In this document: piece by piece, positions 1 through 64,000 of the stretch
Layout: every line of letters starts with the position of its first letter
Numbering within the stretch: the first letter of the stretch is position 1
Origin: Liolophura sinensis
Lineage: Eukaryota; Mollusca; Polyplacophora; Chitonida; Chitonidae
Assembly (NCBI RefSeq): GCF_032854445.1
Contig: NC_088295.1
Coordinates: 78,520,028 to 78,584,027 of the forward strand
Direction: 5' to 3'
Length of the DNA: 64,000 nucleotides
Position numbers and translations under genes: made by a program
The notes under the pieces: generated by a model
Told to the model about the DNA's origin: nothing
Seen by the model: only the letters and a program-made list of their open reading frames with translations
Databases searched by the model: none

Positions 1-163
1 CTCTGGCCGACTTGTACACCCCAGTTATCCAGACTATTACTTTCGTGTTAGCAGGGAGGCTGGAATATCACTGCTCCTGAGGGGAAGGGCATTGAGGTGT
101 TCATGAAGAGCGGCTGCCATCTGAATGCTTGGAATGACCGTTTCCATGTGTGGGACGCGGAAG
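1..163 (+). CDS. Gene A exon, first half of CUB domain 1 (apparent frameshift)
   Basis: Frame 2 at the window edge reads GRLVHPSYPDYYFRV, a typical CUB opening. From about position 52 frame 1 reads WNITAPEGKGIEVFMK and on to DRFHVWDAE, a typical CUB continuation, and ends at the phase-1 donor G|GTAGGC (164). The two halves are out of frame by one base around positions 45-60, where frame 1 also has a TAG. This may be a real frameshift or an assembly error, or the exon may start after TTAG at 51. The usual first CUB cysteine is not evident. Confidence 0.6.
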
Positions 164-3100
164 GTAGGCTACGCTATACAGTACACAACTGGTTTTATGC
201 CACTATATACGCGGCAGGTAGGTTACGCTATACGCAGTAGGTAGGTTACGACATACAGGGCAGGCAGGTTAGGATATACACGACAGGTAGGCCACGACAT
301 ACACATCAGGTAGGCTTCGACATTCAAGGCAGGTAGACTGTGGCTGGCCATAGCAGCTCATTCGTTCTGACAATTTATTGGTCGAAACGTCTTACATGCA
401 TTGGCCTAACTGAAGTCGAATTGCTCAGTAAAAATGCCAGAGTGAATTCTAAGAGATAAACTATGGTATAGTGAGAATGCGATACATGCACCAATAATGT
501 CATAAGACAGTTTGATAAATATATCCAGATTTGACCATTAATGATAGGATTAATAAGCGTTTGTAAGGCCATCCCAATTTGTGTACACATGATTGATAAG
601 GAATAGCGTATGGAGCGAAATCCATAGATCTTGCTGTAGTCCAATAACATAAATACACGATACAGGATTTTGACAGGCCCATTTTTACTGAGAACTTACA
701 TGATCTATTTTATCTACTGATAAATAATCTCTATAATTTGGACACTTTACTTAAGACTAGTACAATCTTCTATTTGTCCGATATTGCTGGGCTCAGTTAC
801 TTTTAAAGCTGTCCACGTTAATTTGCTTTCGTGTATGGCATAGTGGTGGCAGTACACTTTTCAAACACTTGATCATTGTGCTAACGAGGACTTTAGTTCT
901 TATGCTTTTTTTAAAAAGAGTTGTAATATTTGATTAGTATAATATGTGTATAATCTCCATGGGATAAAATCATAAATCTCTTGATAATTTAATCCCTCAA
1001 GTGCCTTATTTACTTCTAAAAAAGTGATTGCTCTACTGTTTATTCCATGATTGCCACACTTCGTTTGTTTCCTCTTATTACAACATAAAACTAAAACTGA
1101 TAAAACGAATGAGACTGGTTGAATATCAAACAGTTGAAAACTTTGAAATCAGACTTTTAGTAAAAGAGAAACTACATTTTGTCTTCGAGGCCTTTCAAGC
1201 CTCCTCTTTTTTATTGTCTTTCTGAATTTATTTTTCATTATGTTTTGTATTACGTCCTGAGCAGAGAAATGTTTCTAGGTCTGGATATTTTATACCACAC
1301 AGGTATTCCCGTACTTCAGAAGTACTTCCGGGATAGTTGGTATGTGATGAATAAGCTGAACGTTGACATACCGGAAGTGACACGGATACAGAGTAACCGG
1401 CTGTTCTTTACCTTTAATGCCCGGGACTGGCACGGTAGTCAAGGAAAATGTCGTATACAGCTGAAACGTAAGCGCCACTATGAAAGAACAGCGTGATTTT
1501 GTATAGTTTTTACAGAAAATAGCGATAATTCAGTCAGATTGAACCCTGTAATAGAATCTCTTTTTGGTATTTGTAGGCCTGTTTCTTTCGTTATTTCTGG
1601 GTCCCTCTTCCCTAAGCACGTGGAAGTAGTATTACGTCTGCTGACTTCAAAGACAGAGTTCAAGTGGGGATGTTCGTCGGTTTCACCCAAGCTCTGTCCC
1701 CCATAATGCTGGCGCCCTCGTATAATTAAAATGTTTTTCAGTTCGGCGTAAAACAACAATCAAATAATAAATAAATTATAGCTCTATATTAACACTACAT
1801 TCATGTCATTAGAGTCGCGTTTGTAACTAATCGTATTATGTATAACAGGGGCCGATTAAATAAAAGTCAAAATTTAACCTAGAAATTAAAAACTTTGGTC
1901 ATCTCATAAGTGGTATTTCATGACAAATTCTTCAGACTTTCAAATTCCTGTACTAAGTACTAAGCATTGTGCTAAGGTTTTAAATTTGATCTCTGCCAAA
2001 AATGTCTGTGTGGAGCATCAAGCTTAGTGGTATACAATAATTACAGCGTACGTAACTTTTATGTGTTAAAGCATATGATCTACCAGCGAGCTGTGACAGT
2101 CCCCTACCCGTTCGGCATGGGCGCCTGGTGGGTGAAGACCATCGGGTGGGACAATCTGTACAGTTGTTCTGTGAACAAGGGTTTTACTTACCTGATGGGC
2201 ACAGTGGGAGTATGTCGGCAAGGTGTGGCAATGATCGCAAGTGGCACCCTGCCATTTCTACATGTGAAGGTAAAGACATGGAGTTAGCAAAGAACAGGAT
2301 AGTCTGCGTGTCAACGATTTTGTGCAATAAAAACAAAAATGTGCAATAGCCCTACCCATTGTCAACTCATACTCAGTCTGCTTCTGGGGCAGTTTAGTAC
2401 TGGTTTGTGTTAGGTTTGTGGCTGGAGGAAAGCGGAGTGCTCCTGGTAAACGGGCGACCTTTGGTAAATTAATTTCAAACTTCCCCACCCGCGACGTACA
2501 GACTAGCACCACAATTGATTTTCAAAGAACATAAGACTGTGCAAATGACCCCATGTCCAATTTCGTCCGCTTATTTTCAATATGCTTGCAGAAACAAAGG
2601 CAGCGGAAGGATCTTATATTCTCTGTTCAATGTCAAAATTCAACTGGGACGTCGCGTGCCGTCACATAGCATATGTAATATTATATTACGTTGAATAGCT
2701 TGAGTAATCAACTCTCGTCTTTGTGTGTAAAATGTGGCGTTATGTCATAATCATTCATTCATTCTTTGTGTGTACATATGCACGGACCTGTCAGATGCTA
2801 AGCTGCATTATTAGCCATGACAAGGCATCGCTGTAAATCAGTCGTTTTGTTTGTCTCTTTGTTAGTTGATCAATGGAACATTGTGTTCCTTCTACCTTTT
2901 AACATAACCTGTTCATTTAACGAAGGTTCCTAGTGCTAGTCGACACGAGATTCGATATGCCAGGGGAATGTCACAGACATGTGGTTTGTGTTTCAGCGCC
3001 ATGCGGGGGAAACCTTACGGCACCTGATGGCGTGATATACTCTCCTGGATTCCCAGACATGTACCCTGAAGGCCAAGTCTGCGTTTGGCGAATTGAAGGC

Positions 3101-6100
3101 GCTGTAGGAACGATAATCTCTCTTAACTTTTCCCTGTTTGACCTTTTAATTGGTCAATATAGAGGTGAGAAATATACTTCTGACGTGTAGCCTCACCATT
3201 TCTAAATGGGAGAAGCGTAGAGGATTTGACGTGTGGAGTGTAAAAAATTTCATCGTGCTGATGGAGCGTAGAAGATGAATGTTAGAAGTGTCGAGTGTAA
3301 TAATTATTTATTTATTTATTTGATTGTTTTACGCCGTACTCAAGAATATTTCACTTATACGACGACGGCCAGCATTATGGTGGGAGGAAACCAGGCAGAG
3401 CCCGGGGGAAAACCACGACCAGCCGCAGGTTGCTGGCAGACCTTCCCACGTACGGCCGGCGGGGAAGCCAGAATGAGCTGGACTTGAACTCACAGCAACC
3501 GCATTGGGGAGAGACTCCTGGGTCATTACACTGCGCTAGCACGCTAACCAACTGAACCACGGAGGCCCCTAAGGGTGTAATAATGAATAACATTATGCGG
3601 AGTATAGAAGGTGAGATGTATGGACTTTAAAGGATAAATGACATGGTCATGGAATACAGGAGATGAATGCTGTGACACTAGAGTGTAAAGAATCAATTTA
3701 ATGATGAATGTAGAAGATGGACGGAGTCCATTGGATGTATGTTATAAGAGTGGATGAATGCTGGAAGAGTGGAGTGTATCAGGCGGATGCCAGAGGAGTA
3801 GGGTGTAAGGGATGAATGCTCGAAGAGTGGAGTGTATCAGACGGATGCCAGAGGAGTAGGGTGTAAGGGATGAATGCTGGAAAAGTGGAGTGTATCAGAC
3901 GGATGCCAGAGGAGTAGGGTGTAAGGGATGAATGCTGGAAGAGTGGAGTGTATCAGACGGATGCCAGAGGAGTAGGGCGTAAGGGATGAATGCTGGAAGA
4001 GTGGAGTGTATCAGACAGATGCCAGAGGAGTAGGGTGTAAGGGATGAATGCTGGAAAAGTGGAGTGTATCAGACAGATGCCAGAGGAGTAGGGCGTAAGG
4101 GATGAATGCTGGAAGAGTGGAGTAAGATGATGAATGTTAGATGGGGTGGAGTGTAAAAGATAAATGTCATGATGAAGTGTGTTTAGGATGAATGGTGGAA
4201 AGGTGGAGTGGAAGAGATGAATACTAGAAGGATTCCAGGATTGGATGGGTGAACTTTAGAGTGGAGTCTTGCTTAAAGAAATCTTGCTTAAAAGATGAGA
4301 TGGCATGGATTATTGTTAGAAGGTTGAGTAGTTTTGGGTAGTAATCCTGGGTTTGTAAATACTGGAACAGATGTATGGTCTTCTTGTCTGTTGTAGAACA
4401 TGATAATGTCAGCGTACAAGAAGAATCCGGCAAATATCTGATTAAAGAGCTCACAAGAAATCGTAATGGCCTAACCATTTTGTCAGAGACCAGTACTTTG
4501 CTGTTGACTCTCAACTCCATACGTTTGTATCGATACAAACAGAATGTCCAAGGCCTCAAAGTCTTTTATCGAGGTAAACTATGTTAGCAATTTCCTATTG
4601 TTCTAATCTTTTACTCTTTTATCAGCAGTCTTGATATCGTTTTCCAAACCTATTTGCTACCGGAAGGAATGTTCAATTCTTTCAAGCGAGTAGATTTCTT
4701 TAGAATTGTAAAATACACTTGAGTTTGGGCAAGAACGCTCCAACCCCACCGCAATAGACAAGACGTATGCCCTATAACTGGTTTGATGCCCTTTAACTGG
4801 TTATATGTGAATTGACCAAGTTTACATGTGGTCATGGGTTTCAAATGTGGGTATAATGGAGACATACATTGTTCTGTGTAGTTAAGGTAGGTTACAGGAA
4901 TGTAGCACAGAGGTGTTGGTTAATTTTTATTTATTATTTGATTGGTACTTTACGACTTTATGATTGAAGAATATTTTACTTATTTGACGGCGCCCATCAT
5001 TATGGTGGAGGAAAAGTAGGCAGAACTCGGGCGAAAGCCACGCCCATCTGCAGGTTGCAGTGCGACCGGAGTGGAAGCTAGCATCAGCTCGAACTCATAG
5101 CGATTCTATTGTTGAGAGGCCGCTGAGTTATGTCAGCCTTGGGTAAACCCTATCCAGTAGTGACATATTAAAGCGTGGTTCCTACACCACTGACTCGAAA
5201 TGTCGCATTCCACCCATTATTACATTATTCCAGCATTATAATGCAAGGCATTCATCGATTTTGAGCTTTATATGATAAAATCTTAACTGATATTTAGGTA
5301 AGGTAAAGTAGCTGCTATACGTTTACTAGTATGTTGCAGAATGTTGTTATTTGGTGTCACTGTCAGATTTTCTACACTTTATCCGATTCCGTTCACAGCA
5401 TTTACCCCGTATAAATGTAGCTCACTCCAGGAAGTACCTTTTATCGATGCACGAAAGATACAACAGCAACCAGAGAATGATACAGTCACAGTGGAATACA
5501 TCTGCCAGTACCCTTATCAAGTTGTTGGTTCTCCAATCATTACGTGTCTAGCGACCGGACAGTGGGACAACCCAGAACCAAGCTGTGCAGGTACATCTGT
5601 AGGTTCTACGTAGACATTAGTAATACAAACGTCGGTAGATAGTGTGACAACAGTATATAAGTACCGCAACAACAGTTTGTAAATACTGCGACAACAGTCT
5701 GTAAAACTACCACAGCAGTCTGCAAATAGTGGGACAAGTCTGTAGATAGTGCTACAACAGTCTGTCGATAGTGCTACAACAGTTTGTGCTGTAAATGGTG
5801 TTACGACCCAAACTGTCTGCATTATAAAGAGATCGCTTGTTTGAAATACACGACAGTTTAGCTGTACAAAAAAGTAACCAAAACCAGCAGATTTTATTTT
5901 TCAACAGTTTATTGGGTTTAACAAGAACAGATAACAAGACTTATACAAATACTAAAGTACTTAAGTTTAACAAGAAAGGATAGCAATATCTATACAAATA
6001 CTAAGGTACTTACATGTACAAAGGTGTCAAGTCCAAAAGGACGGATATATTCCACGATATATACCACACAGGCATAGATGCACAAAGGCAATATTCACAA

Positions 6101-9100
6101 GAGGGAAAATCCACAGCATAACTGAGTGTATGACGAAATATATACAAAATTCCACAGACAGGGTCCGTGTACTAATAAGCACTGTGTACACAAGAGCACA
6201 AATTAAATAAACAAGTTCAGACTGAACAAGTGCTCGGTGGAGATATGATGTAACAAAGCCAGAGGCTATAAAGACACCAAAATTCAGCACAAAAGGCCTG
6301 CTAAAGTAACACACAGCGAAAGCATCCAAAACTCTCAATAACTCTCCTTTCTCCTCCGTTGACCTGCTTTTATAGGTTTTCATAGACTGGTGGAATTTTC
6401 TAGAAAAAGAAAATTCTTGAACACTTTGTTGTAAACAAACAGGCCCTGAACTGAGCGTATTCTGGAACATTCTAAGGCAGAGGCAGACAGCAGGCCCTGA
6501 ACTCAGCATATGTAAACAGTGGCAAGCTAAATTTAGAAGCTAATGGCAGCTGTTCATATAACAATGATTTTACAACAGTCTGTAAGTATTGCTACAACAG
6601 ACTATACAGACTTCGATACTGCCAATAGTCTGTAATTGGTACTACAACAATCTGTAAATATTACTGCAACAGAATGTAAACAGTACAGTACTACAACAAT
6701 CTGCAAATAGTACTACAAGGGTCTGTAAATAGTACGGTACAACAACGGTCTGTAAATGGCAAGGTGCTACTGTATAGCAGTATTCAGTATGCTTTATACC
6801 TGGAGGTAGTGCGGTACTACAACAGTCTGTAAATGGTACGGTACTGCAACAGTCTGTAACGGGTACAACAACAGTCCGAAAGTAGTACTAGAACAGTATG
6901 TACATAGTATTACAACTGTCTGTAAATAGTAATACAAGAGCCTGATTCTAATAGGACAGATCCTATTACTGGTTTTGTCGTATGTAAAAATAAACCTGAA
7001 TAGCCTGAACTAAATAGCCTACATATTTACAGTATCTCTTAAAATTATGCGATAACAATTTTCCCAGAGCGGTAATTTTCGTTTTAATTTTGTTGTGTGG
7101 TATATCCTACCCGGCTTAGTTAAACAGATAAGAATAGCTATCAAATGTATCATTTCGTGTCTCTCTTGTAGGAGTTTGTGGGGGCATATCTACTAGAGAC
7201 CACGGTGCTTTTCTTTCTCCCGGTTTTCCAGCGGTTGTTACCTCCCCTGATGTGTGCACTTGGAACATTTTAGGGCCCAACAGAAATGGATTAGGTACGA
7301 CGTTGAAATCTTGTCATCACCATAACCACAAAATAATCACTTTATACGTGGGGGTACTTAAAAGTACTTAAAAGAATGCCTGTTAATTTTAACAGAAAGT
7401 CTGTTGCCTCAGAGATACTAGAGTGCTGTATTCGGTTACTGTAACATAATACTGTGTCCTATTCAACATACTATTCTGTTAGGCTAATACAGCTTTTATA
7501 TGTTGCTCCATCTGGCAGCTTTGTTCTTGTTCTGGTGTCTTATCTGGTGTCTTTGGCATGATGTTCAGTCTAATAGATCGTAATGTATGCTACAGGCAGA
7601 CATGATCGAGCTGTAGCACAGGCAGCGTGAACCTATGTTAAGAGTGCAAGCCACCCCACATTTTCATGACTAACACTGATTAAATGACAAAGTATTTCCA
7701 GTGCAGTATTGCTCTAACGTACAAGTTAAACAGTATATTCATTCAAGTATTGAGTCAGTCAACAGAGCTTGAAACATTTCCCTTGTAATTTAAGGCATAC
7801 GAGTTGAGTTTGCCAACGTCTCTTTGGCTGAGGACGACATATTGGCGGTATACGACGGGAGCATGCACAATGAAAAACCGACGTACTACACATGGTAGGT
7901 TATGGAATGTGCTGTATAAGTGAAGACATTCTAGAGGCAGTAACATGGTGCTTATCTAGAGAGACGCTTGGGTCTGGTAATCAGTTTATTACCACATGTG
8001 TGTATATTGTTAAAAGGTATCCAACGTATAAACATCTTTAGGTGTTGGTCTGTTCGTAAGAAAGAACGCCATAATAAGTACCGAGATTTTCTCTTGATTA
8101 TTAAACTCCAATCTGATTATGGGTAGAGTAAAAACAGCTACTGGACCTTGCCTTACTAACCGTCCGGGGTGGGGGTGGGGCGTGTGAGGGTGCTCCGTGA
8201 CCGAGGGGGTTAGCACACCAGCACAGCACAATGACTCAGGAGCCTGCCACCAATGTGGTCGCTGTGAGTTCAAGTCTAGCTTTTGCTGGCTTATGTGGGA
8301 AGGTCTGTCAGCAGCCTGCAGATGGTGGTGGGTTCCCCCAGGCTCTGCTCGGTTTCCTCCCGCCATAATGCTGTCCACTGTAGTATAAGTGAAATATTCC
8401 TGAGTATGGCGTAAAATACCAATGAAATGAATAAATATATACAAACCATCCAACAGCGTAAAACACCAATCAAATCAATAAATAAATAAACAAAGCATTG
8501 GCAGTAAGGCCACAGCAGAATAAGTGGCAGTTGTATTCAAACACTCAACCTCTTTATTAAATTATCCACAGACCCACTGCGCTCTTTAGGGTAGGCCTAA
8601 GCATGTCACCACTTTCATTTCTTTAACCCACGAAGTTACTCCAGTATTAACGTATTTCTGAAGCACTTATATTTGTTTGAGTGTGGAGTTGTAACCTCTT
8701 CAACATCGGTGTTGTCTTGATTAGCGTAATACGGTCTCAGTTCAAGACTGTTTGCCTGTATAAATTATAAAATAACCAGTGTTATGCCGAAAGTGGAAAC
8801 CTCTGAACTTACAGTTCACGACGCTCTTCATGGCCTATATAGGCAGGTACGTTACGGTTGATATACGTCTAAGACTTGGAAATTTGTATCTTCATTTCCT
8901 AACTGCTACTAATTTGTTATAGGCAAACGTTACCTATGTCCCTTTGTGGAACAGCCTTACAAATGGATGTCCGCCTACTGCACAGGGGAGACAACTCTGA
9001 TCTACTAGGTGACGGCACTTCAGCGACATGTACGAACAGTTCAGATTGTCAGTGTCGCAGAACACAAGATGGCTGTTTGAAATGTCAACAGTCAACCGAT

Positions 9101-12100
9101 ATCACAGCCCTTAGACAGTGCCTAGAGGGAAATGGCGGACGTGTGAATACCACATCAGAAAGAGAACTGAACTGCACCATACTGGCAATCGCGCACTCTT
9201 TTGGTCAGCTGTTTGGTGGAACTGTGTCTGGGCTGGACACTAGTTTGAACTGCAGTAGTTTTGCAAACGACACTGATCTATCTCCAGCAATGCTGCAGTG
9301 CCTGGAAACCACTTCAGCTGAACCCTGTATTCCGTGTAGAAATTCTGTGTCATCTGATACCAAGTTCTGGATGTCTTACTCAGGTAGGTTTAAGCACAGT
9401 TCTCCAATAACTTGCGATTTTATTGTTGGACGTTAGTGATTTTTAAAATTCGAAACATTGGCAATTCTTTACTTGATGTTTAACATAAGGGTCAACTATT
9501 TCTCGGTCATTTGTTGGTATACTGTAACGTGTTAATTGAGGCGCCATACATGATGTTTTTGGTATGTTACACTCAGTCAACTGACTCTGTCCGAAAATTT
9601 GATCTTCGAAATCAGTTTACGTTGTGGTTCAACAAGTATTACACCAGGTGTGGTAGTTTCCTCCTGAATTTGCATGGTTTCCTCAGGGATCTGTCTAGTT
9701 TCCTCCATGATCTACTTTCTTTCCTCGGGTATATGACCGGTCTCCTCCTGAATATGTCAGGTTTCCTTGGGGATACTTCTGATTTCTTCTATCTGTAATC
9801 GAGGTTGTTGTCATATAAGGGAAATATTCCAAATTACTATTGCACGTGTGCAAATGATATATCTGGATTGAATTTTATATTTCAACAATGTGTAAAAAAG
9901 CATTTGTATTTCAGCTGACGTCCCCCTGAAGATGTGTCAGAAGTCCGATCTCATGACAGCCATACCAGGTATCGATAACGCATACCTTTCCAGAGGGCTC
10001 AGCCAGACGTTAGTAGGTGACAACGCGTATATCAGCTGCTCTGGGGGTTTTGTATTATCCGGAGGGGGCAATGGACGAATAAACTGCAGTCATAGTGGAC
10101 GCTGGGATTTAGTAGAAGGAGCTAAATGTGAGTGAGTTAAATGTAAGTGATTGAGTCAAGATTTAAATGTAAGTTATTGAGTCAAGATTTAAATGTAAGT
10201 TATTGAGTCAAGATTTATATGTGAGTTGTTGAGCCATAATATATTTGAAAGTTATTGAGTCAAGAGTCAGGAGCTAGTCATTTATCCAGCTGTTAAACGT
10301 GCGCTGTTATATAACGAATGAGGAAGCAAAGTTAAAACCCATTTCTGGCTGGTTCTGCGGCGACTTGGGATAGAAGATAAATTTTGCTTTCTCTTCGTTC
10401 TATTATCGTGTAACATACCATCTCTTCTTTTTTCCTAGTAAAGTAGGTTGGATTTAGGTGAAGCATTTCAGTCATACAGTCGCTTACTTGCCAGCATCGT
10501 ATGAGTAGAAACAGTATTGAGCATGGAATTAAACAGCTGTCAAATAAATCAAAGAAATTATATAGATGTAATATTTGCATGTTTCAGGCACGTGTGACCG
10601 GACCTTCACGACAACATCCGGCACTATTACACCTTTGTCAGGTTACGAATCCTACCGGGCTGACTTACAGTGTACATACAACATTACCGTGACGGAGCGA
10701 GACTTAATAAGGCTGCGCTTTGTGAGCTTGAATCTCAGTAAGATTAATCAATACTATACTGTGCAATGAAGGAACATTGACCAACACTATAATGTGTAAT
10801 CAAGATCTAACCATTACCATAGTGTATAGTTAAAGGTGATTAGCCATTGTTATGCTGTACAATGAAAGAAATTTAACCAATGCTATAACATAAACAGTGC
10901 AACAAAAGTAAGTTCCCCCCAAACGTTGTTTCATATCTCCCGTGACCTGTACCAGATGGCAATGAAATTGTGCACACACTATCCCAGTAATCAGGCTGAC
11001 GTGGTATATTATGGATTAACGTGCAGGTGCAGTCCTGCGCTAATGGGCATGCGCAAACTGAATCAGACTGATGCGGTATATCAAGGATTAACGTGCAGGT
11101 GCAGTCCTGCGCTAATGGGCATGGGCAAACTGAATCAGGCTGACGCGGTATATCAAGGATTAACGTGCAGGTGCAGTCCTGCTCTAATGGGCATGGGCAA
11201 ACTGAATCAGACTGACGCGGTATATCAAGGATTAACGTGCAGGTGCAGTCCTGCTCTAATGGGCATGGGCAAACTGAATCAGACTGACGCGGTATATCAA
11301 GGATTAACGTGCAGGTGCAGTCCTGCGCTAATGGGCATGGGCAAACTGAATCAGGCTGACGCGGTATATCAAGGATTAACGTGCAGGTGCAGTCCTGCTC
11401 TAATGGGCATGGGCAAACTGAATCAGACTGACGCGGTATATCATGGATTAACATGCAGGTGCAGTCCTGCGCTAATGGGCATGCGCAAACTGAATCAGAC
11501 TGACGCGGTATATCAAGGATTAACGTGCAGGTGCAGTCCTGCTCTAATGGGCATGGGCAAACTGAATCAGGCTGACGCGGTATATCAAGGATTAACGTGC
11601 AGGTGCAGTCCTGCGCTAATGGGCATGGGCAAACTGAATCAGGCTGACGCGGTATATCAAGGATTAACGTGCAGGTGCAGTCCTGCGCTAATGGGCATGC
11701 GCAAACTGAATCAGGCTGACGCGGTATATCAAGGATTAACGTGCAGGTGCAGTCCTGCGCTAATGGGCATGGGCAAACTGAATCAGGCTGACGCGGTATA
11801 TCAAGGATTAACGTGCAGGTGCAGTCCTGCGCTAATGGGCATGGGCAAACTGAATCAGACTGACGCGGTATATCAAGGATTAACGTGCAGGTGCAGTCCT
11901 GCGCTAATGGGCATGCGCAAACTGAATCAGGCTGACGCGGTATATCAAGGATTAACGTGCAGGTGCAGTCCTGCGCTAATGGGCATGGGCAAACTGAATC
12001 AGGCTGACGCGGTATATCAAGGATTAACGTGCAGGTGCAGTCCTGCGCTAATGGGCATGGGCAAACTGAATCAGGCTGACGCGGTATATCAAGGATTAAC

Positions 12101-15100
12101 GTGCAGGTGCAGTCCTGCGCTAATGGGCATGGGCAAACTGAATCAGGCTGACGCGGTATATCAAGGATTAACGTGCAGGTGCAGTCCTGCGCTAATGGGC
12201 ATGGGCAAACTGAATCAGACTGACGCGGTATATCAAGGATTAACATGCAGGTGCAGTCCTGCGCTAATGGGCATGCGCAAACTGAAAGTCGGTCGATTTC
12301 ATACAAGGAGTCCAGATTTGTCAATGGCAATTCTTTATATTATCACAGAATTCGATCATTTTTACTCAATTAACCAATGTTATCCTGTAGTATGAAATAT
12401 TAACCAATATAATATTGTATAATGAAAGACTGACTGGTGATATACTCTATAGTAAAGTTTTTCACGCATTGCCGTACTGTATAATGAAAGGGAATTAACG
12501 AATAACCAGTGTTTTAATGTATAATGAAAGAGGATTAACCAATGCTGTACCGTATAACGATAGAGGGTTTACCAATGCCATACTGTATAATGAAGGAGAT
12601 TAGCCAGAGTGTGCTGTAGAATCGAAGACAATTGACCAATGTTACACTGTCTACTGAAAACAAATTAACTGTACGGTAGTATGTAATACATAAGGTGGTA
12701 CAGAACATTGATATGCCAGATCCACACTCTTTACAGATAGGTAGGTTAGCTTACCATCACCATTGATATTTTTTACATATTAATATTCAAAGATTGTCAA
12801 AGCTAGTGTAAGTAAAGCAGCTATCAAAATTGCATACATTGCGTTTCTATCTGGCAGCACTGACGATATTTAGTTTCTCTTATATTCCCCTACGTTCTAT
12901 TTTTCTCTAGCGTTTTTGATTTGTTGCAGATGCCCAAGATACCCTCGTAATCTATGATGGCAACTCCACAAGTGCTAGTGTCCTCAGAGAGTTCCAGGAC
13001 GTTACTCAACCACCCGCAGATATGTACAGCTCGTATTCCACCTTGACCTTAAAACTAAAATCTGAGAGTGGCGAAGCTGGGGGAGGGTTTAGAATAAAAT
13101 ACAGCGCCTTACCCACTGCCTGTGACCCCAGCCGTTGGGATTCTCTCGAGTTGTCCAGCCCGGGACAGGAGAAGACACTCAGCTTTCAGATGGGGCACTA
13201 CCAAGCTGACATGTGTACTTGGCGAATCAGTGGGCCTCCCAGCACAGCTGTCAGGATATCAGAGACAAATAGGTTTGTATTAATATTTATACTCAGATAT
13301 CATTTCAGAAAGTAATGTTCCAAAGGTTATTGCTACATCCTCATCCTACATATTCATAATCAATCCAAACTATAGTTAATAAAAAGTTACGAAACTGAAG
13401 GATGTCGTAGTAGACACTTTCTACATGTTTACAGTTCCTCGATTTAAAACAAAGAAGCAATTTTTACAAGTTTTTGGGCTTTTCATCTCTTTTGAGTTTC
13501 ATGTTAGCGATATGTTAGGGAATAATTATGATTCTGGCCTCTAGGCATTGTGTCGCCTGTTGAATCCATTTCGTCAGCTGTCACGCCCCCTAAGAGAACA
13601 ACCAGCAAAATGATTAAATCTTCTGGATGCTTGTTATAACAATAATTCTCACCCACAGCCGCTCTTACGGTACCATAGAGTTAAGCATTTTTGAGGGAGA
13701 GAGGATGGAGCCAACTACTCTATCCCAGCAACGGAACTCGTCAGGTAAAGTGTAAGGCCCAGCTGCTCAAAGTGGATTAGCAATTTAAGCCTGGTATTAT
13801 CTTTAGCCTGGACTGAAGTTTTGTTTTGTATTTGTTCAAGACTGGTGTTAAGATTTAAACCTGGCTTACCTTTTAGTATCATTTTGAACAACTAGCACCT
13901 GTTGAACTGAAAGCCCGTGTACTCTCACAATAAAGGTATTTGTGCCAATGCGTAATAAAATCATAAAATGTAGAGTTAAAATGTCTGAGTGTAAGGTGAC
14001 ACGAAAACTTACATGGGGAACGCCGCAGCTAGTTGGAGGTGGTCTGTTATATTTGACTGGCGTTTAAGTCTTCCTGAAGAGTATTTCTCTTACCTGTATA
14101 TGAGAGTGGTTAATTATGGGTCATAGGAACCACCGCACCTTACCAGGTAACTGACAAACCTTCTCACTAAAGAAGGCAGCATTGGAGATGAGGCAATTAC
14201 TCAAGAAAGAAGCAGTTAAAACCTCTAACCTATTTAGCTTCCCCATAGTTTCCTTTATTCTGTATTGTTCTTTGTTGTTAAACTCTCTGTGTTGTTTTCC
14301 AGACCTTTTCCCAATGTCATACTACAGCAGGAAGTCAACACTTTGGATTAGGGTCAGGATTTTGGCATATTCCAACCTGGAAACTACATTCATTTTCAAA
14401 GGTCAGTCTAAAAACCCATTCACACTGTACGTGACAACTACAACTACAACAACAACAACTGTAGGGTGTCTTCATTGTTCCCATAGCAGGTTACCCACCA
14501 GTGGAACCTGGCTCTTACAATAAAGAAGTCAGGAGGTGCGAAACATCGCCATCAGTACACTCAACCACTTTTAAACATATTCAGGGCAGGGAGAGAGTTT
14601 TAAAACTCCTTGGTTAAGAGCACCACCTTGAGCCTTGAGAAAAATATTCTTGAGAACACCAATCAAATAAATAGAAACACCACTTCACGAGAGCAGTCCT
14701 CAGGAAAATATGATCGCTTTTATTTCAGTTTGGAGACAGCACTGCGAATGGTTGTGATGTGATTGTTGTGGCTTGCAGTGTGATAAGAGGCCGTAACTGA
14801 CATATATACATTTGTGTGCAGTGTGATAAGAGGCCATAACTGACATGCATCCATTTGTGTGCAGTGTGCTAACAGGCTTTAACTGACATGCATCCATTTG
14901 TGTGCTGTGTGATAACAGGCCTTAACTGACATGCATCCATTTGTGTGCTGTGTGCTAACAGGCCTTAACTGACATGCATCCATTTGTGTGCTGTGTGCTA
15001 ACAGGACTTAACTGACATGCATCCATTTGTGTGCTGTGTGCTAACAGGCCTTAACTGACATGCATCCATTTGTGTGCAGTGTGCTAACAGGACTTAACTG

Positions 15101-18100
15101 ACATGCATCCATTTGTGTGCTGTGTGCTAACAGGACTTAACTGACATGCATCCATTTGTGTGCAATGTGATAACAGGCCTTAACTGACATGCATCCATTT
15201 GTGTGCAGTGTGATAACAGGCCTTAACTGACATGCATCCATTTGTGTGCAGTGTGATAACAGGCCTTAACCAACATGTGTCCATTTGTGTGCTGTGTGAT
15301 AACAGGCATTAACTGACATGCATCCATTTGAAGCCATACCATACCTTTTGAATCGGATAGTTTTGAAGCTATTACTGATTGTTAGCTGTGCTATACTTGT
15401 GTTGTCAAAGTATTTTTGATCTGCAATATTAACAGGGATTTTCATGAATGTACTTCACGTGTTGATGAAGGGCATTTCCAATACCCCTTCTTCACTGAAT
15501 CAGACAACAGCGACAACATATATATTTCTTTCTTTATTTATTTATTTATTTATTTCTTTCTTTATTTATCTATTTGATTGGTGTTTTACGCCATACTCAA
15601 GGATATGTCACTTATACGACGGCGGCCAGCATTATGGTGGGTGGAAACCGGGCAGAGCCCGGGGGAAACCCACGACCATCTGCAGGTTGCTGGAAGACCT
15701 TCCCACGTACGGCCGGAGAGGAAGCCAGCATGAGCTGGACTTGAACCCACAGCGACCGCATACAACATATTCTTAAGTACGACATGAAACACTAATCAAA
15801 TTTGCATATAAATACAGCATATTTGTACAGTGTTGAGCGTAAGTCTATAGCCCAATTGAACTTTAAATGTGGCTAACCTGATCAATCTTTTTCTGTCATA
15901 TCAGTACTTTTGAGTGTAGGACAATGCTGCTTTCCTTGTTGGCTTACACCACCCTTCGGTGGCGGCCTACACTGCTTTTCGGTGTTGGCCTGCACTATCT
16001 TTCTGTGTAGGCCTACCCCGCTTCTCGGTGTCGGCCTACACTAATTTTCGGTGTCGGCCTGCACTAATTTTCGTTGTAGGCCTACATTGCCTTTCGGTGT
16101 TGGCCTACACCACTTTTTGGGGTATATATGAAATATTCTTGAGTACAGCATGAAACACCAGTCAAATAAATATATAAATAAATAAATAAACAAACAAAGC
16201 AGTTAACTCCTCTTTCTTCCTCCCCTCCCTTCCCTTTCCTCACATCATAATACTGACCGCTCCGGTAAGTGAATTATTCTTTTGTACGGCTTAAAACTCC
16301 AATCGAATAAATCACAGATTCTTTTATATAAAATGCATTAATTGACCCGTGTTTGGAATTACAGCCCTGACTAGCTGCGCCCGTCCGCCAGACCCGGCTA
16401 ATGGCGTTATCCTCAATACTGAGTCAACTTTTACCCGTGGTGACGTGTTATCCGCACGGTGTAACCAAGGTTACCAGCTAACTGACCAACCGAAAGTCGT
16501 CTGCCTTGACGGAGATGCGGACTCTATGGAGTGGATCGGATCAATGCCCGTTTGCAATAAACTAGGTAAATATGTTTATATTTATTATTTCACTCACATT
16601 CATGATATTGGGGACCCCGGGCTCTTCCCGATTTCTTCCTGGTTTCTTCCTGGTTTCTTCCCACCATAATGCTGGCCACCGTTGTGTAGGTGAAATATTC
16701 TTGAGTGCTACATAAAACACCAATTAAATTCACCAGAAATAATCAGTGATATAGTGGGTTGCAATATACAATGAAATGGCCAAAATCATTGATAATAACT
16801 GGATAGTTTATTTATTTTATGGTTGTGAAATGATCAAATAAATAATAATTTATGATGGGTGATTATAAAATGTAGTATTACGCTGGTTTACCAGTGTTAT
16901 GACATTTGCATGTTATTTACTCTTAAGCTAAGATGATGATTGACTGGTTTCTACATGTACAGATGCATCTATACCCTGGGTGTGGCAATTTAACTATTTG
17001 ATGTATAATCATGTATCAGATAATTAAATTACCATACAAGAATATTTCACCTATAGGTAGATATATTAACGCATATCACTTTATAGGCAGAGCCTTTGAT
17101 AGGTTAATCATATGACCTGTTGATAATGAAGTATTAACCAATTTTGACCCACAAATTGGTCCGCAGCATTATTTGTTTTAACAACATTTAAGTAAATCAC
17201 CGACTTTTTGCAAGCTACATTTTTCATTTGTATCTGAGATGAGAATATTTCTGTAGGTTTTACAAGGAGAGTATTTGCTGCAAAGATGAGAATATTTATG
17301 TTCGTTTTACAAGGAAAGTATTTGCTGCAAAGATGACAATATTTATGTTCGTTTTACAAGGAGAGTATTTGCTGCAAAGATGACAATATTTATGTTCATT
17401 TTACAAGGAAAGTATTTGCTGCAAAGATGACAATATTTATGTTCGTTTTACAAGGAAAGTATTTGCTGCAAAGATGACAATATTTATGTTCGTTTTACAA
17501 GGAAAGTATTTGCTGCAAAGATGACAATATTTATGTTCGTTTTACAAGGAGAGTATTTGCTGCAAAGATGACAATATTTATGTTCGTTTTACAAGGAGAG
17601 TATTTGCTGCAAAGATGACAATATTTATGTTCGTTTTACAAGGAAAGTATTTGCTGCAAAGATGGCAATATTTATGTTCGTTTTACAAGGAGTGTATTTG
17701 CTGCAAAGATGACAATATTTATGTTCGTTTTACAAGGAAAGTATTTGCTGCAAAGATGACAATATTTATGTTCGTTTACAAGGAAAGTATTTGCTGCAAA
17801 GATGACAATATTTATGTTCATTTTACAAGGAAAGTATTTGCTGCAAAGATGACAATATTTATGTTCGTTTTACAAGGAAAGTATTTGCTGCAAAGATGAC
17901 AATATTTATGTTCGTTTTACAAGGAGAGTATGTGCTGCAAAGATGATAATATATGTATCTTTTTGGCCCATATATGAATATTTGTTACACAAATGAGAAT
18001 ATTTGGTAGGAAGACGAGAGTATCTGTATCTGTTTTACCATATGGGATGTTTCTTATTCAGATACGAAGACCTCAAGCCCAGGCCCCACCACAAAGCTCC

Positions 18101-18647
18101 CTGACAATGATGATACAAGGGAGACAACCACGGAGAGCCTTGTCACTAAACCCCTGTGGACATATCATTCGCCATCTACCTCTCCCCCTCTGACCACTAA
18201 AGAAGGAATAATCCAAGACAAACCTTCCCCAATGCCTGCCGATCCCGCTCCAAACACTCCAGGTAGATATAAATTCAAGATTTATAAAGTATGCCTGAAG
18301 GTATACAGCGAGATCTAGTTACAAAATCCTGATAAGGTTGCACTATCTTTGATCTTTGTATGTGACGAATGTCAACGAGAAAATGAGTGTGTAATATATT
18401 AATTTTGGTGTTTGTGAGAAGAAAAGCCATTTATGTTGTTGGAAAGTCAAAATACATGCCCACGCTTAAGGAGTACGTAATTGTAAATCTGATTTTACTG
18501 TGTGTTATAAAATCATATCCTTGGCATTTTGTATACTTTTTGTTTTATTCGTTCTTCGCAGATCTTGACAAGTCAGTATCCAACGGTCAAACGCATACTT
18601 TAGGCATCATATGTTTAACCCTATGTTTCCTGTGTTGGATGATGTAA
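1..18647 (+). CDS. Gene A: multidomain CUB-sushi surface protein, 5' end outside window
   Basis: This is the 3' part of a gene for an extracellular CUB and sushi (CCP) protein. The exons I can join are 1-163, 1267-1467, 2087-2269, 2997-3164, 4397-4573, 5399-5590, 7172-7294, 8955-9383, 9915-10127, 10588-10737, 12930-13272, 13659-13744, 14303-14401, 16365-16565, 18062-18262 and 18562-18647. Every intron is GT-AG and phase 1 except the one after 13272, which is phase 2. From 1267 on the join reads 950 residues without a stop. Domain order is CUB, sushi, CUB, sushi, divergent CUB with a Cys-rich insert, sushi, CUB, CUB, sushi, Thr/Ser/Pro stalk, hydrophobic tail. CUB-sushi alternation is known from CSMD-like and complement-related proteins; here a GPI-type end replaces a membrane span with cytoplasmic tail. 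Function is unknown; adhesion or recognition is an inference. No confident poly(A) signal was seen, because a long array starts just after the stop. Confidence 0.85.
165..345 (+). repeat. Short tandem array on the exon 1 splice donor of gene A
   Basis: About six degenerate units of 23-26 nt, such as CAGGTAGGTTACGCTATAC and CAGGTAGGCCACGACATAC. The first unit is the exon donor itself: exon end CGCGGAAG followed by GTAGGCTACGCTATAC. A later unit repeats this as CGCGGCAG|GTAGGTTACGCTATAC, so about eight exon bases plus the donor were copied. Confidence 0.75.
1267..1467 (+). CDS. Gene A exon, second half of CUB domain 1
   Basis: The acceptor AG at 1265-1266 restores the frame from the phase-1 donor at 163 (codon GAA). 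The exon reads MFLGLDILYHTGIPVLQKYF and later SNRLFFTFNARDWHGSQGK, matching the S-n-L-x-L-x-F strand near the end of a CUB domain. It ends in phase 1 at the donor C|GTAAGC. Choosing the AG two bases upstream would give a stop in frame. Confidence 0.75.
2087..2269 (+). CDS. Gene A exon, sushi domain 1
   Basis: A symmetric phase-1 exon after TCTACCAG. It encodes a complete CCP module: Cys in CDSPLPVRHGRLVG, Cys in VQLFCEQGF, Cys in SARCGNDRKW and Cys in AISTCEG, with the conserved Trp before the last Cys. The donor is G|GTAAAG. A second frame is open across the same stretch but lacks the sushi pattern. Confidence 0.88.
2395..2515 (-). mobile_element. Fragment of SINE-like family 3
   Basis: On the minus strand it contains an accaggagcactccgctttc-like core that resembles the better copies at 49430-49672 and 54066-54345. 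It lies in the intron after sushi 1. Short and degraded. Confidence 0.4.
2997..3164 (+). CDS. Gene A exon, first half of CUB domain 2
   Basis: Phase-1 exon after GTGTTTCAG. It reads APCGGNLTAPDGVIYSPGFP, then YPEGQVCVWRIEG and TIISLNFSLFDLL, the canonical start of a CUB domain (C-G-x-L, SPGFP, C-x-W-x-I). It ends at G|GTGAGA. The second half follows at 4397. Confidence 0.9.
3185..4245 (+). repeat. Degenerate array with a regular 58-nt core
   Basis: Units built on gatgaatgctggaagagtgg fill most of this intron. The regular part (about 3753-4125) has about 6.5 copies of a 58-nt unit; before and after it the units are degraded. A SINE at 3303-3569 interrupts the array. The unit length is not a multiple of three. 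Confidence 0.8.
3303..3569 (-). mobile_element. SINE family 1, full-length copy
   Basis: Starts on the plus strand with an (ATTT)n tail, then the reverse of a conserved core (tacgacgacggccagcatta), and ends with a tRNA-like head. On the minus strand the head has an A box-like tggttcagttggttagcg and a B box-like gagttcaagtcc, so the element is tRNA-derived. It splits the tandem array of this intron. Confidence 0.85.
4397..4573 (+). CDS. Gene A exon, second half of CUB domain 2
   Basis: Phase-1 exon after TGTTGTAG. Joined to 3164 it continues the domain with HDNVSVQEESGKYLIKELTR, then TLLLTLNSIRLYRYKQN and GLKVFYRG, matching the last beta strands and the aromatic close of CUB. Donor G|GTAAAC. 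Confidence 0.85.
4925..5140 (-). mobile_element. SINE family 1, degraded full-length copy
   Basis: Same order as the other copies (ATTT-rich tail, conserved core, tRNA-like head) in minus orientation, but with many substitutions and small gaps, so it is an older insertion. Confidence 0.65.
5399..5590 (+). CDS. Gene A exon, sushi domain 2
   Basis: Phase-1 exon after GTTCACAG. Four sushi cysteines are present: YKCSSLQEV, EYICQYPYQ, ITCLATGQWDNP and EPSCAG, with the Trp in GQWDN. Donor G|GTACAT. The module has 64 codons, the usual length. Confidence 0.88.
5625..6960 (+). repeat. Degenerate ctacaacagtctgtaaatag array split by an insertion
   Basis: About 20-22-nt units occupy 5625-5800 and 6560-6960. 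The 5830-6555 stretch between them is unrelated and contains a direct repeat of about 46 nt (5917-5960 and 5964-6010). A 160-residue open frame on the minus strand in the insert has no recognisable domain. The array begins about 30 nt after the sushi 2 donor. Confidence 0.65.
7172..7294 (+). CDS. Gene A exon, first part of divergent CUB domain 3
   Basis: Phase-1 exon after TCTCTTGTAG. It reads VCGGISTRDHGAFLSPGFP then SPDVCTWNILGPNRNG, the standard start of a CUB domain including SPGFP and C-x-W-x-I. It ends at G|GTACGA, earlier in the domain than in CUB 2. Confidence 0.85.
8189..8491 (+). mobile_element. SINE family 1 copy with an extra tail fragment
   Basis: The plus-strand copy starts with the head (gtgctccgtgaccgaggg), has the B box-like gagttcaagtct, and ends in an aaatgaataaatata tail near 8440. 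A second SINE 3' end with its own (AATA)n tail follows at 8441-8491. Confidence 0.75.
8955..9383 (+). CDS. Gene A exon, rest of CUB 3 with a Cys-rich insertion
   Basis: Starting after TTTGTGGAACAG keeps phase 1 and joins NRNG to LALQMDVRLLHRGDNSDLLG, which fits a CUB strand. An upstream AG at 8922 would break the frame. The next ~105 residues are not CUB-like: they hold twelve cysteines, including CTNSSDCQCRR, CLKCQQ and CIPCRN, plus several N-x-S/T sites. The end SDTKFWMSYSG again resembles a late CUB strand. I do not recognise the insert as a named family. Donor G|GTAGGT. Confidence 0.75.
9655..9795 (+). repeat. 21-nt tandem repeat, about six copies
   Basis: Units of 21 nt begin tttcctcagggatctgtcta or similar. 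They lie in the intron after the Cys-rich exon. An open frame through them is an effect of the unit length. Confidence 0.75.
9915..10127 (+). CDS. Gene A exon, sushi domain 3
   Basis: Phase-1 exon after GTATTTCAG. Sushi cysteines occur in LKMCQKSDL, AYISCSGGF and RINCSHSGRW. The fourth is split by the intron: the exon ends AAAT| before GTGAGT, and T joins GC of the next exon to give Cys. Confidence 0.88.
10122..10275 (+). repeat. Tandem array on the sushi 3 splice donor
   Basis: About four units of about 33 nt. The exon end CTAAAT|GTGAGTGAG is followed by TTAAAT|GTAAGTGATTGAG, TTAAAT|GTAAGTTATTGAG twice, and TATAT|GTGAGTTGTTGAG. Each unit carries a near-consensus 5' splice site preceded by the same AAAT. 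Confidence 0.8.
10588..10737 (+). CDS. Gene A exon, first half of CUB domain 4
   Basis: After GTTTCAG the split codon gives Cys, then TCDRTFTTTSGTITPLSGYE, ADLQCTYNITV and LIRLRFVSLNL, a clear CUB first half (C-x-Y-x-I). It ends A|GTAAGA in phase 1. Confidence 0.85.
10740..12700 (+). repeat. Outer degenerate repeat enclosing a minisatellite
   Basis: Variants of ttaaccaatgctatactgta with aatgaaaga, period about 35 nt, lie at 10740-10905 and again at 12360-12680. The 72-nt minisatellite lies between the two flanks, which suggests it grew inside an older array. It is within the intron that splits CUB 4. Confidence 0.65.
10988..12286 (+). repeat. 72-nt minisatellite, 18 copies
   Basis: Near-identical 72-nt units begin caggctgacgcggtatatca. 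Copies differ at a few fixed sites (ggctgac/gactgac, gggcatggg/gggcatgcg, ctgcgct/ctgctct), and these variants recur in several copies. Because 72 is divisible by three, both strands stay open for over 480 codons, but the array lies in an intron between two halves of one CUB domain and is not evidence of a protein. Confidence 0.95.
12930..13272 (+). CDS. Gene A exon, end of CUB 4 and start of CUB 5
   Basis: After TTGTTGCAG the frame gives DTLVIYDGNSTSASVLREF, STLTLKLKSESGEAGGGFRI and KYSALPTACD, the second half of a CUB domain (D-L-x-I-Y-D-G and G-F-x-I-x-Y). It then begins another CUB-like module with ELSSPGQEKTLSFQ and DMCTWRISGPPST. It ends in phase 2 at AG|GTTTGT, a weaker donor that is supported by the frame of the next exon. 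Confidence 0.85.
13659..13744 (+). CDS. Gene A exon, middle of CUB domain 5
   Basis: Follows CACCCACAG. The phase-2 junction makes Ser and continues RSYGTIELSIFEGERMEPTT to the donor G|GTAAAG. It has the length and pattern expected of the strand after the C-x-W-x-I motif. Short, but phase-consistent on both sides. Confidence 0.75.
14303..14401 (+). CDS. Gene A exon, end of CUB domain 5
   Basis: Phase-1 exon after GTTGTTTTCCAG. It reads LFPMSYYSRKSTLWIRVRIL then NLETTFIFKG, matching the last CUB strands. Donor G|GTCAGT. Confidence 0.8.
14774..15330 (+). repeat. 43-nt minisatellite, 13 copies
   Basis: Units of 43 nt begin ctgacatgcatccatttgtg. They lie in the intron between CUB 5 and sushi 4. 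The unit length is not divisible by three and no long open frame results. Confidence 0.9.
15533..15762 (-). mobile_element. SINE family 1, head-truncated copy
   Basis: Long (ATTT)n tail, intact core and part of the tRNA-like head (acttgaacccacagcgaccg), then a break. Minus orientation. A short tail fragment of another copy follows directly. Confidence 0.8.
15935..16125 (+). repeat. 23-nt tandem repeat, about eight copies
   Basis: Units resemble gtcggcctacactaattttc. They abut SINE tail fragments on the 3' side. Confidence 0.75.
16110..16312 (+). mobile_element. Two SINE family 1 tail fragments
   Basis: Two consecutive 3' fragments, each with a tgaaatattcttgagta-like block followed by an (AATA)n run, end near 16195 and 16312. 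Confidence 0.6.
16365..16565 (+). CDS. Gene A exon, sushi domain 4
   Basis: Phase-1 exon after GGAATTACAG. It reads SCARPPDPANGVILNTEST, LSARCNQGYQL, KVVCLDGDAD, MEWIGSMPVCNK: four sushi cysteines and the conserved Trp. Donor G|GTAAAT. Confidence 0.9.
16616..16722 (+). mobile_element. SINE family 1, 3' fragment
   Basis: Contains cccaccataatgctggccac and the ttcttgag block near the sushi 4 donor. The head is missing. Confidence 0.6.
17238..17947 (+). repeat. 47-nt minisatellite, 15 copies
   Basis: Near-identical units read gatgacaatatttatgttcg and so on. Decayed units with agaatatttg blocks continue toward the acceptor at 18061. Confidence 0.92.
18062..18262 (+). CDS. Gene A exon, Thr/Ser/Pro-rich stalk
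   Basis: Phase-1 exon after TTCTTATTCAG. It encodes 67 residues of low complexity, for example TKTSSPGPTTKLPDND and HSPSTSPPLTTKEG, with no cysteine. This is typical of an O-glycosylated, extended stalk that lifts the domains off the membrane (inference). Donor G|GTAGAT. Confidence 0.8.
18562..18647 (+). CDS. Gene A last exon, hydrophobic C-terminal signal
   Basis: Follows CTTCGCAG and encodes DKSVSNGQTHTLG, then IICLTLCFLCWMM and stop TAA. A short polar stretch with small residues (S-N-G), then a hydrophobic end with no cytoplasmic residues, is the layout of a GPI-attachment signal. A tail anchor is the alternative. Confidence 0.82.
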
Positions 18648-18664
18648 GTGAGTGCCTCTTTGTC

Positions 18665-20335
18665 TGCCTTTTACGTACCAAAATCCGATCCTCACAGTGT
18701 TCTTATCCTCATATCGCACACAGAACCCAATCCTCACAGCACTCACACGACTCAACTCTCACACGACTCAATCCTCACACGACCCAACCTTTGCACGATC
18801 CAACCTTCACACAACCCAACCTTCACACAACACAATCCCCACAACACAATCCTCACAACACACATATGACCCAATCATCACACGACTCAACCTTCACATG
18901 ACCCAACCTTCAAACAACCCAACCTTCACAACACACATATGACACAATCCTCACAACGCTCACATGTCCCAATCCTCACAACACTCACACGACTCAACCT
19001 TCACACAACCCAACCTTCATACAACCCAACCTTCACACGACTCAACCTTCACATGACCCAATCCTCACAACACACATGACACAATCCTCACACCACTCAC
19101 ACAACCCAACTCTCACACAACCCAACCTTCACACAACCCAACCTTCACACTATCCAATCCTCACAACACTTACATGACCCAATGCTCACAACACTCACAT
19201 GACCCAATCCTCATAACACTGGCATGGCCCATCCTCACAACACTCACACGATCCAATACTTAGAGGAATCATATGAGCCAATCCTCACAACTCACTCGAC
19301 CCAATCTTGAAAACACTCACAGGCCCCAATCCTCACAACTCACACTTGACCCAATCCTCATGACTTTCACGATCCAATCCTTACAAAATTAGCACAACCC
19401 AATCCTTACAAAATTAGCACAACCCAATCCTCACAACCCTGACATCACTCAACCCTCACAACCCTTGACATCACTTGATCCTTGCAAAGCTCACATGATC
19501 CATTTCTCATAATACTCACATGATCTGTTCCTCAGAATACTGACGTGATCCATTCCTCACTATACTCACATGATTCATTCCTCAATACTCACATGATCCA
19601 TTCCTCACAATACTTACATGATCCAATCCTCGCATGACTCACATGATCCAATTCTCACATGACTCAATCCTCACAATACTCACATGATCCAATCCTCACA
19701 ACCTTAACATGATCCAGACCTCACATGACCAAATCCTCAAAACCTGACATGACCAAATCCTCACAATACTCACATGATCCAATCTTCATATGAATCAATC
19801 CTCACAATACTCACATGATCCAATCCTCACAACCTTGACATGATCCAGACCTCACATGACCAAATCCTCAAAACCTGGCGTGACCTAATCCTCACCATAC
19901 TCACATGATCCAGTCCTCTCAATACTCACATGATCCAATTCTCACATGACCCAATCCTCGCAATACTCACATGATCCAATCCTCATAACCTTGACATGAT
20001 CCAGACCTCACATGACCAAATCCTCAAAACCTGACATGACCAAATCCTTACAATACTCACATGATTCAATCTTCATATGAATCAATCCTCACAATACTCA
20101 CATGATCCAATCCTCACAACCTTGACATGATCCAGACCTCACATGACCAAATCCTCAAAACCTGGCGTGACCTAATCCTCACCATACTCACATGATCCAG
20201 TCCTCTCAATACTCACATGATCCAATTCTCACATGACCCAATCCTCACAATATTCACATGATCCAATCCTCACATGACTCACATGATCCAATCTTCACAA
20301 CACAACACAAATCACACCACAATTTAGTTCTCACA
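18665..20335 (+). repeat. Degenerate 'cacatgacccaatcctcaca' array in the 3' flank of gene A
   Basis: About 1.7 kb of 12-25-nt units, starting about 20 nt after the stop codon. Unit types change along the array (acacaacccaacc early, catgatccaatcctcacaat later), and a higher-order segment of about 240 nt recurs near 19680-20230. It would lie in or just after the 3' UTR. Confidence 0.85.
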
Positions 20336-21632
20336 GTGCAATGGTTCTCACAACGCTTTCATCATCCACCCAGTTCTGTCTCACGTGAATTATTCACTTA
20401 AATATGGGATCAATAATGTAATTACATGCTAGAACTTGTATAATTTGTATAATTTCTTACATACCTTTGTCTTCGGGAGTTAGTGTTAAACGTTGTTGTG
20501 GAAATGGATCAAGCGATTATCGACTTGGAACGCCCTTTACGGTCTACGAATGGTATAGGAATGTCGGACTTGACACTTATACTTACATAGTTGGGCAAAA
20601 GAAAGCAGCTTTGTTTAATAATGCAGGATTGATTTTTCAGATAATAGGGTCGGTGTTGTCTTGAGGGGTAAGTTCTCCACGTCGTCTCGAGGGGGAAGTT
20701 CTCCACGTGGTCTTGAGGGGGAAGTTCTCCACGTGGTCTTGAGGGGGAAGTTCTCCACGTGGTCTTGAGGGAGAAGTTCTCCACGTGGTCTTGAGGCGGA
20801 AGTTCTTCACGTGGACTTTAGGGTGGAAGTTCTTGATGCAAGAGGACACAAGCACGTGCAATTAAATGTCATAATGATGCTAAATTAACTGGCGCTTTAT
20901 TCTTTTTAATACCTTTTTATGATGATCATTTTATAGTAATCATTGTAACTGTGTTTTAAATGTCATTTATACAAGTTCAAAGTGATACACAATTGTTGCA
21001 GTTTATGATTATTATTAATTTTTAATACTAAATAAAATATGCAGATGTATTATTTTTTACGCTAATTTGAAGTAGCATTTGTTCTTTTTTGAGTGTTTCA
21101 AAATATCGAAAACAGTAATATATTGGGTTGAACTGGGTTATTCATTTACGTAAAAAAGCCATAATATGCTCATTTTCTACTTTATCAGCACTTGATTAAA
21201 ATAGTGATTTTCATTTAAAGAGTGAAATGTACACGACCTTTGTTCTCCCATCGAACATATTTATTTGTAAATATACGTTGTAGCTAATCTCGAAGATAAT
21301 GAGAGAAAACACGCATGAGCAAAGCCACAAAGACAACAGCGAAAACACGAATGAGTTAATTCTCAAAGACAACTAGGGAAAATTTGAGTGAGTATATTTC
21401 CAAACAACTAGGTAAAAAATGATTGAGTACATTCACAAAAACAAGGAGGGGAAACAAGAACTGAGCAAGACCACAAAGACAACTAGAGAAAACACGAAAA
21501 CACGAGTTAATTCTCATGGAAAACTAGGGGCAACAACAAACAAACAACAAACAAGCAGGGAAAAGACGATAGAGTGAATTCTCGAAGACTATTGGAAAAT
21601 ATGAATTAGTTCATTTGACGCATTGAAGCTTT
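20336..21632. other. Intergenic stretch between genes A and B
   Basis: A 26-nt array lies at 20655-20835; the rest is AT-rich with repeated aaagacaactagggaaaa-like blocks at 21300-21560. No exon was recognised. Genes A and B converge here. Confidence 0.5.
20655..20835 (+). repeat. 26-nt tandem repeat, seven copies
   Basis: Units read aagttctccacgtggtcttg plus aggggg. The last two copies diverge. It lies between the convergent genes A and B. Confidence 0.88.
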
Positions 21633-21633
21633 T

Positions 21634-21639
21634 TTTATT
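21634..21639 (-). terminator. Candidate poly(A) signal of gene B
   Basis: AATAAA on the minus strand, ten bases after the stop codon. If used, the 3' UTR would be very short, so a downstream signal is equally possible. Confidence 0.35.
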
Positions 21640-21648
21640 CTGAGTCGA

Positions 21649-21941
21649 CTAGTCTACCCTATTACTTGTTGTATATAACGATAGAAACAGCTGGAATATC
21701 AGAACAATAGTGTAAGTGATCCAATATGGTGCTGTTACCGAAGCATTGTTCCCTGGTCCCTTTTGTGTGCCCGGGTTGGTTTGAGCATTGACGGCGTCTT
21801 CAACTTCGTCACCCAGTTGACTATTACACAGATTCGTCGTACAGCTGTAAGTACACACTCTGGTCTGTCCGGAAGGGTCGCACTCAGTCTCCACGGGGGC
21901 AACCTGACAGTCGCGGTTAAAGGACATTATATTACCTGACG
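21649..21941 (-). CDS. Gene B exon 3: C-terminal half of Ly6 domain and GPI-type tail
   Basis: The acceptor ATATGTTTCAG precedes SGNIMSFNRDC. The exon continues with ETECDPSGQTRVC, YSCTTNLCNS, a polar linker of about 30 residues (VNAQTNPGTQKGPGNNAS), and a hydrophobic segment WITYTIVLIFQLFLSL before TAG. The linker plus hydrophobic end suggests GPI attachment, though eight mostly polar residues follow the hydrophobic run. Confidence 0.87.
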
Positions 21942-24900
21942 CTGAAACATATTAACCATTTTGCTTATTTATTAGACTGTTTTTAAACATCATGCTCAAG
22001 AATTTATTGTAGGCTTACACAATAGGGGCTAGATTTGTAAATGAAGGAAATTAAACCACAGGCCTTTGGTAAACAACTAGCAAACATTCCCACGTAGGAG
22101 ATGCGTCATATATTAATGGAAGGTTCTCTAGCGAACTTCATAAAAAATGACACAAGAGAAAATCGTGTATCTGTCATTGCAAACGAGACTCCGAGAACAA
22201 AGAAAGCAGGAGCAACCGTCAGTAGATGTTTATCATTGTATAAATCACTCAGAGTCTGGAGTACTCAGTGCTTTCACAGACGGTAGACAACCTGAACAAC
22301 ATAAAACCGATGTCTAGACAACATGAGCTGGATTCGAGCCGGCGACCTGCATGTTATGCCGGTAAAGCCAATCACATTTAACCAGTTTTGTTTAAGAAGC
22401 CATTAACAAATAAATGAGTGGTAGCTAACGATTAAAATCAACAAATGATCAAGGTGAACCTGGGAATATTTATAAATCCTTCTAATGTGACATCCTGGCC
22501 TGAAAAGTACATCATACGATTTCTTGTGTAGGCTAATTATCAAGCATTAACATATGCTATACTATGATTCGCTTATTAAACACCCCCATTCAGTTCAGCC
22601 GTACATAGGAAGTAGGTGGATTGTCATGGATGGGATATTCCCTACGTGCCTGGCCCTATATCCACTTACACGGAAGTTTCTAGTGGGATACTTTCCTCTT
22701 ACATGATCCTCCAGCGACCTGCGGATGGTCGTGGGTTTCCTCCGAGCTCTGCCCGGTTTCCTCCCACCATAATGCTGGCCTCCGTCATATAAGTGAAATA
22801 TTCTTGAGTACGTAAAACATTAATCAAGTAAATAAATAAATAAATTTATCCCTACACAGATGTCTGTAGGTATGTATGTATGCTTGGGCTTTAACGTCGT
22901 ACTTAACAAGTTTTGACGAGTCATCAGGTGCTTGGACATACACTGTGTCTTCTTGTTCCAGGGCGAATCTATTCCGCCAGAGTGCTGCCGCCACTGAAGT
23001 AGCATGTCGAAGACACCAGCCATTACATCTCACTCAGTGACATTATATTGACGCAGAGCCAAGCAGTCTTGTCTCTTGCCCTAACTTCTCAGTGCTGAGC
23101 ACAAAGCGAGACGCTCAAGGTATCATACGTGCTTAACATGGTATGCCTTATATGGTTTGAGAGTGACGAGATTGTTCAAGTCCTGCTGACAGCGTCCTTT
23201 GATCTCCATTTCCATATATGGATTTTTGGTTTTCTTTGAATATTTTTGCGGGTAATATGTCAATTCGTTTATTAATCTATGACAGTTTTGTCCCACTGTA
23301 GGGTAGACGTTAACTGTAATGACGATATAGCATCACCTATATGTGTGTGTGTAATTCATAATTAATGCAAATAGAAAAAAGCTCTATTCTCTGCCTTTGG
23401 TTCACATTATTCAGTAATTTATGAGTTTTGTACACCTTTTTAAACTTGGCAGGAATTTACAATTCCTTGGTTACTGTGACTTGCATTCTTTGTTTAAGGA
23501 GAGAAAATAAAATTTGCACAAAATAACATTAATTCGAACAAAAACTAAAAAGTCTTTGCGTGACTGCATGATTCCAACAATGCCACAATTTCTAACTCAA
23601 GCCGAATCTCTTCCCTTAAACCAATACCCACATGCTAGCCCTGCCTCCGTAGTTCTGTTCCGGGTAATTTGGTCTGTAAACATGTTGTTTTCCTCACTTA
23701 TCAATAAATTATAAAGACAATGAATATATCAATAACGAATCATTCTAATCACAAGCCGAAAATAGCACATAACCAATGAACGTGACGTGCCATGATCACT
23801 TAAACATACATGGAGGAAACAGGAGGTTCTCAGATCAAAATAGGCACAGGTTAAATAATTAGGGAGTTTGCCAACAAGTATGAAAATATCAGTTGGCTAC
23901 TCGCCAGTCACTCTCGCTTTATAAACAATTTTTTACACATAAATATTAATAATAACTTCTAACAGGTTATCTACACCTGTTCGTGAACAAACAAAACACA
24001 AATTAACCTAGTTAAGCCTAACGTCAACATAGTCGTCAGTTAAGCTTTCCAAATGACTTACTGCATATTAATAAGATTGCTCGTTAATAACTCATTTTAT
24101 ATTATTATAAGTATTAAAATATCAAATATCAGGACGGCGTCCCCTAGTAGCAGACAGGGCCCTATTTATACAGCGCTGCCTAACTGGAACATTTTGCCGA
24201 AGACACCAGACACGTCATGCCAGGACGCCGGGACCACCGTGCTTAACGAGGTCTTACTTCTGACTCGGTATGGGATAGGCTAAAACCTTGGATCTTTACG
24301 TTTCCAATTGTTTGAAACGACAAAAAAACATAATACATGTCATCCCTGAATTAAAGCACCCAATGATCTTTTTTAAAGTATATAAATTCTCATGGTATCG
24401 CCATATTTGCAAGTATATTAACACATCAGTAAGTATCAAACTGATTTGAAACTCGTTGTGCTAAATGTAGGGCTAAAGCTATACCGTTAGTAAAAATCTG
24501 AATACTTTTAACATGAGCTAACCATGCAACCGCGGATTGACAAAGCCATCTTTTAGTGATTTTAGGAAGGGTAAGATAATCATCCATCTTTTATTAGCTA
24601 CCTGGGCAAGATACATACTGACAAATTACATGTTTGCCTGGAATCGCATCAGATACACACTGACAACGTACATGTTTGCCTGGAATCGCACCAGATACAT
24701 ACTGACAAAGTACATGTTTGCCTGGAATCGCACCAGATACATACTGACAAAGTACATGTTTGCCTGGAATCGCACCAGATACATACTGACAAAGTACATG
24801 TTTGCCTGGAATCGCACCAGATACATACTGACAAAGTACATGTTTGCCTGGAATCGCACCAGTTACATACTGACAAAGTACATGTTTGCCTGGAATCGCA

Positions 24901-26809
24901 CCAGATACATACTGACAAAGTACATGTTTGCCTGGAATCGCACCAGATACATACTGACAAAGTACATGTTTGCCTGGAATCGCACCAGATATATACTGAC
25001 AAAGTACATGTTTGCCTGGAATCGCACCAGATACATACTGACAAAGTACATGTTTGCCTGGAATCGCACCAGATACACACTGACAAAGTACATGTTTGCC
25101 TGGAATCGCACCAGATACATACTGACAAAGTACATGTTTGCCTGGAATCGCACCAGATACATACTGACAAAGTACATGTTTGTCTGGAATCGCACCAGAT
25201 ACATACTGACAAAATACATGTTTACCTGGAATCGCACCAGATACATACTGACAAAGTACATGTTTGCCTGGAATCGCACCAGATACATACTGACAAAGTA
25301 CATGTTTGCCTGGAATCGCACCAGATACATACTGACAAAGTACATGTTTGCCTGGAATCGCACCAGATACACACTGACAAAGTACATGTTTGCCTGGAAT
25401 CGCACCAGATACATACTGACAAAGTACATGTTTGTCTGGAATCGCACCAGATACATACTGACAAAGTACATGTTTGCCTGGAATCGCACCAGATACATAC
25501 TGACAAAATACATGTTTACCTGGAATCGCACCAGATACATACTGACAAAGTACATGTTTGCCTGGCATCATAGTGATCGTTTTTTATTGATTGCCGTGTT
25601 GACTTCATCGTGTAATTTGTTTTTTAGCGCCGTATACTCACGAATTGTACACTTCTACGACGACGGTCAGATTTATGGGTACATGAAGGCGGGTGCTGGG
25701 AGTAAACCAGTGCCCAGGTACTTGACAAATAAATACCTCCTGACTTTAAGCGAGGGCTGGATTCGAACGTGGTACTTCATTGGTCAGGGACAGATTGATA
25801 GGGGCGATATCAAGGCTTTCGTATTTTATTTATTTATTGTTCATTTGATTGAGTTCTGTCGACAGCATTATGGTGGGAGGAAACCGGGCAAAGCCCTGGG
25901 GAATTCCACGACCATACGCAGACTGCTGGAAGGCCACTTTCGAGTTTTAATCGAAAAGGCCGGCGAGGCCAACCTAGTCTGTTTAACAGAACCATGGATT
26001 GTTCTGACTGAAATCACGTCTTGGCTAAAACGATCAAGGATGGGGTGGTGAAAAACGATGATCTAAATGAATGAATGAGGTATAACAACACACCCACAGT
26101 ATTTCAGCCTGTAGTTAGACGACGATGATGAGGCACAGCATCATTTACTAATGCTGAACTCAAATTAAACGATTTTATTATTATATTTTACATAAATATT
26201 TTCCTCCAAAAAAAAAAAAAATGAAGCAGTGGCGTCACCTTTAGGGAAGAAAATGGCCGGTTGCAGTTTTATGAAAGTCAGCATCAGCTAGCCTATAGGT
26301 GAGGCCGGTCCCCTCTCTACTCACCCTTATCAAATACTTCTCTGGTTACACATAACCGGCCGGCAGGACACTTGACAGTATTCGCCGTTTTCACCTCCCC
26401 GGGGTTATTCACACACTCGTAGTCAGCTGTCGGAGGATGCTGGTACGAACACGTATAGCAGGTCAAGTCTAAAACATAAATCAGTTTAGTATACTTTTTT
26501 GATTTGTTCATTTCATTTAAGCTTAACGTCACATAGTCAGGGATATTTCACGTATAGTTTTAGGGGTGTATAACCGCTAGTCTTCCAAAGAGACAGTGTA
26601 CATCCGTGAAACAATTCCTAACGCAGGCCATGTTCAGCCTTATGCTAACCGGTATTACATGATATAACGGTATGTGATTAAGTTAATGAACTCATCACAC
26701 GTTGTGTAAAACACGTACTCTGTTTGGTGCTTTCTCTGGTGGTAGATGTACAGCTGATCACAGGTAATACACAGATCCAGACGGCGAATAATACTCTGGT
26801 GCGCTCCAT
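21649..26809 (-). CDS. Gene B: Ly6/uPAR-domain surface protein
   Basis: Three minus-strand exons, 26809-26752, 26468-26325 and 21941-21649, join in phase 1 to a 164-residue protein. It has a signal peptide, one Ly6/uPAR (three-finger) domain and a hydrophobic C-terminus. The domain opens CYTCSYQHPP and closes CTYSCTTNLCN, with ten cysteines in the usual order. The exon plan is the same as in genes D and E (58-64-nt signal exon, domain split once), so the three are paralogues. Ly6 proteins are usually GPI-anchored at the cell surface and act in binding or signalling; the ligand is unknown. Intron 2 (4.4 kb) holds a 42-nt minisatellite. Confidence 0.85.
22708..22843 (+). mobile_element. SINE family 1, 5'-truncated copy
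   Basis: Begins inside the core (gcggatggtcgtgggtttcc) and ends in an (AATA)n tail. It lies in intron 2 of gene B, antisense to it. Confidence 0.75.
22866..23112 (-). mobile_element. SINE-like family 2 copy, minus orientation
   Basis: The reverse complement ends gtacgacgttaaagcccaag followed by a simple repeat. It matches the plus-strand copy at 55697-56033 across a core with tgtcttcgacatgctacttc. It directly follows the tail of a family 1 SINE. Confidence 0.6.
24128..24250 (-). mobile_element. SINE-like family 2 fragment
   Basis: Contains tatacagcgctgcctaactg and cgaagacaccagac, the same core as at 22866-23112. No tail was seen. Confidence 0.5.
24600..25566 (-). repeat. 42-nt minisatellite, about 23 copies
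   Basis: Near-identical units read ctgacaaagtacatgtttgc and gaatcgcaccagatacata. They lie in intron 2 of gene B. Since 42 is divisible by three, several frames on both strands stay open (one for about 500 codons); these frames are not coding evidence. Confidence 0.95.
25620..25940 (-). mobile_element. Two SINE family 1 remnants
   Basis: A degraded core at about 25620-25690 (cgccgtatactcacgaattg) and a clearer one at 25828-25940 with an ATTT-rich start and cagcattatggtgggaggaa. They directly follow the 42-nt array. Confidence 0.55.
26325..26468 (-). CDS. Gene B exon 2: N-terminal half of Ly6 domain
   Basis: Acceptor TTTATGTTTTAG. The exon reads LTCYTCSYQHPPTADYECV, then VKCPAGRLCVTREVFDK, and ends at G|GTGAGT in phase 1. 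C-x2-C at the start and five further residues patterned as in genes D and E identify the Ly6/uPAR fold. Confidence 0.88.
26752..26809 (-). CDS. Gene B exon 1: signal peptide
   Basis: The minus-strand ATG opens MERTRVLFAVWICVLPVIS, a good signal peptide. The phase-1 donor T|GTACAT gives an exon of 58 nt, the same length as the signal exon of gene D, and the join forms Tyr before LTCYTC. The donor resembles the GTACAT used after sushi 2 of gene A. Confidence 0.7.
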
Positions 26810-28571
26810 GATTGCAGTGTGTTCGTCAGTGCTATGTGTCCCTTGTTTAAGCGGATCCTATTGTTAGGCCTGATTTGATTCCTATATATGCGCTGATGGC
26901 GTGTTCACAAGCCGTGACGACATACTGCTGTATGCATATCTGTATACATGTGTAAATTTTCAGACGCGCCTGAGACAACTCTACCTAAAACGTCGTGTTG
27001 CTCATAACCACTACGAGATTTCTCCACATGGGCATACAGCACGCATAATTAACGTCTGCTAACAATGAGTCCATCATTTACAGAAGAACTGCATACTGCA
27101 TTTCAAAGAATTTCTTTTTCAGCGATGACCTAGGGTTTACCTGTGGACTGTGAAACCGCTATCATGCAGAGTGAAAGCCATTTATGATAATGGCATATGC
27201 AAGTGTATAACTGTTAGTAATACCACAATTAATACCATCAGCCGAAAATCTCATGTCAGCAGGCTACAGCATAGTTGTGCTTGTCTAGTTGACATTTGAG
27301 GTTATGAAACAGTATGTTATACAACAAAAACAGTTTACAGCGAAATTGAAGTTTAAATTAAGTCATACAGAAGAGGAACCCCGATTTTTGTGTCATGTCA
27401 TACATGCCATGCCAACGGCCGACCTAATACATGGACGTAAATATGACACAAAGCTATTGAAAACAACTGTCAGTTATTTCCTTGTGTGAGCGAATATTTA
27501 CAGAAAATGGTGAACATCATAAATCTAGCTTTATGTGGGTGTTTAATAACAATTTACATGTGTGGAAATTCCAGCTTTATTGACTCTGCGCTCTGTCGTT
27601 TAGCAACACAAAACGCATTATAAATTGTACCCAGTTTATTTTAAGGAGCTCTTTGAGATTATAAGACTGGGAATCATACATTTACTAAAAATGCCTACGG
27701 TATGCTTGATTTATCACAGAAATATCCCAGTTATTTCTAACTCATTTCCTTGGATCAAGTCTGTAGTCGAAACACTTTGTCATTTCAGATTTTAATCTTA
27801 ATGTGTATTTTTGAATAAGAAGGATAACTATTATCAACGGCTCATTGCGATGACTAAAAAGGGTAATATGTGGTTATCAATAGTGTACAGAGTGCGTTAG
27901 AAGTCATACCGATAATAAGGAATCAGTGTAATCAACGATTGTGAAGAGTTTGTTGTGTTTATCTTGTGTACTTTGATGCAGAATATGTGCTGATGAACTT
28001 TTCATGAAACCATGCCAAGACAACAACAGCATCGCATATCCAAAGCGAAACAACTGTTCATACCCTTTAAAACACCGATTATTTAAATAAATAAGTAAAC
28101 ATTTCCACTTGGAGTTTAACGTATATGGCAAGGTTCCATCTTCGCAAAACAAGACGCCTCTCGCCACAAGGAAATATACATGTACATGTACAAGTTTCCA
28201 GGCAGATAACAGAGGTAATTGGTCAGATCAGCTAATGCCAAAGATACCATAAATCCTTAGTTTGTCTCTGTTTCAACACGTCAGTAAGTCAAGAAATTTG
28301 GCTCGTTATCAATGAAATGGTTTCTGTTGTGTTGCCGACGGCTTCGGTTATTGTCGGGTAACATCAGACCCTAACGGGACTGGTATATGTTTATGAATAA
28401 TGAATAATGCAAATGCTTTCTGCTCAACTTGAGAACAAAAACAAGTCAGTGCAAGTGATGATGACGCCATTTTACAGATCCGTGTTGTTTTTTGCCCCAT
28501 TTTACGGCGTAGAGGTCAAATGTTTCAAATTCTGGCCTAAAAGCAAGATCAACGCTGCTCTCATGGTAAGC
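26810..28571. other. Non-coding stretch upstream of gene B
   Basis: AT-rich DNA with no recognised exon. It should contain the promoter of gene B (minus strand), but no clear TATA box was picked out. Confidence 0.4.
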
Positions 28572-28672
28572 TCAGTTACTTATTTCATTGGTGTTTTAGG
28601 CCGCCACTTATACGACGTCGGTCAGCATTATGACAGGAGGAAACGCGGCAGGCCCCTGTGAAAACCTACGAT
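28572..28672 (-). mobile_element. SINE family 1, 3' fragment
   Basis: Reverse core with cggtcagcattatgacagga. No head. Confidence 0.6.
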
Positions 28673-28920
28673 TGGTTTCACCCGTGTTTGGTTTTATTTC
28701 TCCACCAGTAAACATAGATGTCTTCATATAATAAAACATATGGACAAGGCCTTTAAATATGCAAAAGATGCAATAAGCAATAGGCTCCTGAAACGAAAAC
28801 AGACATAAAATGAACCTAGCATATCAGCCGAATATCATCGACATATAGCTAAAATATTTATATTTATATATTCATGTTATCTATCGACGTGGTGTTAAAC
28901 CATAATCACTCACTCATTCA

Positions 28921-29148
28921 GTATTCATTTATTTATTTGATTAGTTCCACGCTGTATTCAAAAATATTTTACTTATACGACCAGCATTATGGTGGGAGGA
29001 AACCGGACAACCCCCGGGGGAATATCTGCAGTTTGCTGGCGGAACTTCTCACGTACAGCCATGAGCTGCACTTGAACTCACAGTGATCACATTGGTGAAC
29101 CTGTTGGGTCATTCCACTGATCTGACAATCTAACCACTAGGCCACCAT
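28921..29148 (-). mobile_element. SINE family 1, full-length diverged copy
   Basis: ATTT tail, core and tRNA-like head ending ctaaccactaggccacc. A short family 2 tail (ggtgttaaaccataatcact) sits just upstream at about 28890. Confidence 0.7.
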
Positions 29149-29449
29149 TCATTCAGCAGGAAGGCCATTGCAACTGTATGCAAATACCGTTACTTATTTT
29201 AAATTTCAAATATTTAGACTGTAGGGTAAACATCAGGGATAATGTATGACTCTAATGACGTCATGAGACTTTTCAATGTACAGGCCTGATTAAAATTCCT
29301 ATGAACAATTGTTCGCTCTTTGAGCACGAAAAGGTTAATCTCACATTAAACACCTAAGTATATCTAAGTATATACGACATATCGTTTGAGTATGAAACAA
29401 TGTGTATAATTAATAAAGTATCGATGTTGTTGATGTAATACGGACGAAA

Positions 29450-30085
29450 CGACCGCAATAATCAGTCTAACTCGTCCAACATCACCTTACTTGGCCAACA
29501 TCGCCTAAATGGGAAAAATATTACTTAACTGTGCTCATATAGCATAACAGGACCAATATCGCCTAACAGGACCAATATCACCTGACGGGGTCGATATCGT
29601 ATAACCAGGCGAATATCGCCTAACTGTGCCAATGTCGCCTAACAGGACCAATATTGCCTAGCAGGACCATTCTCGCCTAACAGGGTTAGTATCGTCTAAC
29701 AGGGCTAGCACCTCGTAACTGTGCTAATATCGCCTTACAGGGCCAATATCACCTGAGCCAATATCGCATAACAGGACAAATATCGCCTAGAAGGACCAGG
29801 ATCGCCAAACAAGACTAATATTTTCTAACAGGACCAATATCGCCTAACTGGGCCAACATCGCCTAACTTGACCAACATCGCCTAAAAGGACCAATATCGT
29901 CCAACCAGGCGAGTATCGCCTAACAGGACCAACTTCGCCTAACAAGACCAATATCGCTTAACTGGACCATTATGGGCCAACATCGCCTAACTGGGCTAAC
30001 ATCGCCTGAAAGGATCAATGTCACCTGACTGGACCAACATCGCCTAAAAGGAGCAACATCGCCTAACTGGGCCAAGATTGCATGG
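29450..30085 (+). repeat. About 20-nt degenerate tandem array
   Basis: Some thirty units resemble gaccaatatcgcctaacagg, with variants ctgggccaacatcgcctaac. Copies are poorly conserved, so the array is old. Confidence 0.8.
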
Positions 30086-30385
30086 ACGTGTACTAAACGC
30101 ACGTGAGAGATGGTATCACGTGATTTTCATGTGACGTCTGCTTCTAGCTGTTAAGCCTTGTCAACATTCCTGGGAAATATAAAATACCAAGTTAGAGAAA
30201 AAAATTTTGACCATCTACATTTTATTCGTGTAAAAATCAACAGTTAATTAATAAAATTGTTTTAAATGAATGATTTTTACATTGTCTTAGTTATAGGTCT
30301 CCGGTTTCGAACGTTGTGCCCGAAAATGAGCCAAAATGAAATCATAGAGTAGTAACATTATGCAATACATTGTACCTGTATACAG

Positions 30386-30462
30386 TATGATATGATATGG
30401 TATGGTGTGGTACGGTACAGTGCGGTACGTTATGATATGATATGATATGATATGATATACAG
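30386..30462 (+). repeat. (GATAT)n microsatellite
   Basis: Imperfect pentamer run of tgatatgatatggtatggtg and related steps, just upstream of the lectin pseudogene. Confidence 0.8.
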
Positions 30463-30533
30463 AAATGTGACAGATTTGTTGGACAGGCATACACGGATGT
30501 CTAGAATGGGAATCAAATCCCGCGGTCATGGGC

Positions 30534-31097
30534 CTTTCGTTCAAAGAGGTCCGTTATCTTGTCTACCCCCAAAATGTTCAACTCGGGTGAGCCGAGCCCA
30601 GAAATTATTACAGCAAATTCGGCGGTCAGTTGGCAAAGATTAAAAACTATGAATTAAACCGGTTTTTCTCTCAGGAGATGGATGACGATCAGGAGCTAGA
30701 TGATGGTCGGGAGCTGGATGACGGTCATGAGTTTTGGATTGGGCCTTACCGGAGGCCTAGCTTAACGACAAATGAATTCGAGTACGAATATACTGATGGT
30801 GAGTATGCATTAGTAATAAACTCCCATCCCTCTCCCCCCAAAAGTGTTATTCTCCCAACGTATGGCCCTGAAGCAATCTCTGGGTTTTGGGCGTTTATAA
30901 ATAAACTATGCAAAAAACTGAATAATAAACTCAAAAATTTTTTTTTTGTTTTTTTTTTTTGGCAGGAGAGGAGCCTACTGAAAATGTTTTCTCCAATTCC
31001 TTCAACAACATCTATATCAAAGTATGGAGAGACATAGGAACTTGCCCTTGGTACCTTGGTGTGAAAACATTACGGAGACGATTTATCCTCCAATACG
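30534..31097 (+). pseudogene. C-type lectin pseudogene related to gene C
   Basis: Two exons, about 30534-30798 and 30966-31097, align with the lectin exons of gene C and keep the phase-1 donor G|GTGAGT and the acceptor TTTGGCAG. The first reads YLVYPQNVQLG, a TGA where gene C has Trp, then KFGGQLAKIKN and EFWIGPYRRP. The second reads GEEPTENVFSNSF, GTCPWYLG and RRFILQY. Against gene C three cysteines are lost: Cys to Arg at 30552, Cys to Tyr before KFGG, and Cys to Leu in the final FICQY. A short stretch, ELDDGxE, is expanded to three units. With an in-frame stop and broken disulfides it is probably dead; a start downstream of the stop cannot be excluded. Confidence 0.75.
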
Positions 31098-31183
31098 GTA
31101 TAACCCATAAAGGTAAGAACATTACAGGTAGGTGGTCTTGAAAAAATAAGAACATGTGTGATTCTCAGTTTTCAATATGTGGA

Positions 31184-31440
31184 TTTATGTTTTTATTTGA
31201 TTGGTGTTTTACGCCATACTCAAGAACATTTAAATTATACGACGGCATTATGTTGGGAGGAAACCGGGCAGCTCAGGGGAAACCCACGACCATCTGCGGA
31301 TTGCTGGCAGACCTTCCCACGTACGGTCGAACAGGGAGCCATCATGAGCTGGACGGTTTGAACTCACAGAGATCACATTGATCAGAGGCTCCTGAGTCAT
31401 TGCGCAGCGCTGGCACGCTAACCTCCCCTGGCACGGTCCC
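31184..31440 (-). mobile_element. SINE family 1 copy
   Basis: Core and most of the head in minus orientation, just downstream of the pseudogene. Confidence 0.8.
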
Positions 31441-31684
31441 CTCAATGCGCAGAAAACAGGTGGATGAATTTTTCCATATGTGACACTGAATTCCTTCGTA
31501 TTAGGAGCGAATAACCTTGCATCATGACTCAGTCCTCACTTAACACATCACGGCGGTCACGTGAATCGGCATGAATCAAATAGGTAACACTAATTAATTA
31601 ATCACTAATTAAAATAGATATCACTCTTGTCCTGGGTAATCACAGTCGTGCCATCCAGCACAGATGAACCTCAGTTGATCTTTG

Positions 31685-31812
31685 TGTTGTTAGTGGATTA
31701 GTGTTCTACGCCGTACTCAAGAATATTTCACTCATACGAAATCGGCCAGCATTATGGTGGGAAGAAACTGGGCAGAGCCTATGGGAAACCCAAGACCGTC
31801 CGCAGGCTGCTG
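31685..31812 (-). mobile_element. SINE family 1, head-less copy
   Basis: Tail-proximal core only, ending at accgtccgcaggctgctga. Confidence 0.7.
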
Positions 31813-31844
31813 ATCGTCTGTTCATGTACATAAACTGAGTGTAC

Positions 31845-32029
31845 ACAAGGAAGAAAACAATTACTGTAAATGAATCAACAACACAGTCTACTGTTAAACC
31901 AAGAACTAAGGTCACGTCATCAATATGGCCTACTGTGGAACCAACAAGTACGCACACGTCAGCAACACAGTCGACTGTGGAGTCAACAACACGCTTTAAA
32001 TCTGAGAATAAGTTTACAACCGAGAAGAG
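31845..32029 (+). pseudogene. Possible Thr-rich stalk exon of the lectin pseudogene
   Basis: The open stretch reads TITVNESTTQSTVKPRTKV and TSTHTSATQSTVESTTRF and ends before a good donor AG|GTATGT. It resembles the stalk exon of gene C (47802-48005) in composition. The donor is phase 2 and no clean acceptor was found, so it may be a remnant. Confidence 0.4.
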
Positions 32030-32613
32030 GTATGTATAGCAAAAAAACAAAACAATTCATGTTTAGGAATGAAAGCCTAAACTGCAAAGAACTCCAGTAA
32101 TGATGGAGATAGTACCAATCACAACATAACGAACAACAATATTGTGTGTATTACTGTAAACTAAACATTATTAATTCAGCCATTTAAAAGCAAGTGAAAT
32201 GGTAAGGAGGGGAATTGGCCCATAGCTGATGCATCAAACTGACAACGAAGTCAAGTGACGACAGAGTGTACTTTTGCCTCCACTTCCCTTTGGATTTAGT
32301 TTTAGATTTTATGGATATATCAATAACAAATACGTAAGACTGCTCCAGGAATGAATTTAATCTTGAAACAAAGGCACAAAAGTCCCATATTTGAATTATA
32401 GTCAACTCAATTTGAAGTTTTGTAAGTACTTTTTTCTCCACTGGGGTGTACATATGCAAAATTTTTGACATTCAAATAGGAGATGTTACTATTTCATAAT
32501 TTTGTCACCTTGCAAATATTCTGCAAATATAACCTGACACGTAAGTGTAACCTCTTTCTTTTTTTAAAGGCTTCTCCGATGTTAACTGGGTATAAACATC
32601 TTAGATATAATAT

Positions 32614-32892
32614 AGGGGACCTCCATGGCCGAGCTGATCAGCGTGCCATCACGTGCAATTATCCAGGAGCCTCTCACCAATATGGTCGCTGAGGTCATGT
32701 CCAGTTTTGCTGGGTCATTGCTGGCTTCCTCTCCGGCCCTACTTGGAAAGGTCCAACAGCGATCTGGGTTCCCCGCGAGCTTTGCCTTGTTTCCTCCCAC
32801 CATAATGCTGGCCGTTGTCGTATAAGTGAAATATATTGAAGTACGGCGTAAAACACCAATCAAATAAATAAATTAATTAATTAATTAAAAAA
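32614..32892 (+). mobile_element. SINE family 1, full-length copy
   Basis: Begins ggggacctccatggccgagc, has core and tail (AATA/TTAA mixed). Plus orientation. Confidence 0.8.
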
Positions 32893-35800
32893 AATAATAA
32901 TAAATAAATATTATGTCAGGCGGAATACTTTTATCAATTGTTGAAATATAGAATGTACATATTGGTGAGACCGTCAGTATGTCAGTTGTAATGCAAATCC
33001 AGAGTAATGACAATGAGATAATCATATTTTAAGTAAAGGCCTGTGATAGGGCTCCCAGAAATACAAGTGTCACAAGTCTCACTATAGTCTCCGAATCTGA
33101 TGAATATCTTTGGTTATTCAAATATATTAACTAAATTTGATAAAATCATGTACAGGAACCCTACTCCAAATTCCGTGCTTTGGATTTTAACGCCCGTCAA
33201 CAGGAAGGTTCACTTGGAAACCTATTGAAGCCCTATTCGACAAAATCATAAGGTAACTTCGTGTACAAAAGTTCCTCACGCATCCACGTGGAACAGTTTT
33301 CCTTCGCCATCGCTCTGCCGGGTAGTATTCGCCTTACATTTAACAGAGTTGTGTTCTTGCAAATGTTCAAAACGTTTAAACAACATTGCCGACCGGCATC
33401 TGTATCCCTGAAGAAAAAAAAAACAAGTTAGGTCTTTTCCATAAATCTTCCAACTGGACTTTAATGATAAAGCTTTGATAACTCTAGACTTTCAAACTCT
33501 GTGTCGATAAGGCAGACTTAATTTGCTGATAGCACTTAAATATTTTCATTATTGTAAAATGATTATATTTTTCACAGATTATAATAACAACGAGGAAACA
33601 TGGGGTCAGTGTGGTACGTACTTTTGCCTTCATGTTCTTCAGAATTTAGGCTAGGTTTTATGGATACATCACATATAATCACCAATATTTAATATTGCTT
33701 CCGGAAAAATTTAAGCTGGAAACAAACGATGTATGGTTGGCAACGGATGGAATGTGTTATACATAAATATCAAAATTAGGACTTTGCCGCCACTTTGTCA
33801 GATACTCAGACACAAGGACGGAAATGAATAAACTCGTGACCTGAAACATAAGTGTAGCCATTTTTTATTTGGTTAGACAATGCTTCTCCGGGTGTAAATT
33901 GGACATAAACCTTAATAATGTAAAATCCGTGGGAAACTCTGTCAGCACCTTGCGGCTTTCCCTGGACACTGACTGGTTTCTGGCCCACCCTAATGCTGTT
34001 GGCCTAGTATAAGTGAAATATGATTGAGTATGGTGTGAATCACTAATTAAATAACTAAATATTAATATAAAACCAGGCGAAATAGTATTAGAAGTTTTTG
34101 AAATATAGAACGTACATATGCGTGAAACCCAAAACCAGCAGAAGATCTATTGATTGTCTTTATTGTGTTTATATTGCCAAAATGCGACGTGAGTTATAGT
34201 TCATTTATTCATTTGATTGATGTTTTACGCCGTACTCAAAAATATTTCACTTATACGACGGCGGCCAGCATTATGGTGGATGGAAACCGGACAGAGCCCG
34301 GGGGGAAACCCACGACCATCCTCAGGTTGCTGACAGACATGATTTACAAAGAAAGTTATTAAAAACTGATGTTCATTACCACGTTTCGTGAACTTTGTCC
34401 CAGCGAGCAATTTCATTCCTCTTCTGTTCACGAATTCGTAAGAAACTCTTTTGCAACAAGAAGCATAATCTTAAACTGACGTCATGGAGCATTTGACAGT
34501 AACTTCAAAATAGGTAATCTTATGGAATATTTGTTGCTTACCTTCCCTATGATATAGTTACTATTATTTTCTTCGAAACTTTGTGTCACAGTTGTACATG
34601 TAAAGTGAATTGGGCATGCGGAGCTAATGCAACACAACACTTTTTCTGAAGTTCCTCTCAGATACACAGCGACGTGTTCGTAGATACCCGGATGCGTGGC
34701 GTCGTCCTTCAACCTGAATACAGTCCGATGTGACACATTCAAAGACATGGATCGCCTAGAAGACAGGATGTTTTCAGGCGAAGGCGACTGGATGACTTTC
34801 AACTTGGAATGGCTTGGATAACTCCAAAGCGGATGTTATGCAAGTGCACTGAGCCTCTTCAATTAGATCAGAACGCTCTTAGCTAGACCCGCAAAATCAG
34901 GCATTGCCTGGAGTTTCCTGGGTCTGTGTAGTAATGCAGTGTTTAAGAACGATATCAGAGAATTCTAATTGGCTGTTGTCGAATGAGTTAAAGTTGTAAA
35001 TAGCTGTTCGAAAATTTACCTATGGTGAACAACCTGAATGTCCTATTCTCCACAGTTTGGGTTTGAAATGGCAAAGAACTCCCACATGTCAGAATGTATT
35101 CTCAATGTCAATACTTCTTTGTGTATTTGGCATTTTATTTGTTTGTTCCACCAAAGACGTGCTGTTGGCCTTACCATTTGTGCTGTACCATACTTTCACT
35201 TAGATCTCGAAGTGATCACTTAGAAAAGTAATATAAAACAAACTTTTTTAATCACACTACATACTATACCAGTGCTGACACACTAAGCCAAGGCTGAACA
35301 ATGGTGTGCTCAGACCTATCTAAGCGATAACGTTTGGTGAGCAAACTGGTTAACAATGTAGTATTCATGCATTACAAGAAAACATTATCAATTGTGGAGA
35401 GTTTTGAGATCTAATTTTTTGTCACAAAAAGAAAAAAGTCCTGCTGTATAATGTGACTTGTCAAAACAGTTGGGACAAATTTTAACGTCGGAAATTAATT
35501 AACCGAGTAACTTGTCTCGCCGTGGTCCAGAGGAACCTCTTTCGCCCACATCCCCCCGATCCTCCCCCACTTTCCTTCAGGAACTTCTTAATTTCAAAAA
35601 ATGCGCAGCTCCTCTATTTTCTCCATTATTTGTCCGCTCTAAAAGACTCTTTTTTCCAGACGCCCAAACTATACAGTAAATGTAATCAAAACCAGCTGCC
35701 TAAGTCTGACAGGTCACATCGTACAGTTGGACGTTTATACCTTTTGCTACGAAAGAGTTCAATCTCCCTTATTCAGTTTGGACTCGGGTCGGAAATTATG

Positions 35801-35976
35801 TCGGAAATGATACCGCATTCTGGTGTGAGATGTTGTAAGGGCGCTGTTTCTGCAATAGATGGATTGCTGTTGAAATAAGCTGTCCCAGCCATAGAATGCT
35901 TCGTTGTGTTTGTAAGGATGGGTAAATAAAAAAGTTATTAGACCGCAATTCACGGAGATTTTATTATCTAGGCCTA
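32893..35976. other. Non-coding stretch with SINE remnants
   Basis: Contains a degraded family 1 SINE on plus (33922-34058) and a head-less one on minus (34198-34345). A minus-strand segment at 34713-34542 ends in a good GTAAGC donor and has four cysteines, but its phases do not match the other genes and no family is recognised. The rest shows nothing. Confidence 0.4.
34198..34345 (-). mobile_element. SINE family 1, head-less copy
   Basis: ATTT-rich start, conserved core, ending after accatcctcaggttgctgac. Confidence 0.75.
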
Positions 35977-35978
35977 CT

Positions 35979-36250
35979 GGGACCTCCGTGGCCTAGGGGT
36001 TTAGCACGCCAGCGCGGCGTAATGATCGAGCAGCCCCTCACCAATGCCATCGCTGTGAGTTCAAGTTCAGCCCATGCTGGGTTCCTCTCTGGCCGTTCGT
36101 GGAGAGATGTGTCGGCAACCTGAGGATGACCGTGGGTTTTCCCCGGGCACTGCCGAGTTTCCTCCCACCATAACGCTGACCGGCGTCGTATAAGTGAAAT
36201 ATTCTTGGGTAAGGCCTAAAACATAAATCAAATAAATAAATAAATAAATA
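35979..36250 (+). mobile_element. SINE family 1, full-length copy
   Basis: Head begins gggacctccgtggcctaggg; core and an (AATA)n tail follow. Confidence 0.85.
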
Positions 36251-36371
36251 TACCCAGCAGTGTGCTACGCAGTCAGCAGCATTTGGATGAGGGTGAAACA
36301 CAATTTCATGATTAGGTGGAACCAAGATGAATGTACAGTCTATTATGTGATCATGCCCCTTTTTGTTACAG

Positions 36372-36466
36372 AATACAATCTGAATTCAACAGTCCGAATG
36401 ATTCGGGATGATTTAGATCAAAACCACGTGACATTATCGTTCCGAAACCTTCACTTTTCATGCTGA
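36372..36466 (+). CDS. Possible isolated terminal exon
   Basis: After TTTTTGTTACAG a phase-1 frame reads YNLNSTVRMIRDDLDQNHV, then TLSFRNLHFSC and TGA. The phase agrees with the other genes, but no partner exon or known domain was found. It lies between two SINEs. Confidence 0.25.
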
Positions 36467-36525
36467 AGCTGTATATCGTGTGTCATCAATGTTACCGTTA
36501 CTACGAAACAACACAACTTTATTTT

Positions 36526-36780
36526 GGGGGGTCTCCGTAGTTCAGTTGGTTAGCGCGCTAGCGCCGAGTAATAACCCAAGAGCCTCTTGCCAATGCGATT
36601 GCATTGACCAGCTGGCTTCCTTTCCGGCCGTACGTGGGAAGGTCGGTCAGCAACCTGCGGATGGTCGTGGGCTTCCCCCGGGTTCTGCCCGGTTTTCGCC
36701 CACTGTAATACTGACCGCCGTCGTATAAGTGAAATATTCTTGAGTACGGCGTAAAACACCAATCAAATAAATAAATAAAA
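36526..36780 (+). mobile_element. SINE family 1, full-length copy
   Basis: Begins ggggtctccgtagttcagtt with a clear A box-like stretch and ends in (AATA)n. The B box region is partly lost. Confidence 0.85.
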
Positions 36781-37844
36781 AAAACTTTGCAGAAAGACAC
36801 AAGCAGTTGTCTAATACCAGAAAACTATTCTATAATTATCTTTCGCTTGACTGCATTATAACATTCAGATTGTCTTCAGTTATCAAATCTTGCTTTGATC
36901 CATGCTAGTTTATTTTGTTTCATAGTATATTTCTTTTAGTGAGTGGTCTATATTCAGCTGTCTCTAAAATCAGTCATACTCACTACCAAAATTGCCTTTA
37001 GTCAGTGATATGTAACAACACAAGCTCTACACATGGATATGTTTGAAATCCATATTCTTTCAAAGAAAATAAAATTGGAACACTTTTTCTAATTCACAAT
37101 TCGGGTGACCTTATAAATATTCAAAAACAACGGTTTTGGCGGTGAAAATGTCAAAGGCTGAGAGAATACATTGTCCATCGCTAGAAAGTGTCTACAGCTG
37201 GATTCGAACACGAGACCCCAATGGTTATGGAGGATATTCTGAGTTGACTTTGAAGGACACATTACATGCTTATTTCATGCGCATTGTCCTATGTCCATTG
37301 TAATACGACACCGCTCCAAATACCCGGGATACCCACCAACTTAAAGTTAGAGCCTATAGGCTGTCGCAACTGAGTTCTAATTTGAGACCAGCTAGTAGCG
37401 CTTTTCTGGCATGATGCCTGTTACCAGTTCTGTGAAACGCAAACAATGCAGCGGATTAAAAAGTAACAAGTTGTTAGTTGTAAACAAAGAAAACTATAAG
37501 ATCTAGTTACGCCAGCCAATAGAAAACAACATCCAGTAATTGCATCGATATGGAGACGCGACGTTTTGCCATCATAATTACCTTTAAATTAGTATGCATT
37601 TGTAAAATAAGCCAACACAATAATAATACATCCCTATATCATGTCCATATAGATGCAGTCCTGACGTAAAAATATGTTACAGTTTAAACGGTCGTTTCAA
37701 TCGATTATCTTAAATGAAAAATTCATGAACTACCACAGGTATTTTTTAGCGGCAAACTCAATTGTCTGTACACTGCTGACAGGGAGGCATCTCTGGCTGA
37801 CATGGTGTTCATCGGTTAGCTAACGACTTTTGACTGACGAAACC

Positions 37845-37899
37845 ATGCTTGTGTTTCTGACTATAGCTTCTTTAACGCTGCACCGAATACATGTCACAG
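37845..37899 (+). CDS. Gene C exon 1: signal peptide
   Basis: ATG opens MLVFLTIASLTLHRIHVT and ends at G|GTGAGT in phase 1. The hydrophobic core is short but adequate. The next lectin exon continues GLECSAWE. Confidence 0.7.
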
Positions 37900-40800
37900 G
37901 TGAGTATAACCTCTGCTCAAGAATTTCCGTGGGTATATCAACGGTTATAGTTTCTGGGCTCTGAAAATGGAAGGTGTAGCACTCAATATTTCAGCCTGGA
38001 TTTCAGGGCGCAGTGGACATTCTAATTTCCTTCTTCATACTCATTTTCGGCATATTTTTCAATACTGGATAAATAGTCCGTAGTTAGTAAACTGTAAACA
38101 TCATCCGTCTTATAGTAATAATGTATGGAATTCTAACAGCAAAGGCATATTATCTCTTTTTTCCCAGCTAAATACACATTTCCAGCCCTCTCGAGGAAAC
38201 AGTAATCACAATGCTGATTGCAAAAAATACCATCGATTCTTCACAATTAGAGTAAGACTAAATTACGTCACAAAAGTTGGTTGTTTATCTGCCAATGCAC
38301 TCTCTTCGCATGGGCCACCATTATAAAAGCTCAATGTTCTTGGGTTTCGTTAAAATAAAACATCTACTAAACATCTACTACTGAAAGAACTAAGATTTAT
38401 TTATTTATTTATGTGATTGGTGTTTTACGCCGTACTCAAGAATATTTCACGTATACAACGGCCGCCAGCATTATGGTGGGAGGAAAGCGTGCAGAACCTG
38501 GAGGAAACCCACGACCATCAGCAGGTTGATGATAGACCTTCCCACGTACGGCCGGAGAGGAAAGAACTAAGGCTATTTTAAATCGTGAATGGTAGGGATA
38601 GTGTCGAGTGCATGTACCGTCAAACTGCCACAAACCAAGTTATATCATGGTGTAATCAGGCGTGCTTAGCTTGATTATTGCATGTCAGACGGCCTGGCAC
38701 TAGTGGAGATGACTTAAAGGAAATTAAATTGCTCGAGAAGACGAGCTTCGAAACTGGTTTAGGCAGCAATGTAATTTTGCCAACCAAAGCTGAGATCTCA
38801 GAAAGGCCCTGGTTCAAAAGTTAATGCGAATTTTATCACTTATTGTTGTTGTTGTTACCCTAAAATTAGACGGTGGAAATTTTCTGTTTTCTGCAGTGTG
38901 GCATATTCTGTTTTCTGTAAAACTGATTTTTCGGTTTTGTTGTCTGAACTAGATTTTATAAAAGAAAAAAAAACTGTGGCCAAGCCAGGCCTTTTTGTAC
39001 CCTTGCCAAATAGTGAGTATGTGTTTCATGCTTACTCTGTTCTTGTGCTCGACCTCTGGAGGTATCCATTGTCAGTTTTGGCAATTTTTGAAATGAGCTT
39101 CATGAAACCGGCCCCTGGATTTTGCTACAATTTTCCGCGCAGGTTGGCCCTTGAATTTTTAAACGATTTTTCACCATTGCGAAATACGACAGAAATGTGA
39201 AAATATTGTCTGTAATAAGGGATTTGCACATTAAACTGTGGCGGAGGTTTGAGCTTGACGTGCCTTCCGGTTTAAATAGCATTACTATGACTGTTACTGA
39301 ACCAAACATACATATCTGTTAGTGAACCAACAACTGCCTAATCCTTACCCATCTTCGCATAATCATGACCAGACTGTTACTAAACCAGTCACGCCCTGTT
39401 GCTGAGCCAATCACGCCTTGTTGCCGAACCAGTCACGTCTTGTTGCTAAACCAGTCATGCTCTGCTGCTGAACCAGTCACGCTCTGTTGATGAATCAGTC
39501 ACGCTCTGTTAATCAACCAGTGACACCCTGATTACTGAATCAGTCACGTCTTGTTGCTGAATCAGTCATGCTCTGCTGCTGAACCAGTCATGCCCTGTTA
39601 CCGTACCAATCACGCCCTTTTACTGAACCAGTCACACCATCTTACTGCTTCTCATTGGTTTTATTGATTGGTGTTTTACGCAGTACTCAAGAATATTTCA
39701 CTCATACGACGGCGGCCAGAAATATATAGTAGGTGGAAACCGAGCAGAGCCCGGTGGAAACCCACGACCATCCGCAGGTTGCTGGCAGACCTTAACACTT
39801 ACGGCCGGAGAGACAGCCAGCATGAGCTGGGATTGAACTCACAGCGACCGCATTGGTGAGAGGCTCCTGGGTAAGTACGGCTCCTGGGGCTAGCGTGCTA
39901 ACCGAGGCATGGAGCCCCCTGGATCTCATTAAACTAGCTACGTCCCGTTAGTGAATCTTTCATGTTCTCTTACTGAACCAGTCATGCCCTGTTACTAACT
40001 AATAACTCCCTGTTATTGAACCTGTCATGTCCGCTAACTGAACTAGTCAAGCCCTGTCAGTGATCCAGTCGTGTCCTCTTACTGAACTAGTTACGCCGTG
40101 TTAGTGAACCAGTCTTGTCCTCTAACTGAACTAGTCACGTTGTGTTAGTGAACAAGTCGTGTCGTCTTGCTGAACTAGTCAAGCCCTGTTAGTGAACTAG
40201 TCACGCCCTCTTACTGAACTAGTCAAGCCGTGTTAGTGAGCCAGTCATGACCTGTTACTGAACTAGTAACACCCTGTTAGTGAACCTGTCATGTCCGCTA
40301 ACTGAACTAGTCAAGCCCTGTCAATGATCCAGTCGTGTCCTCTTACTGAACTAGTCACGCCGTGTTAGTGAACCAGTCTTGTCCTCTTACTGAACTAGTC
40401 ACGTTATGTTAGTGAACAAGTCGAGTCGTCTTGCTGAACTAGTCAAGCCCTGTTAGTGAACTAGTCAAGCCCTCTTACTGAACTAGTCAAGCCCTCTTAC
40501 TGAACTAGTCAAGCCCTCTTACTGAACTAGTCACGCCCTATTACTGAACTAGTCACACCCTGTTAGCGAACCAGTCATGTCCTCTTACTGTTAGTGATCC
40601 AGCCATGTCCTCTTACTGAACTAGTTCCCGTCCTGTTAGCGAACTATTCACGCCCTCTTACTGAACTAGTCACGCCCTCTTACTGAACTAGTCACGCCCT
40701 AATACTGAACTAGTCACACCCTGTTAGCGAACCAGTCATGCCCTCTTACTGTTAGTGATCCAGGAATGTCCTCTTTCTGAACTAGTGACACCCTGAACAT

Positions 40801-43800
40801 TAGCGAACCAGTCATGTTCTCTTACTCTTAGTGATCCAGTCATTTCCTCTTACTGAACTTGTCACGCCCTGGTAGTGAACTAGTCACGACCCCATCCTGA
40901 ACCAGTCATGTCCTATAACTGAACTAGGCGCACCCTGGTAGTGAACCACACTCACCCTGATGATGTCTGAAACACTCAACATCGGTCTGTTATTAAACCA
41001 AAGTTACAGTCAATCAAATCAGTAATTTTTAAACAGTATACTTTTTTTGTATGTATGAATGGGTTGTACTCTCGCGTTGGTGAATGATGTTTTTTGTTTG
41101 CGCCAGGTTTAGAGTGCAGTGCCTGGGAGCCATCGCTTACCGAAAAAGTCCTCCCTGTCCTGGACACGTGTTACCTCGTCTACTCCAAATCCATAAAGCT
41201 GAGCTGGGAAGACGCGCAACGGCACTGTGAGAAGTTTGGCGGCCTGCTGGCGAAAATTAAAAATTCTGAGACAGACATTTATCTCTCACAGAACCTGGAA
41301 GATGGGGAAGAATTTTGGATTGGTGTTTCGAGACGGCCGGCTGAGGGGTCAAGTGGCTACGAATGGGTCTACACCGATAGTAAGAGGATCGTATAATGAA
41401 TTGCATGTTTGAAAGCTGAATGGATTTATCTATTACTGACAATTGTGTCACGAACTTTTTGCACGCTGAATGGTCATGTTTGAACTGTTTGCACACTAAA
41501 TGGTTGGTTATATATTACTTATGACCATGCTTGAACTGTTTTACACACTAAATGGTCAGCTATATATTACTTATGACCATGCTTGAACTGTTTACACACT
41601 AAATGGTCAGTTATATATTATTTATGATCATGCTTGAACTGTTTACACACTAAATGATCAGTTGTATATTGTTTATAATCATGAAATGAACTGCTTGAAC
41701 GTTGAGTGGTCAGTCGTCTTGCTAATGATCCAAAGATGAAAATGCAGGGTTAGGCGTCCTATATAGCGCATTTAGGCCAATTTATTAATAAAAGAACTCA
41801 TATTGGCCAATGGGAAGTCGAGCTTAAAACATTTGTCTTTCCATCTTAATCATAGAATTTTAACCTTGGATATCTTCTGCGCTTATTTTATTTCTAAAAT
41901 CAATATTTTATCATATTCACAAAAAATCCTCCATATGATTTTATGATGGAAATGTATTCTTCTAAAAGGCAGTTAATATTCAGCTATCTGTTAAATAACT
42001 CATGACCACTATCAGAATTGCCTTTTGCGCGGGACACGTGATACCACTATCTCTACATAGTGACATGATGGGTCACCATATTAATAAGCAGAAAGACAAG
42101 TTAGAATACATAATGTTAAACTCCATAAACCCGTGTTTAAGATTATCAGTTTATTGCCGCTAGTAACGACTGAAAAACTATATTTTCCAGGCATATCGCC
42201 AACTATACAGTCGTTTTTGTGAGTGTGATTATCTCCCTTTAATGAGGGGCCTCGTTGGCTCATTTAGTTAGCGCGCTTGCCCAGGAGCCTCTCACTAATG
42301 TGGTCGCTGTGAGTTCAAGCCCAGCTTATGCTGGCTTCCTCTCCGGCCTTACGTGGGAAGGTCTGTCAGCAACCTGCAAATGGCCGTGGGTTTTCCCCGG
42401 GATCTGCCCGGTTTTCTCCCACCATAATGCTGGCCGCCGTCGTATAAGTGAAATATTCTTGAGTACGGCGTAAAACACCAATCAAATAAATAAATAAATC
42501 TCCCTTTAATGAAAATTGTCTTGACTGAAAAGTGTCTTAAATCGAGTCATAGTAAGGAATTATATTTCACCTATCTTGCAGAGGAGAAAGCTGTTTTCAG
42601 TCTGCTGAATGACCCACCAAATTACATGGAGACTACCGTGGTTCATGTTTTGTACATGGTCGTGTGGAAAGAGCTGGAGACTTGTCCCTGGCATAAGGCA
42701 GAACCTGGGGATACGAGACGCTTCATTTGCCAGTACAGTAAGTATCCCTACCATTTCTTATCACAAGGGTTTGAGGACGCTCCATTTGCCAGTACAGTAA
42801 GTATCCCTACCATTTCTTATCACAAGGGTTTGAGGACGCTCCATTTGCCAGTACAGTAAGTATCCCTACCATTTCTTATCACAAGGGTTTGAGGACAAGA
42901 GACGCTTCATTTGCCAATAAAGTAAGTATCCCTACCATTTCTTATCACAAGGGTTTGAGGACAAGAGACGCTTCATTTGCCAATAAAGTAAGTATCCCTA
43001 CCATTTCTTATCACAAGGGTTTGAGGACAAGAGACGCTTCATTTGCCAATAAAGTAAGTATCCCTACAATTTCTTATCACAAGGGTTTGAGGACGCTCCA
43101 TTTGCCAGTACAGTAAGTATCCCTACCATTTCTATTCACAACAGTTTTGAGGTCAAGAGAGGTTTCATTTGCCAGTGCACAGTAAGTATCCCTACAATTT
43201 CTTATCACAAGGGTTTGAGGACGCTCTATTTGTCAGTACAATAAGGATCCCTACCATTTCCCATCACAAGAGTTTGAGGACAAGAGACGCTCCATTTGCC
43301 AGTACAGTAAGCCTCCCTACCATTTCTGATCACAAGAACTTGGGGACAAGAGATGCTTGTTTGAAAGTACAGTATTAAAGTATCCCGACCATGTCTGATC
43401 CCAGGAGCTTGAGCACAAAACACGCTTTATTTGCCACCGCAGTAAATTTCCCTGCCATTTCTAATTAGAGGAGTCTGAGGACATGAGGCGCTTCATTTGC
43501 CAATAAAGTAAGTATGCCTACCATTTCTGATTAGAGGAGTATGAGGACAAGAGATGCTTCATTTTCCAGGTCAGTAAAATATCACCAGCATTTCTGATTA
43601 AAGAAGCTGATGACAAGAGTCACCTCATTTGCGAATACAGTAATTATCATAACCATTTCTGAACAGAAGAGCCTGGGGAAAAAGAGTCGCTTCGTTTGCC
43701 AGTACATTTATGATCAGAAGAGCCTGAGGAAAAAGAGTCGCTTCGTTTGACAGTACATTTATGATCAGGAGAGCCCGAAGAAAAAGAGTCGCTTCCTTTG

Positions 43801-46800
43801 CCAGTACATTTCTGATCAGAAGAGCCTGAGGAAAAAGAGTCGCTTCGTTTGACAGTACATTTATGATCAGGAGAGCCCGAAGAAAAAGAGTCGCTTCGTT
43901 TGCCAGTACATTTCTGATCAGGAGAGCCTGAGGAAAAAGAGTCGCTTCGTTTGACAGCACATTTATGATCAGGAGAGCCCGAAGAAAAAGAGTCGCTTCG
44001 TTTGCCAGCACATTTATGATCAGAAGAGCCTGAGGAAAAAGAGTCGCTTTGTTTGCCAGTACATTTATGATCAGGAGAGCCTGAGGAAAAAGAGTCGCTT
44101 CGTTTGACAGTACATTTATGATCAGGAGAGCCCGAAGAAAAAGAGTCGCTTCGTTTGCCAGTACATTTATGATCAGGAGAGCCCGAAGAAAAAGAGTCGC
44201 TTCCTTTGCCAGTACATTTATGATCAGGAGAGCCCGAAGAAAAAGAGTCGCTTCGTTTGCCAGTACATTTATGATCAGGAGAGCCTGAGGAAAAAGAGTC
44301 GCTTTGTTTGCCAGTACATTTATGATCAGAAGAGCCTGAGGAAAAAGAGTCGCTTCGTTTGCCAGTACATTTATGATCAGGAGAGCCCGAAGAAAAAGAG
44401 TCGCTTCGTTTGCCAGTACATTTATGATCAGGAGAGCCCGAAGAAAAAGAGTCGCTTCGTTTGCCAGCACATTTATGATCAGAAGAGCCTGAGGAAAAAG
44501 AGTCGCTTTGTTTGCCAGTACATTTATGATCAGGAGAGCCTGAGGAAAAAGAGTCGCTTCGTTTGACAGTACATTTATGATCAGAAGAGCCTGAGGAAAA
44601 AGAGTCGCTTCGTTTGACAGTACATTTATGATCAGAAGAGCCTGAGGAAAAAGAGCCGCTTCGTTTGCCAGCACATTTATGATCAGGAGAGCCTGAGGAA
44701 AAAGAGTCGCTTCGTTTGCCAGTACATTTATGATCAGGAGAGCCCGAGGAAAAAGAGTCGCTTCGTTTGCCAGTACATTTCTGATCAGGAGAGCCTGAGG
44801 AAAAAGAGTCGCTTCGTTTGCCAGTACATTTCTGATAAGGAGAGCCTGAGGAAAAAGAGTCGCTTCGTTTGCCAGTACATTTATGATCAGGAGAGCCCGA
44901 GGGCATTCATGAGAAGTGCTATAGCCACAATAGGTGCTATATTTTTTTTACTTCTTGTCCTGTTTTATATGTCAAATCTCATAAATTTGGTTTTGTAATT
45001 CGACAAATGCTTGAACGATTATGCTGTACTTCACATCGACAGTATTTAAACTTACTGCTACAGCTATAATTGTTCGTCTCTTGACATGTTTGATATATCG
45101 GGTGGGCATAAAAAAATGGGCCGTACTTTGATGCTGCAGTGCTCCATTATCCTTTGTTCAAACCCTTTCAAACTTTAGACACTCAAATTGTTAATACACT
45201 GACCAGTTTTCAAGGTCATAGCTTGAGTAGTCTGTGCACAGGGTCAAAATGAAAACATAACCTCAAAAACGCACGTTCCGGTGACACACATTGCATCACC
45301 TGTCAGGTATCATGAGTAGAGCGAGCGCTGCACCTGTGTGACGCGCGTCAATAAAGGGTCATCTGGAAAAATTGTCTGGCTCTAGTGTCAGAGAAACCCT
45401 TCTGCCAGACAGGCACAAGTTTTTGCTGAATCAAGATGGTTTTCTCTGCGGCGGACAAGGAATAGATCGCCTTTTCAAGTAAAACAAGGTAGAACGTCAT
45501 TTTGAAATGTCCGGAACATGCGTTTTGGACTTTTTTTTTATTTTGATCCCATGAACAGATGAAATTGAAATTTGGTCTGTATACTAAGAACATAATGGCT
45601 TTTGAGTGCGTAAATTTTAGAAGCTGACGTAAAAGGGCTTCGGAGGTATTGGGTGTCAAAATACGGCCCATTTTTTTATGCCACCCGATATAGCTAATAG
45701 TGAGTAAACAGTTGTTATATTATTCTTTCAGCCTATACACCCCCTCCTGGAATAAAGTTCCCGTCGATATACGGAGGTAAGACAAGAAAGATAATAATTA
45801 AAAAGCCCATGTTAAGTCTATGGTCTATGGCTACGAACGTGTTGTATTAGCATGGAATGAAGACATTGCCTTGGTCTGCGAGGAAACAATAGCTGCTGAC
45901 CTTCATTGCTAACCCTGCACACTAATTTTATTTATTTATTTATTTATTCATTTATTTATTTATTTACTTGATGGGTGTTTTACACCGTACTCAAAAATAT
46001 TTCACTTATACGACGGCGGCCAGCATTATGGTGAGAGGGAACCGGGCAGAGCCCGTTGAAAGACCCACGACCATCCGCAGGTTGCTGGAAGACCTTACCA
46101 CGTCCGGCCGGATTTTTTTTTATTAATTTTTAAAAAAAATACATGCTCATTATTTCAGAGTAGGGCTCCTCCTGACCTACTTGTAGGCCTATGTACAAAT
46201 CCATATATGCAACATATTTCCATTAATCTTGATGACTTTTTCATGATGGCAGGCGACGTATAACAATAAAACGACAAGGTACTGAGCCAAAGCTGTAAAG
46301 AGGTGTGACTCGTTATTGTAACTATCAGCTGGCAGGATTACTCGTTATTGTTGAAATGTGCTTATGTCGTAAGATTTTTTTACTTTGCCAATGTCCTGAT
46401 CTCAAAGAACTAGTGTCATCACTCGTTAATACTGAGCAGATTTAAAGGTTTCCACTGCATAGCCTAGTTTTCATGTCGCGAATTTCGCCAAACTTTTTCA
46501 CAACAAATATATATAGGTCAATAATCAAGCATATTTTGACTGAAAACACAAAAAACAAAATGCATCTAGTATAACTTAAATAGAGCACATAAGGTGTACA
46601 AAAACATAACCAATTTCACCATGACAACTGTGGGACGGTATATCATTCAATTATTCTGCAAGGATATAAAAGGTCAGTTAACCTCGATATTTTGGATTTC
46701 CACCTCAGCTATCAGCGATCAGGGAAGCTTTTTAATTTAGGATGCTCCAGTGGTGGTGAGTAGAGTGGGGAGAGAGGGGGGGGGGGGGGGGGGGGGGGGG

Positions 46801-49177
46801 GGGTAGATGAGAGGTCATCCGAACCCACTGAAGTCAAATAGTCAATTTAAGTACCCGCGCCCTATAAATGGTACTCTCTTGTCGTTTAATATACCGGAAG
46901 TAAAACATATACCCGGTCCGTCCGCTGATCGTCTACCCAGATATGTACCTGCGCATTTTAAGAACACAATTAGGTTCTTTTAGTCATCTGTGTATTGAAT
47001 GCAGGGCTACGGTTTTGATTGGTGATCATAGCAGTGCTAAACTTTAACCACTTCAGTCATAGAGAAGTAACCCGGTGTTACTTCAGATTTATTTAGGCCG
47101 ATAGTTACATGTCAACAGAGCTCCACGGGACGGCTACTAGTCCTCACTTCAGTAAGATTAGGTAAACCTGACCTCCGTGGTGTGTATAAATGAAATATTT
47201 TCGAAAAGGACACCGGTGCCAAACCACAGATGAAGTATATAAACTAAATTATTTATTTATTTGATCGGCTTTTTACGACGTACTCAAGAATCTTTCAATT
47301 ATACGACGGTGGCCAACATTACGGTGGGAAGAAACTGGACAGAGCCTTGGGAAACCCACAACCATCCACATTTTGCTGGCAGACCTTCTCACCTACGGCC
47401 AGAGAGGAAATCAGAATGAGCTGGACTTGAACTTACAGCAGTAGCACTGGTGCACTAGCATGCTAACCAATAGGCCACAGAGACCCCTAATATAAATAAA
47501 TTAGGCAGCCCGAAATATTTTGGATGGGCCAGCGTGGTGAGCAAATTAATGAGCTTCCTATATAGATGTTACCGTTTAACAAATCTTTGAAAAATGTCTG
47601 CTTCCGGGTCTGTAAACTAGGTCGAAATGTATACCGGTACCTTTCTTCCTCAAACCATTATAATACCTTCAAATTATGTCAAAGGTCTTGACCAACTTGA
47701 TTCACCCACAGCACTTGGTAACAGATCTTTAAGTCAAATTGACTTTCGAAATGAAATATCTCAAATAGCCAATAATAGCCTACTTTTTTCCTCAAACGCA
47801 GACGATGATTTGTCGACAACTACACAAGAGGCTACGTCAACAAGGATTACAACAACAACTAGTACAACAACTATGCAGACAACGATCCTCACAACTATAC
47901 CACTAAAGACTACAGCAACGCCGTACCCTACAACAATTGTATCAACAACAACGCCCGCACAAACCACAACTGAACGACAGAAGACGGTTATGCAAAAACA
48001 CTTCAGTAAGAAAGTTCTTAAAAGATTTATTTGAAGAAAATGCTTGCTTTTGCCTCAAATTAATTGTTATTGGCCATAAGCTAGGATCGACCCTCAGTTT
48101 TGCATTGTAATTTTATTTCTCCACATAAGGAGTTAGGCCCATCTGTATAGTCCAATATTTCAATTTTGAATTGCATAATCTTACAGTTTATTGCTCCGGA
48201 CGCAAAATCAGCTTATTTAGTGCAATTTACGCTTTTTATGTTTTCGTTGATAAAGTCATTTTATTCAGCGCTGAGCTATACAGAGAAACAGAAATCTACT
48301 TCAATACACAGGGAACATAGGTTTGAAAGATCCTGCGATAGAAAATCTGGCTAACATGGCCACCAAAAACAGCACAAGCATGGAAGCCCATTGTGACCAT
48401 CGTTCGATCGTTTCGTCGAGCAGCACTCAACATTTTCGTCGCCCAATCACTTCGTCGTCTTTGATTTGCATTTAACAGGAACGCGCCACTTTGTACATAA
48501 AATATCGACGGGTTGCTTTCTCATGCCAGTTTGAGAATGGGGAATATAATGAAAGATTTATGACACATAAATGTCAGCGACAAGAGTGTGATATTTCAGG
48601 TAACCACTGAAGTATGGCCTCTTGTCATTTTAACCCCGCTAGGGTTTAGTTTTAACTGTTCATGACACAATTTTTAGTTCCAGAAATAACATATCTGCTC
48701 CTTGGAATTTCAATCAACTGGAATTTCAGTAATACGTTGCTTTTATCAAACCCAATTTTCAATAAAGAAACGTCGCTATAATTAACATTAGCTGTGAAGA
48801 TGATCTGTCTCCGTTCTCTTCCAGTTCTTTGCGGAACAATTCTTTGGTAGCATAGACTGCTACATAAATCTTCAGTGTTACTCTTTTGTTATTATTGTAA
48901 TAAACATGTTTTTTACAAGTTTTGTATTTTAACTTTGGTTCCAGGTACTAAACGGCTACACAGAAAGAATATAACGTTCCCTCCAATGAACACCTTCTAT
49001 GTAAGCAACACGCTAAACTGCATCCAAGCGTGTACGCAGACACCACAGTGTATTGGTGTCTCCATCCGGAAGGCTACCTCAACCTGCCACATATACAATG
49101 ATCTCGTGGCGATGGCATCTGTCAGCATGGGAGAAGAGAAAGGCTGGAACACATTTCAAATACTATATGTAGTATAG
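37845..49177 (+). CDS. Gene C: secreted C-type lectin / Thr-rich / PAN-like protein
   Basis: Six exons, 37845-37899, 41107-41379, 42582-42737, 45732-45776, 47802-48005 and 48945-49177, join with all introns in phase 1 to 321 residues. Order: signal peptide, C-type lectin-like domain, short Pro-rich linker, Thr-rich stalk, PAN/apple-like module. No hydrophobic C-terminus is present, so the product is probably secreted. The lectin domain has paired cysteines (GLEC/TCY and RHC/FICQY) and FWIG, but no EPN or QPD and no WND motif, so canonical calcium-dependent sugar binding is not predicted. A decayed relative lies at 30534-31097. Introns hold a 22-nt array, a 52-nt array, the splice-site-derived array after exon 3, a mariner-like element and several SINEs. 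Confidence 0.87.
38397..38562 (-). mobile_element. SINE family 1, head-less copy
   Basis: ATTT tail and core, ending sharply at cccacgtacggccggagagg. The tRNA-like head is absent. Confidence 0.8.
39290..40965 (+). repeat. About 22-nt degenerate array in intron 1 of gene C
   Basis: About 65-70 units of the form ttactgaactagtcacgccc, with segments of several units duplicated (for example 40010-40200 and 40270-40450). A SINE interrupts it at 39655-39919. Confidence 0.88.
39655..39919 (-). mobile_element. SINE family 1, near full-length copy inside an array
   Basis: Core and head in minus orientation, with the head ending ggcatggagcccc. Array units lie on both sides. Confidence 0.8.
41107..41379 (+). 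CDS. Gene C exon 2: first part of C-type lectin domain
   Basis: Acceptor TTTGCGCCAG, phase 1. It reads LECSAWEPSLTEKVLPVLD, TCYLVYSKSIKLSWEDAQ, RHCEKFGGLLAKIKN, GEEFWIGVSRRP and YEWVYTD. The C-x-W, C-Y, W-E-D-A, H-C, G-G-x-L-A-x-I and F-W-I-G steps are the standard long-form C-type lectin fold. Donor A|GTAAGA. Confidence 0.92.
41430..41700 (+). repeat. About 52-nt tandem repeat, five copies
   Basis: Units read tgaccatgcttgaactgttt and acacactaaatggtcag. It begins about 50 nt after the exon 2 donor. Confidence 0.8.
42244..42499 (+). mobile_element. SINE family 1 copy
   Basis: Head begins ggggcctcgttggctcattt; core and (AATA)n tail end about 80 nt before exon 3. A short piece of the head is deleted. 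Confidence 0.82.
42582..42737 (+). CDS. Gene C exon 3: end of C-type lectin domain
   Basis: Acceptor CTATCTTGCAG, phase 1. It reads EKAVFSLLNDPPNYMETT, VVWKELETCPWHKAEPG and DTRRFICQYS. R-F-I-C-Q-Y holds the last cysteine of the fold. Donor A|GTAAGT. The exon end and donor are the seed of the following array. Confidence 0.92.
42722..43380 (+). repeat. 59/66-nt array copying the exon 3 end and its splice donor
   Basis: About ten units, each with ttgccagtacagtaagtatc or a close variant (ttgccaataaagtaagtatc). The 66-nt units differ from the 59-nt units by an aagagac-type insert. Each unit repeats the last about 15 exon bases (the F-I-C-Q-Y codons) and a GTAAGT donor. Units decay from 43320 on. 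Confidence 0.92.
43661..44907 (+). repeat. 51-nt minisatellite carrying the lectin terminal motif, about 24 copies
   Basis: Units read aaaaagagtcgcttcgtttg and ccagtacatttatgatcagg. On the plus strand most translate as RFVCQYIYDQESLRKKS; some have tttgacag, which makes a stop. The Phe-Val-Cys-Gln-Tyr block matches the lectin exon end, and decayed 59/66-nt units at 43380-43660 link the two arrays. The minus strand is open for about 400 codons, which reflects the 51-nt period. Confidence 0.9.
45094..45692 (-). mobile_element. Mariner-like element with 35-bp terminal inverted repeats, decayed
   Basis: The left end tatcgggtgggcataaaaaa and right end reverse complement tatcgggtggcataaaaaaa match over about 35 bp with one gap and one or two mismatches, flanked by TA on both sides as expected for the Tc1/mariner superfamily. 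At about 600 bp it is too short for a full transposase. The minus strand has an open stretch (45348-45671) with YSLSAAEKTILIQ and FSDTRARQFFQM, which weakly resembles the N-terminal helix-turn-helix of such enzymes. Confidence 0.75.
45732..45776 (+). CDS. Gene C exon 4: short Pro-rich linker
   Basis: A 45-nt phase-1 exon after ATTCTTTCAG: YTPPPGIKFPSIYG, donor G|GTAAGA. It follows directly after the mariner-like element. Supported by both splice sites and by phase only. Confidence 0.7.
45926..46113 (-). mobile_element. SINE family 1, head-less copy
   Basis: ATTT tail and core, ending at cacgtccggccgg followed by a T-run. The tRNA-like head is absent. Confidence 0.8.
46114..47249. other. Intron 4 of gene C, no exon seen
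   Basis: AT-rich DNA with one uninterrupted run of 28 G at 46776-46803. Nothing else was recognised. Confidence 0.5.
46776..46803 (+). repeat. G28 homopolymer
   Basis: A run of 28 G within gagaggg-rich DNA. It could form a G-quadruplex, and its length in the assembly is uncertain. Confidence 0.95.
47250..47488 (-). mobile_element. SINE family 1, full-length diverged copy
   Basis: ATTT tail, core and tRNA-like head ending aataggccacagagacccct. Confidence 0.78.
47802..48005 (+). CDS. Gene C exon 5: Thr-rich stalk
   Basis: Acceptor CTCAAACGCAG, phase 1. 68 residues dominated by threonine (TSTRITTTTSTTTMQTTI, TTIVSTTTPAQTTTER), no cysteine, donor A|GTAAGA. Likely O-glycosylated. It separates the lectin and PAN-like modules. 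Confidence 0.85.
48945..49177 (+). CDS. Gene C exon 6: PAN/apple-like module and stop
   Basis: Acceptor TTTGGTTCCAG, phase 1. It reads LNCIQACTQTPQCIGVSI, then STCHIYNDLVA and stop TAG after LYVV. C-x3-C-x5-C and the later C-x-I-Y are the core of PAN/apple folds, which bind protein or sugar. The module is short (about 75 residues). Confidence 0.8.
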
Positions 49178-49231
49178 TCAGGCGTAACGGGCTGGTATAT
49201 GACGTCAAGCCCAATTCTAGCTCTATATACC

Positions 49232-49237
49232 AATAAA
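49232..49237 (+). terminator. Poly(A) signal of gene C
   Basis: AATAAA 55 nt after the stop codon. Confidence 0.6.
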
Positions 49238-49429
49238 TATTACTGCTGTCGAACTTATGAAATATTTGCTAGTCCTGTTAGTCCGGCGTATTGCGCTTAA
49301 TTGGGTTATTCCTTAACACTGCAAAGAGAAAAGTTGTGATAACTCCACTATGTTTTGTCTAGGAGCAGGAATAGGACGCTATACATATGTACGCGTTTTT
49401 TTATTTGTCTGTCTATTATAACATATGGT

Positions 49430-49672
49430 ATGGTATCGAGCTGGGAATTTGCATACACTGCTTGTGGAACCTTGGTGCCATCAAGCGATCGTTTATTTGA
49501 AGGCCACTTGTCTTCCACCAATATCTGCACCTCATATGTGGGAAAGTTCATAAGTAACTTGCCAAGGGTCGGTGGTTCCCACCGGGTACTCCGGCTTTCT
49601 CCACCCATGAGACTGATATAAGCGAAACATTATTGAGTGGAGCAAAACTCAAATAAATTAAATAAATGGTAT
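49430..49672 (+). mobile_element. SINE-like family 3 copy
   Basis: Contains ggtggttcccaccgggtact, a ctccggctttctccaccc block, and an AAATAAATT tail. It resembles 54066-54345. Lies just downstream of gene C. Confidence 0.6.
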
Positions 49673-52600
49673 ACTGCCCCATGGACCACCGCACCTTACC
49701 AGGTATCTAGCAGACCTCCTCACACTAGGCCGCAGCCGAACAGATATTTGTGACATTTGAGTTGATGAGTCTGACATCTGAAGCATGCATTACCCATATA
49801 AATTATCACTCAGAAAACACATTATTATGTTGGTGTCTTTCCTGTATACTAGAGAAGTGGCCTATATGTCAGATACTACTTTATACTGTAATTTTTGGAG
49901 ATATAAGAAATGCAGGCTTTTGTTTCCCGTTGAAAAGATTTCTAACTTTATCATTGCGTAATTTGCTTAAGAACTTTTTGGATACCCGACGATGTACTTT
50001 GTTTGGGTATTCAGCAATACGCCTGACAAGCGTGATGTCGCTCAGACGGTAATAGACATACGGCAAAGAGATTCTTCCCTATATAATTAAAGAGAAAGAT
50101 TTTAACTAAAACATTCATATTGATCGTTTTTTCGAACATACCTTATTATGCATAATGTATGATGTATTTGTAAGTTTTGCTCTCCCTTAGGAGGATATTG
50201 GACATATTTTCTTTATTCACGTTTCCCAAGAACAGCGGAGATTTTCTTTCGGTCAGAATTATATTTCAAATATATTCGTATTTCTTAAACTGGCACGTGG
50301 AGTCGAGTCTTGTGACGTCAGCTTTGTAAACAATGGTAATGACCGCTTTATGTGGATCCTGTCATTGAATGAGCGATACATACCAACAACGTATAACACA
50401 AGTTATGAAAGCAGGCTGTGAATTGCCCGATTAGTGAGCGGTATATGTGAATTTAAATAGGTCTGTGTCAAAAACAGAGGCACAGAGAGTAAGTCCAGAG
50501 CAGTGACCACTAAGTGATAGCTCGCAAATGGCTACACGTAATCGGCGAAATCCGACCTCGTGTCAGTTTACCTTAGTTAGTGTTTTATTCTGACTGTTCG
50601 TCTAAAGGCTTAATTTGTAGCAACTTACACGCTCACTAACTCCATAGTCTAAGCAAGATGAGGTAAGTATATTCATTTATTTTCACTGCAATTTATGCAC
50701 TGGTCTAAAATTACTCAAAATGTTGTAAAGTCATCTCATTTAATAAACAATCACAGGAAAACAACGCACAGGGAACAGGTTTACAGGATGCATAGCACAC
50801 CAGCAGAATCCTGATTTATACAGGGGATGCAGAGCACACCAGCAGAATCCTAACTTAAGCAGGAATATAATACAAAAAACTACATCGTAGACAGTAAATA
50901 CCAGGCTTGTGGTAGTGAATTATTGGCACCGTAAATACAACCCAGGGTCCAGCAGTTCGAATGTGTATCAGCTAATACTGATATTTAATATTTAAAATTT
51001 TATTTTAATTTTACAAACTCAAACTCAGCAGCCGATGCACTTCTGCAAAGTCAAAGTATAACAGCAGCAACTTTAGTTCATATTTAACACACTGTTACAC
51101 ATTTTTTCGGCTATGTGCAGAACTGAAGACTTAGAAGTTAAATCTGTTATTAAAGCTTAAACCAGTTGTTAACAATCGTACCCAGAAGCCTGGTCCCTGT
51201 GCCACGAACTAGGAGTGAACAGGGAGCAGTCTGTGCATATATGGGTATTAACCATAACCAGTTTTGCTTTGATGCTTTCAGGTGAAATGGTATTGAAATT
51301 AAACTGCTTTGTGTTGACTAATTGGTGAAAATATGCAAATGTTTCCCAGTGTAGATTGTCGCATTTTCAAGCAGAGCAAACATTATCAACCATCTAATTT
51401 CTCACAGCTGGGGACGTGATCCTTTATTTATTTATTTATATATTTATTTGTTTTATATATTTATTTTTTTATCTCTTCATGTGTTCATAAATAGTATACC
51501 TAGAGTATGCAAAAATTTACGGTTGTTTGATTCAATTTGATTCTGCTCAGAAGTTAGTTGTATCATATTGATTTGCGTCGTTCAAGTAGAGGCTGATCAA
51601 TTAACCCATACATGTAACAGGTTATCATTTCTCTTTGTATATATCTATATATTCTTAGTTATGTTTCCCTGTGCTATGGCTATGTTCTAAATCATTGTAG
51701 ATGGAATTATGTTAATAAAACAATCATTGTTCATTAATTTATGCATTTGTTTACGTATTTGTTTATTTGCAAGTTTGCTTGAGTTTTAGCATAACATTCA
51801 TTTCTTGAATATTTAATTCCATTTCCTATGGAGTGATCTTTATGTGACGAGGGATAAGATTATCATGTAACTTGCAGCCAATAGTAAAGGTGTTATGGAA
51901 GAGAATTTTTGTTTTTTGTTTTGGATAATTCAAAGCTGTGAAGAGGGTTACAATCTATTCACCTATATTTAGGGTCTACGCTCCAAACTGCAATCCTTAG
52001 AGTTCCACTACGTGATTTGTTTTCACATATGTGGTCGACTGAGTGATCAGTTGGTCAAATGATTGACTGGTTGGTGGCGAGAGCAATGAATCGATTGGTA
52101 AATTGGTCGGCTTTGTATAATCGGTTTGTAGGTTAGCTGGAAGGCTTACATCTCGAATGCATCGAACGACAGGTAGGGTGATTCATAGTCCAGTTCAATC
52201 GATTGTTTGAATGACTGGTCGATTTACTTCTTATTCGGTCAGTGTGTTAATCTGTCCGGTAGGTTGACGTCATTTAAATGACTGGTCGGTTATTGAACAT
52301 CCGGTTAGTCCGTTGATCTGTCCCGATAGGTTGACGCCGTTTAAATGAACGGTCGGTTATGAACATAGGGTCAGCCTGGCGATCAGGCGTTTGATTTGAC
52401 CGGTTGCCGGTTGTTTGAATGACGGTTTATTGAGCGTATGGCAAGTCTGTCGATTTGTCGGATAAATAGACGGCAGCATAGAGAGTGAAACTGGCCTTTT
52501 ATCAATTTACCTCAGTTTGGATTTTATTCGAAATGCTTAAACAGTAGCGGCTTATACATCTCTAAGCTCACGCATAGCTTATTCAGAATTAAGTAAAAGA

Positions 52601-52984
52601 TTATACATATTTAGTAACTATCTGAAAACATTGGAACTGTACGTAAAATGATGAGTTGGAAGCTGGTAGTTGAAGAAAAAGAAATCTGGCAGTAGAAATC
52701 TCTCATACATTGTTACTTTGACCGATTAAAGTATGGTCAATCCTGTACCGGTACGAGGTATAGACATGTTCTTCAGCCCTTTGGTATGCTATTTAATAAA
52801 GGTAAAAGCAAATTACCTTACATATATATATCTCGCTATATGTTGCTCGGTACCGAGATTTACACGCGGTTTTATCTGCAATTCTGGTTTTGTTATCAAA
52901 AGCTTCTCCAATAGGTTGGTAAAACAGTTTGAGAAAAGAGTTGTTTCCCTTGCCATCACTTAAAAATTTACCAATTTGAATGTT
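49673..52984. other. Intergenic stretch with degenerate repeats
   Basis: No exon was recognised. At 49675-49745 a segment with ccaccgcaccttaccaggta repeats one at 14125-14170. At 50650 an ATGAG|GTAAGT could be a tiny first exon, but nothing follows it. About 52190-52450 holds three to five degenerate units of about 68 nt with gttgatctgtccggtaggtt. Confidence 0.4.
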
Positions 52985-53218
52985 TTTTTTTATGTCGTAC
53001 TCAAGAATATTTCAGTTTTACGACGGCGGCCAGCATTACGGTGGGAGGAAACCGGGCAGAGCGCGGGGAAAACCCATGACCATCCGCAGGTTGCTGAAAG
53101 ACCTTCCCACGTACGGCCGCAGAGGAAGCCAGCATGAGCTGGACTCACGGCGACCGTGAGAGGCTCCTGGGTCATTAGGCTGTGCTAGCGCGCTAACCAA
53201 CTGAGCCACGGACGCCCC
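52985..53218 (-). mobile_element. SINE family 1, near full-length copy
   Basis: Core and head in minus orientation, with the head ending aaccaactgagccacgg. The tail is a T-run. Confidence 0.85.
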
Positions 53219-53427
53219 TTCCTGAAAAAAAAGATGGTTTTGTATTTAACGTGTCTAAGAGTGAAATGTCTAATGAATGCCCGTCCATATGTTACTAACG
53301 AAAATCGGACTGAGATAAAGGTTTTCTAACCAAACCTGAGTAGCAAAAAAAGTTTTCCAAGATGAGTAGTAATTTGTGTGATCAGACATATTCTTCAAAT
53401 ATTAATCATGGATTAAAGGCATTTATT

Positions 53428-53528
53428 TCAAATTTTTTATTTATTTATTTATTTGGGGTTTTACGCCGTACTCAAGAGTATTTCACTTATACGACGGCGG
53501 TCGGCATTATGGTGGGAGGAAACCAGAC
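53428..53528 (-). mobile_element. SINE family 1, 3' fragment
   Basis: ATTT tail and the first part of the core to gtgggaggaaacc. Confidence 0.75.
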
Positions 53529-53645
53529 ACATTTTTCAAACATAATCTGCTTATAATTCTTCGAAATTTCCATGATGATATCAGCAAAGTAACTGTATGG
53601 GCTACAGATAATACTGTCCAGAAATATACATAATGATGTATTTGG

Positions 53646-53848
53646 TTGATATATTTATTTGATTGGTGTTTTACCCATTATTCAGAGAACTATGTTTCAC
53701 TAATATGTCTCCGGTCAGCATTATGCACGAGGGAACCGGATAGAGCACAGGGGAAATCCACGGTCATCCACAAGTTGCTGGCAGATCTTTCCACGTATAC
53801 GACCGAAGAGTAAGCTAGGATGACCTGGAACTCGGTGCCTAAGTAGTG
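53646..53848 (-). mobile_element. SINE family 1, degraded copy
   Basis: Recognisable core with ccacggtcatccacaagttg; many substitutions. Confidence 0.6.
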
Positions 53849-54065
53849 GGTATATCTCTTAAGAACATGTCGTTATGTTCTTCATATTTGTGCGCCAACT
53901 TGAATGTTGCCGCTTTCTATGATTCATATTTTTTGACAAAATACAATTTACCACAAAGCTGAGTATAATTCGACTATAGTGAATTATATTCACGTCAGCA
54001 TCTTTGCATGACGTCACATTTGCATTTTTGTGTTCCTTTATCTTCCTTTTTCACAACGCCAAGGT

Positions 54066-54345
54066 GTTATTGTTTATATTATTGGGAATGGACCGCTGTG
54101 GCCCGGTTAAAGCGCTTACCTTTCCATCTCTAGAATCCATGAGACGTGTTCTATTCCGATCTCGGACTGGAATTTTCTTGATTGCCCTTCCTCCATTGTT
54201 CCTGGGGCTTTGGTGGGAAAATTTGCAAGTAATTCGCTGAAAGTCAGTGGTTTACACCCGGTACTCCGGTTTTCTGGCCGTCGTATTATATAAGTGAAAA
54301 ATTTTTGAAAATAGAGTTAAACAAAAATCACACCAATAAACAAAC
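54066..54345 (+). mobile_element. SINE-like family 3, longest copy
   Basis: Begins gaccgctgtggcccggttaa, has cacccggtactccggttttc, a gtgaaaaatttttgaaaat block and a short A-rich tail. The head resembles a decayed tRNA promoter. Confidence 0.6.
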
Positions 54346-54362
54346 ATTTATAAAATATAAGA

Positions 54363-54535
54363 ACGGTAAATTGTGATTTACAATATATAGCTCAGATTAT
54401 ATGATTTATACAGTATGTTGCTTACATTATATGATTTATACAATATATAGCTCAGATTATATGATTTATACAGTATGTTGCATACATTATATGATTTATA
54501 CAATATATAGCTCAGATTATATGGTTTATACGCCT
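54363..54535 (+). repeat. 60-nt tandem repeat, about three copies
   Basis: Each 60-nt unit is itself two related 30-nt halves built on atatgatttatacaatatat. Confidence 0.8.
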
Positions 54536-55026
54536 AATTAGGCATTATGTGCGCACAAAAGACCACAGATTTTGACTCCTCAAGAAAAGAATTATTTCTG
54601 TCTTGAGGACAATAGAAAACAAAAAAATGTATTATGCTTAAAGAAAGTTCTTAGATAGCAAAATTAAATATAAAGGAATGCAAAGGCAGCTAACTGGAAT
54701 GGAGACGTCATTAATTTGGAAAACAAACAGTCAATCAACAAACGAAAGTTTTGCAATAATAGCAAAGTGCACCAATATCATAGTTTCATACCATCACACT
54801 GAGAACTGACGAGGCTGTATCATGTTATACAAGACAAGTTCGTCATTATTTACTGACAATCAAAAGCACAGGCGAGACAGGCATAAGCTATTCAGTCGTA
54901 GCCATTTAATACTGGCTATGTACACACGTTCAAAACGTTTCAGTATATACAGTGTACTGCTACAGTCATACTGAAATTCAGCTATAACGGCCTACCCCTA
55001 CCACCGCTGTGAAAGAACACAACGGG
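54536..55026. other. Non-coding stretch upstream of gene D
   Basis: AT-rich DNA without repeats or exons that I can name. It probably carries distal promoter sequence of gene D. Confidence 0.4.
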
Positions 55027-55034
55027 TATAAATA
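55027..55034 (+). promoter_or_regulatory. Candidate TATA box of gene D
   Basis: TATAAATA in a GC-richer context (acgggtataaataccgtcac), 334 nt upstream of the start codon. A 5' UTR of about 300 nt would follow. No start site is shown by the sequence. Confidence 0.4.
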
Positions 55035-55367
55035 CCGTCACGGACCTTTCTTTTGTCCGCGAACTCAGACCGGTTTAAAATGAAAAGAACGAACTGAATA
55101 AAAGAGAGTGGAGCATGTCCCACCTTCCATGCATAACAGCATGTGTTTGCGAGGGCTTAATACACAGTAAGGTGTGGCTGTCGTGGAGACTGCCCACTTG
55201 GGCTGGATCCGCATGTTGTGGTGTATTACTTTATACAGTTGTGACTATCTTACGATCACTAGTCACATATCCTATACCTGTCAAGATCGGAGTAGGATGA
55301 GATAATCAGCGAGTTTCGTAACAACTGGCGAGAACCTGTACACAAGGGCGGCCCCACTTTCACTATC

Positions 55368-55425
55368 ATGGCCTCGGCGGCTGCTCTACAAAGCGTTACC
55401 ATTCTCACACTAGTAACCATTGCCC
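55368..55425 (+). CDS. Gene D exon 1: signal peptide
   Basis: ATG opens MASAAALQSVTILTLVTIA and ends at C|GTAAGT in phase 1. The hydrophobic core is clear. Short GTAG/TATG runs follow at 55460-55510. Confidence 0.85.
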
Positions 55426-58140
55426 GTAAGTATGGCGTTTACTTTTGTTTCCAGTCAAGTAGGTAAGTAAGTAGGTATGTATGTATATAATTATGTATGT
55501 GTATGTGTGTGTGTTGAATAAGGCCATACTCAAAGATATTTTATTTTATGAGTAGCAGAGATGTAGGATAAGGCCCTAATCAATAGTTTTACTTTATCAG
55601 TAACATATAAGTTGGATGAAGTTGTACTCAAGAATATTTTACTTTATGAGTAGCAGAAATGTTGGATAAGGCCCTAATTAGTATTGTTACTTTATAAGTA
55701 CGGGACCGGTAGATCCAGGATCAATCCTTGGTCGAGTCACACTAAGACTTTAAAAGAGGAAGTTGTAACTTCCTCGCTTGGCGTTCAGCATGAAGGGGAT
55801 AGTGCAACGACTGGTTGACCCGTATCAGTATAATGCTCGGGCGGGCGGCTTACTTGCCTTCGTAAGTCGTCTCAGTGATGCAGCACTAAATAAAAGAGCG
55901 GTGGAAATCCGTCCTGCAACAAGGAGGCACATTACACGTGCATGCACCCTAATGATTCCTTCGTCGTCATATGACTTGAAAAATTGTTGAGTACGACGTT
56001 AAACCCCAAGCACTCACTCACTCACTCACTTTATAAGTAACATATATACTGGATGAAGTTGTACTCAAGAATATTTTACTTTATAAGTAACAGAAATGTT
56101 GGATAAAGCCGTACTCAAATATGTTTTACTTTATGAGTAACAGAAATATTGGATAAGGCCGTGCTCAAGAGTATTTTGCTTTATGAGTAGCAGGACTGGT
56201 GGATAAGGCCGTGCTCAAGAATATTTTGCTTTATGAGTAGCAGGACTGGTGGATAAGGGCGTACTCAAGAATATTTTACTTTATGAGTAGCAGGACTGGT
56301 GGATAAGGGCGTACTCAAGATATTTTTACTTTATGAGTAGCAGGACTGATGGATAAGGGTGTACTCAAGAACATGTTTTATTTGCAGTGTGTCGTCAGAA
56401 ATGTTATAGCTGTGCGTTTAACAACCACGCGACAGAGAAGCGAGGAATTGAGTGCGTGCACAGTCCTCAGAATGCCTCCGTTGAGTGGGCGGTGCGTTGT
56501 CCAGACCCCTATGACTGCTATTACACAACCACAGTGGATATAGGTAAACCACTAAACTGTTCAGATCCCTGTGTGTGCTATTACACAACCACAGTGGATA
56601 TAGGTAAACCTCTAAACTGTCCAGATCCCTGTGTGTGGCTATTACACAACACACAGCTATACACCAGGTTTCATTCCACCATAATGCTGGCCGCCGTCGT
56701 ATAACACCAACCAAATAAATAAATATGCACAGGTATACCACCGCGTTGTCCAGACCCAACTGACTGCTATTACACAACCACAACAAATACAGGTAAACCG
56801 GTGCGTTGTTCAGACCCTTTGACTACCAATATACCACCGCAGTACACACAGGTAAATTACTGCGCTGGCCAAGCCCTAGCGACTGCTATTACACAACCAC
56901 AGTGAAAACACTGCTCAGGCTTAAGGGATTACTACTTCACAAGGACAGTGTATACAGAAAAAGCATTGCACATGTCAGACACAGGAGATGACAGTAGAGT
57001 AGCTTCTGGTATAGTAGTTCCTTTTGTCCGACCTTTTTCATAAAAACGTTTGTAAACTGAATTTGAAACCTTAATTTAAGCAGCATATACCTGGTAACCC
57101 AACAACTTCTCTACTAACTAACTAACTAACTAGCTAACAAGGGAAATTTGAAACGTTGTCCCTCAGTTTTGATATTGTTGTCTGGTGCCAAAGAATTGTA
57201 CATGCATCAAGTTCTTATTATACAGATGTACAAATCTTTGTACATATGTAAGAAAGATTTCTATGTTACGTAAGGTTTCTACATATGTCCAAATAAAGCC
57301 AAGCTTTAGATATATGTACAAATATTTGTACATATGTAGAATAAGAGTTGGGCGCATGTGAGAGACAATTTTTTCAATCTTCGCTTGTTAGTTAGTTAGT
57401 TAGTTGTTAGTTGTTAGAAGCTGTCTGGTTGTCCAGTATAGGCTGATTAAATTAAGTTTTAAATTTTATTTTAACTGGTTAAACTCCAGTTACAAACGTG
57501 TTTTAAAAAACGTCGGACGAAAGAAACTACCATACCATATATACTCTCTACTGTAGCTGTTGTTCTTTATAGATTGCGCTAGCGCAGCGTAATGACCGAG
57601 GAGTCTCTCACCAATGCGGTCGCTGTGAGTTCAAGTCCAGGTCATGCTGGCTTCCTCTCCGGCCGTACGTGGGAAGGTCTGCAGCAACCTGCGGATGGTC
57701 GTGGGTTTCCGCCGGGCTCTGCCAGGTTTTCACCCACCATAATGCTGGCCGCCGTCGTATAAGTGAAATATTCTTGAGTACGGCGTAAAACACCAATCAA
57801 ATAAATAAACAAATCTTTATAGATTGATTGACTAATAAAATCAGTGATTATCAATGAATATCTTTTTCTTCCTCTACCAGGTGCTATGCAGTTGTTGTCG
57901 ATCAATAGAGGCTGTGGTAACATCGGCCCCACCAGTTGTAACATAGTCGGGCTGCGTGAGATGTGTATCTATTCCTGCTCTACTGATCTGTGCAATGGTG
58001 GACTTAGCGGGGTGCTGGTGGAGACAGGAGACCCGAACAGCGCGAGACAACACGTCAGCTACTTCAGTCATCTGACGTCATCCGCCATTGCTTTGCTCAT
58101 TGGTCTGCTTATAATGAACCCGTATCATGGTCAGTTGTAG
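55368..58140 (+). CDS. Gene D: Ly6/uPAR-domain surface protein
   Basis: Three exons, 55368-55425, 56388-56543 and 57881-58140, join in phase 1 to a 157-residue protein: signal peptide, one Ly6/uPAR domain (opening CYSCAFNNHA, closing CIYSCSTDLCNGG), a short linker and a hydrophobic end (SSAIALLIGLLIMN). The exon plan is shared with genes B and E, and the exon 2 core IECVHSPQN matches gene E (IECVHAPKN), so D and E are closest. Likely GPI-anchored. Exon 2 is flanked on both sides by tandem arrays that include its splice sites. Confidence 0.9.
55510..56387 (+). repeat. 50-nt array in gene D intron 1, ending on the exon 2 acceptor
   Basis: About eleven 50-nt units (tggataaggccgtactcaag, aatattttactttatgagta, gcag...) lie at 55510-55695 and 56035-56387. 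The last unit runs ggataagggtgtactcaaga then acatgttttatttgcag and is the exon 2 acceptor. Earlier units end in ttttactttatgagtagcag, an acceptor-like stretch. A family 2 SINE interrupts the array. Confidence 0.88.
55697..56033 (+). mobile_element. SINE-like family 2, longest copy
   Basis: Ends gtacgacgttaaaccccaag followed by (CACT)n. Its 3' part has a short open frame without meaning. Inserted in the 50-nt array. Confidence 0.7.
56388..56543 (+). CDS. Gene D exon 2: N-terminal half of Ly6 domain
   Basis: Phase-1 exon: CRQKCYSCAFNNHATEKRG, IECVHSPQNASVEW, VRCPDPYDCYYTTTVDI, donor G|GTAAAC. Six cysteines sit as in the other two genes. Reading through the donor stays open for two copied units. 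Confidence 0.9.
   Translation, partial: CVVRNVIAVRLTTTRQRSEELSACTVLRMPPLSGRCVVQTPMTAITQPQWI
56500..56925 (+). repeat. 60-nt array copying the end of exon 2 and its donor
   Basis: After the exon, units of 60 nt repeat the PDPYDCYYTTTVDI codons plus GTAAACC. The first two follow in frame (20 codons each). Later units diverge (gactgctattacacaaccac near 56760 and 56880) and keep AG|GTAAA or CAG|GTA junctions. A SINE tail fragment at 56668-56737 interrupts. Confidence 0.88.
56668..56737 (+). mobile_element. SINE family 1, 3' fragment in the exon-derived array
   Basis: Reads ccaccataatgctggccgcc then an AATAAATA tail. Confidence 0.75.
57101..57422. mobile_element. Foldback (MITE-like) element bounded by inverted ACTA/TAGT repeats
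   Basis: Left arm acttctctactaactaacta (57101-57140) and right arm gttagttagttagttgttag (57381-57422) are inverted copies of about 35-40 nt. The interior has a 24-bp palindrome at 57312-57335 (atatgtacaaat and its complement) and a near-copy at about 57225. No coding capacity. Confidence 0.55.
57573..57815 (+). mobile_element. SINE family 1 copy, start of head missing
   Basis: Begins gcgctagcgcagcgtaatga, has intact B box-like gagttcaagtcc, core and AATAAATAAAC tail. Very close to the consensus of the family, so a young copy. It ends 65 nt before gene D exon 3. Confidence 0.88.
57881..58140 (+). CDS. Gene D exon 3: C-terminal half of Ly6 domain and tail
   Basis: Acceptor CTTCCTCTACCAG, phase 1. 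It reads AMQLLSINRGCGNIGPTSC, REMCIYSCSTDLCNGG, then VETGDPNSARQHVSY and the hydrophobic tail LTSSAIALLIGLLIMN, six more residues and TAG. Confidence 0.9.
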
Positions 58141-58206
58141 GTGACCCAGTGGCCAGATACATACAAACAATCAACAGCACTTGCAAATGCTTACGCAAGA
58201 TTAGAA

Positions 58207-58212
58207 AATAAA
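58207..58212 (+). terminator. Poly(A) signal of gene D
   Basis: AATAAA 67 nt after the stop codon. Confidence 0.5.
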
Positions 58213-58448
58213 CGCTGTTGTGAGATGTTTTACATGACACGTGGACGAAGTGAAGGAATAAGCTGCAATATTCTCCATTTTGAGCTGATATCAGCTATGC
58301 TAATGTTTGGTTGTGATTTAGAGGGAGACACAATAATGTTAATTTCGTCAGTATACACGAGGAAGGGGAATGCATGCGGCAATAGAAATTAACATGCATG
58401 CGCAAATGACATCGATGATATATATATATATATAAAATGGACGTTTTT

Positions 58449-58526
<78 letters not shown>

Positions 58527-59574
58527 AAAAACGTCCATTTTCTACATTGTTGTATTCCTGCAGTTTCGAACTCGCTCTATTAAGGGATACGACGTATTTA
58601 AGGAGAGTAAAACTATATAATTATATACAGTACTTGACAGCAATGGTCTAGTAAAAACAGAAAACCAGCAGCGGTAAGAACTGACTTGAATTTACTACTT
58701 TGGGCTTAACACGATGGAGAGATCAAACTAATAATATAGGGAAATATCCTTGGTGTACAGCTGTATATGTACAATATGAACAAAGAGGCTGTACCAGAAT
58801 TTTGGCAAAAACCGACCAGTGCAACTCCAATGGAATTTTGCTATAGTTTTAGAATACTCCCAATAAAATATCACGTCTCCATGCGTTGCCTTTTAAAATC
58901 GCTTATATAGTTACTTTTCCAAACTTTAAAATCATTTCAACACTATAAACAGTACAGGTCTGAGTCTGATATTTACTGAAAGAAAACAATTTGAGCTTTC
59001 TTGGTCGATTTATTAGCGGAGATGGGTTTTATCCCAGTAATCCCCGGTATAGCTTCTTTAAGAACGGGGATTTCCATAGGATAATGTATAGACATACCTT
59101 TTACTCGCTGCTTAGGGCTCCTTACGTAATTTGGCAAGTTATTCCAACCTCCCCCCCCCTCCCACTACCCACATACAATTACTGTTACAACCAGTGGACG
59201 TGTCGGCCGTCCAACTCCACCCAGAAAGTAACCATCCTGCTGAAGGCATTTTCCTGTGCTCACATATCCCCTCAACCCTCACATGAAATCCACAGCGGGA
59301 TTTATCCGTATTTGTGCTATCCTGATGTTTGCTCAGCGCGTTCAGGCCGTCTGTGTCATTTGGAAGGTCAAACAACAAACTTTGTTAGACAGAGGCTCTC
59401 AAAGGTACCCCGTTCGCAAAAAGATGCTTTCAGGAGCACTGTTTTTTTTTAGGTTTCTTTAAATCACGTAGTATACGGTAGACATATATAGCCATCCTTG
59501 ATACTGTGATTGTGTCCGTTAGCGACCAGATCAATGAGCACATTTACTTTAAAATTTAACATGACACAAGTAGC
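58213..59574. other. Intergenic stretch with an AT palindrome
   Basis: Holds the palindrome at 58434-58541. A 153-codon open frame at 58991-59452 has no recognised domain and no splice context. Nothing else was seen. Confidence 0.45.
58434..58541. repeat. 108-bp perfect-armed palindrome with an (AT)n centre
   Basis: Left arm aaaatggacgtttttctta and right arm taagaaaaacgtccatttt are exact inverted copies, separated only by an alternating TA run of about 70 nt, which is itself self-complementary. Confidence 0.93.
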
Positions 59575-59696
59575 AAGGAGTGTATATGTGAAAGTGAAAT
59601 GTAACGTAACTCCATGAGAGTGAAAGTGAAGTATAAAGTAACTGTCTGAGAGTGAAAGTGAAATATAAAGTAACTCCATGGGAGTGAAAGTGAAAT

Positions 59697-59850
59697 ATTT
59701 ATTTATTTATTTGATTGGTGTTTTACACCGTACTCAAGAATATTTCACTTATACGACGGCGGCCAGCATTATGGTGGGAGGAAATCGGGCGGAGCCGGGA
59801 AAACCCATGACTATCCGCAGGTTGCTGGCAGACCTTCCCACGTACGGCCG
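59697..59850 (-). mobile_element. SINE family 1, head-less copy
   Basis: ATTT tail, core, ends exactly at cccacgtacggccgg, then the array continues with aaagtgaaatata. Confidence 0.82.
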
Positions 59851-60043
59851 GAAAGTGAAATATAAAATAACTCCATGAGAGTGAAAGTGAAATATAACGT
59901 AACTACATGGGAATGAAAGTGAAATATAAAGTAACTCCATGAGAGTGAAAGTGAAGCATAAAGTAACTCCATGGGAGTGAAAGTGAAATATAAATAACTC
60001 CATGAGAATTAAAGTGAAATATAGAGTAACTTCATGAGAGTGT

Positions 60044-60166
60044 TTATTTATTTATTTCTTTGGTGTTTTACGCCGTACTCAAGAATATTTCACTTATACG
60101 ACGGCGGCCAGCATTATGGTGGCAGAGCCTAAAGGATACCCACGACCATCCGCAGGGTGTTGACAT
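60044..60166 (-). mobile_element. SINE family 1, head-less copy
   Basis: Second insertion in the same array. It ends at atccgcagggtgttg, and part of the core is deleted. Confidence 0.78.
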
Positions 60167-60180
60167 GAGAGTGTAATCTT

Positions 60181-61763
60181 TTCCTCTGTGATGCAACATA
60201 TCTCCTCTAAACAAACGTTTTATTGTGATGAAAGCGCTGTGATGATTTTACGAGCATATGTGCTATAAGTGGCCACATGTTATAACAGTTGATCGTATGC
60301 GGATTTAAGGTTGTTAGATATCTGGCAATGGTCACCCCGGTTTCCTTTACCTAAAAACACTCTTGAGTGCAGCTTTAAACATAAATGAAACAAATAAATA
60401 TACCGGTTTACAAATATGTGCCATTGTCAGACGCGTTGGTGCACACATGACCAGAATGTAATGAGATGGAGTATACAATTGTCATGCTCAGTGCTCTGAT
60501 GGCCTTCCTGTCCTATCGTGTATATGAGTTACGCGACGTACTGGTTTACAAAAATCTGATTCAGTCTCCATAACAACTCCTGAACTCATCATCACGTTTG
60601 ACAAAAAATCTTCACAAAACAAAGACAAAGATTACAATATTGTTTTCTTTAAAATTCCAAGCACAAAATGATATTGCATACAAACAGTTAAACTTTGAAC
60701 TTAAAAAGGAAAATTCATTTACTATAAACTGGACGCTTTGAGTAGAATGATTTACCATCAGAAAATAAGAACGGCCTCATATAGTCAAGTACATGCCACT
60801 AAAGTGAGAGGGTCCATATGACTGGTAGCCCTGAGGAAACTGTCCCAACTTGTCAGTTACAAGTATCTGACAAAACCCCTGGCGTGAAGCCGCAGCTGAG
60901 CTAGCGAGAGAGCTGGACTGGATAACGAGACCTGATTTGTGATCTGTCAGTAGTGAGGAACTCCTTGGGCCATTATGGTAGCGAGGGCCAAATTTCCCTT
61001 TGTTCGTCTCTTTACCTCCATACACAATCCTTGATATTGCAAGTTATCTAAAATTCGGAGACAATTTACATAAAAAGATATCTGACTGACTAATATACTG
61101 ATTGGCCGATTGATCTGTTTGTTAAAGGAGTGGTTTGTCGTAAGGACAATTTGACAAAATTGAAACATGAAATCTTAATCCAGCTAATCTGGAAGGTACA
61201 ACTCATATGGAACAGCTTAGCCTATTTTCCTTCGACGTGTTTCAGCTGAAGTTATCTTTGAGGCCTACATTTGTCAGCAAAAACAAAAAACGCTTGGCCC
61301 CTCGAGAGCCCCGTGCTTTGAGGAGAATTCCGCTAACCCCAGCGTTCCTAATCACAGGTAAACAAAGCTTCCTTCACAATCGTTTTGTCAGACCTATTTA
61401 TTTCCTCCTTCAGTTTTACGGCAGCCAACAAGCCTATATTCGCCCCACTGTATCTTCCTTAGGTGGGGGCACCTGGGAAAGTGTCGCGTACATTTACCTG
61501 GAGATCTGTGAACAGACAAGCGATAGGCGACAATATATATATATATTTCTAAAACTTTGGGAGAAGTGTGATGCGTCGTTACATCGCGCAGATCTGCGAC
61601 GAAACATAGAGGAGCTGGAATTTGTTTCTTGAGGTGCTGATGAACGCATCAGTGGTTAAAGTTCCTCATTTCTTTCAGGATAATTGAGGGAGTTATTAAC
61701 TGAAGACATTTACGAAGACTCTGGGAGTAGCTACTTGGTTGGATTATCTGTTCCTCTTTGAGG
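60181..61763. other. Intergenic stretch upstream of gene E
   Basis: No clear exon. A SINE-like tail lies at about 60325-60405. A 141-codon open frame at 61207-61632 has no recognised domain. The promoter of gene E should be in the last part. Confidence 0.4.
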
Positions 61764-61827
61764 ATGGTTTCCGTCAAATCGTGGGATGTTATTGTGGCAA
61801 TATTGCTATTGATAACAACATTATCAG
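61764..61827 (+). CDS. Gene E exon 1: signal peptide
   Basis: ATG in the context aggATGg, a strongly hydrophobic core (VIVAILLLITTL) and a phase-1 GTGAGC donor. Six nucleotides longer than the signal exons of genes B and D. Confidence 0.85.
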
Positions 61828-62430
61828 GTGAGCTGCTGTCATTTTAGTTCGTATTATGTGAAGGCACGATTTTGCTTTAATACTAGATGTCCGAACTGGA
61901 AACGTCGTCATCGACCTTTCACGTATCTATTTACAAGGCTAACGTTCTGTTGGAAGAAACAAACGTGAACGTTTTTATTTCATGGACATTTTTTGGTGAA
62001 AAATAAATTACAATCCAACATACAATAAAATTACGTTTCTTATTTATTATAATGCTCTAATAGTTGGTATTATTTAGGCTAAATTTAAAAATGAGGACGG
62101 CATCATCCTTGCATATCATCGGGATAAAGATGAGTGCTTTTTAATCGTTAGGTCACTTGAGATGTGTGTTCCGTCTCATTTCTGGATAGAAAATTTATAT
62201 TATATTTAAACATAGTTTACATTCACATATATCATACCATCTGTTTTCAAAATTGAAATTCTTGACGGGTTTTCTTTCAGAATGTCGAGAGATGTGCTAC
62301 ACATGTAGTTACACGATCAACTCCCTAAAACAAGGCATCGAGTGTGTTCACGCGCCTAAAAACGTGACGATCGGACAGTGGGCAAGTCAGTGTCCGTATA
62401 AATGCCTCATTACCAGCGAGATTACCATCG
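61764..62430 (+). CDS. Gene E: Ly6/uPAR-domain protein, 5' part (exons 1-2)
   Basis: Exon 1 (61764-61827) encodes a signal peptide, MVSVKSWDVIVAILLLITTL, ending at G|GTGAGC. Exon 2 (62281-62430) follows TTTTCTTTCAG and reads ECREMCYTCSYTINSLKQG, IECVHAPKNVTIGQW, SQCPYKCLITSEITI, ending G|GTAGGT in phase 1. It matches gene D closely (IECVHxPxN). The third exon, with the CxxxCxxxxCN close and tail, was not found up to 64000 and should lie beyond. Probably GPI-anchored like its paralogues. Confidence 0.88.
62281..62430 (+). CDS. Gene E exon 2: N-terminal half of Ly6 domain
   Basis: Opens ECREMCYTCSY with C-x2-C, includes IECVHAPKN, CPYKC and the phase-1 end. Length 150 nt against 156 in gene D and 144 in gene B. 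Confidence 0.9.
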
Positions 62431-62667
62431 GTAGGTGCGCCAATCTTTTGCTAATTTGCTAATAATTTCGTGAACCGTTTTAATTGTCTTGGTTTTTGGA
62501 TTCCATCGTTTCATGTCGTTTCATTGTTCATGTAATACTGGATTTGCTAATGTAAATGGAGTGCCAGGAAAGTGGAGGGAAAGGGGTGCGTTGCATGACA
62601 TGATTTAGGCCTAATTCAAAGCGTTTCTAGCGGAGTAAAACACAAATCAAGTAAATAAATAAATCAA

Positions 62668-63055
62668 GCCGACTGAGGGCCGAATGACCGAGTGGTTAGA
62701 GCGCGAGCAGAGAAAAATAACACAAGAACGTCTCTCCAACGTGGTTGCTGTGAGTTTAAATCCAGCCCATGCTGACTACATGCTGAGGGCCGAATGACCG
62801 AGTGGTTAGAGCGCGAGCAGAGAAAAATAACACAAGAACGTCTCTCCAACGTGGTTGCTGTGAGTTTAAATCCAGCCCATGCTGACTACATGTACTTCTC
62901 AAGCTGTGTGTGGGAAGGTCTTGCAGCATCCTGCGGATGGTCGTGGGCTTTCCCTGACCTCTCTCCAGTTTCCTTCCGTCATAATGCTGGCCGCCGTCAT
63001 AGATATGAAATATTCTTGAGTACGGCGTAAAACAGCAATCAAATAAATGAATAAA
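62668..63055 (+). mobile_element. SINE family 1 variant with duplicated head
   Basis: The head segment, from ctgagggccgaatgaccgag to cagcccatgctgactacatg, occurs twice in tandem (62668-62782 and 62783-62892) almost without change, followed by one core and an (AATA)n tail. The head differs from other copies (gaccgagtggttagagcgcg) and is closer to a true tRNA A box. Confidence 0.82.
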
Positions 63056-64000
63056 TCAATGAAACAATCAAGCGTAAGTCGCTTTCACTATTCGATTTGT
63101 CGTAGCGGCTCGTTATATATCAATAGCCGAATAAAAATGGGATAAGCTCAAGTTTCAATGTTCCTGAATCGTGCAGTTGGTACGACAATTCGTGTCATAC
63201 GACCAATTCGCAACGTGTGAACGCAACTTTATTTTAAAGAATGAAACTGTCAATTTATAGTATAGATCCATCCCCATACCTGTAGCGTGTCATTAGTCTA
63301 CCAATGATTTACCTCAGGCGAGCCTATGGGATAGTTGTGGAGCCCTCATAGGACATTTTCATCGGTTGGCGTGTTACCATTTCCACATGAGAACCGTACT
63401 CCGATACATTCTGCTTTGGCTTAGGCATTGTTTTTAAACATTCTGCAAAATGGAAATCTCTCTGTACACTCATTTTAACATGTGTGAAATGTTTACATGA
63501 GTTTGTGATCGGTGCATGTCAACATCATCCGCCAAGAAAATACCACGTGGTTTGTTTGATAAGAAAAGACCGACCGGTCGCCATGGAGGCAGAATCGTTT
63601 TGGCCTTGTGAAATCTTTTACAAAGATTTGTCCAAAACCCCACTTCCGAATCTATTTAGCGGCCAGCTGCAAGAAAATATTGTTGCGGAAAGAAGCAAAC
63701 ATTAGATTGGAAAAGAGTTAACTTCATCAAACAATGTTCAGTAAGTATTTAAACTAGACAAGTCGAGCACACGCCAGTGTTACGGTTTCTGTTGATCCCG
63801 CAAATCGCCATTACTGAAAGAACTGATGTTTTCAGGGTGCGGTCCACCATTAAAACGGAAATGAGTGATGTTCATTATGTATTCGGTGTGCAAAAAGTCA
63901 TATTATTTTGCTAGGAAAATTGCACAGTATCCGTATTGCAGACACACAAAACGTGCCTCTCTAGAACTGTAGTTGGGGTGAAGAGTTCATTTGTGTTGGA
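63056..64000. other. Non-coding end of the window
   Basis: No exon, array or element was recognised. It is expected to be intron 2 of gene E. Confidence 0.4.

Follow-up and report, generated by a model that had tools for sequence, protein, structure and literature searches.

The stretch of DNA considered here (the window) comprises 64 kb of contig 1 of a 609 Mb chiton genome present as 632 contigs. Exons in the window, located via their translated domains, encode CUB, Sushi, C-type lectin and Cys-rich domains, while donors and acceptors were scored with a simple matrix. As the gene models are predicted, the donors discussed below are putative. Tandem arrays make up 20% of the bases of the window (TRF, score of 60 or more, period of 12 or more), as compared to 5.4% of the first 154 loci sampled elsewhere in the genome (TRF, score of 60 or more, any period). 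At 62673-62892, a 110-bp unit is found in two copies of 100% identity; by eye, we take this unit to belong to a SINE-like element recurring elsewhere in the window. The initial annotation of the window proposed that tandem arrays are seeded directly on the 5' splice sites of four exons, belonging to three unrelated genes. The features relevant to this proposal are the following:

58..163, forward strand: exon end, CUB-like by eye, with donor GTAGGC at 164 (donor score 8.9)
205..336, forward strand: 23-bp array of about 5.7 copies (TRF)
9915..10127, forward strand: Sushi exon (Pfam Sushi, 1.7e-06), with an exon-final T followed by donor GTGAGT at 10128 (score 8.1)
10119..10265, forward strand: 15-nt direct repeat across the junction, then a 26-bp array of about 5 copies
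31037..31097, forward strand: similar lectin exon end lacking an array (best match 15/30 at the corresponding position)
42582..42737, forward strand: second exon of a C-type lectin gene, ending RRFICQY, with donor GTAAGT at 42738
42715..43706, forward strand: array of 59-69-bp units, 14 recognizable copies over about 1 kb
43654..44902, forward strand: 51-bp array of 24.5 copies (TRF; unit alignment)
56388..56543, forward strand: Cys-rich exon, with donor GTAAAC at 56544
56498..56656, forward strand: 60-bp array of 2.6 copies (TRF)
56728..56901, forward strand: diverged continuation of the 60-bp array, about 2.9 units
62283..62430, forward strand: exon paralogous to 56388-56543, with an array-free junction (best 30-mer match 14/30)

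The positions assigned to the four donors proved to be correct, with the first G of the GT lying at 164, 10128, 42738 and 56544, and with all four junctions being in phase 1. Likewise, the proposed range of unit lengths, 24 to 66 nt, agrees with the measured values of 23, 26, 59-69 and 60 bp. The association of an array with the splice site itself is clear at 42738 and 56544 but weaker at 164 and 10128.

At 42738, the first unit of the array combines the end of the lectin exon, the donor and the start of the intron. A 30-mer around this junction recurs at +59 with 29/30 matches, and GT is present in 11 of the 13 copies that follow the first. When the exon was combined by eye with the one before it (41107-41379), a Lectin_C match of 3.1e-09 was obtained, most of which falls within that earlier exon. 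Alignment of units revealed that the 51-bp array found further downstream is built from the unit of the 42738 array minus 16 nt that carry the donor core. As this derivative reached 24.5 copies without a donor, array growth does not need one. The 51-bp units (17 codons) of 43654-44902 also maintain long open frames, of 152 and 126 aa, in which an RFVCQY-like motif is repeated.

At 56544, the first unit, as delineated by TRF, consists of the last 46 bases of the Cys-rich exon together with the donor, and a 30-mer around the junction recurs at +60, again with 29/30 matches. Six copies of the unit are recognizable, with GT being found in 3 of the 5 that follow the first. We take the exon to be Ly6-like. 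A second array, of 50 bp (56028-56388), reaches the acceptor of the same exon, such that the exon is flanked by arrays on both sides; the 50-bp unit aligns to a 28-base segment ending at 56383 with a score of 30, the best of 300 shuffles scoring 23.

At 164, copies of the junction were detected at +54, +77, +100, +123 and +146. This similarity is real, given that 21/26 positions match and that 0 of 2,000 shuffles reach this value, although the first copy, at a distance of 54 nt, is out of register with the 23-bp array proper (205-336). When this array alone was used to query the genome, with very common words being skipped, it was found at one place. By eye, the CUB-like frame upstream of the donor (1-163) seems to be broken by one base, and this may reflect a pseudogene, a sequencing error or an unrecognized exon border. 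At 10128, where the start of the exon was placed at a weak acceptor (score -1.3), the 15-nt direct repeat matches at 13/15 positions, a value reached by 2 of 2,000 shuffles; the 24-mer match on its own is not significant (134 of 2,000 shuffles). Support for an array at 10128 is thus modest and near the limit of significance. Both this marginal result and the apparently broken frame upstream of 164 could be read as pointing to chance similarity or an error of assembly. Such an origin is, however, highly improbable in the face of the 29/30 matches at two sites, the shuffles at 164 and the six further loci presented below. As to the assignment of the four junctions to three unrelated genes, this is plausible in light of the Pfam Sushi, CUB and C-type lectin exons but is not proved, with exon 58-163 matching 0 Pfam families and exon 56388-56543 presenting no Pfam match above the cut-off.

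Two exon ends similar to those at 56544 and 42738, respectively, served for comparison. Exon 62283-62430 shares 43% protein identity with exon 56388-56543, while the lectin exon end at 31037-31097 may have its own donor near 31098 (score 2.0) or at 31113 (score 10.4). That the junctions at 62431 and about 31098 carry no array suggests that a splice junction was present before its array formed.

Recurrence of such arrays was considered outside the window in exon families chosen for convenience. Genome-wide profile matches comprised 150 Sushi, 50 Cpn60_TCP1 and 120 Lectin_C hits, from which 95, 27 and 77 exons, respectively, were kept on the basis of short open frames and, for Sushi, also a near-complete domain. 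A random draw with spacing then provided 66 Sushi, 24 Cpn60_TCP1 and 64 Lectin_C exons, i.e., 154 exons with 600 bp on each side, none of which lies in the window and a few of which lie nearby (e.g., 17 kb upstream). Another 36 Myosin_head and 4 Sushi exons, not drawn at random, were added for the donor side only, bringing the total to 194. Usable donors numbered 182, with 12 exons having been dropped because no donor scored 3 or more, whereas 137 acceptors were usable, with 17 of the 154 having been dropped because no acceptor scored 1 or more. In one case (L098), the donor was shifted one unit upstream by hand, as the caller had taken the second copy. Across the four exon families, 6 of the 182 donors were covered by the first unit of an array, distributed as follows:

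Sushi exons: L027, L044, L045 and L057 (4 of 69 donors)
Lectin exons: L098 (1 of 58 donors)
Myosin exons: L164 (1 of 34 donors)
Cpn60_TCP1 exons: no donor-spanning array (0 of 21 donors)

Five of the six arrays begin 16-40 bases within the exon, with that at L057 beginning, according to TRF, only 4 bases within. At L164, a conserved myosin motor exon ending QCVIIS is followed, in the 600 bp examined, by seven 66-bp copies of the exon end, each with a donor of equal score, giving eight in all; at L044, copied donors score up to 12.7. Summed over ten arrays (four in the window and six elsewhere), GT is kept in 69 of the 86 copies that follow the first. Comparison of the ten units revealed no similarity in 43 of the 45 pairs at p 0.01, which speaks against a dispersed repeat carrying splice sites. 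These mostly unrelated units, together with recurrence at 6 of 182 donors elsewhere, uphold the earlier view that the units are unrelated and that what the arrays share is position rather than family. Mirror arrays, in which the last unit contains the 3' splice site and the start of the exon, were found at two loci, L064 (C13:29494283 region) and L066 (C13:25373469 region).

Whether arrays start at donors more often than expected was judged against a background of array starts lying 21-480 nt into the same introns. Six starts at donors were seen versus 1.66 expected (ratio 3.6, 95% interval 1.3-7.9, p 0.007, or about 0.016 in a conditional test taking both counts as uncertain), a measure that was adopted after the data were first examined and is not the test set beforehand. 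At acceptors, 2 of 137 were seen versus 1.43 expected, i.e., no excess. In the window, 2 of 16 donors lie in a first unit by strict TRF versus 0.35 expected (p 0.048), although the window was chosen for this feature and is not independent. Because random birth of duplications does not predict a 3.6-fold excess, this value counts against plain duplication. Instead, it would agree with donors being mild hotspots, at which tandem duplications arise or are retained more readily, possibly owing to breaks linked to transcription or splicing, to pausing close to the exon end, or to longer persistence of arrays. The triple tandem of AGGTAAGT, which per occurrence is 1.55 times as frequent as its reversed control when counted by copies, points in the same direction.

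Other comparisons speak against donors being hotspots. The pre-set comparison of donors and acceptors was not significant (7/144 versus 2/137, p 0.17, these counts being rows with a score of 50 or more picked afterwards by eye), nor was the comparison in the larger set (6/182 versus 2/137, p 0.47). Genome-wide, the triple tandem of GGTRAGT per occurrence relative to the reversed word gave ratios of 0.88 at periods 19-49, where one control word was compared, and 1.10 at periods 50-80, where GGTRAGT falls within the spread of three control words. At periods 50-80, the control words themselves differ more than twofold (1.6% to 3.9%), making this a blunt test; for two of these words, the single counts were estimated from 34 and 56 hits in 305 kb. 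Within the first 90.4 Mb of contig 1, at least 13 distinct AGGTAAGT arrays versus at least 15 for the reverse were counted by eye among the matches listed, a weak count in which the strands may not be evenly represented. By eye, too, the exonic share of the unit varies from about one-third (164, 10128 and 42738) to about three-quarters (56544, L027 and L044), such that breakpoints do not seem tied to the donor. A junction 30-mer copied within the next 300 nt with at least 20/30 matches was seen at 6 of 144 donors versus 141 of 2,014 positions (7.0%) in intron interiors, which, at face value, runs against a donor excess; as the interior windows contain inner units of arrays, array starts were preferred over this count. 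When other arrays were considered as displaced copies of a junction, none of 11 (9 of the 17 interior arrays and 2 adjacent ones) matched its own junction significantly better than it matched other junctions, the lowest p value being 0.072. The array found just after the donor at 10738 matches its junction at only 15/30 positions and was not counted.

As such, donors may have an excess of array starts, but this has not been established, and any such excess is probably not large genome-wide. The earlier proposal of a duplication process acting at these junctions gains weak support from the excess of array starts, but none from the donor-acceptor comparison, the genome-wide tandem donor words or the variable breakpoints. 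Donors may be mild hotspots, although we consider this rather unlikely. It is also unlikely, and slightly more so, that active 5' splice sites are true hotspots, at which arrays arise or persist two- to fourfold above the remainder of the intron by way of a process connected with transcription or with U1 binding, yielding thousands of tandem-donor exons. That number follows from about 3% of donors carrying arrays and from the 100,000 or more introns assumed here as usual for a genome, which would together provide thousands of natural tandem-donor exons in a single genome.

The arrays are probably minisatellites that arose by ordinary short tandem duplication of segments that happen to straddle a 5' splice site, and that were tolerated. 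The commonness of tandem arrays in this genome, as reflected in the 20% of the window that they occupy, counts in favor of such an origin. The variable breakpoints, the growth of the donor-less 51-bp derivative, the array-free comparison junctions and the acceptor-spanning arrays at L064 and L066 likewise fit with it. Were the left end of the duplication to lie in the exon and the right end in the intron, then the exon and the first donor would be left unchanged and all further copies would fall in the intron, such that the duplication would be tolerated and could expand. It would be silent if the first donor were preferred over the copies. For this to occur, the first donor would have to win against near-identical copies, presumably via the full upstream exon.

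Selection for extra donors, as offered in the initial annotation, would instead have the copies serve as alternative 5' splice sites that lengthen the protein or as U1 snRNP landing sites that aid exon definition. The many copies that keep strong donors, as at L164 and L044, are in keeping with such roles. Still, the donor cores of the copies are neither significantly better nor significantly worse preserved than other parts of the unit (mean difference 0.028, p 0.23, 10 arrays), a second donor both in frame and open is found at only 2 of 10 junctions (164 and 56544), and array-bearing donors are neither weaker nor stronger than others (median 8.3 versus 7.6, p 0.35), such that selection for extra donors appears very unlikely. 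The neutrality that ordinary duplication would entail is judged from these ten arrays, which are too few to rule out weak selection.

The initial annotation knew of no described class of such repeats, yet repeats of the same build exist in human genes. In intron 18 of ABCA7, a VNTR has a 25-bp unit that opens with the two bases of the canonical exon 18 donor (GT), with use of the donor in the next unit retaining 25 bp and shifting the frame in 2 ± 1% of transcripts (PMC5954066). Like the chiton arrays, this VNTR consists of tandem units, the first of which holds the donor of the exon; unlike them, it is human, length-polymorphic and disease-linked, and its unit, as described there, starts at the GT without exon bases. 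The 31-bp VNTR of human CBS, c.1444_1467+7(16_21), by its name includes 24 exonic and 7 intronic bases and is found in 16-21 copies (PMC2630376). Here, as in the chiton, the unit spans the exon end and the donor, although a single human gene is concerned. In the same gene, 844_845ins68 duplicates the intron 7/exon 8 junction and is tolerated because the splicing machinery strongly favors one site (PMC2630376), but here only one duplication is involved, and it affects the opposite end of an intron. In duplicated human genes, internal tandem repeats at exon-intron boundaries alter splice patterns, differ between paralogs and can give rise to new introns (PMC2812944), whereas in the chiton similar junctions exist without an array.

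In the predicted chiton gene models, the first unit holds the donor (clearly at 42738 and 56544, less so at 164 and 10128), and several donor-bearing copies follow head to tail, as in the ABCA7 and CBS repeats. In PNAS in 2007, Zhuo et al. reportedly described introns that came from tandem arrays, with splice signals having been copied and both ends of the intron deriving from the repeat. In such cases, the junction would be absent where the repeat is absent; in the chiton, by contrast, the comparison junctions for 56544 and 42738 exist without an array. A literature search, covering titles and the openings of abstracts, found no genome-wide survey of donor-spanning arrays. The class is therefore already known from human genes, with what is new here being its commonness in sampled donors.

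If about 3% of donors indeed carry arrays, then this genome would offer a natural experiment on 5' splice site choice among near-identical copies a few dozen bases apart. To our knowledge, such choice has so far mostly been studied in minigenes. The arrays described here also place the human ABCA7 and CBS repeats in a genome-scale context. Should the donor excess be confirmed, it would implicate a mutation process associated with splice sites.
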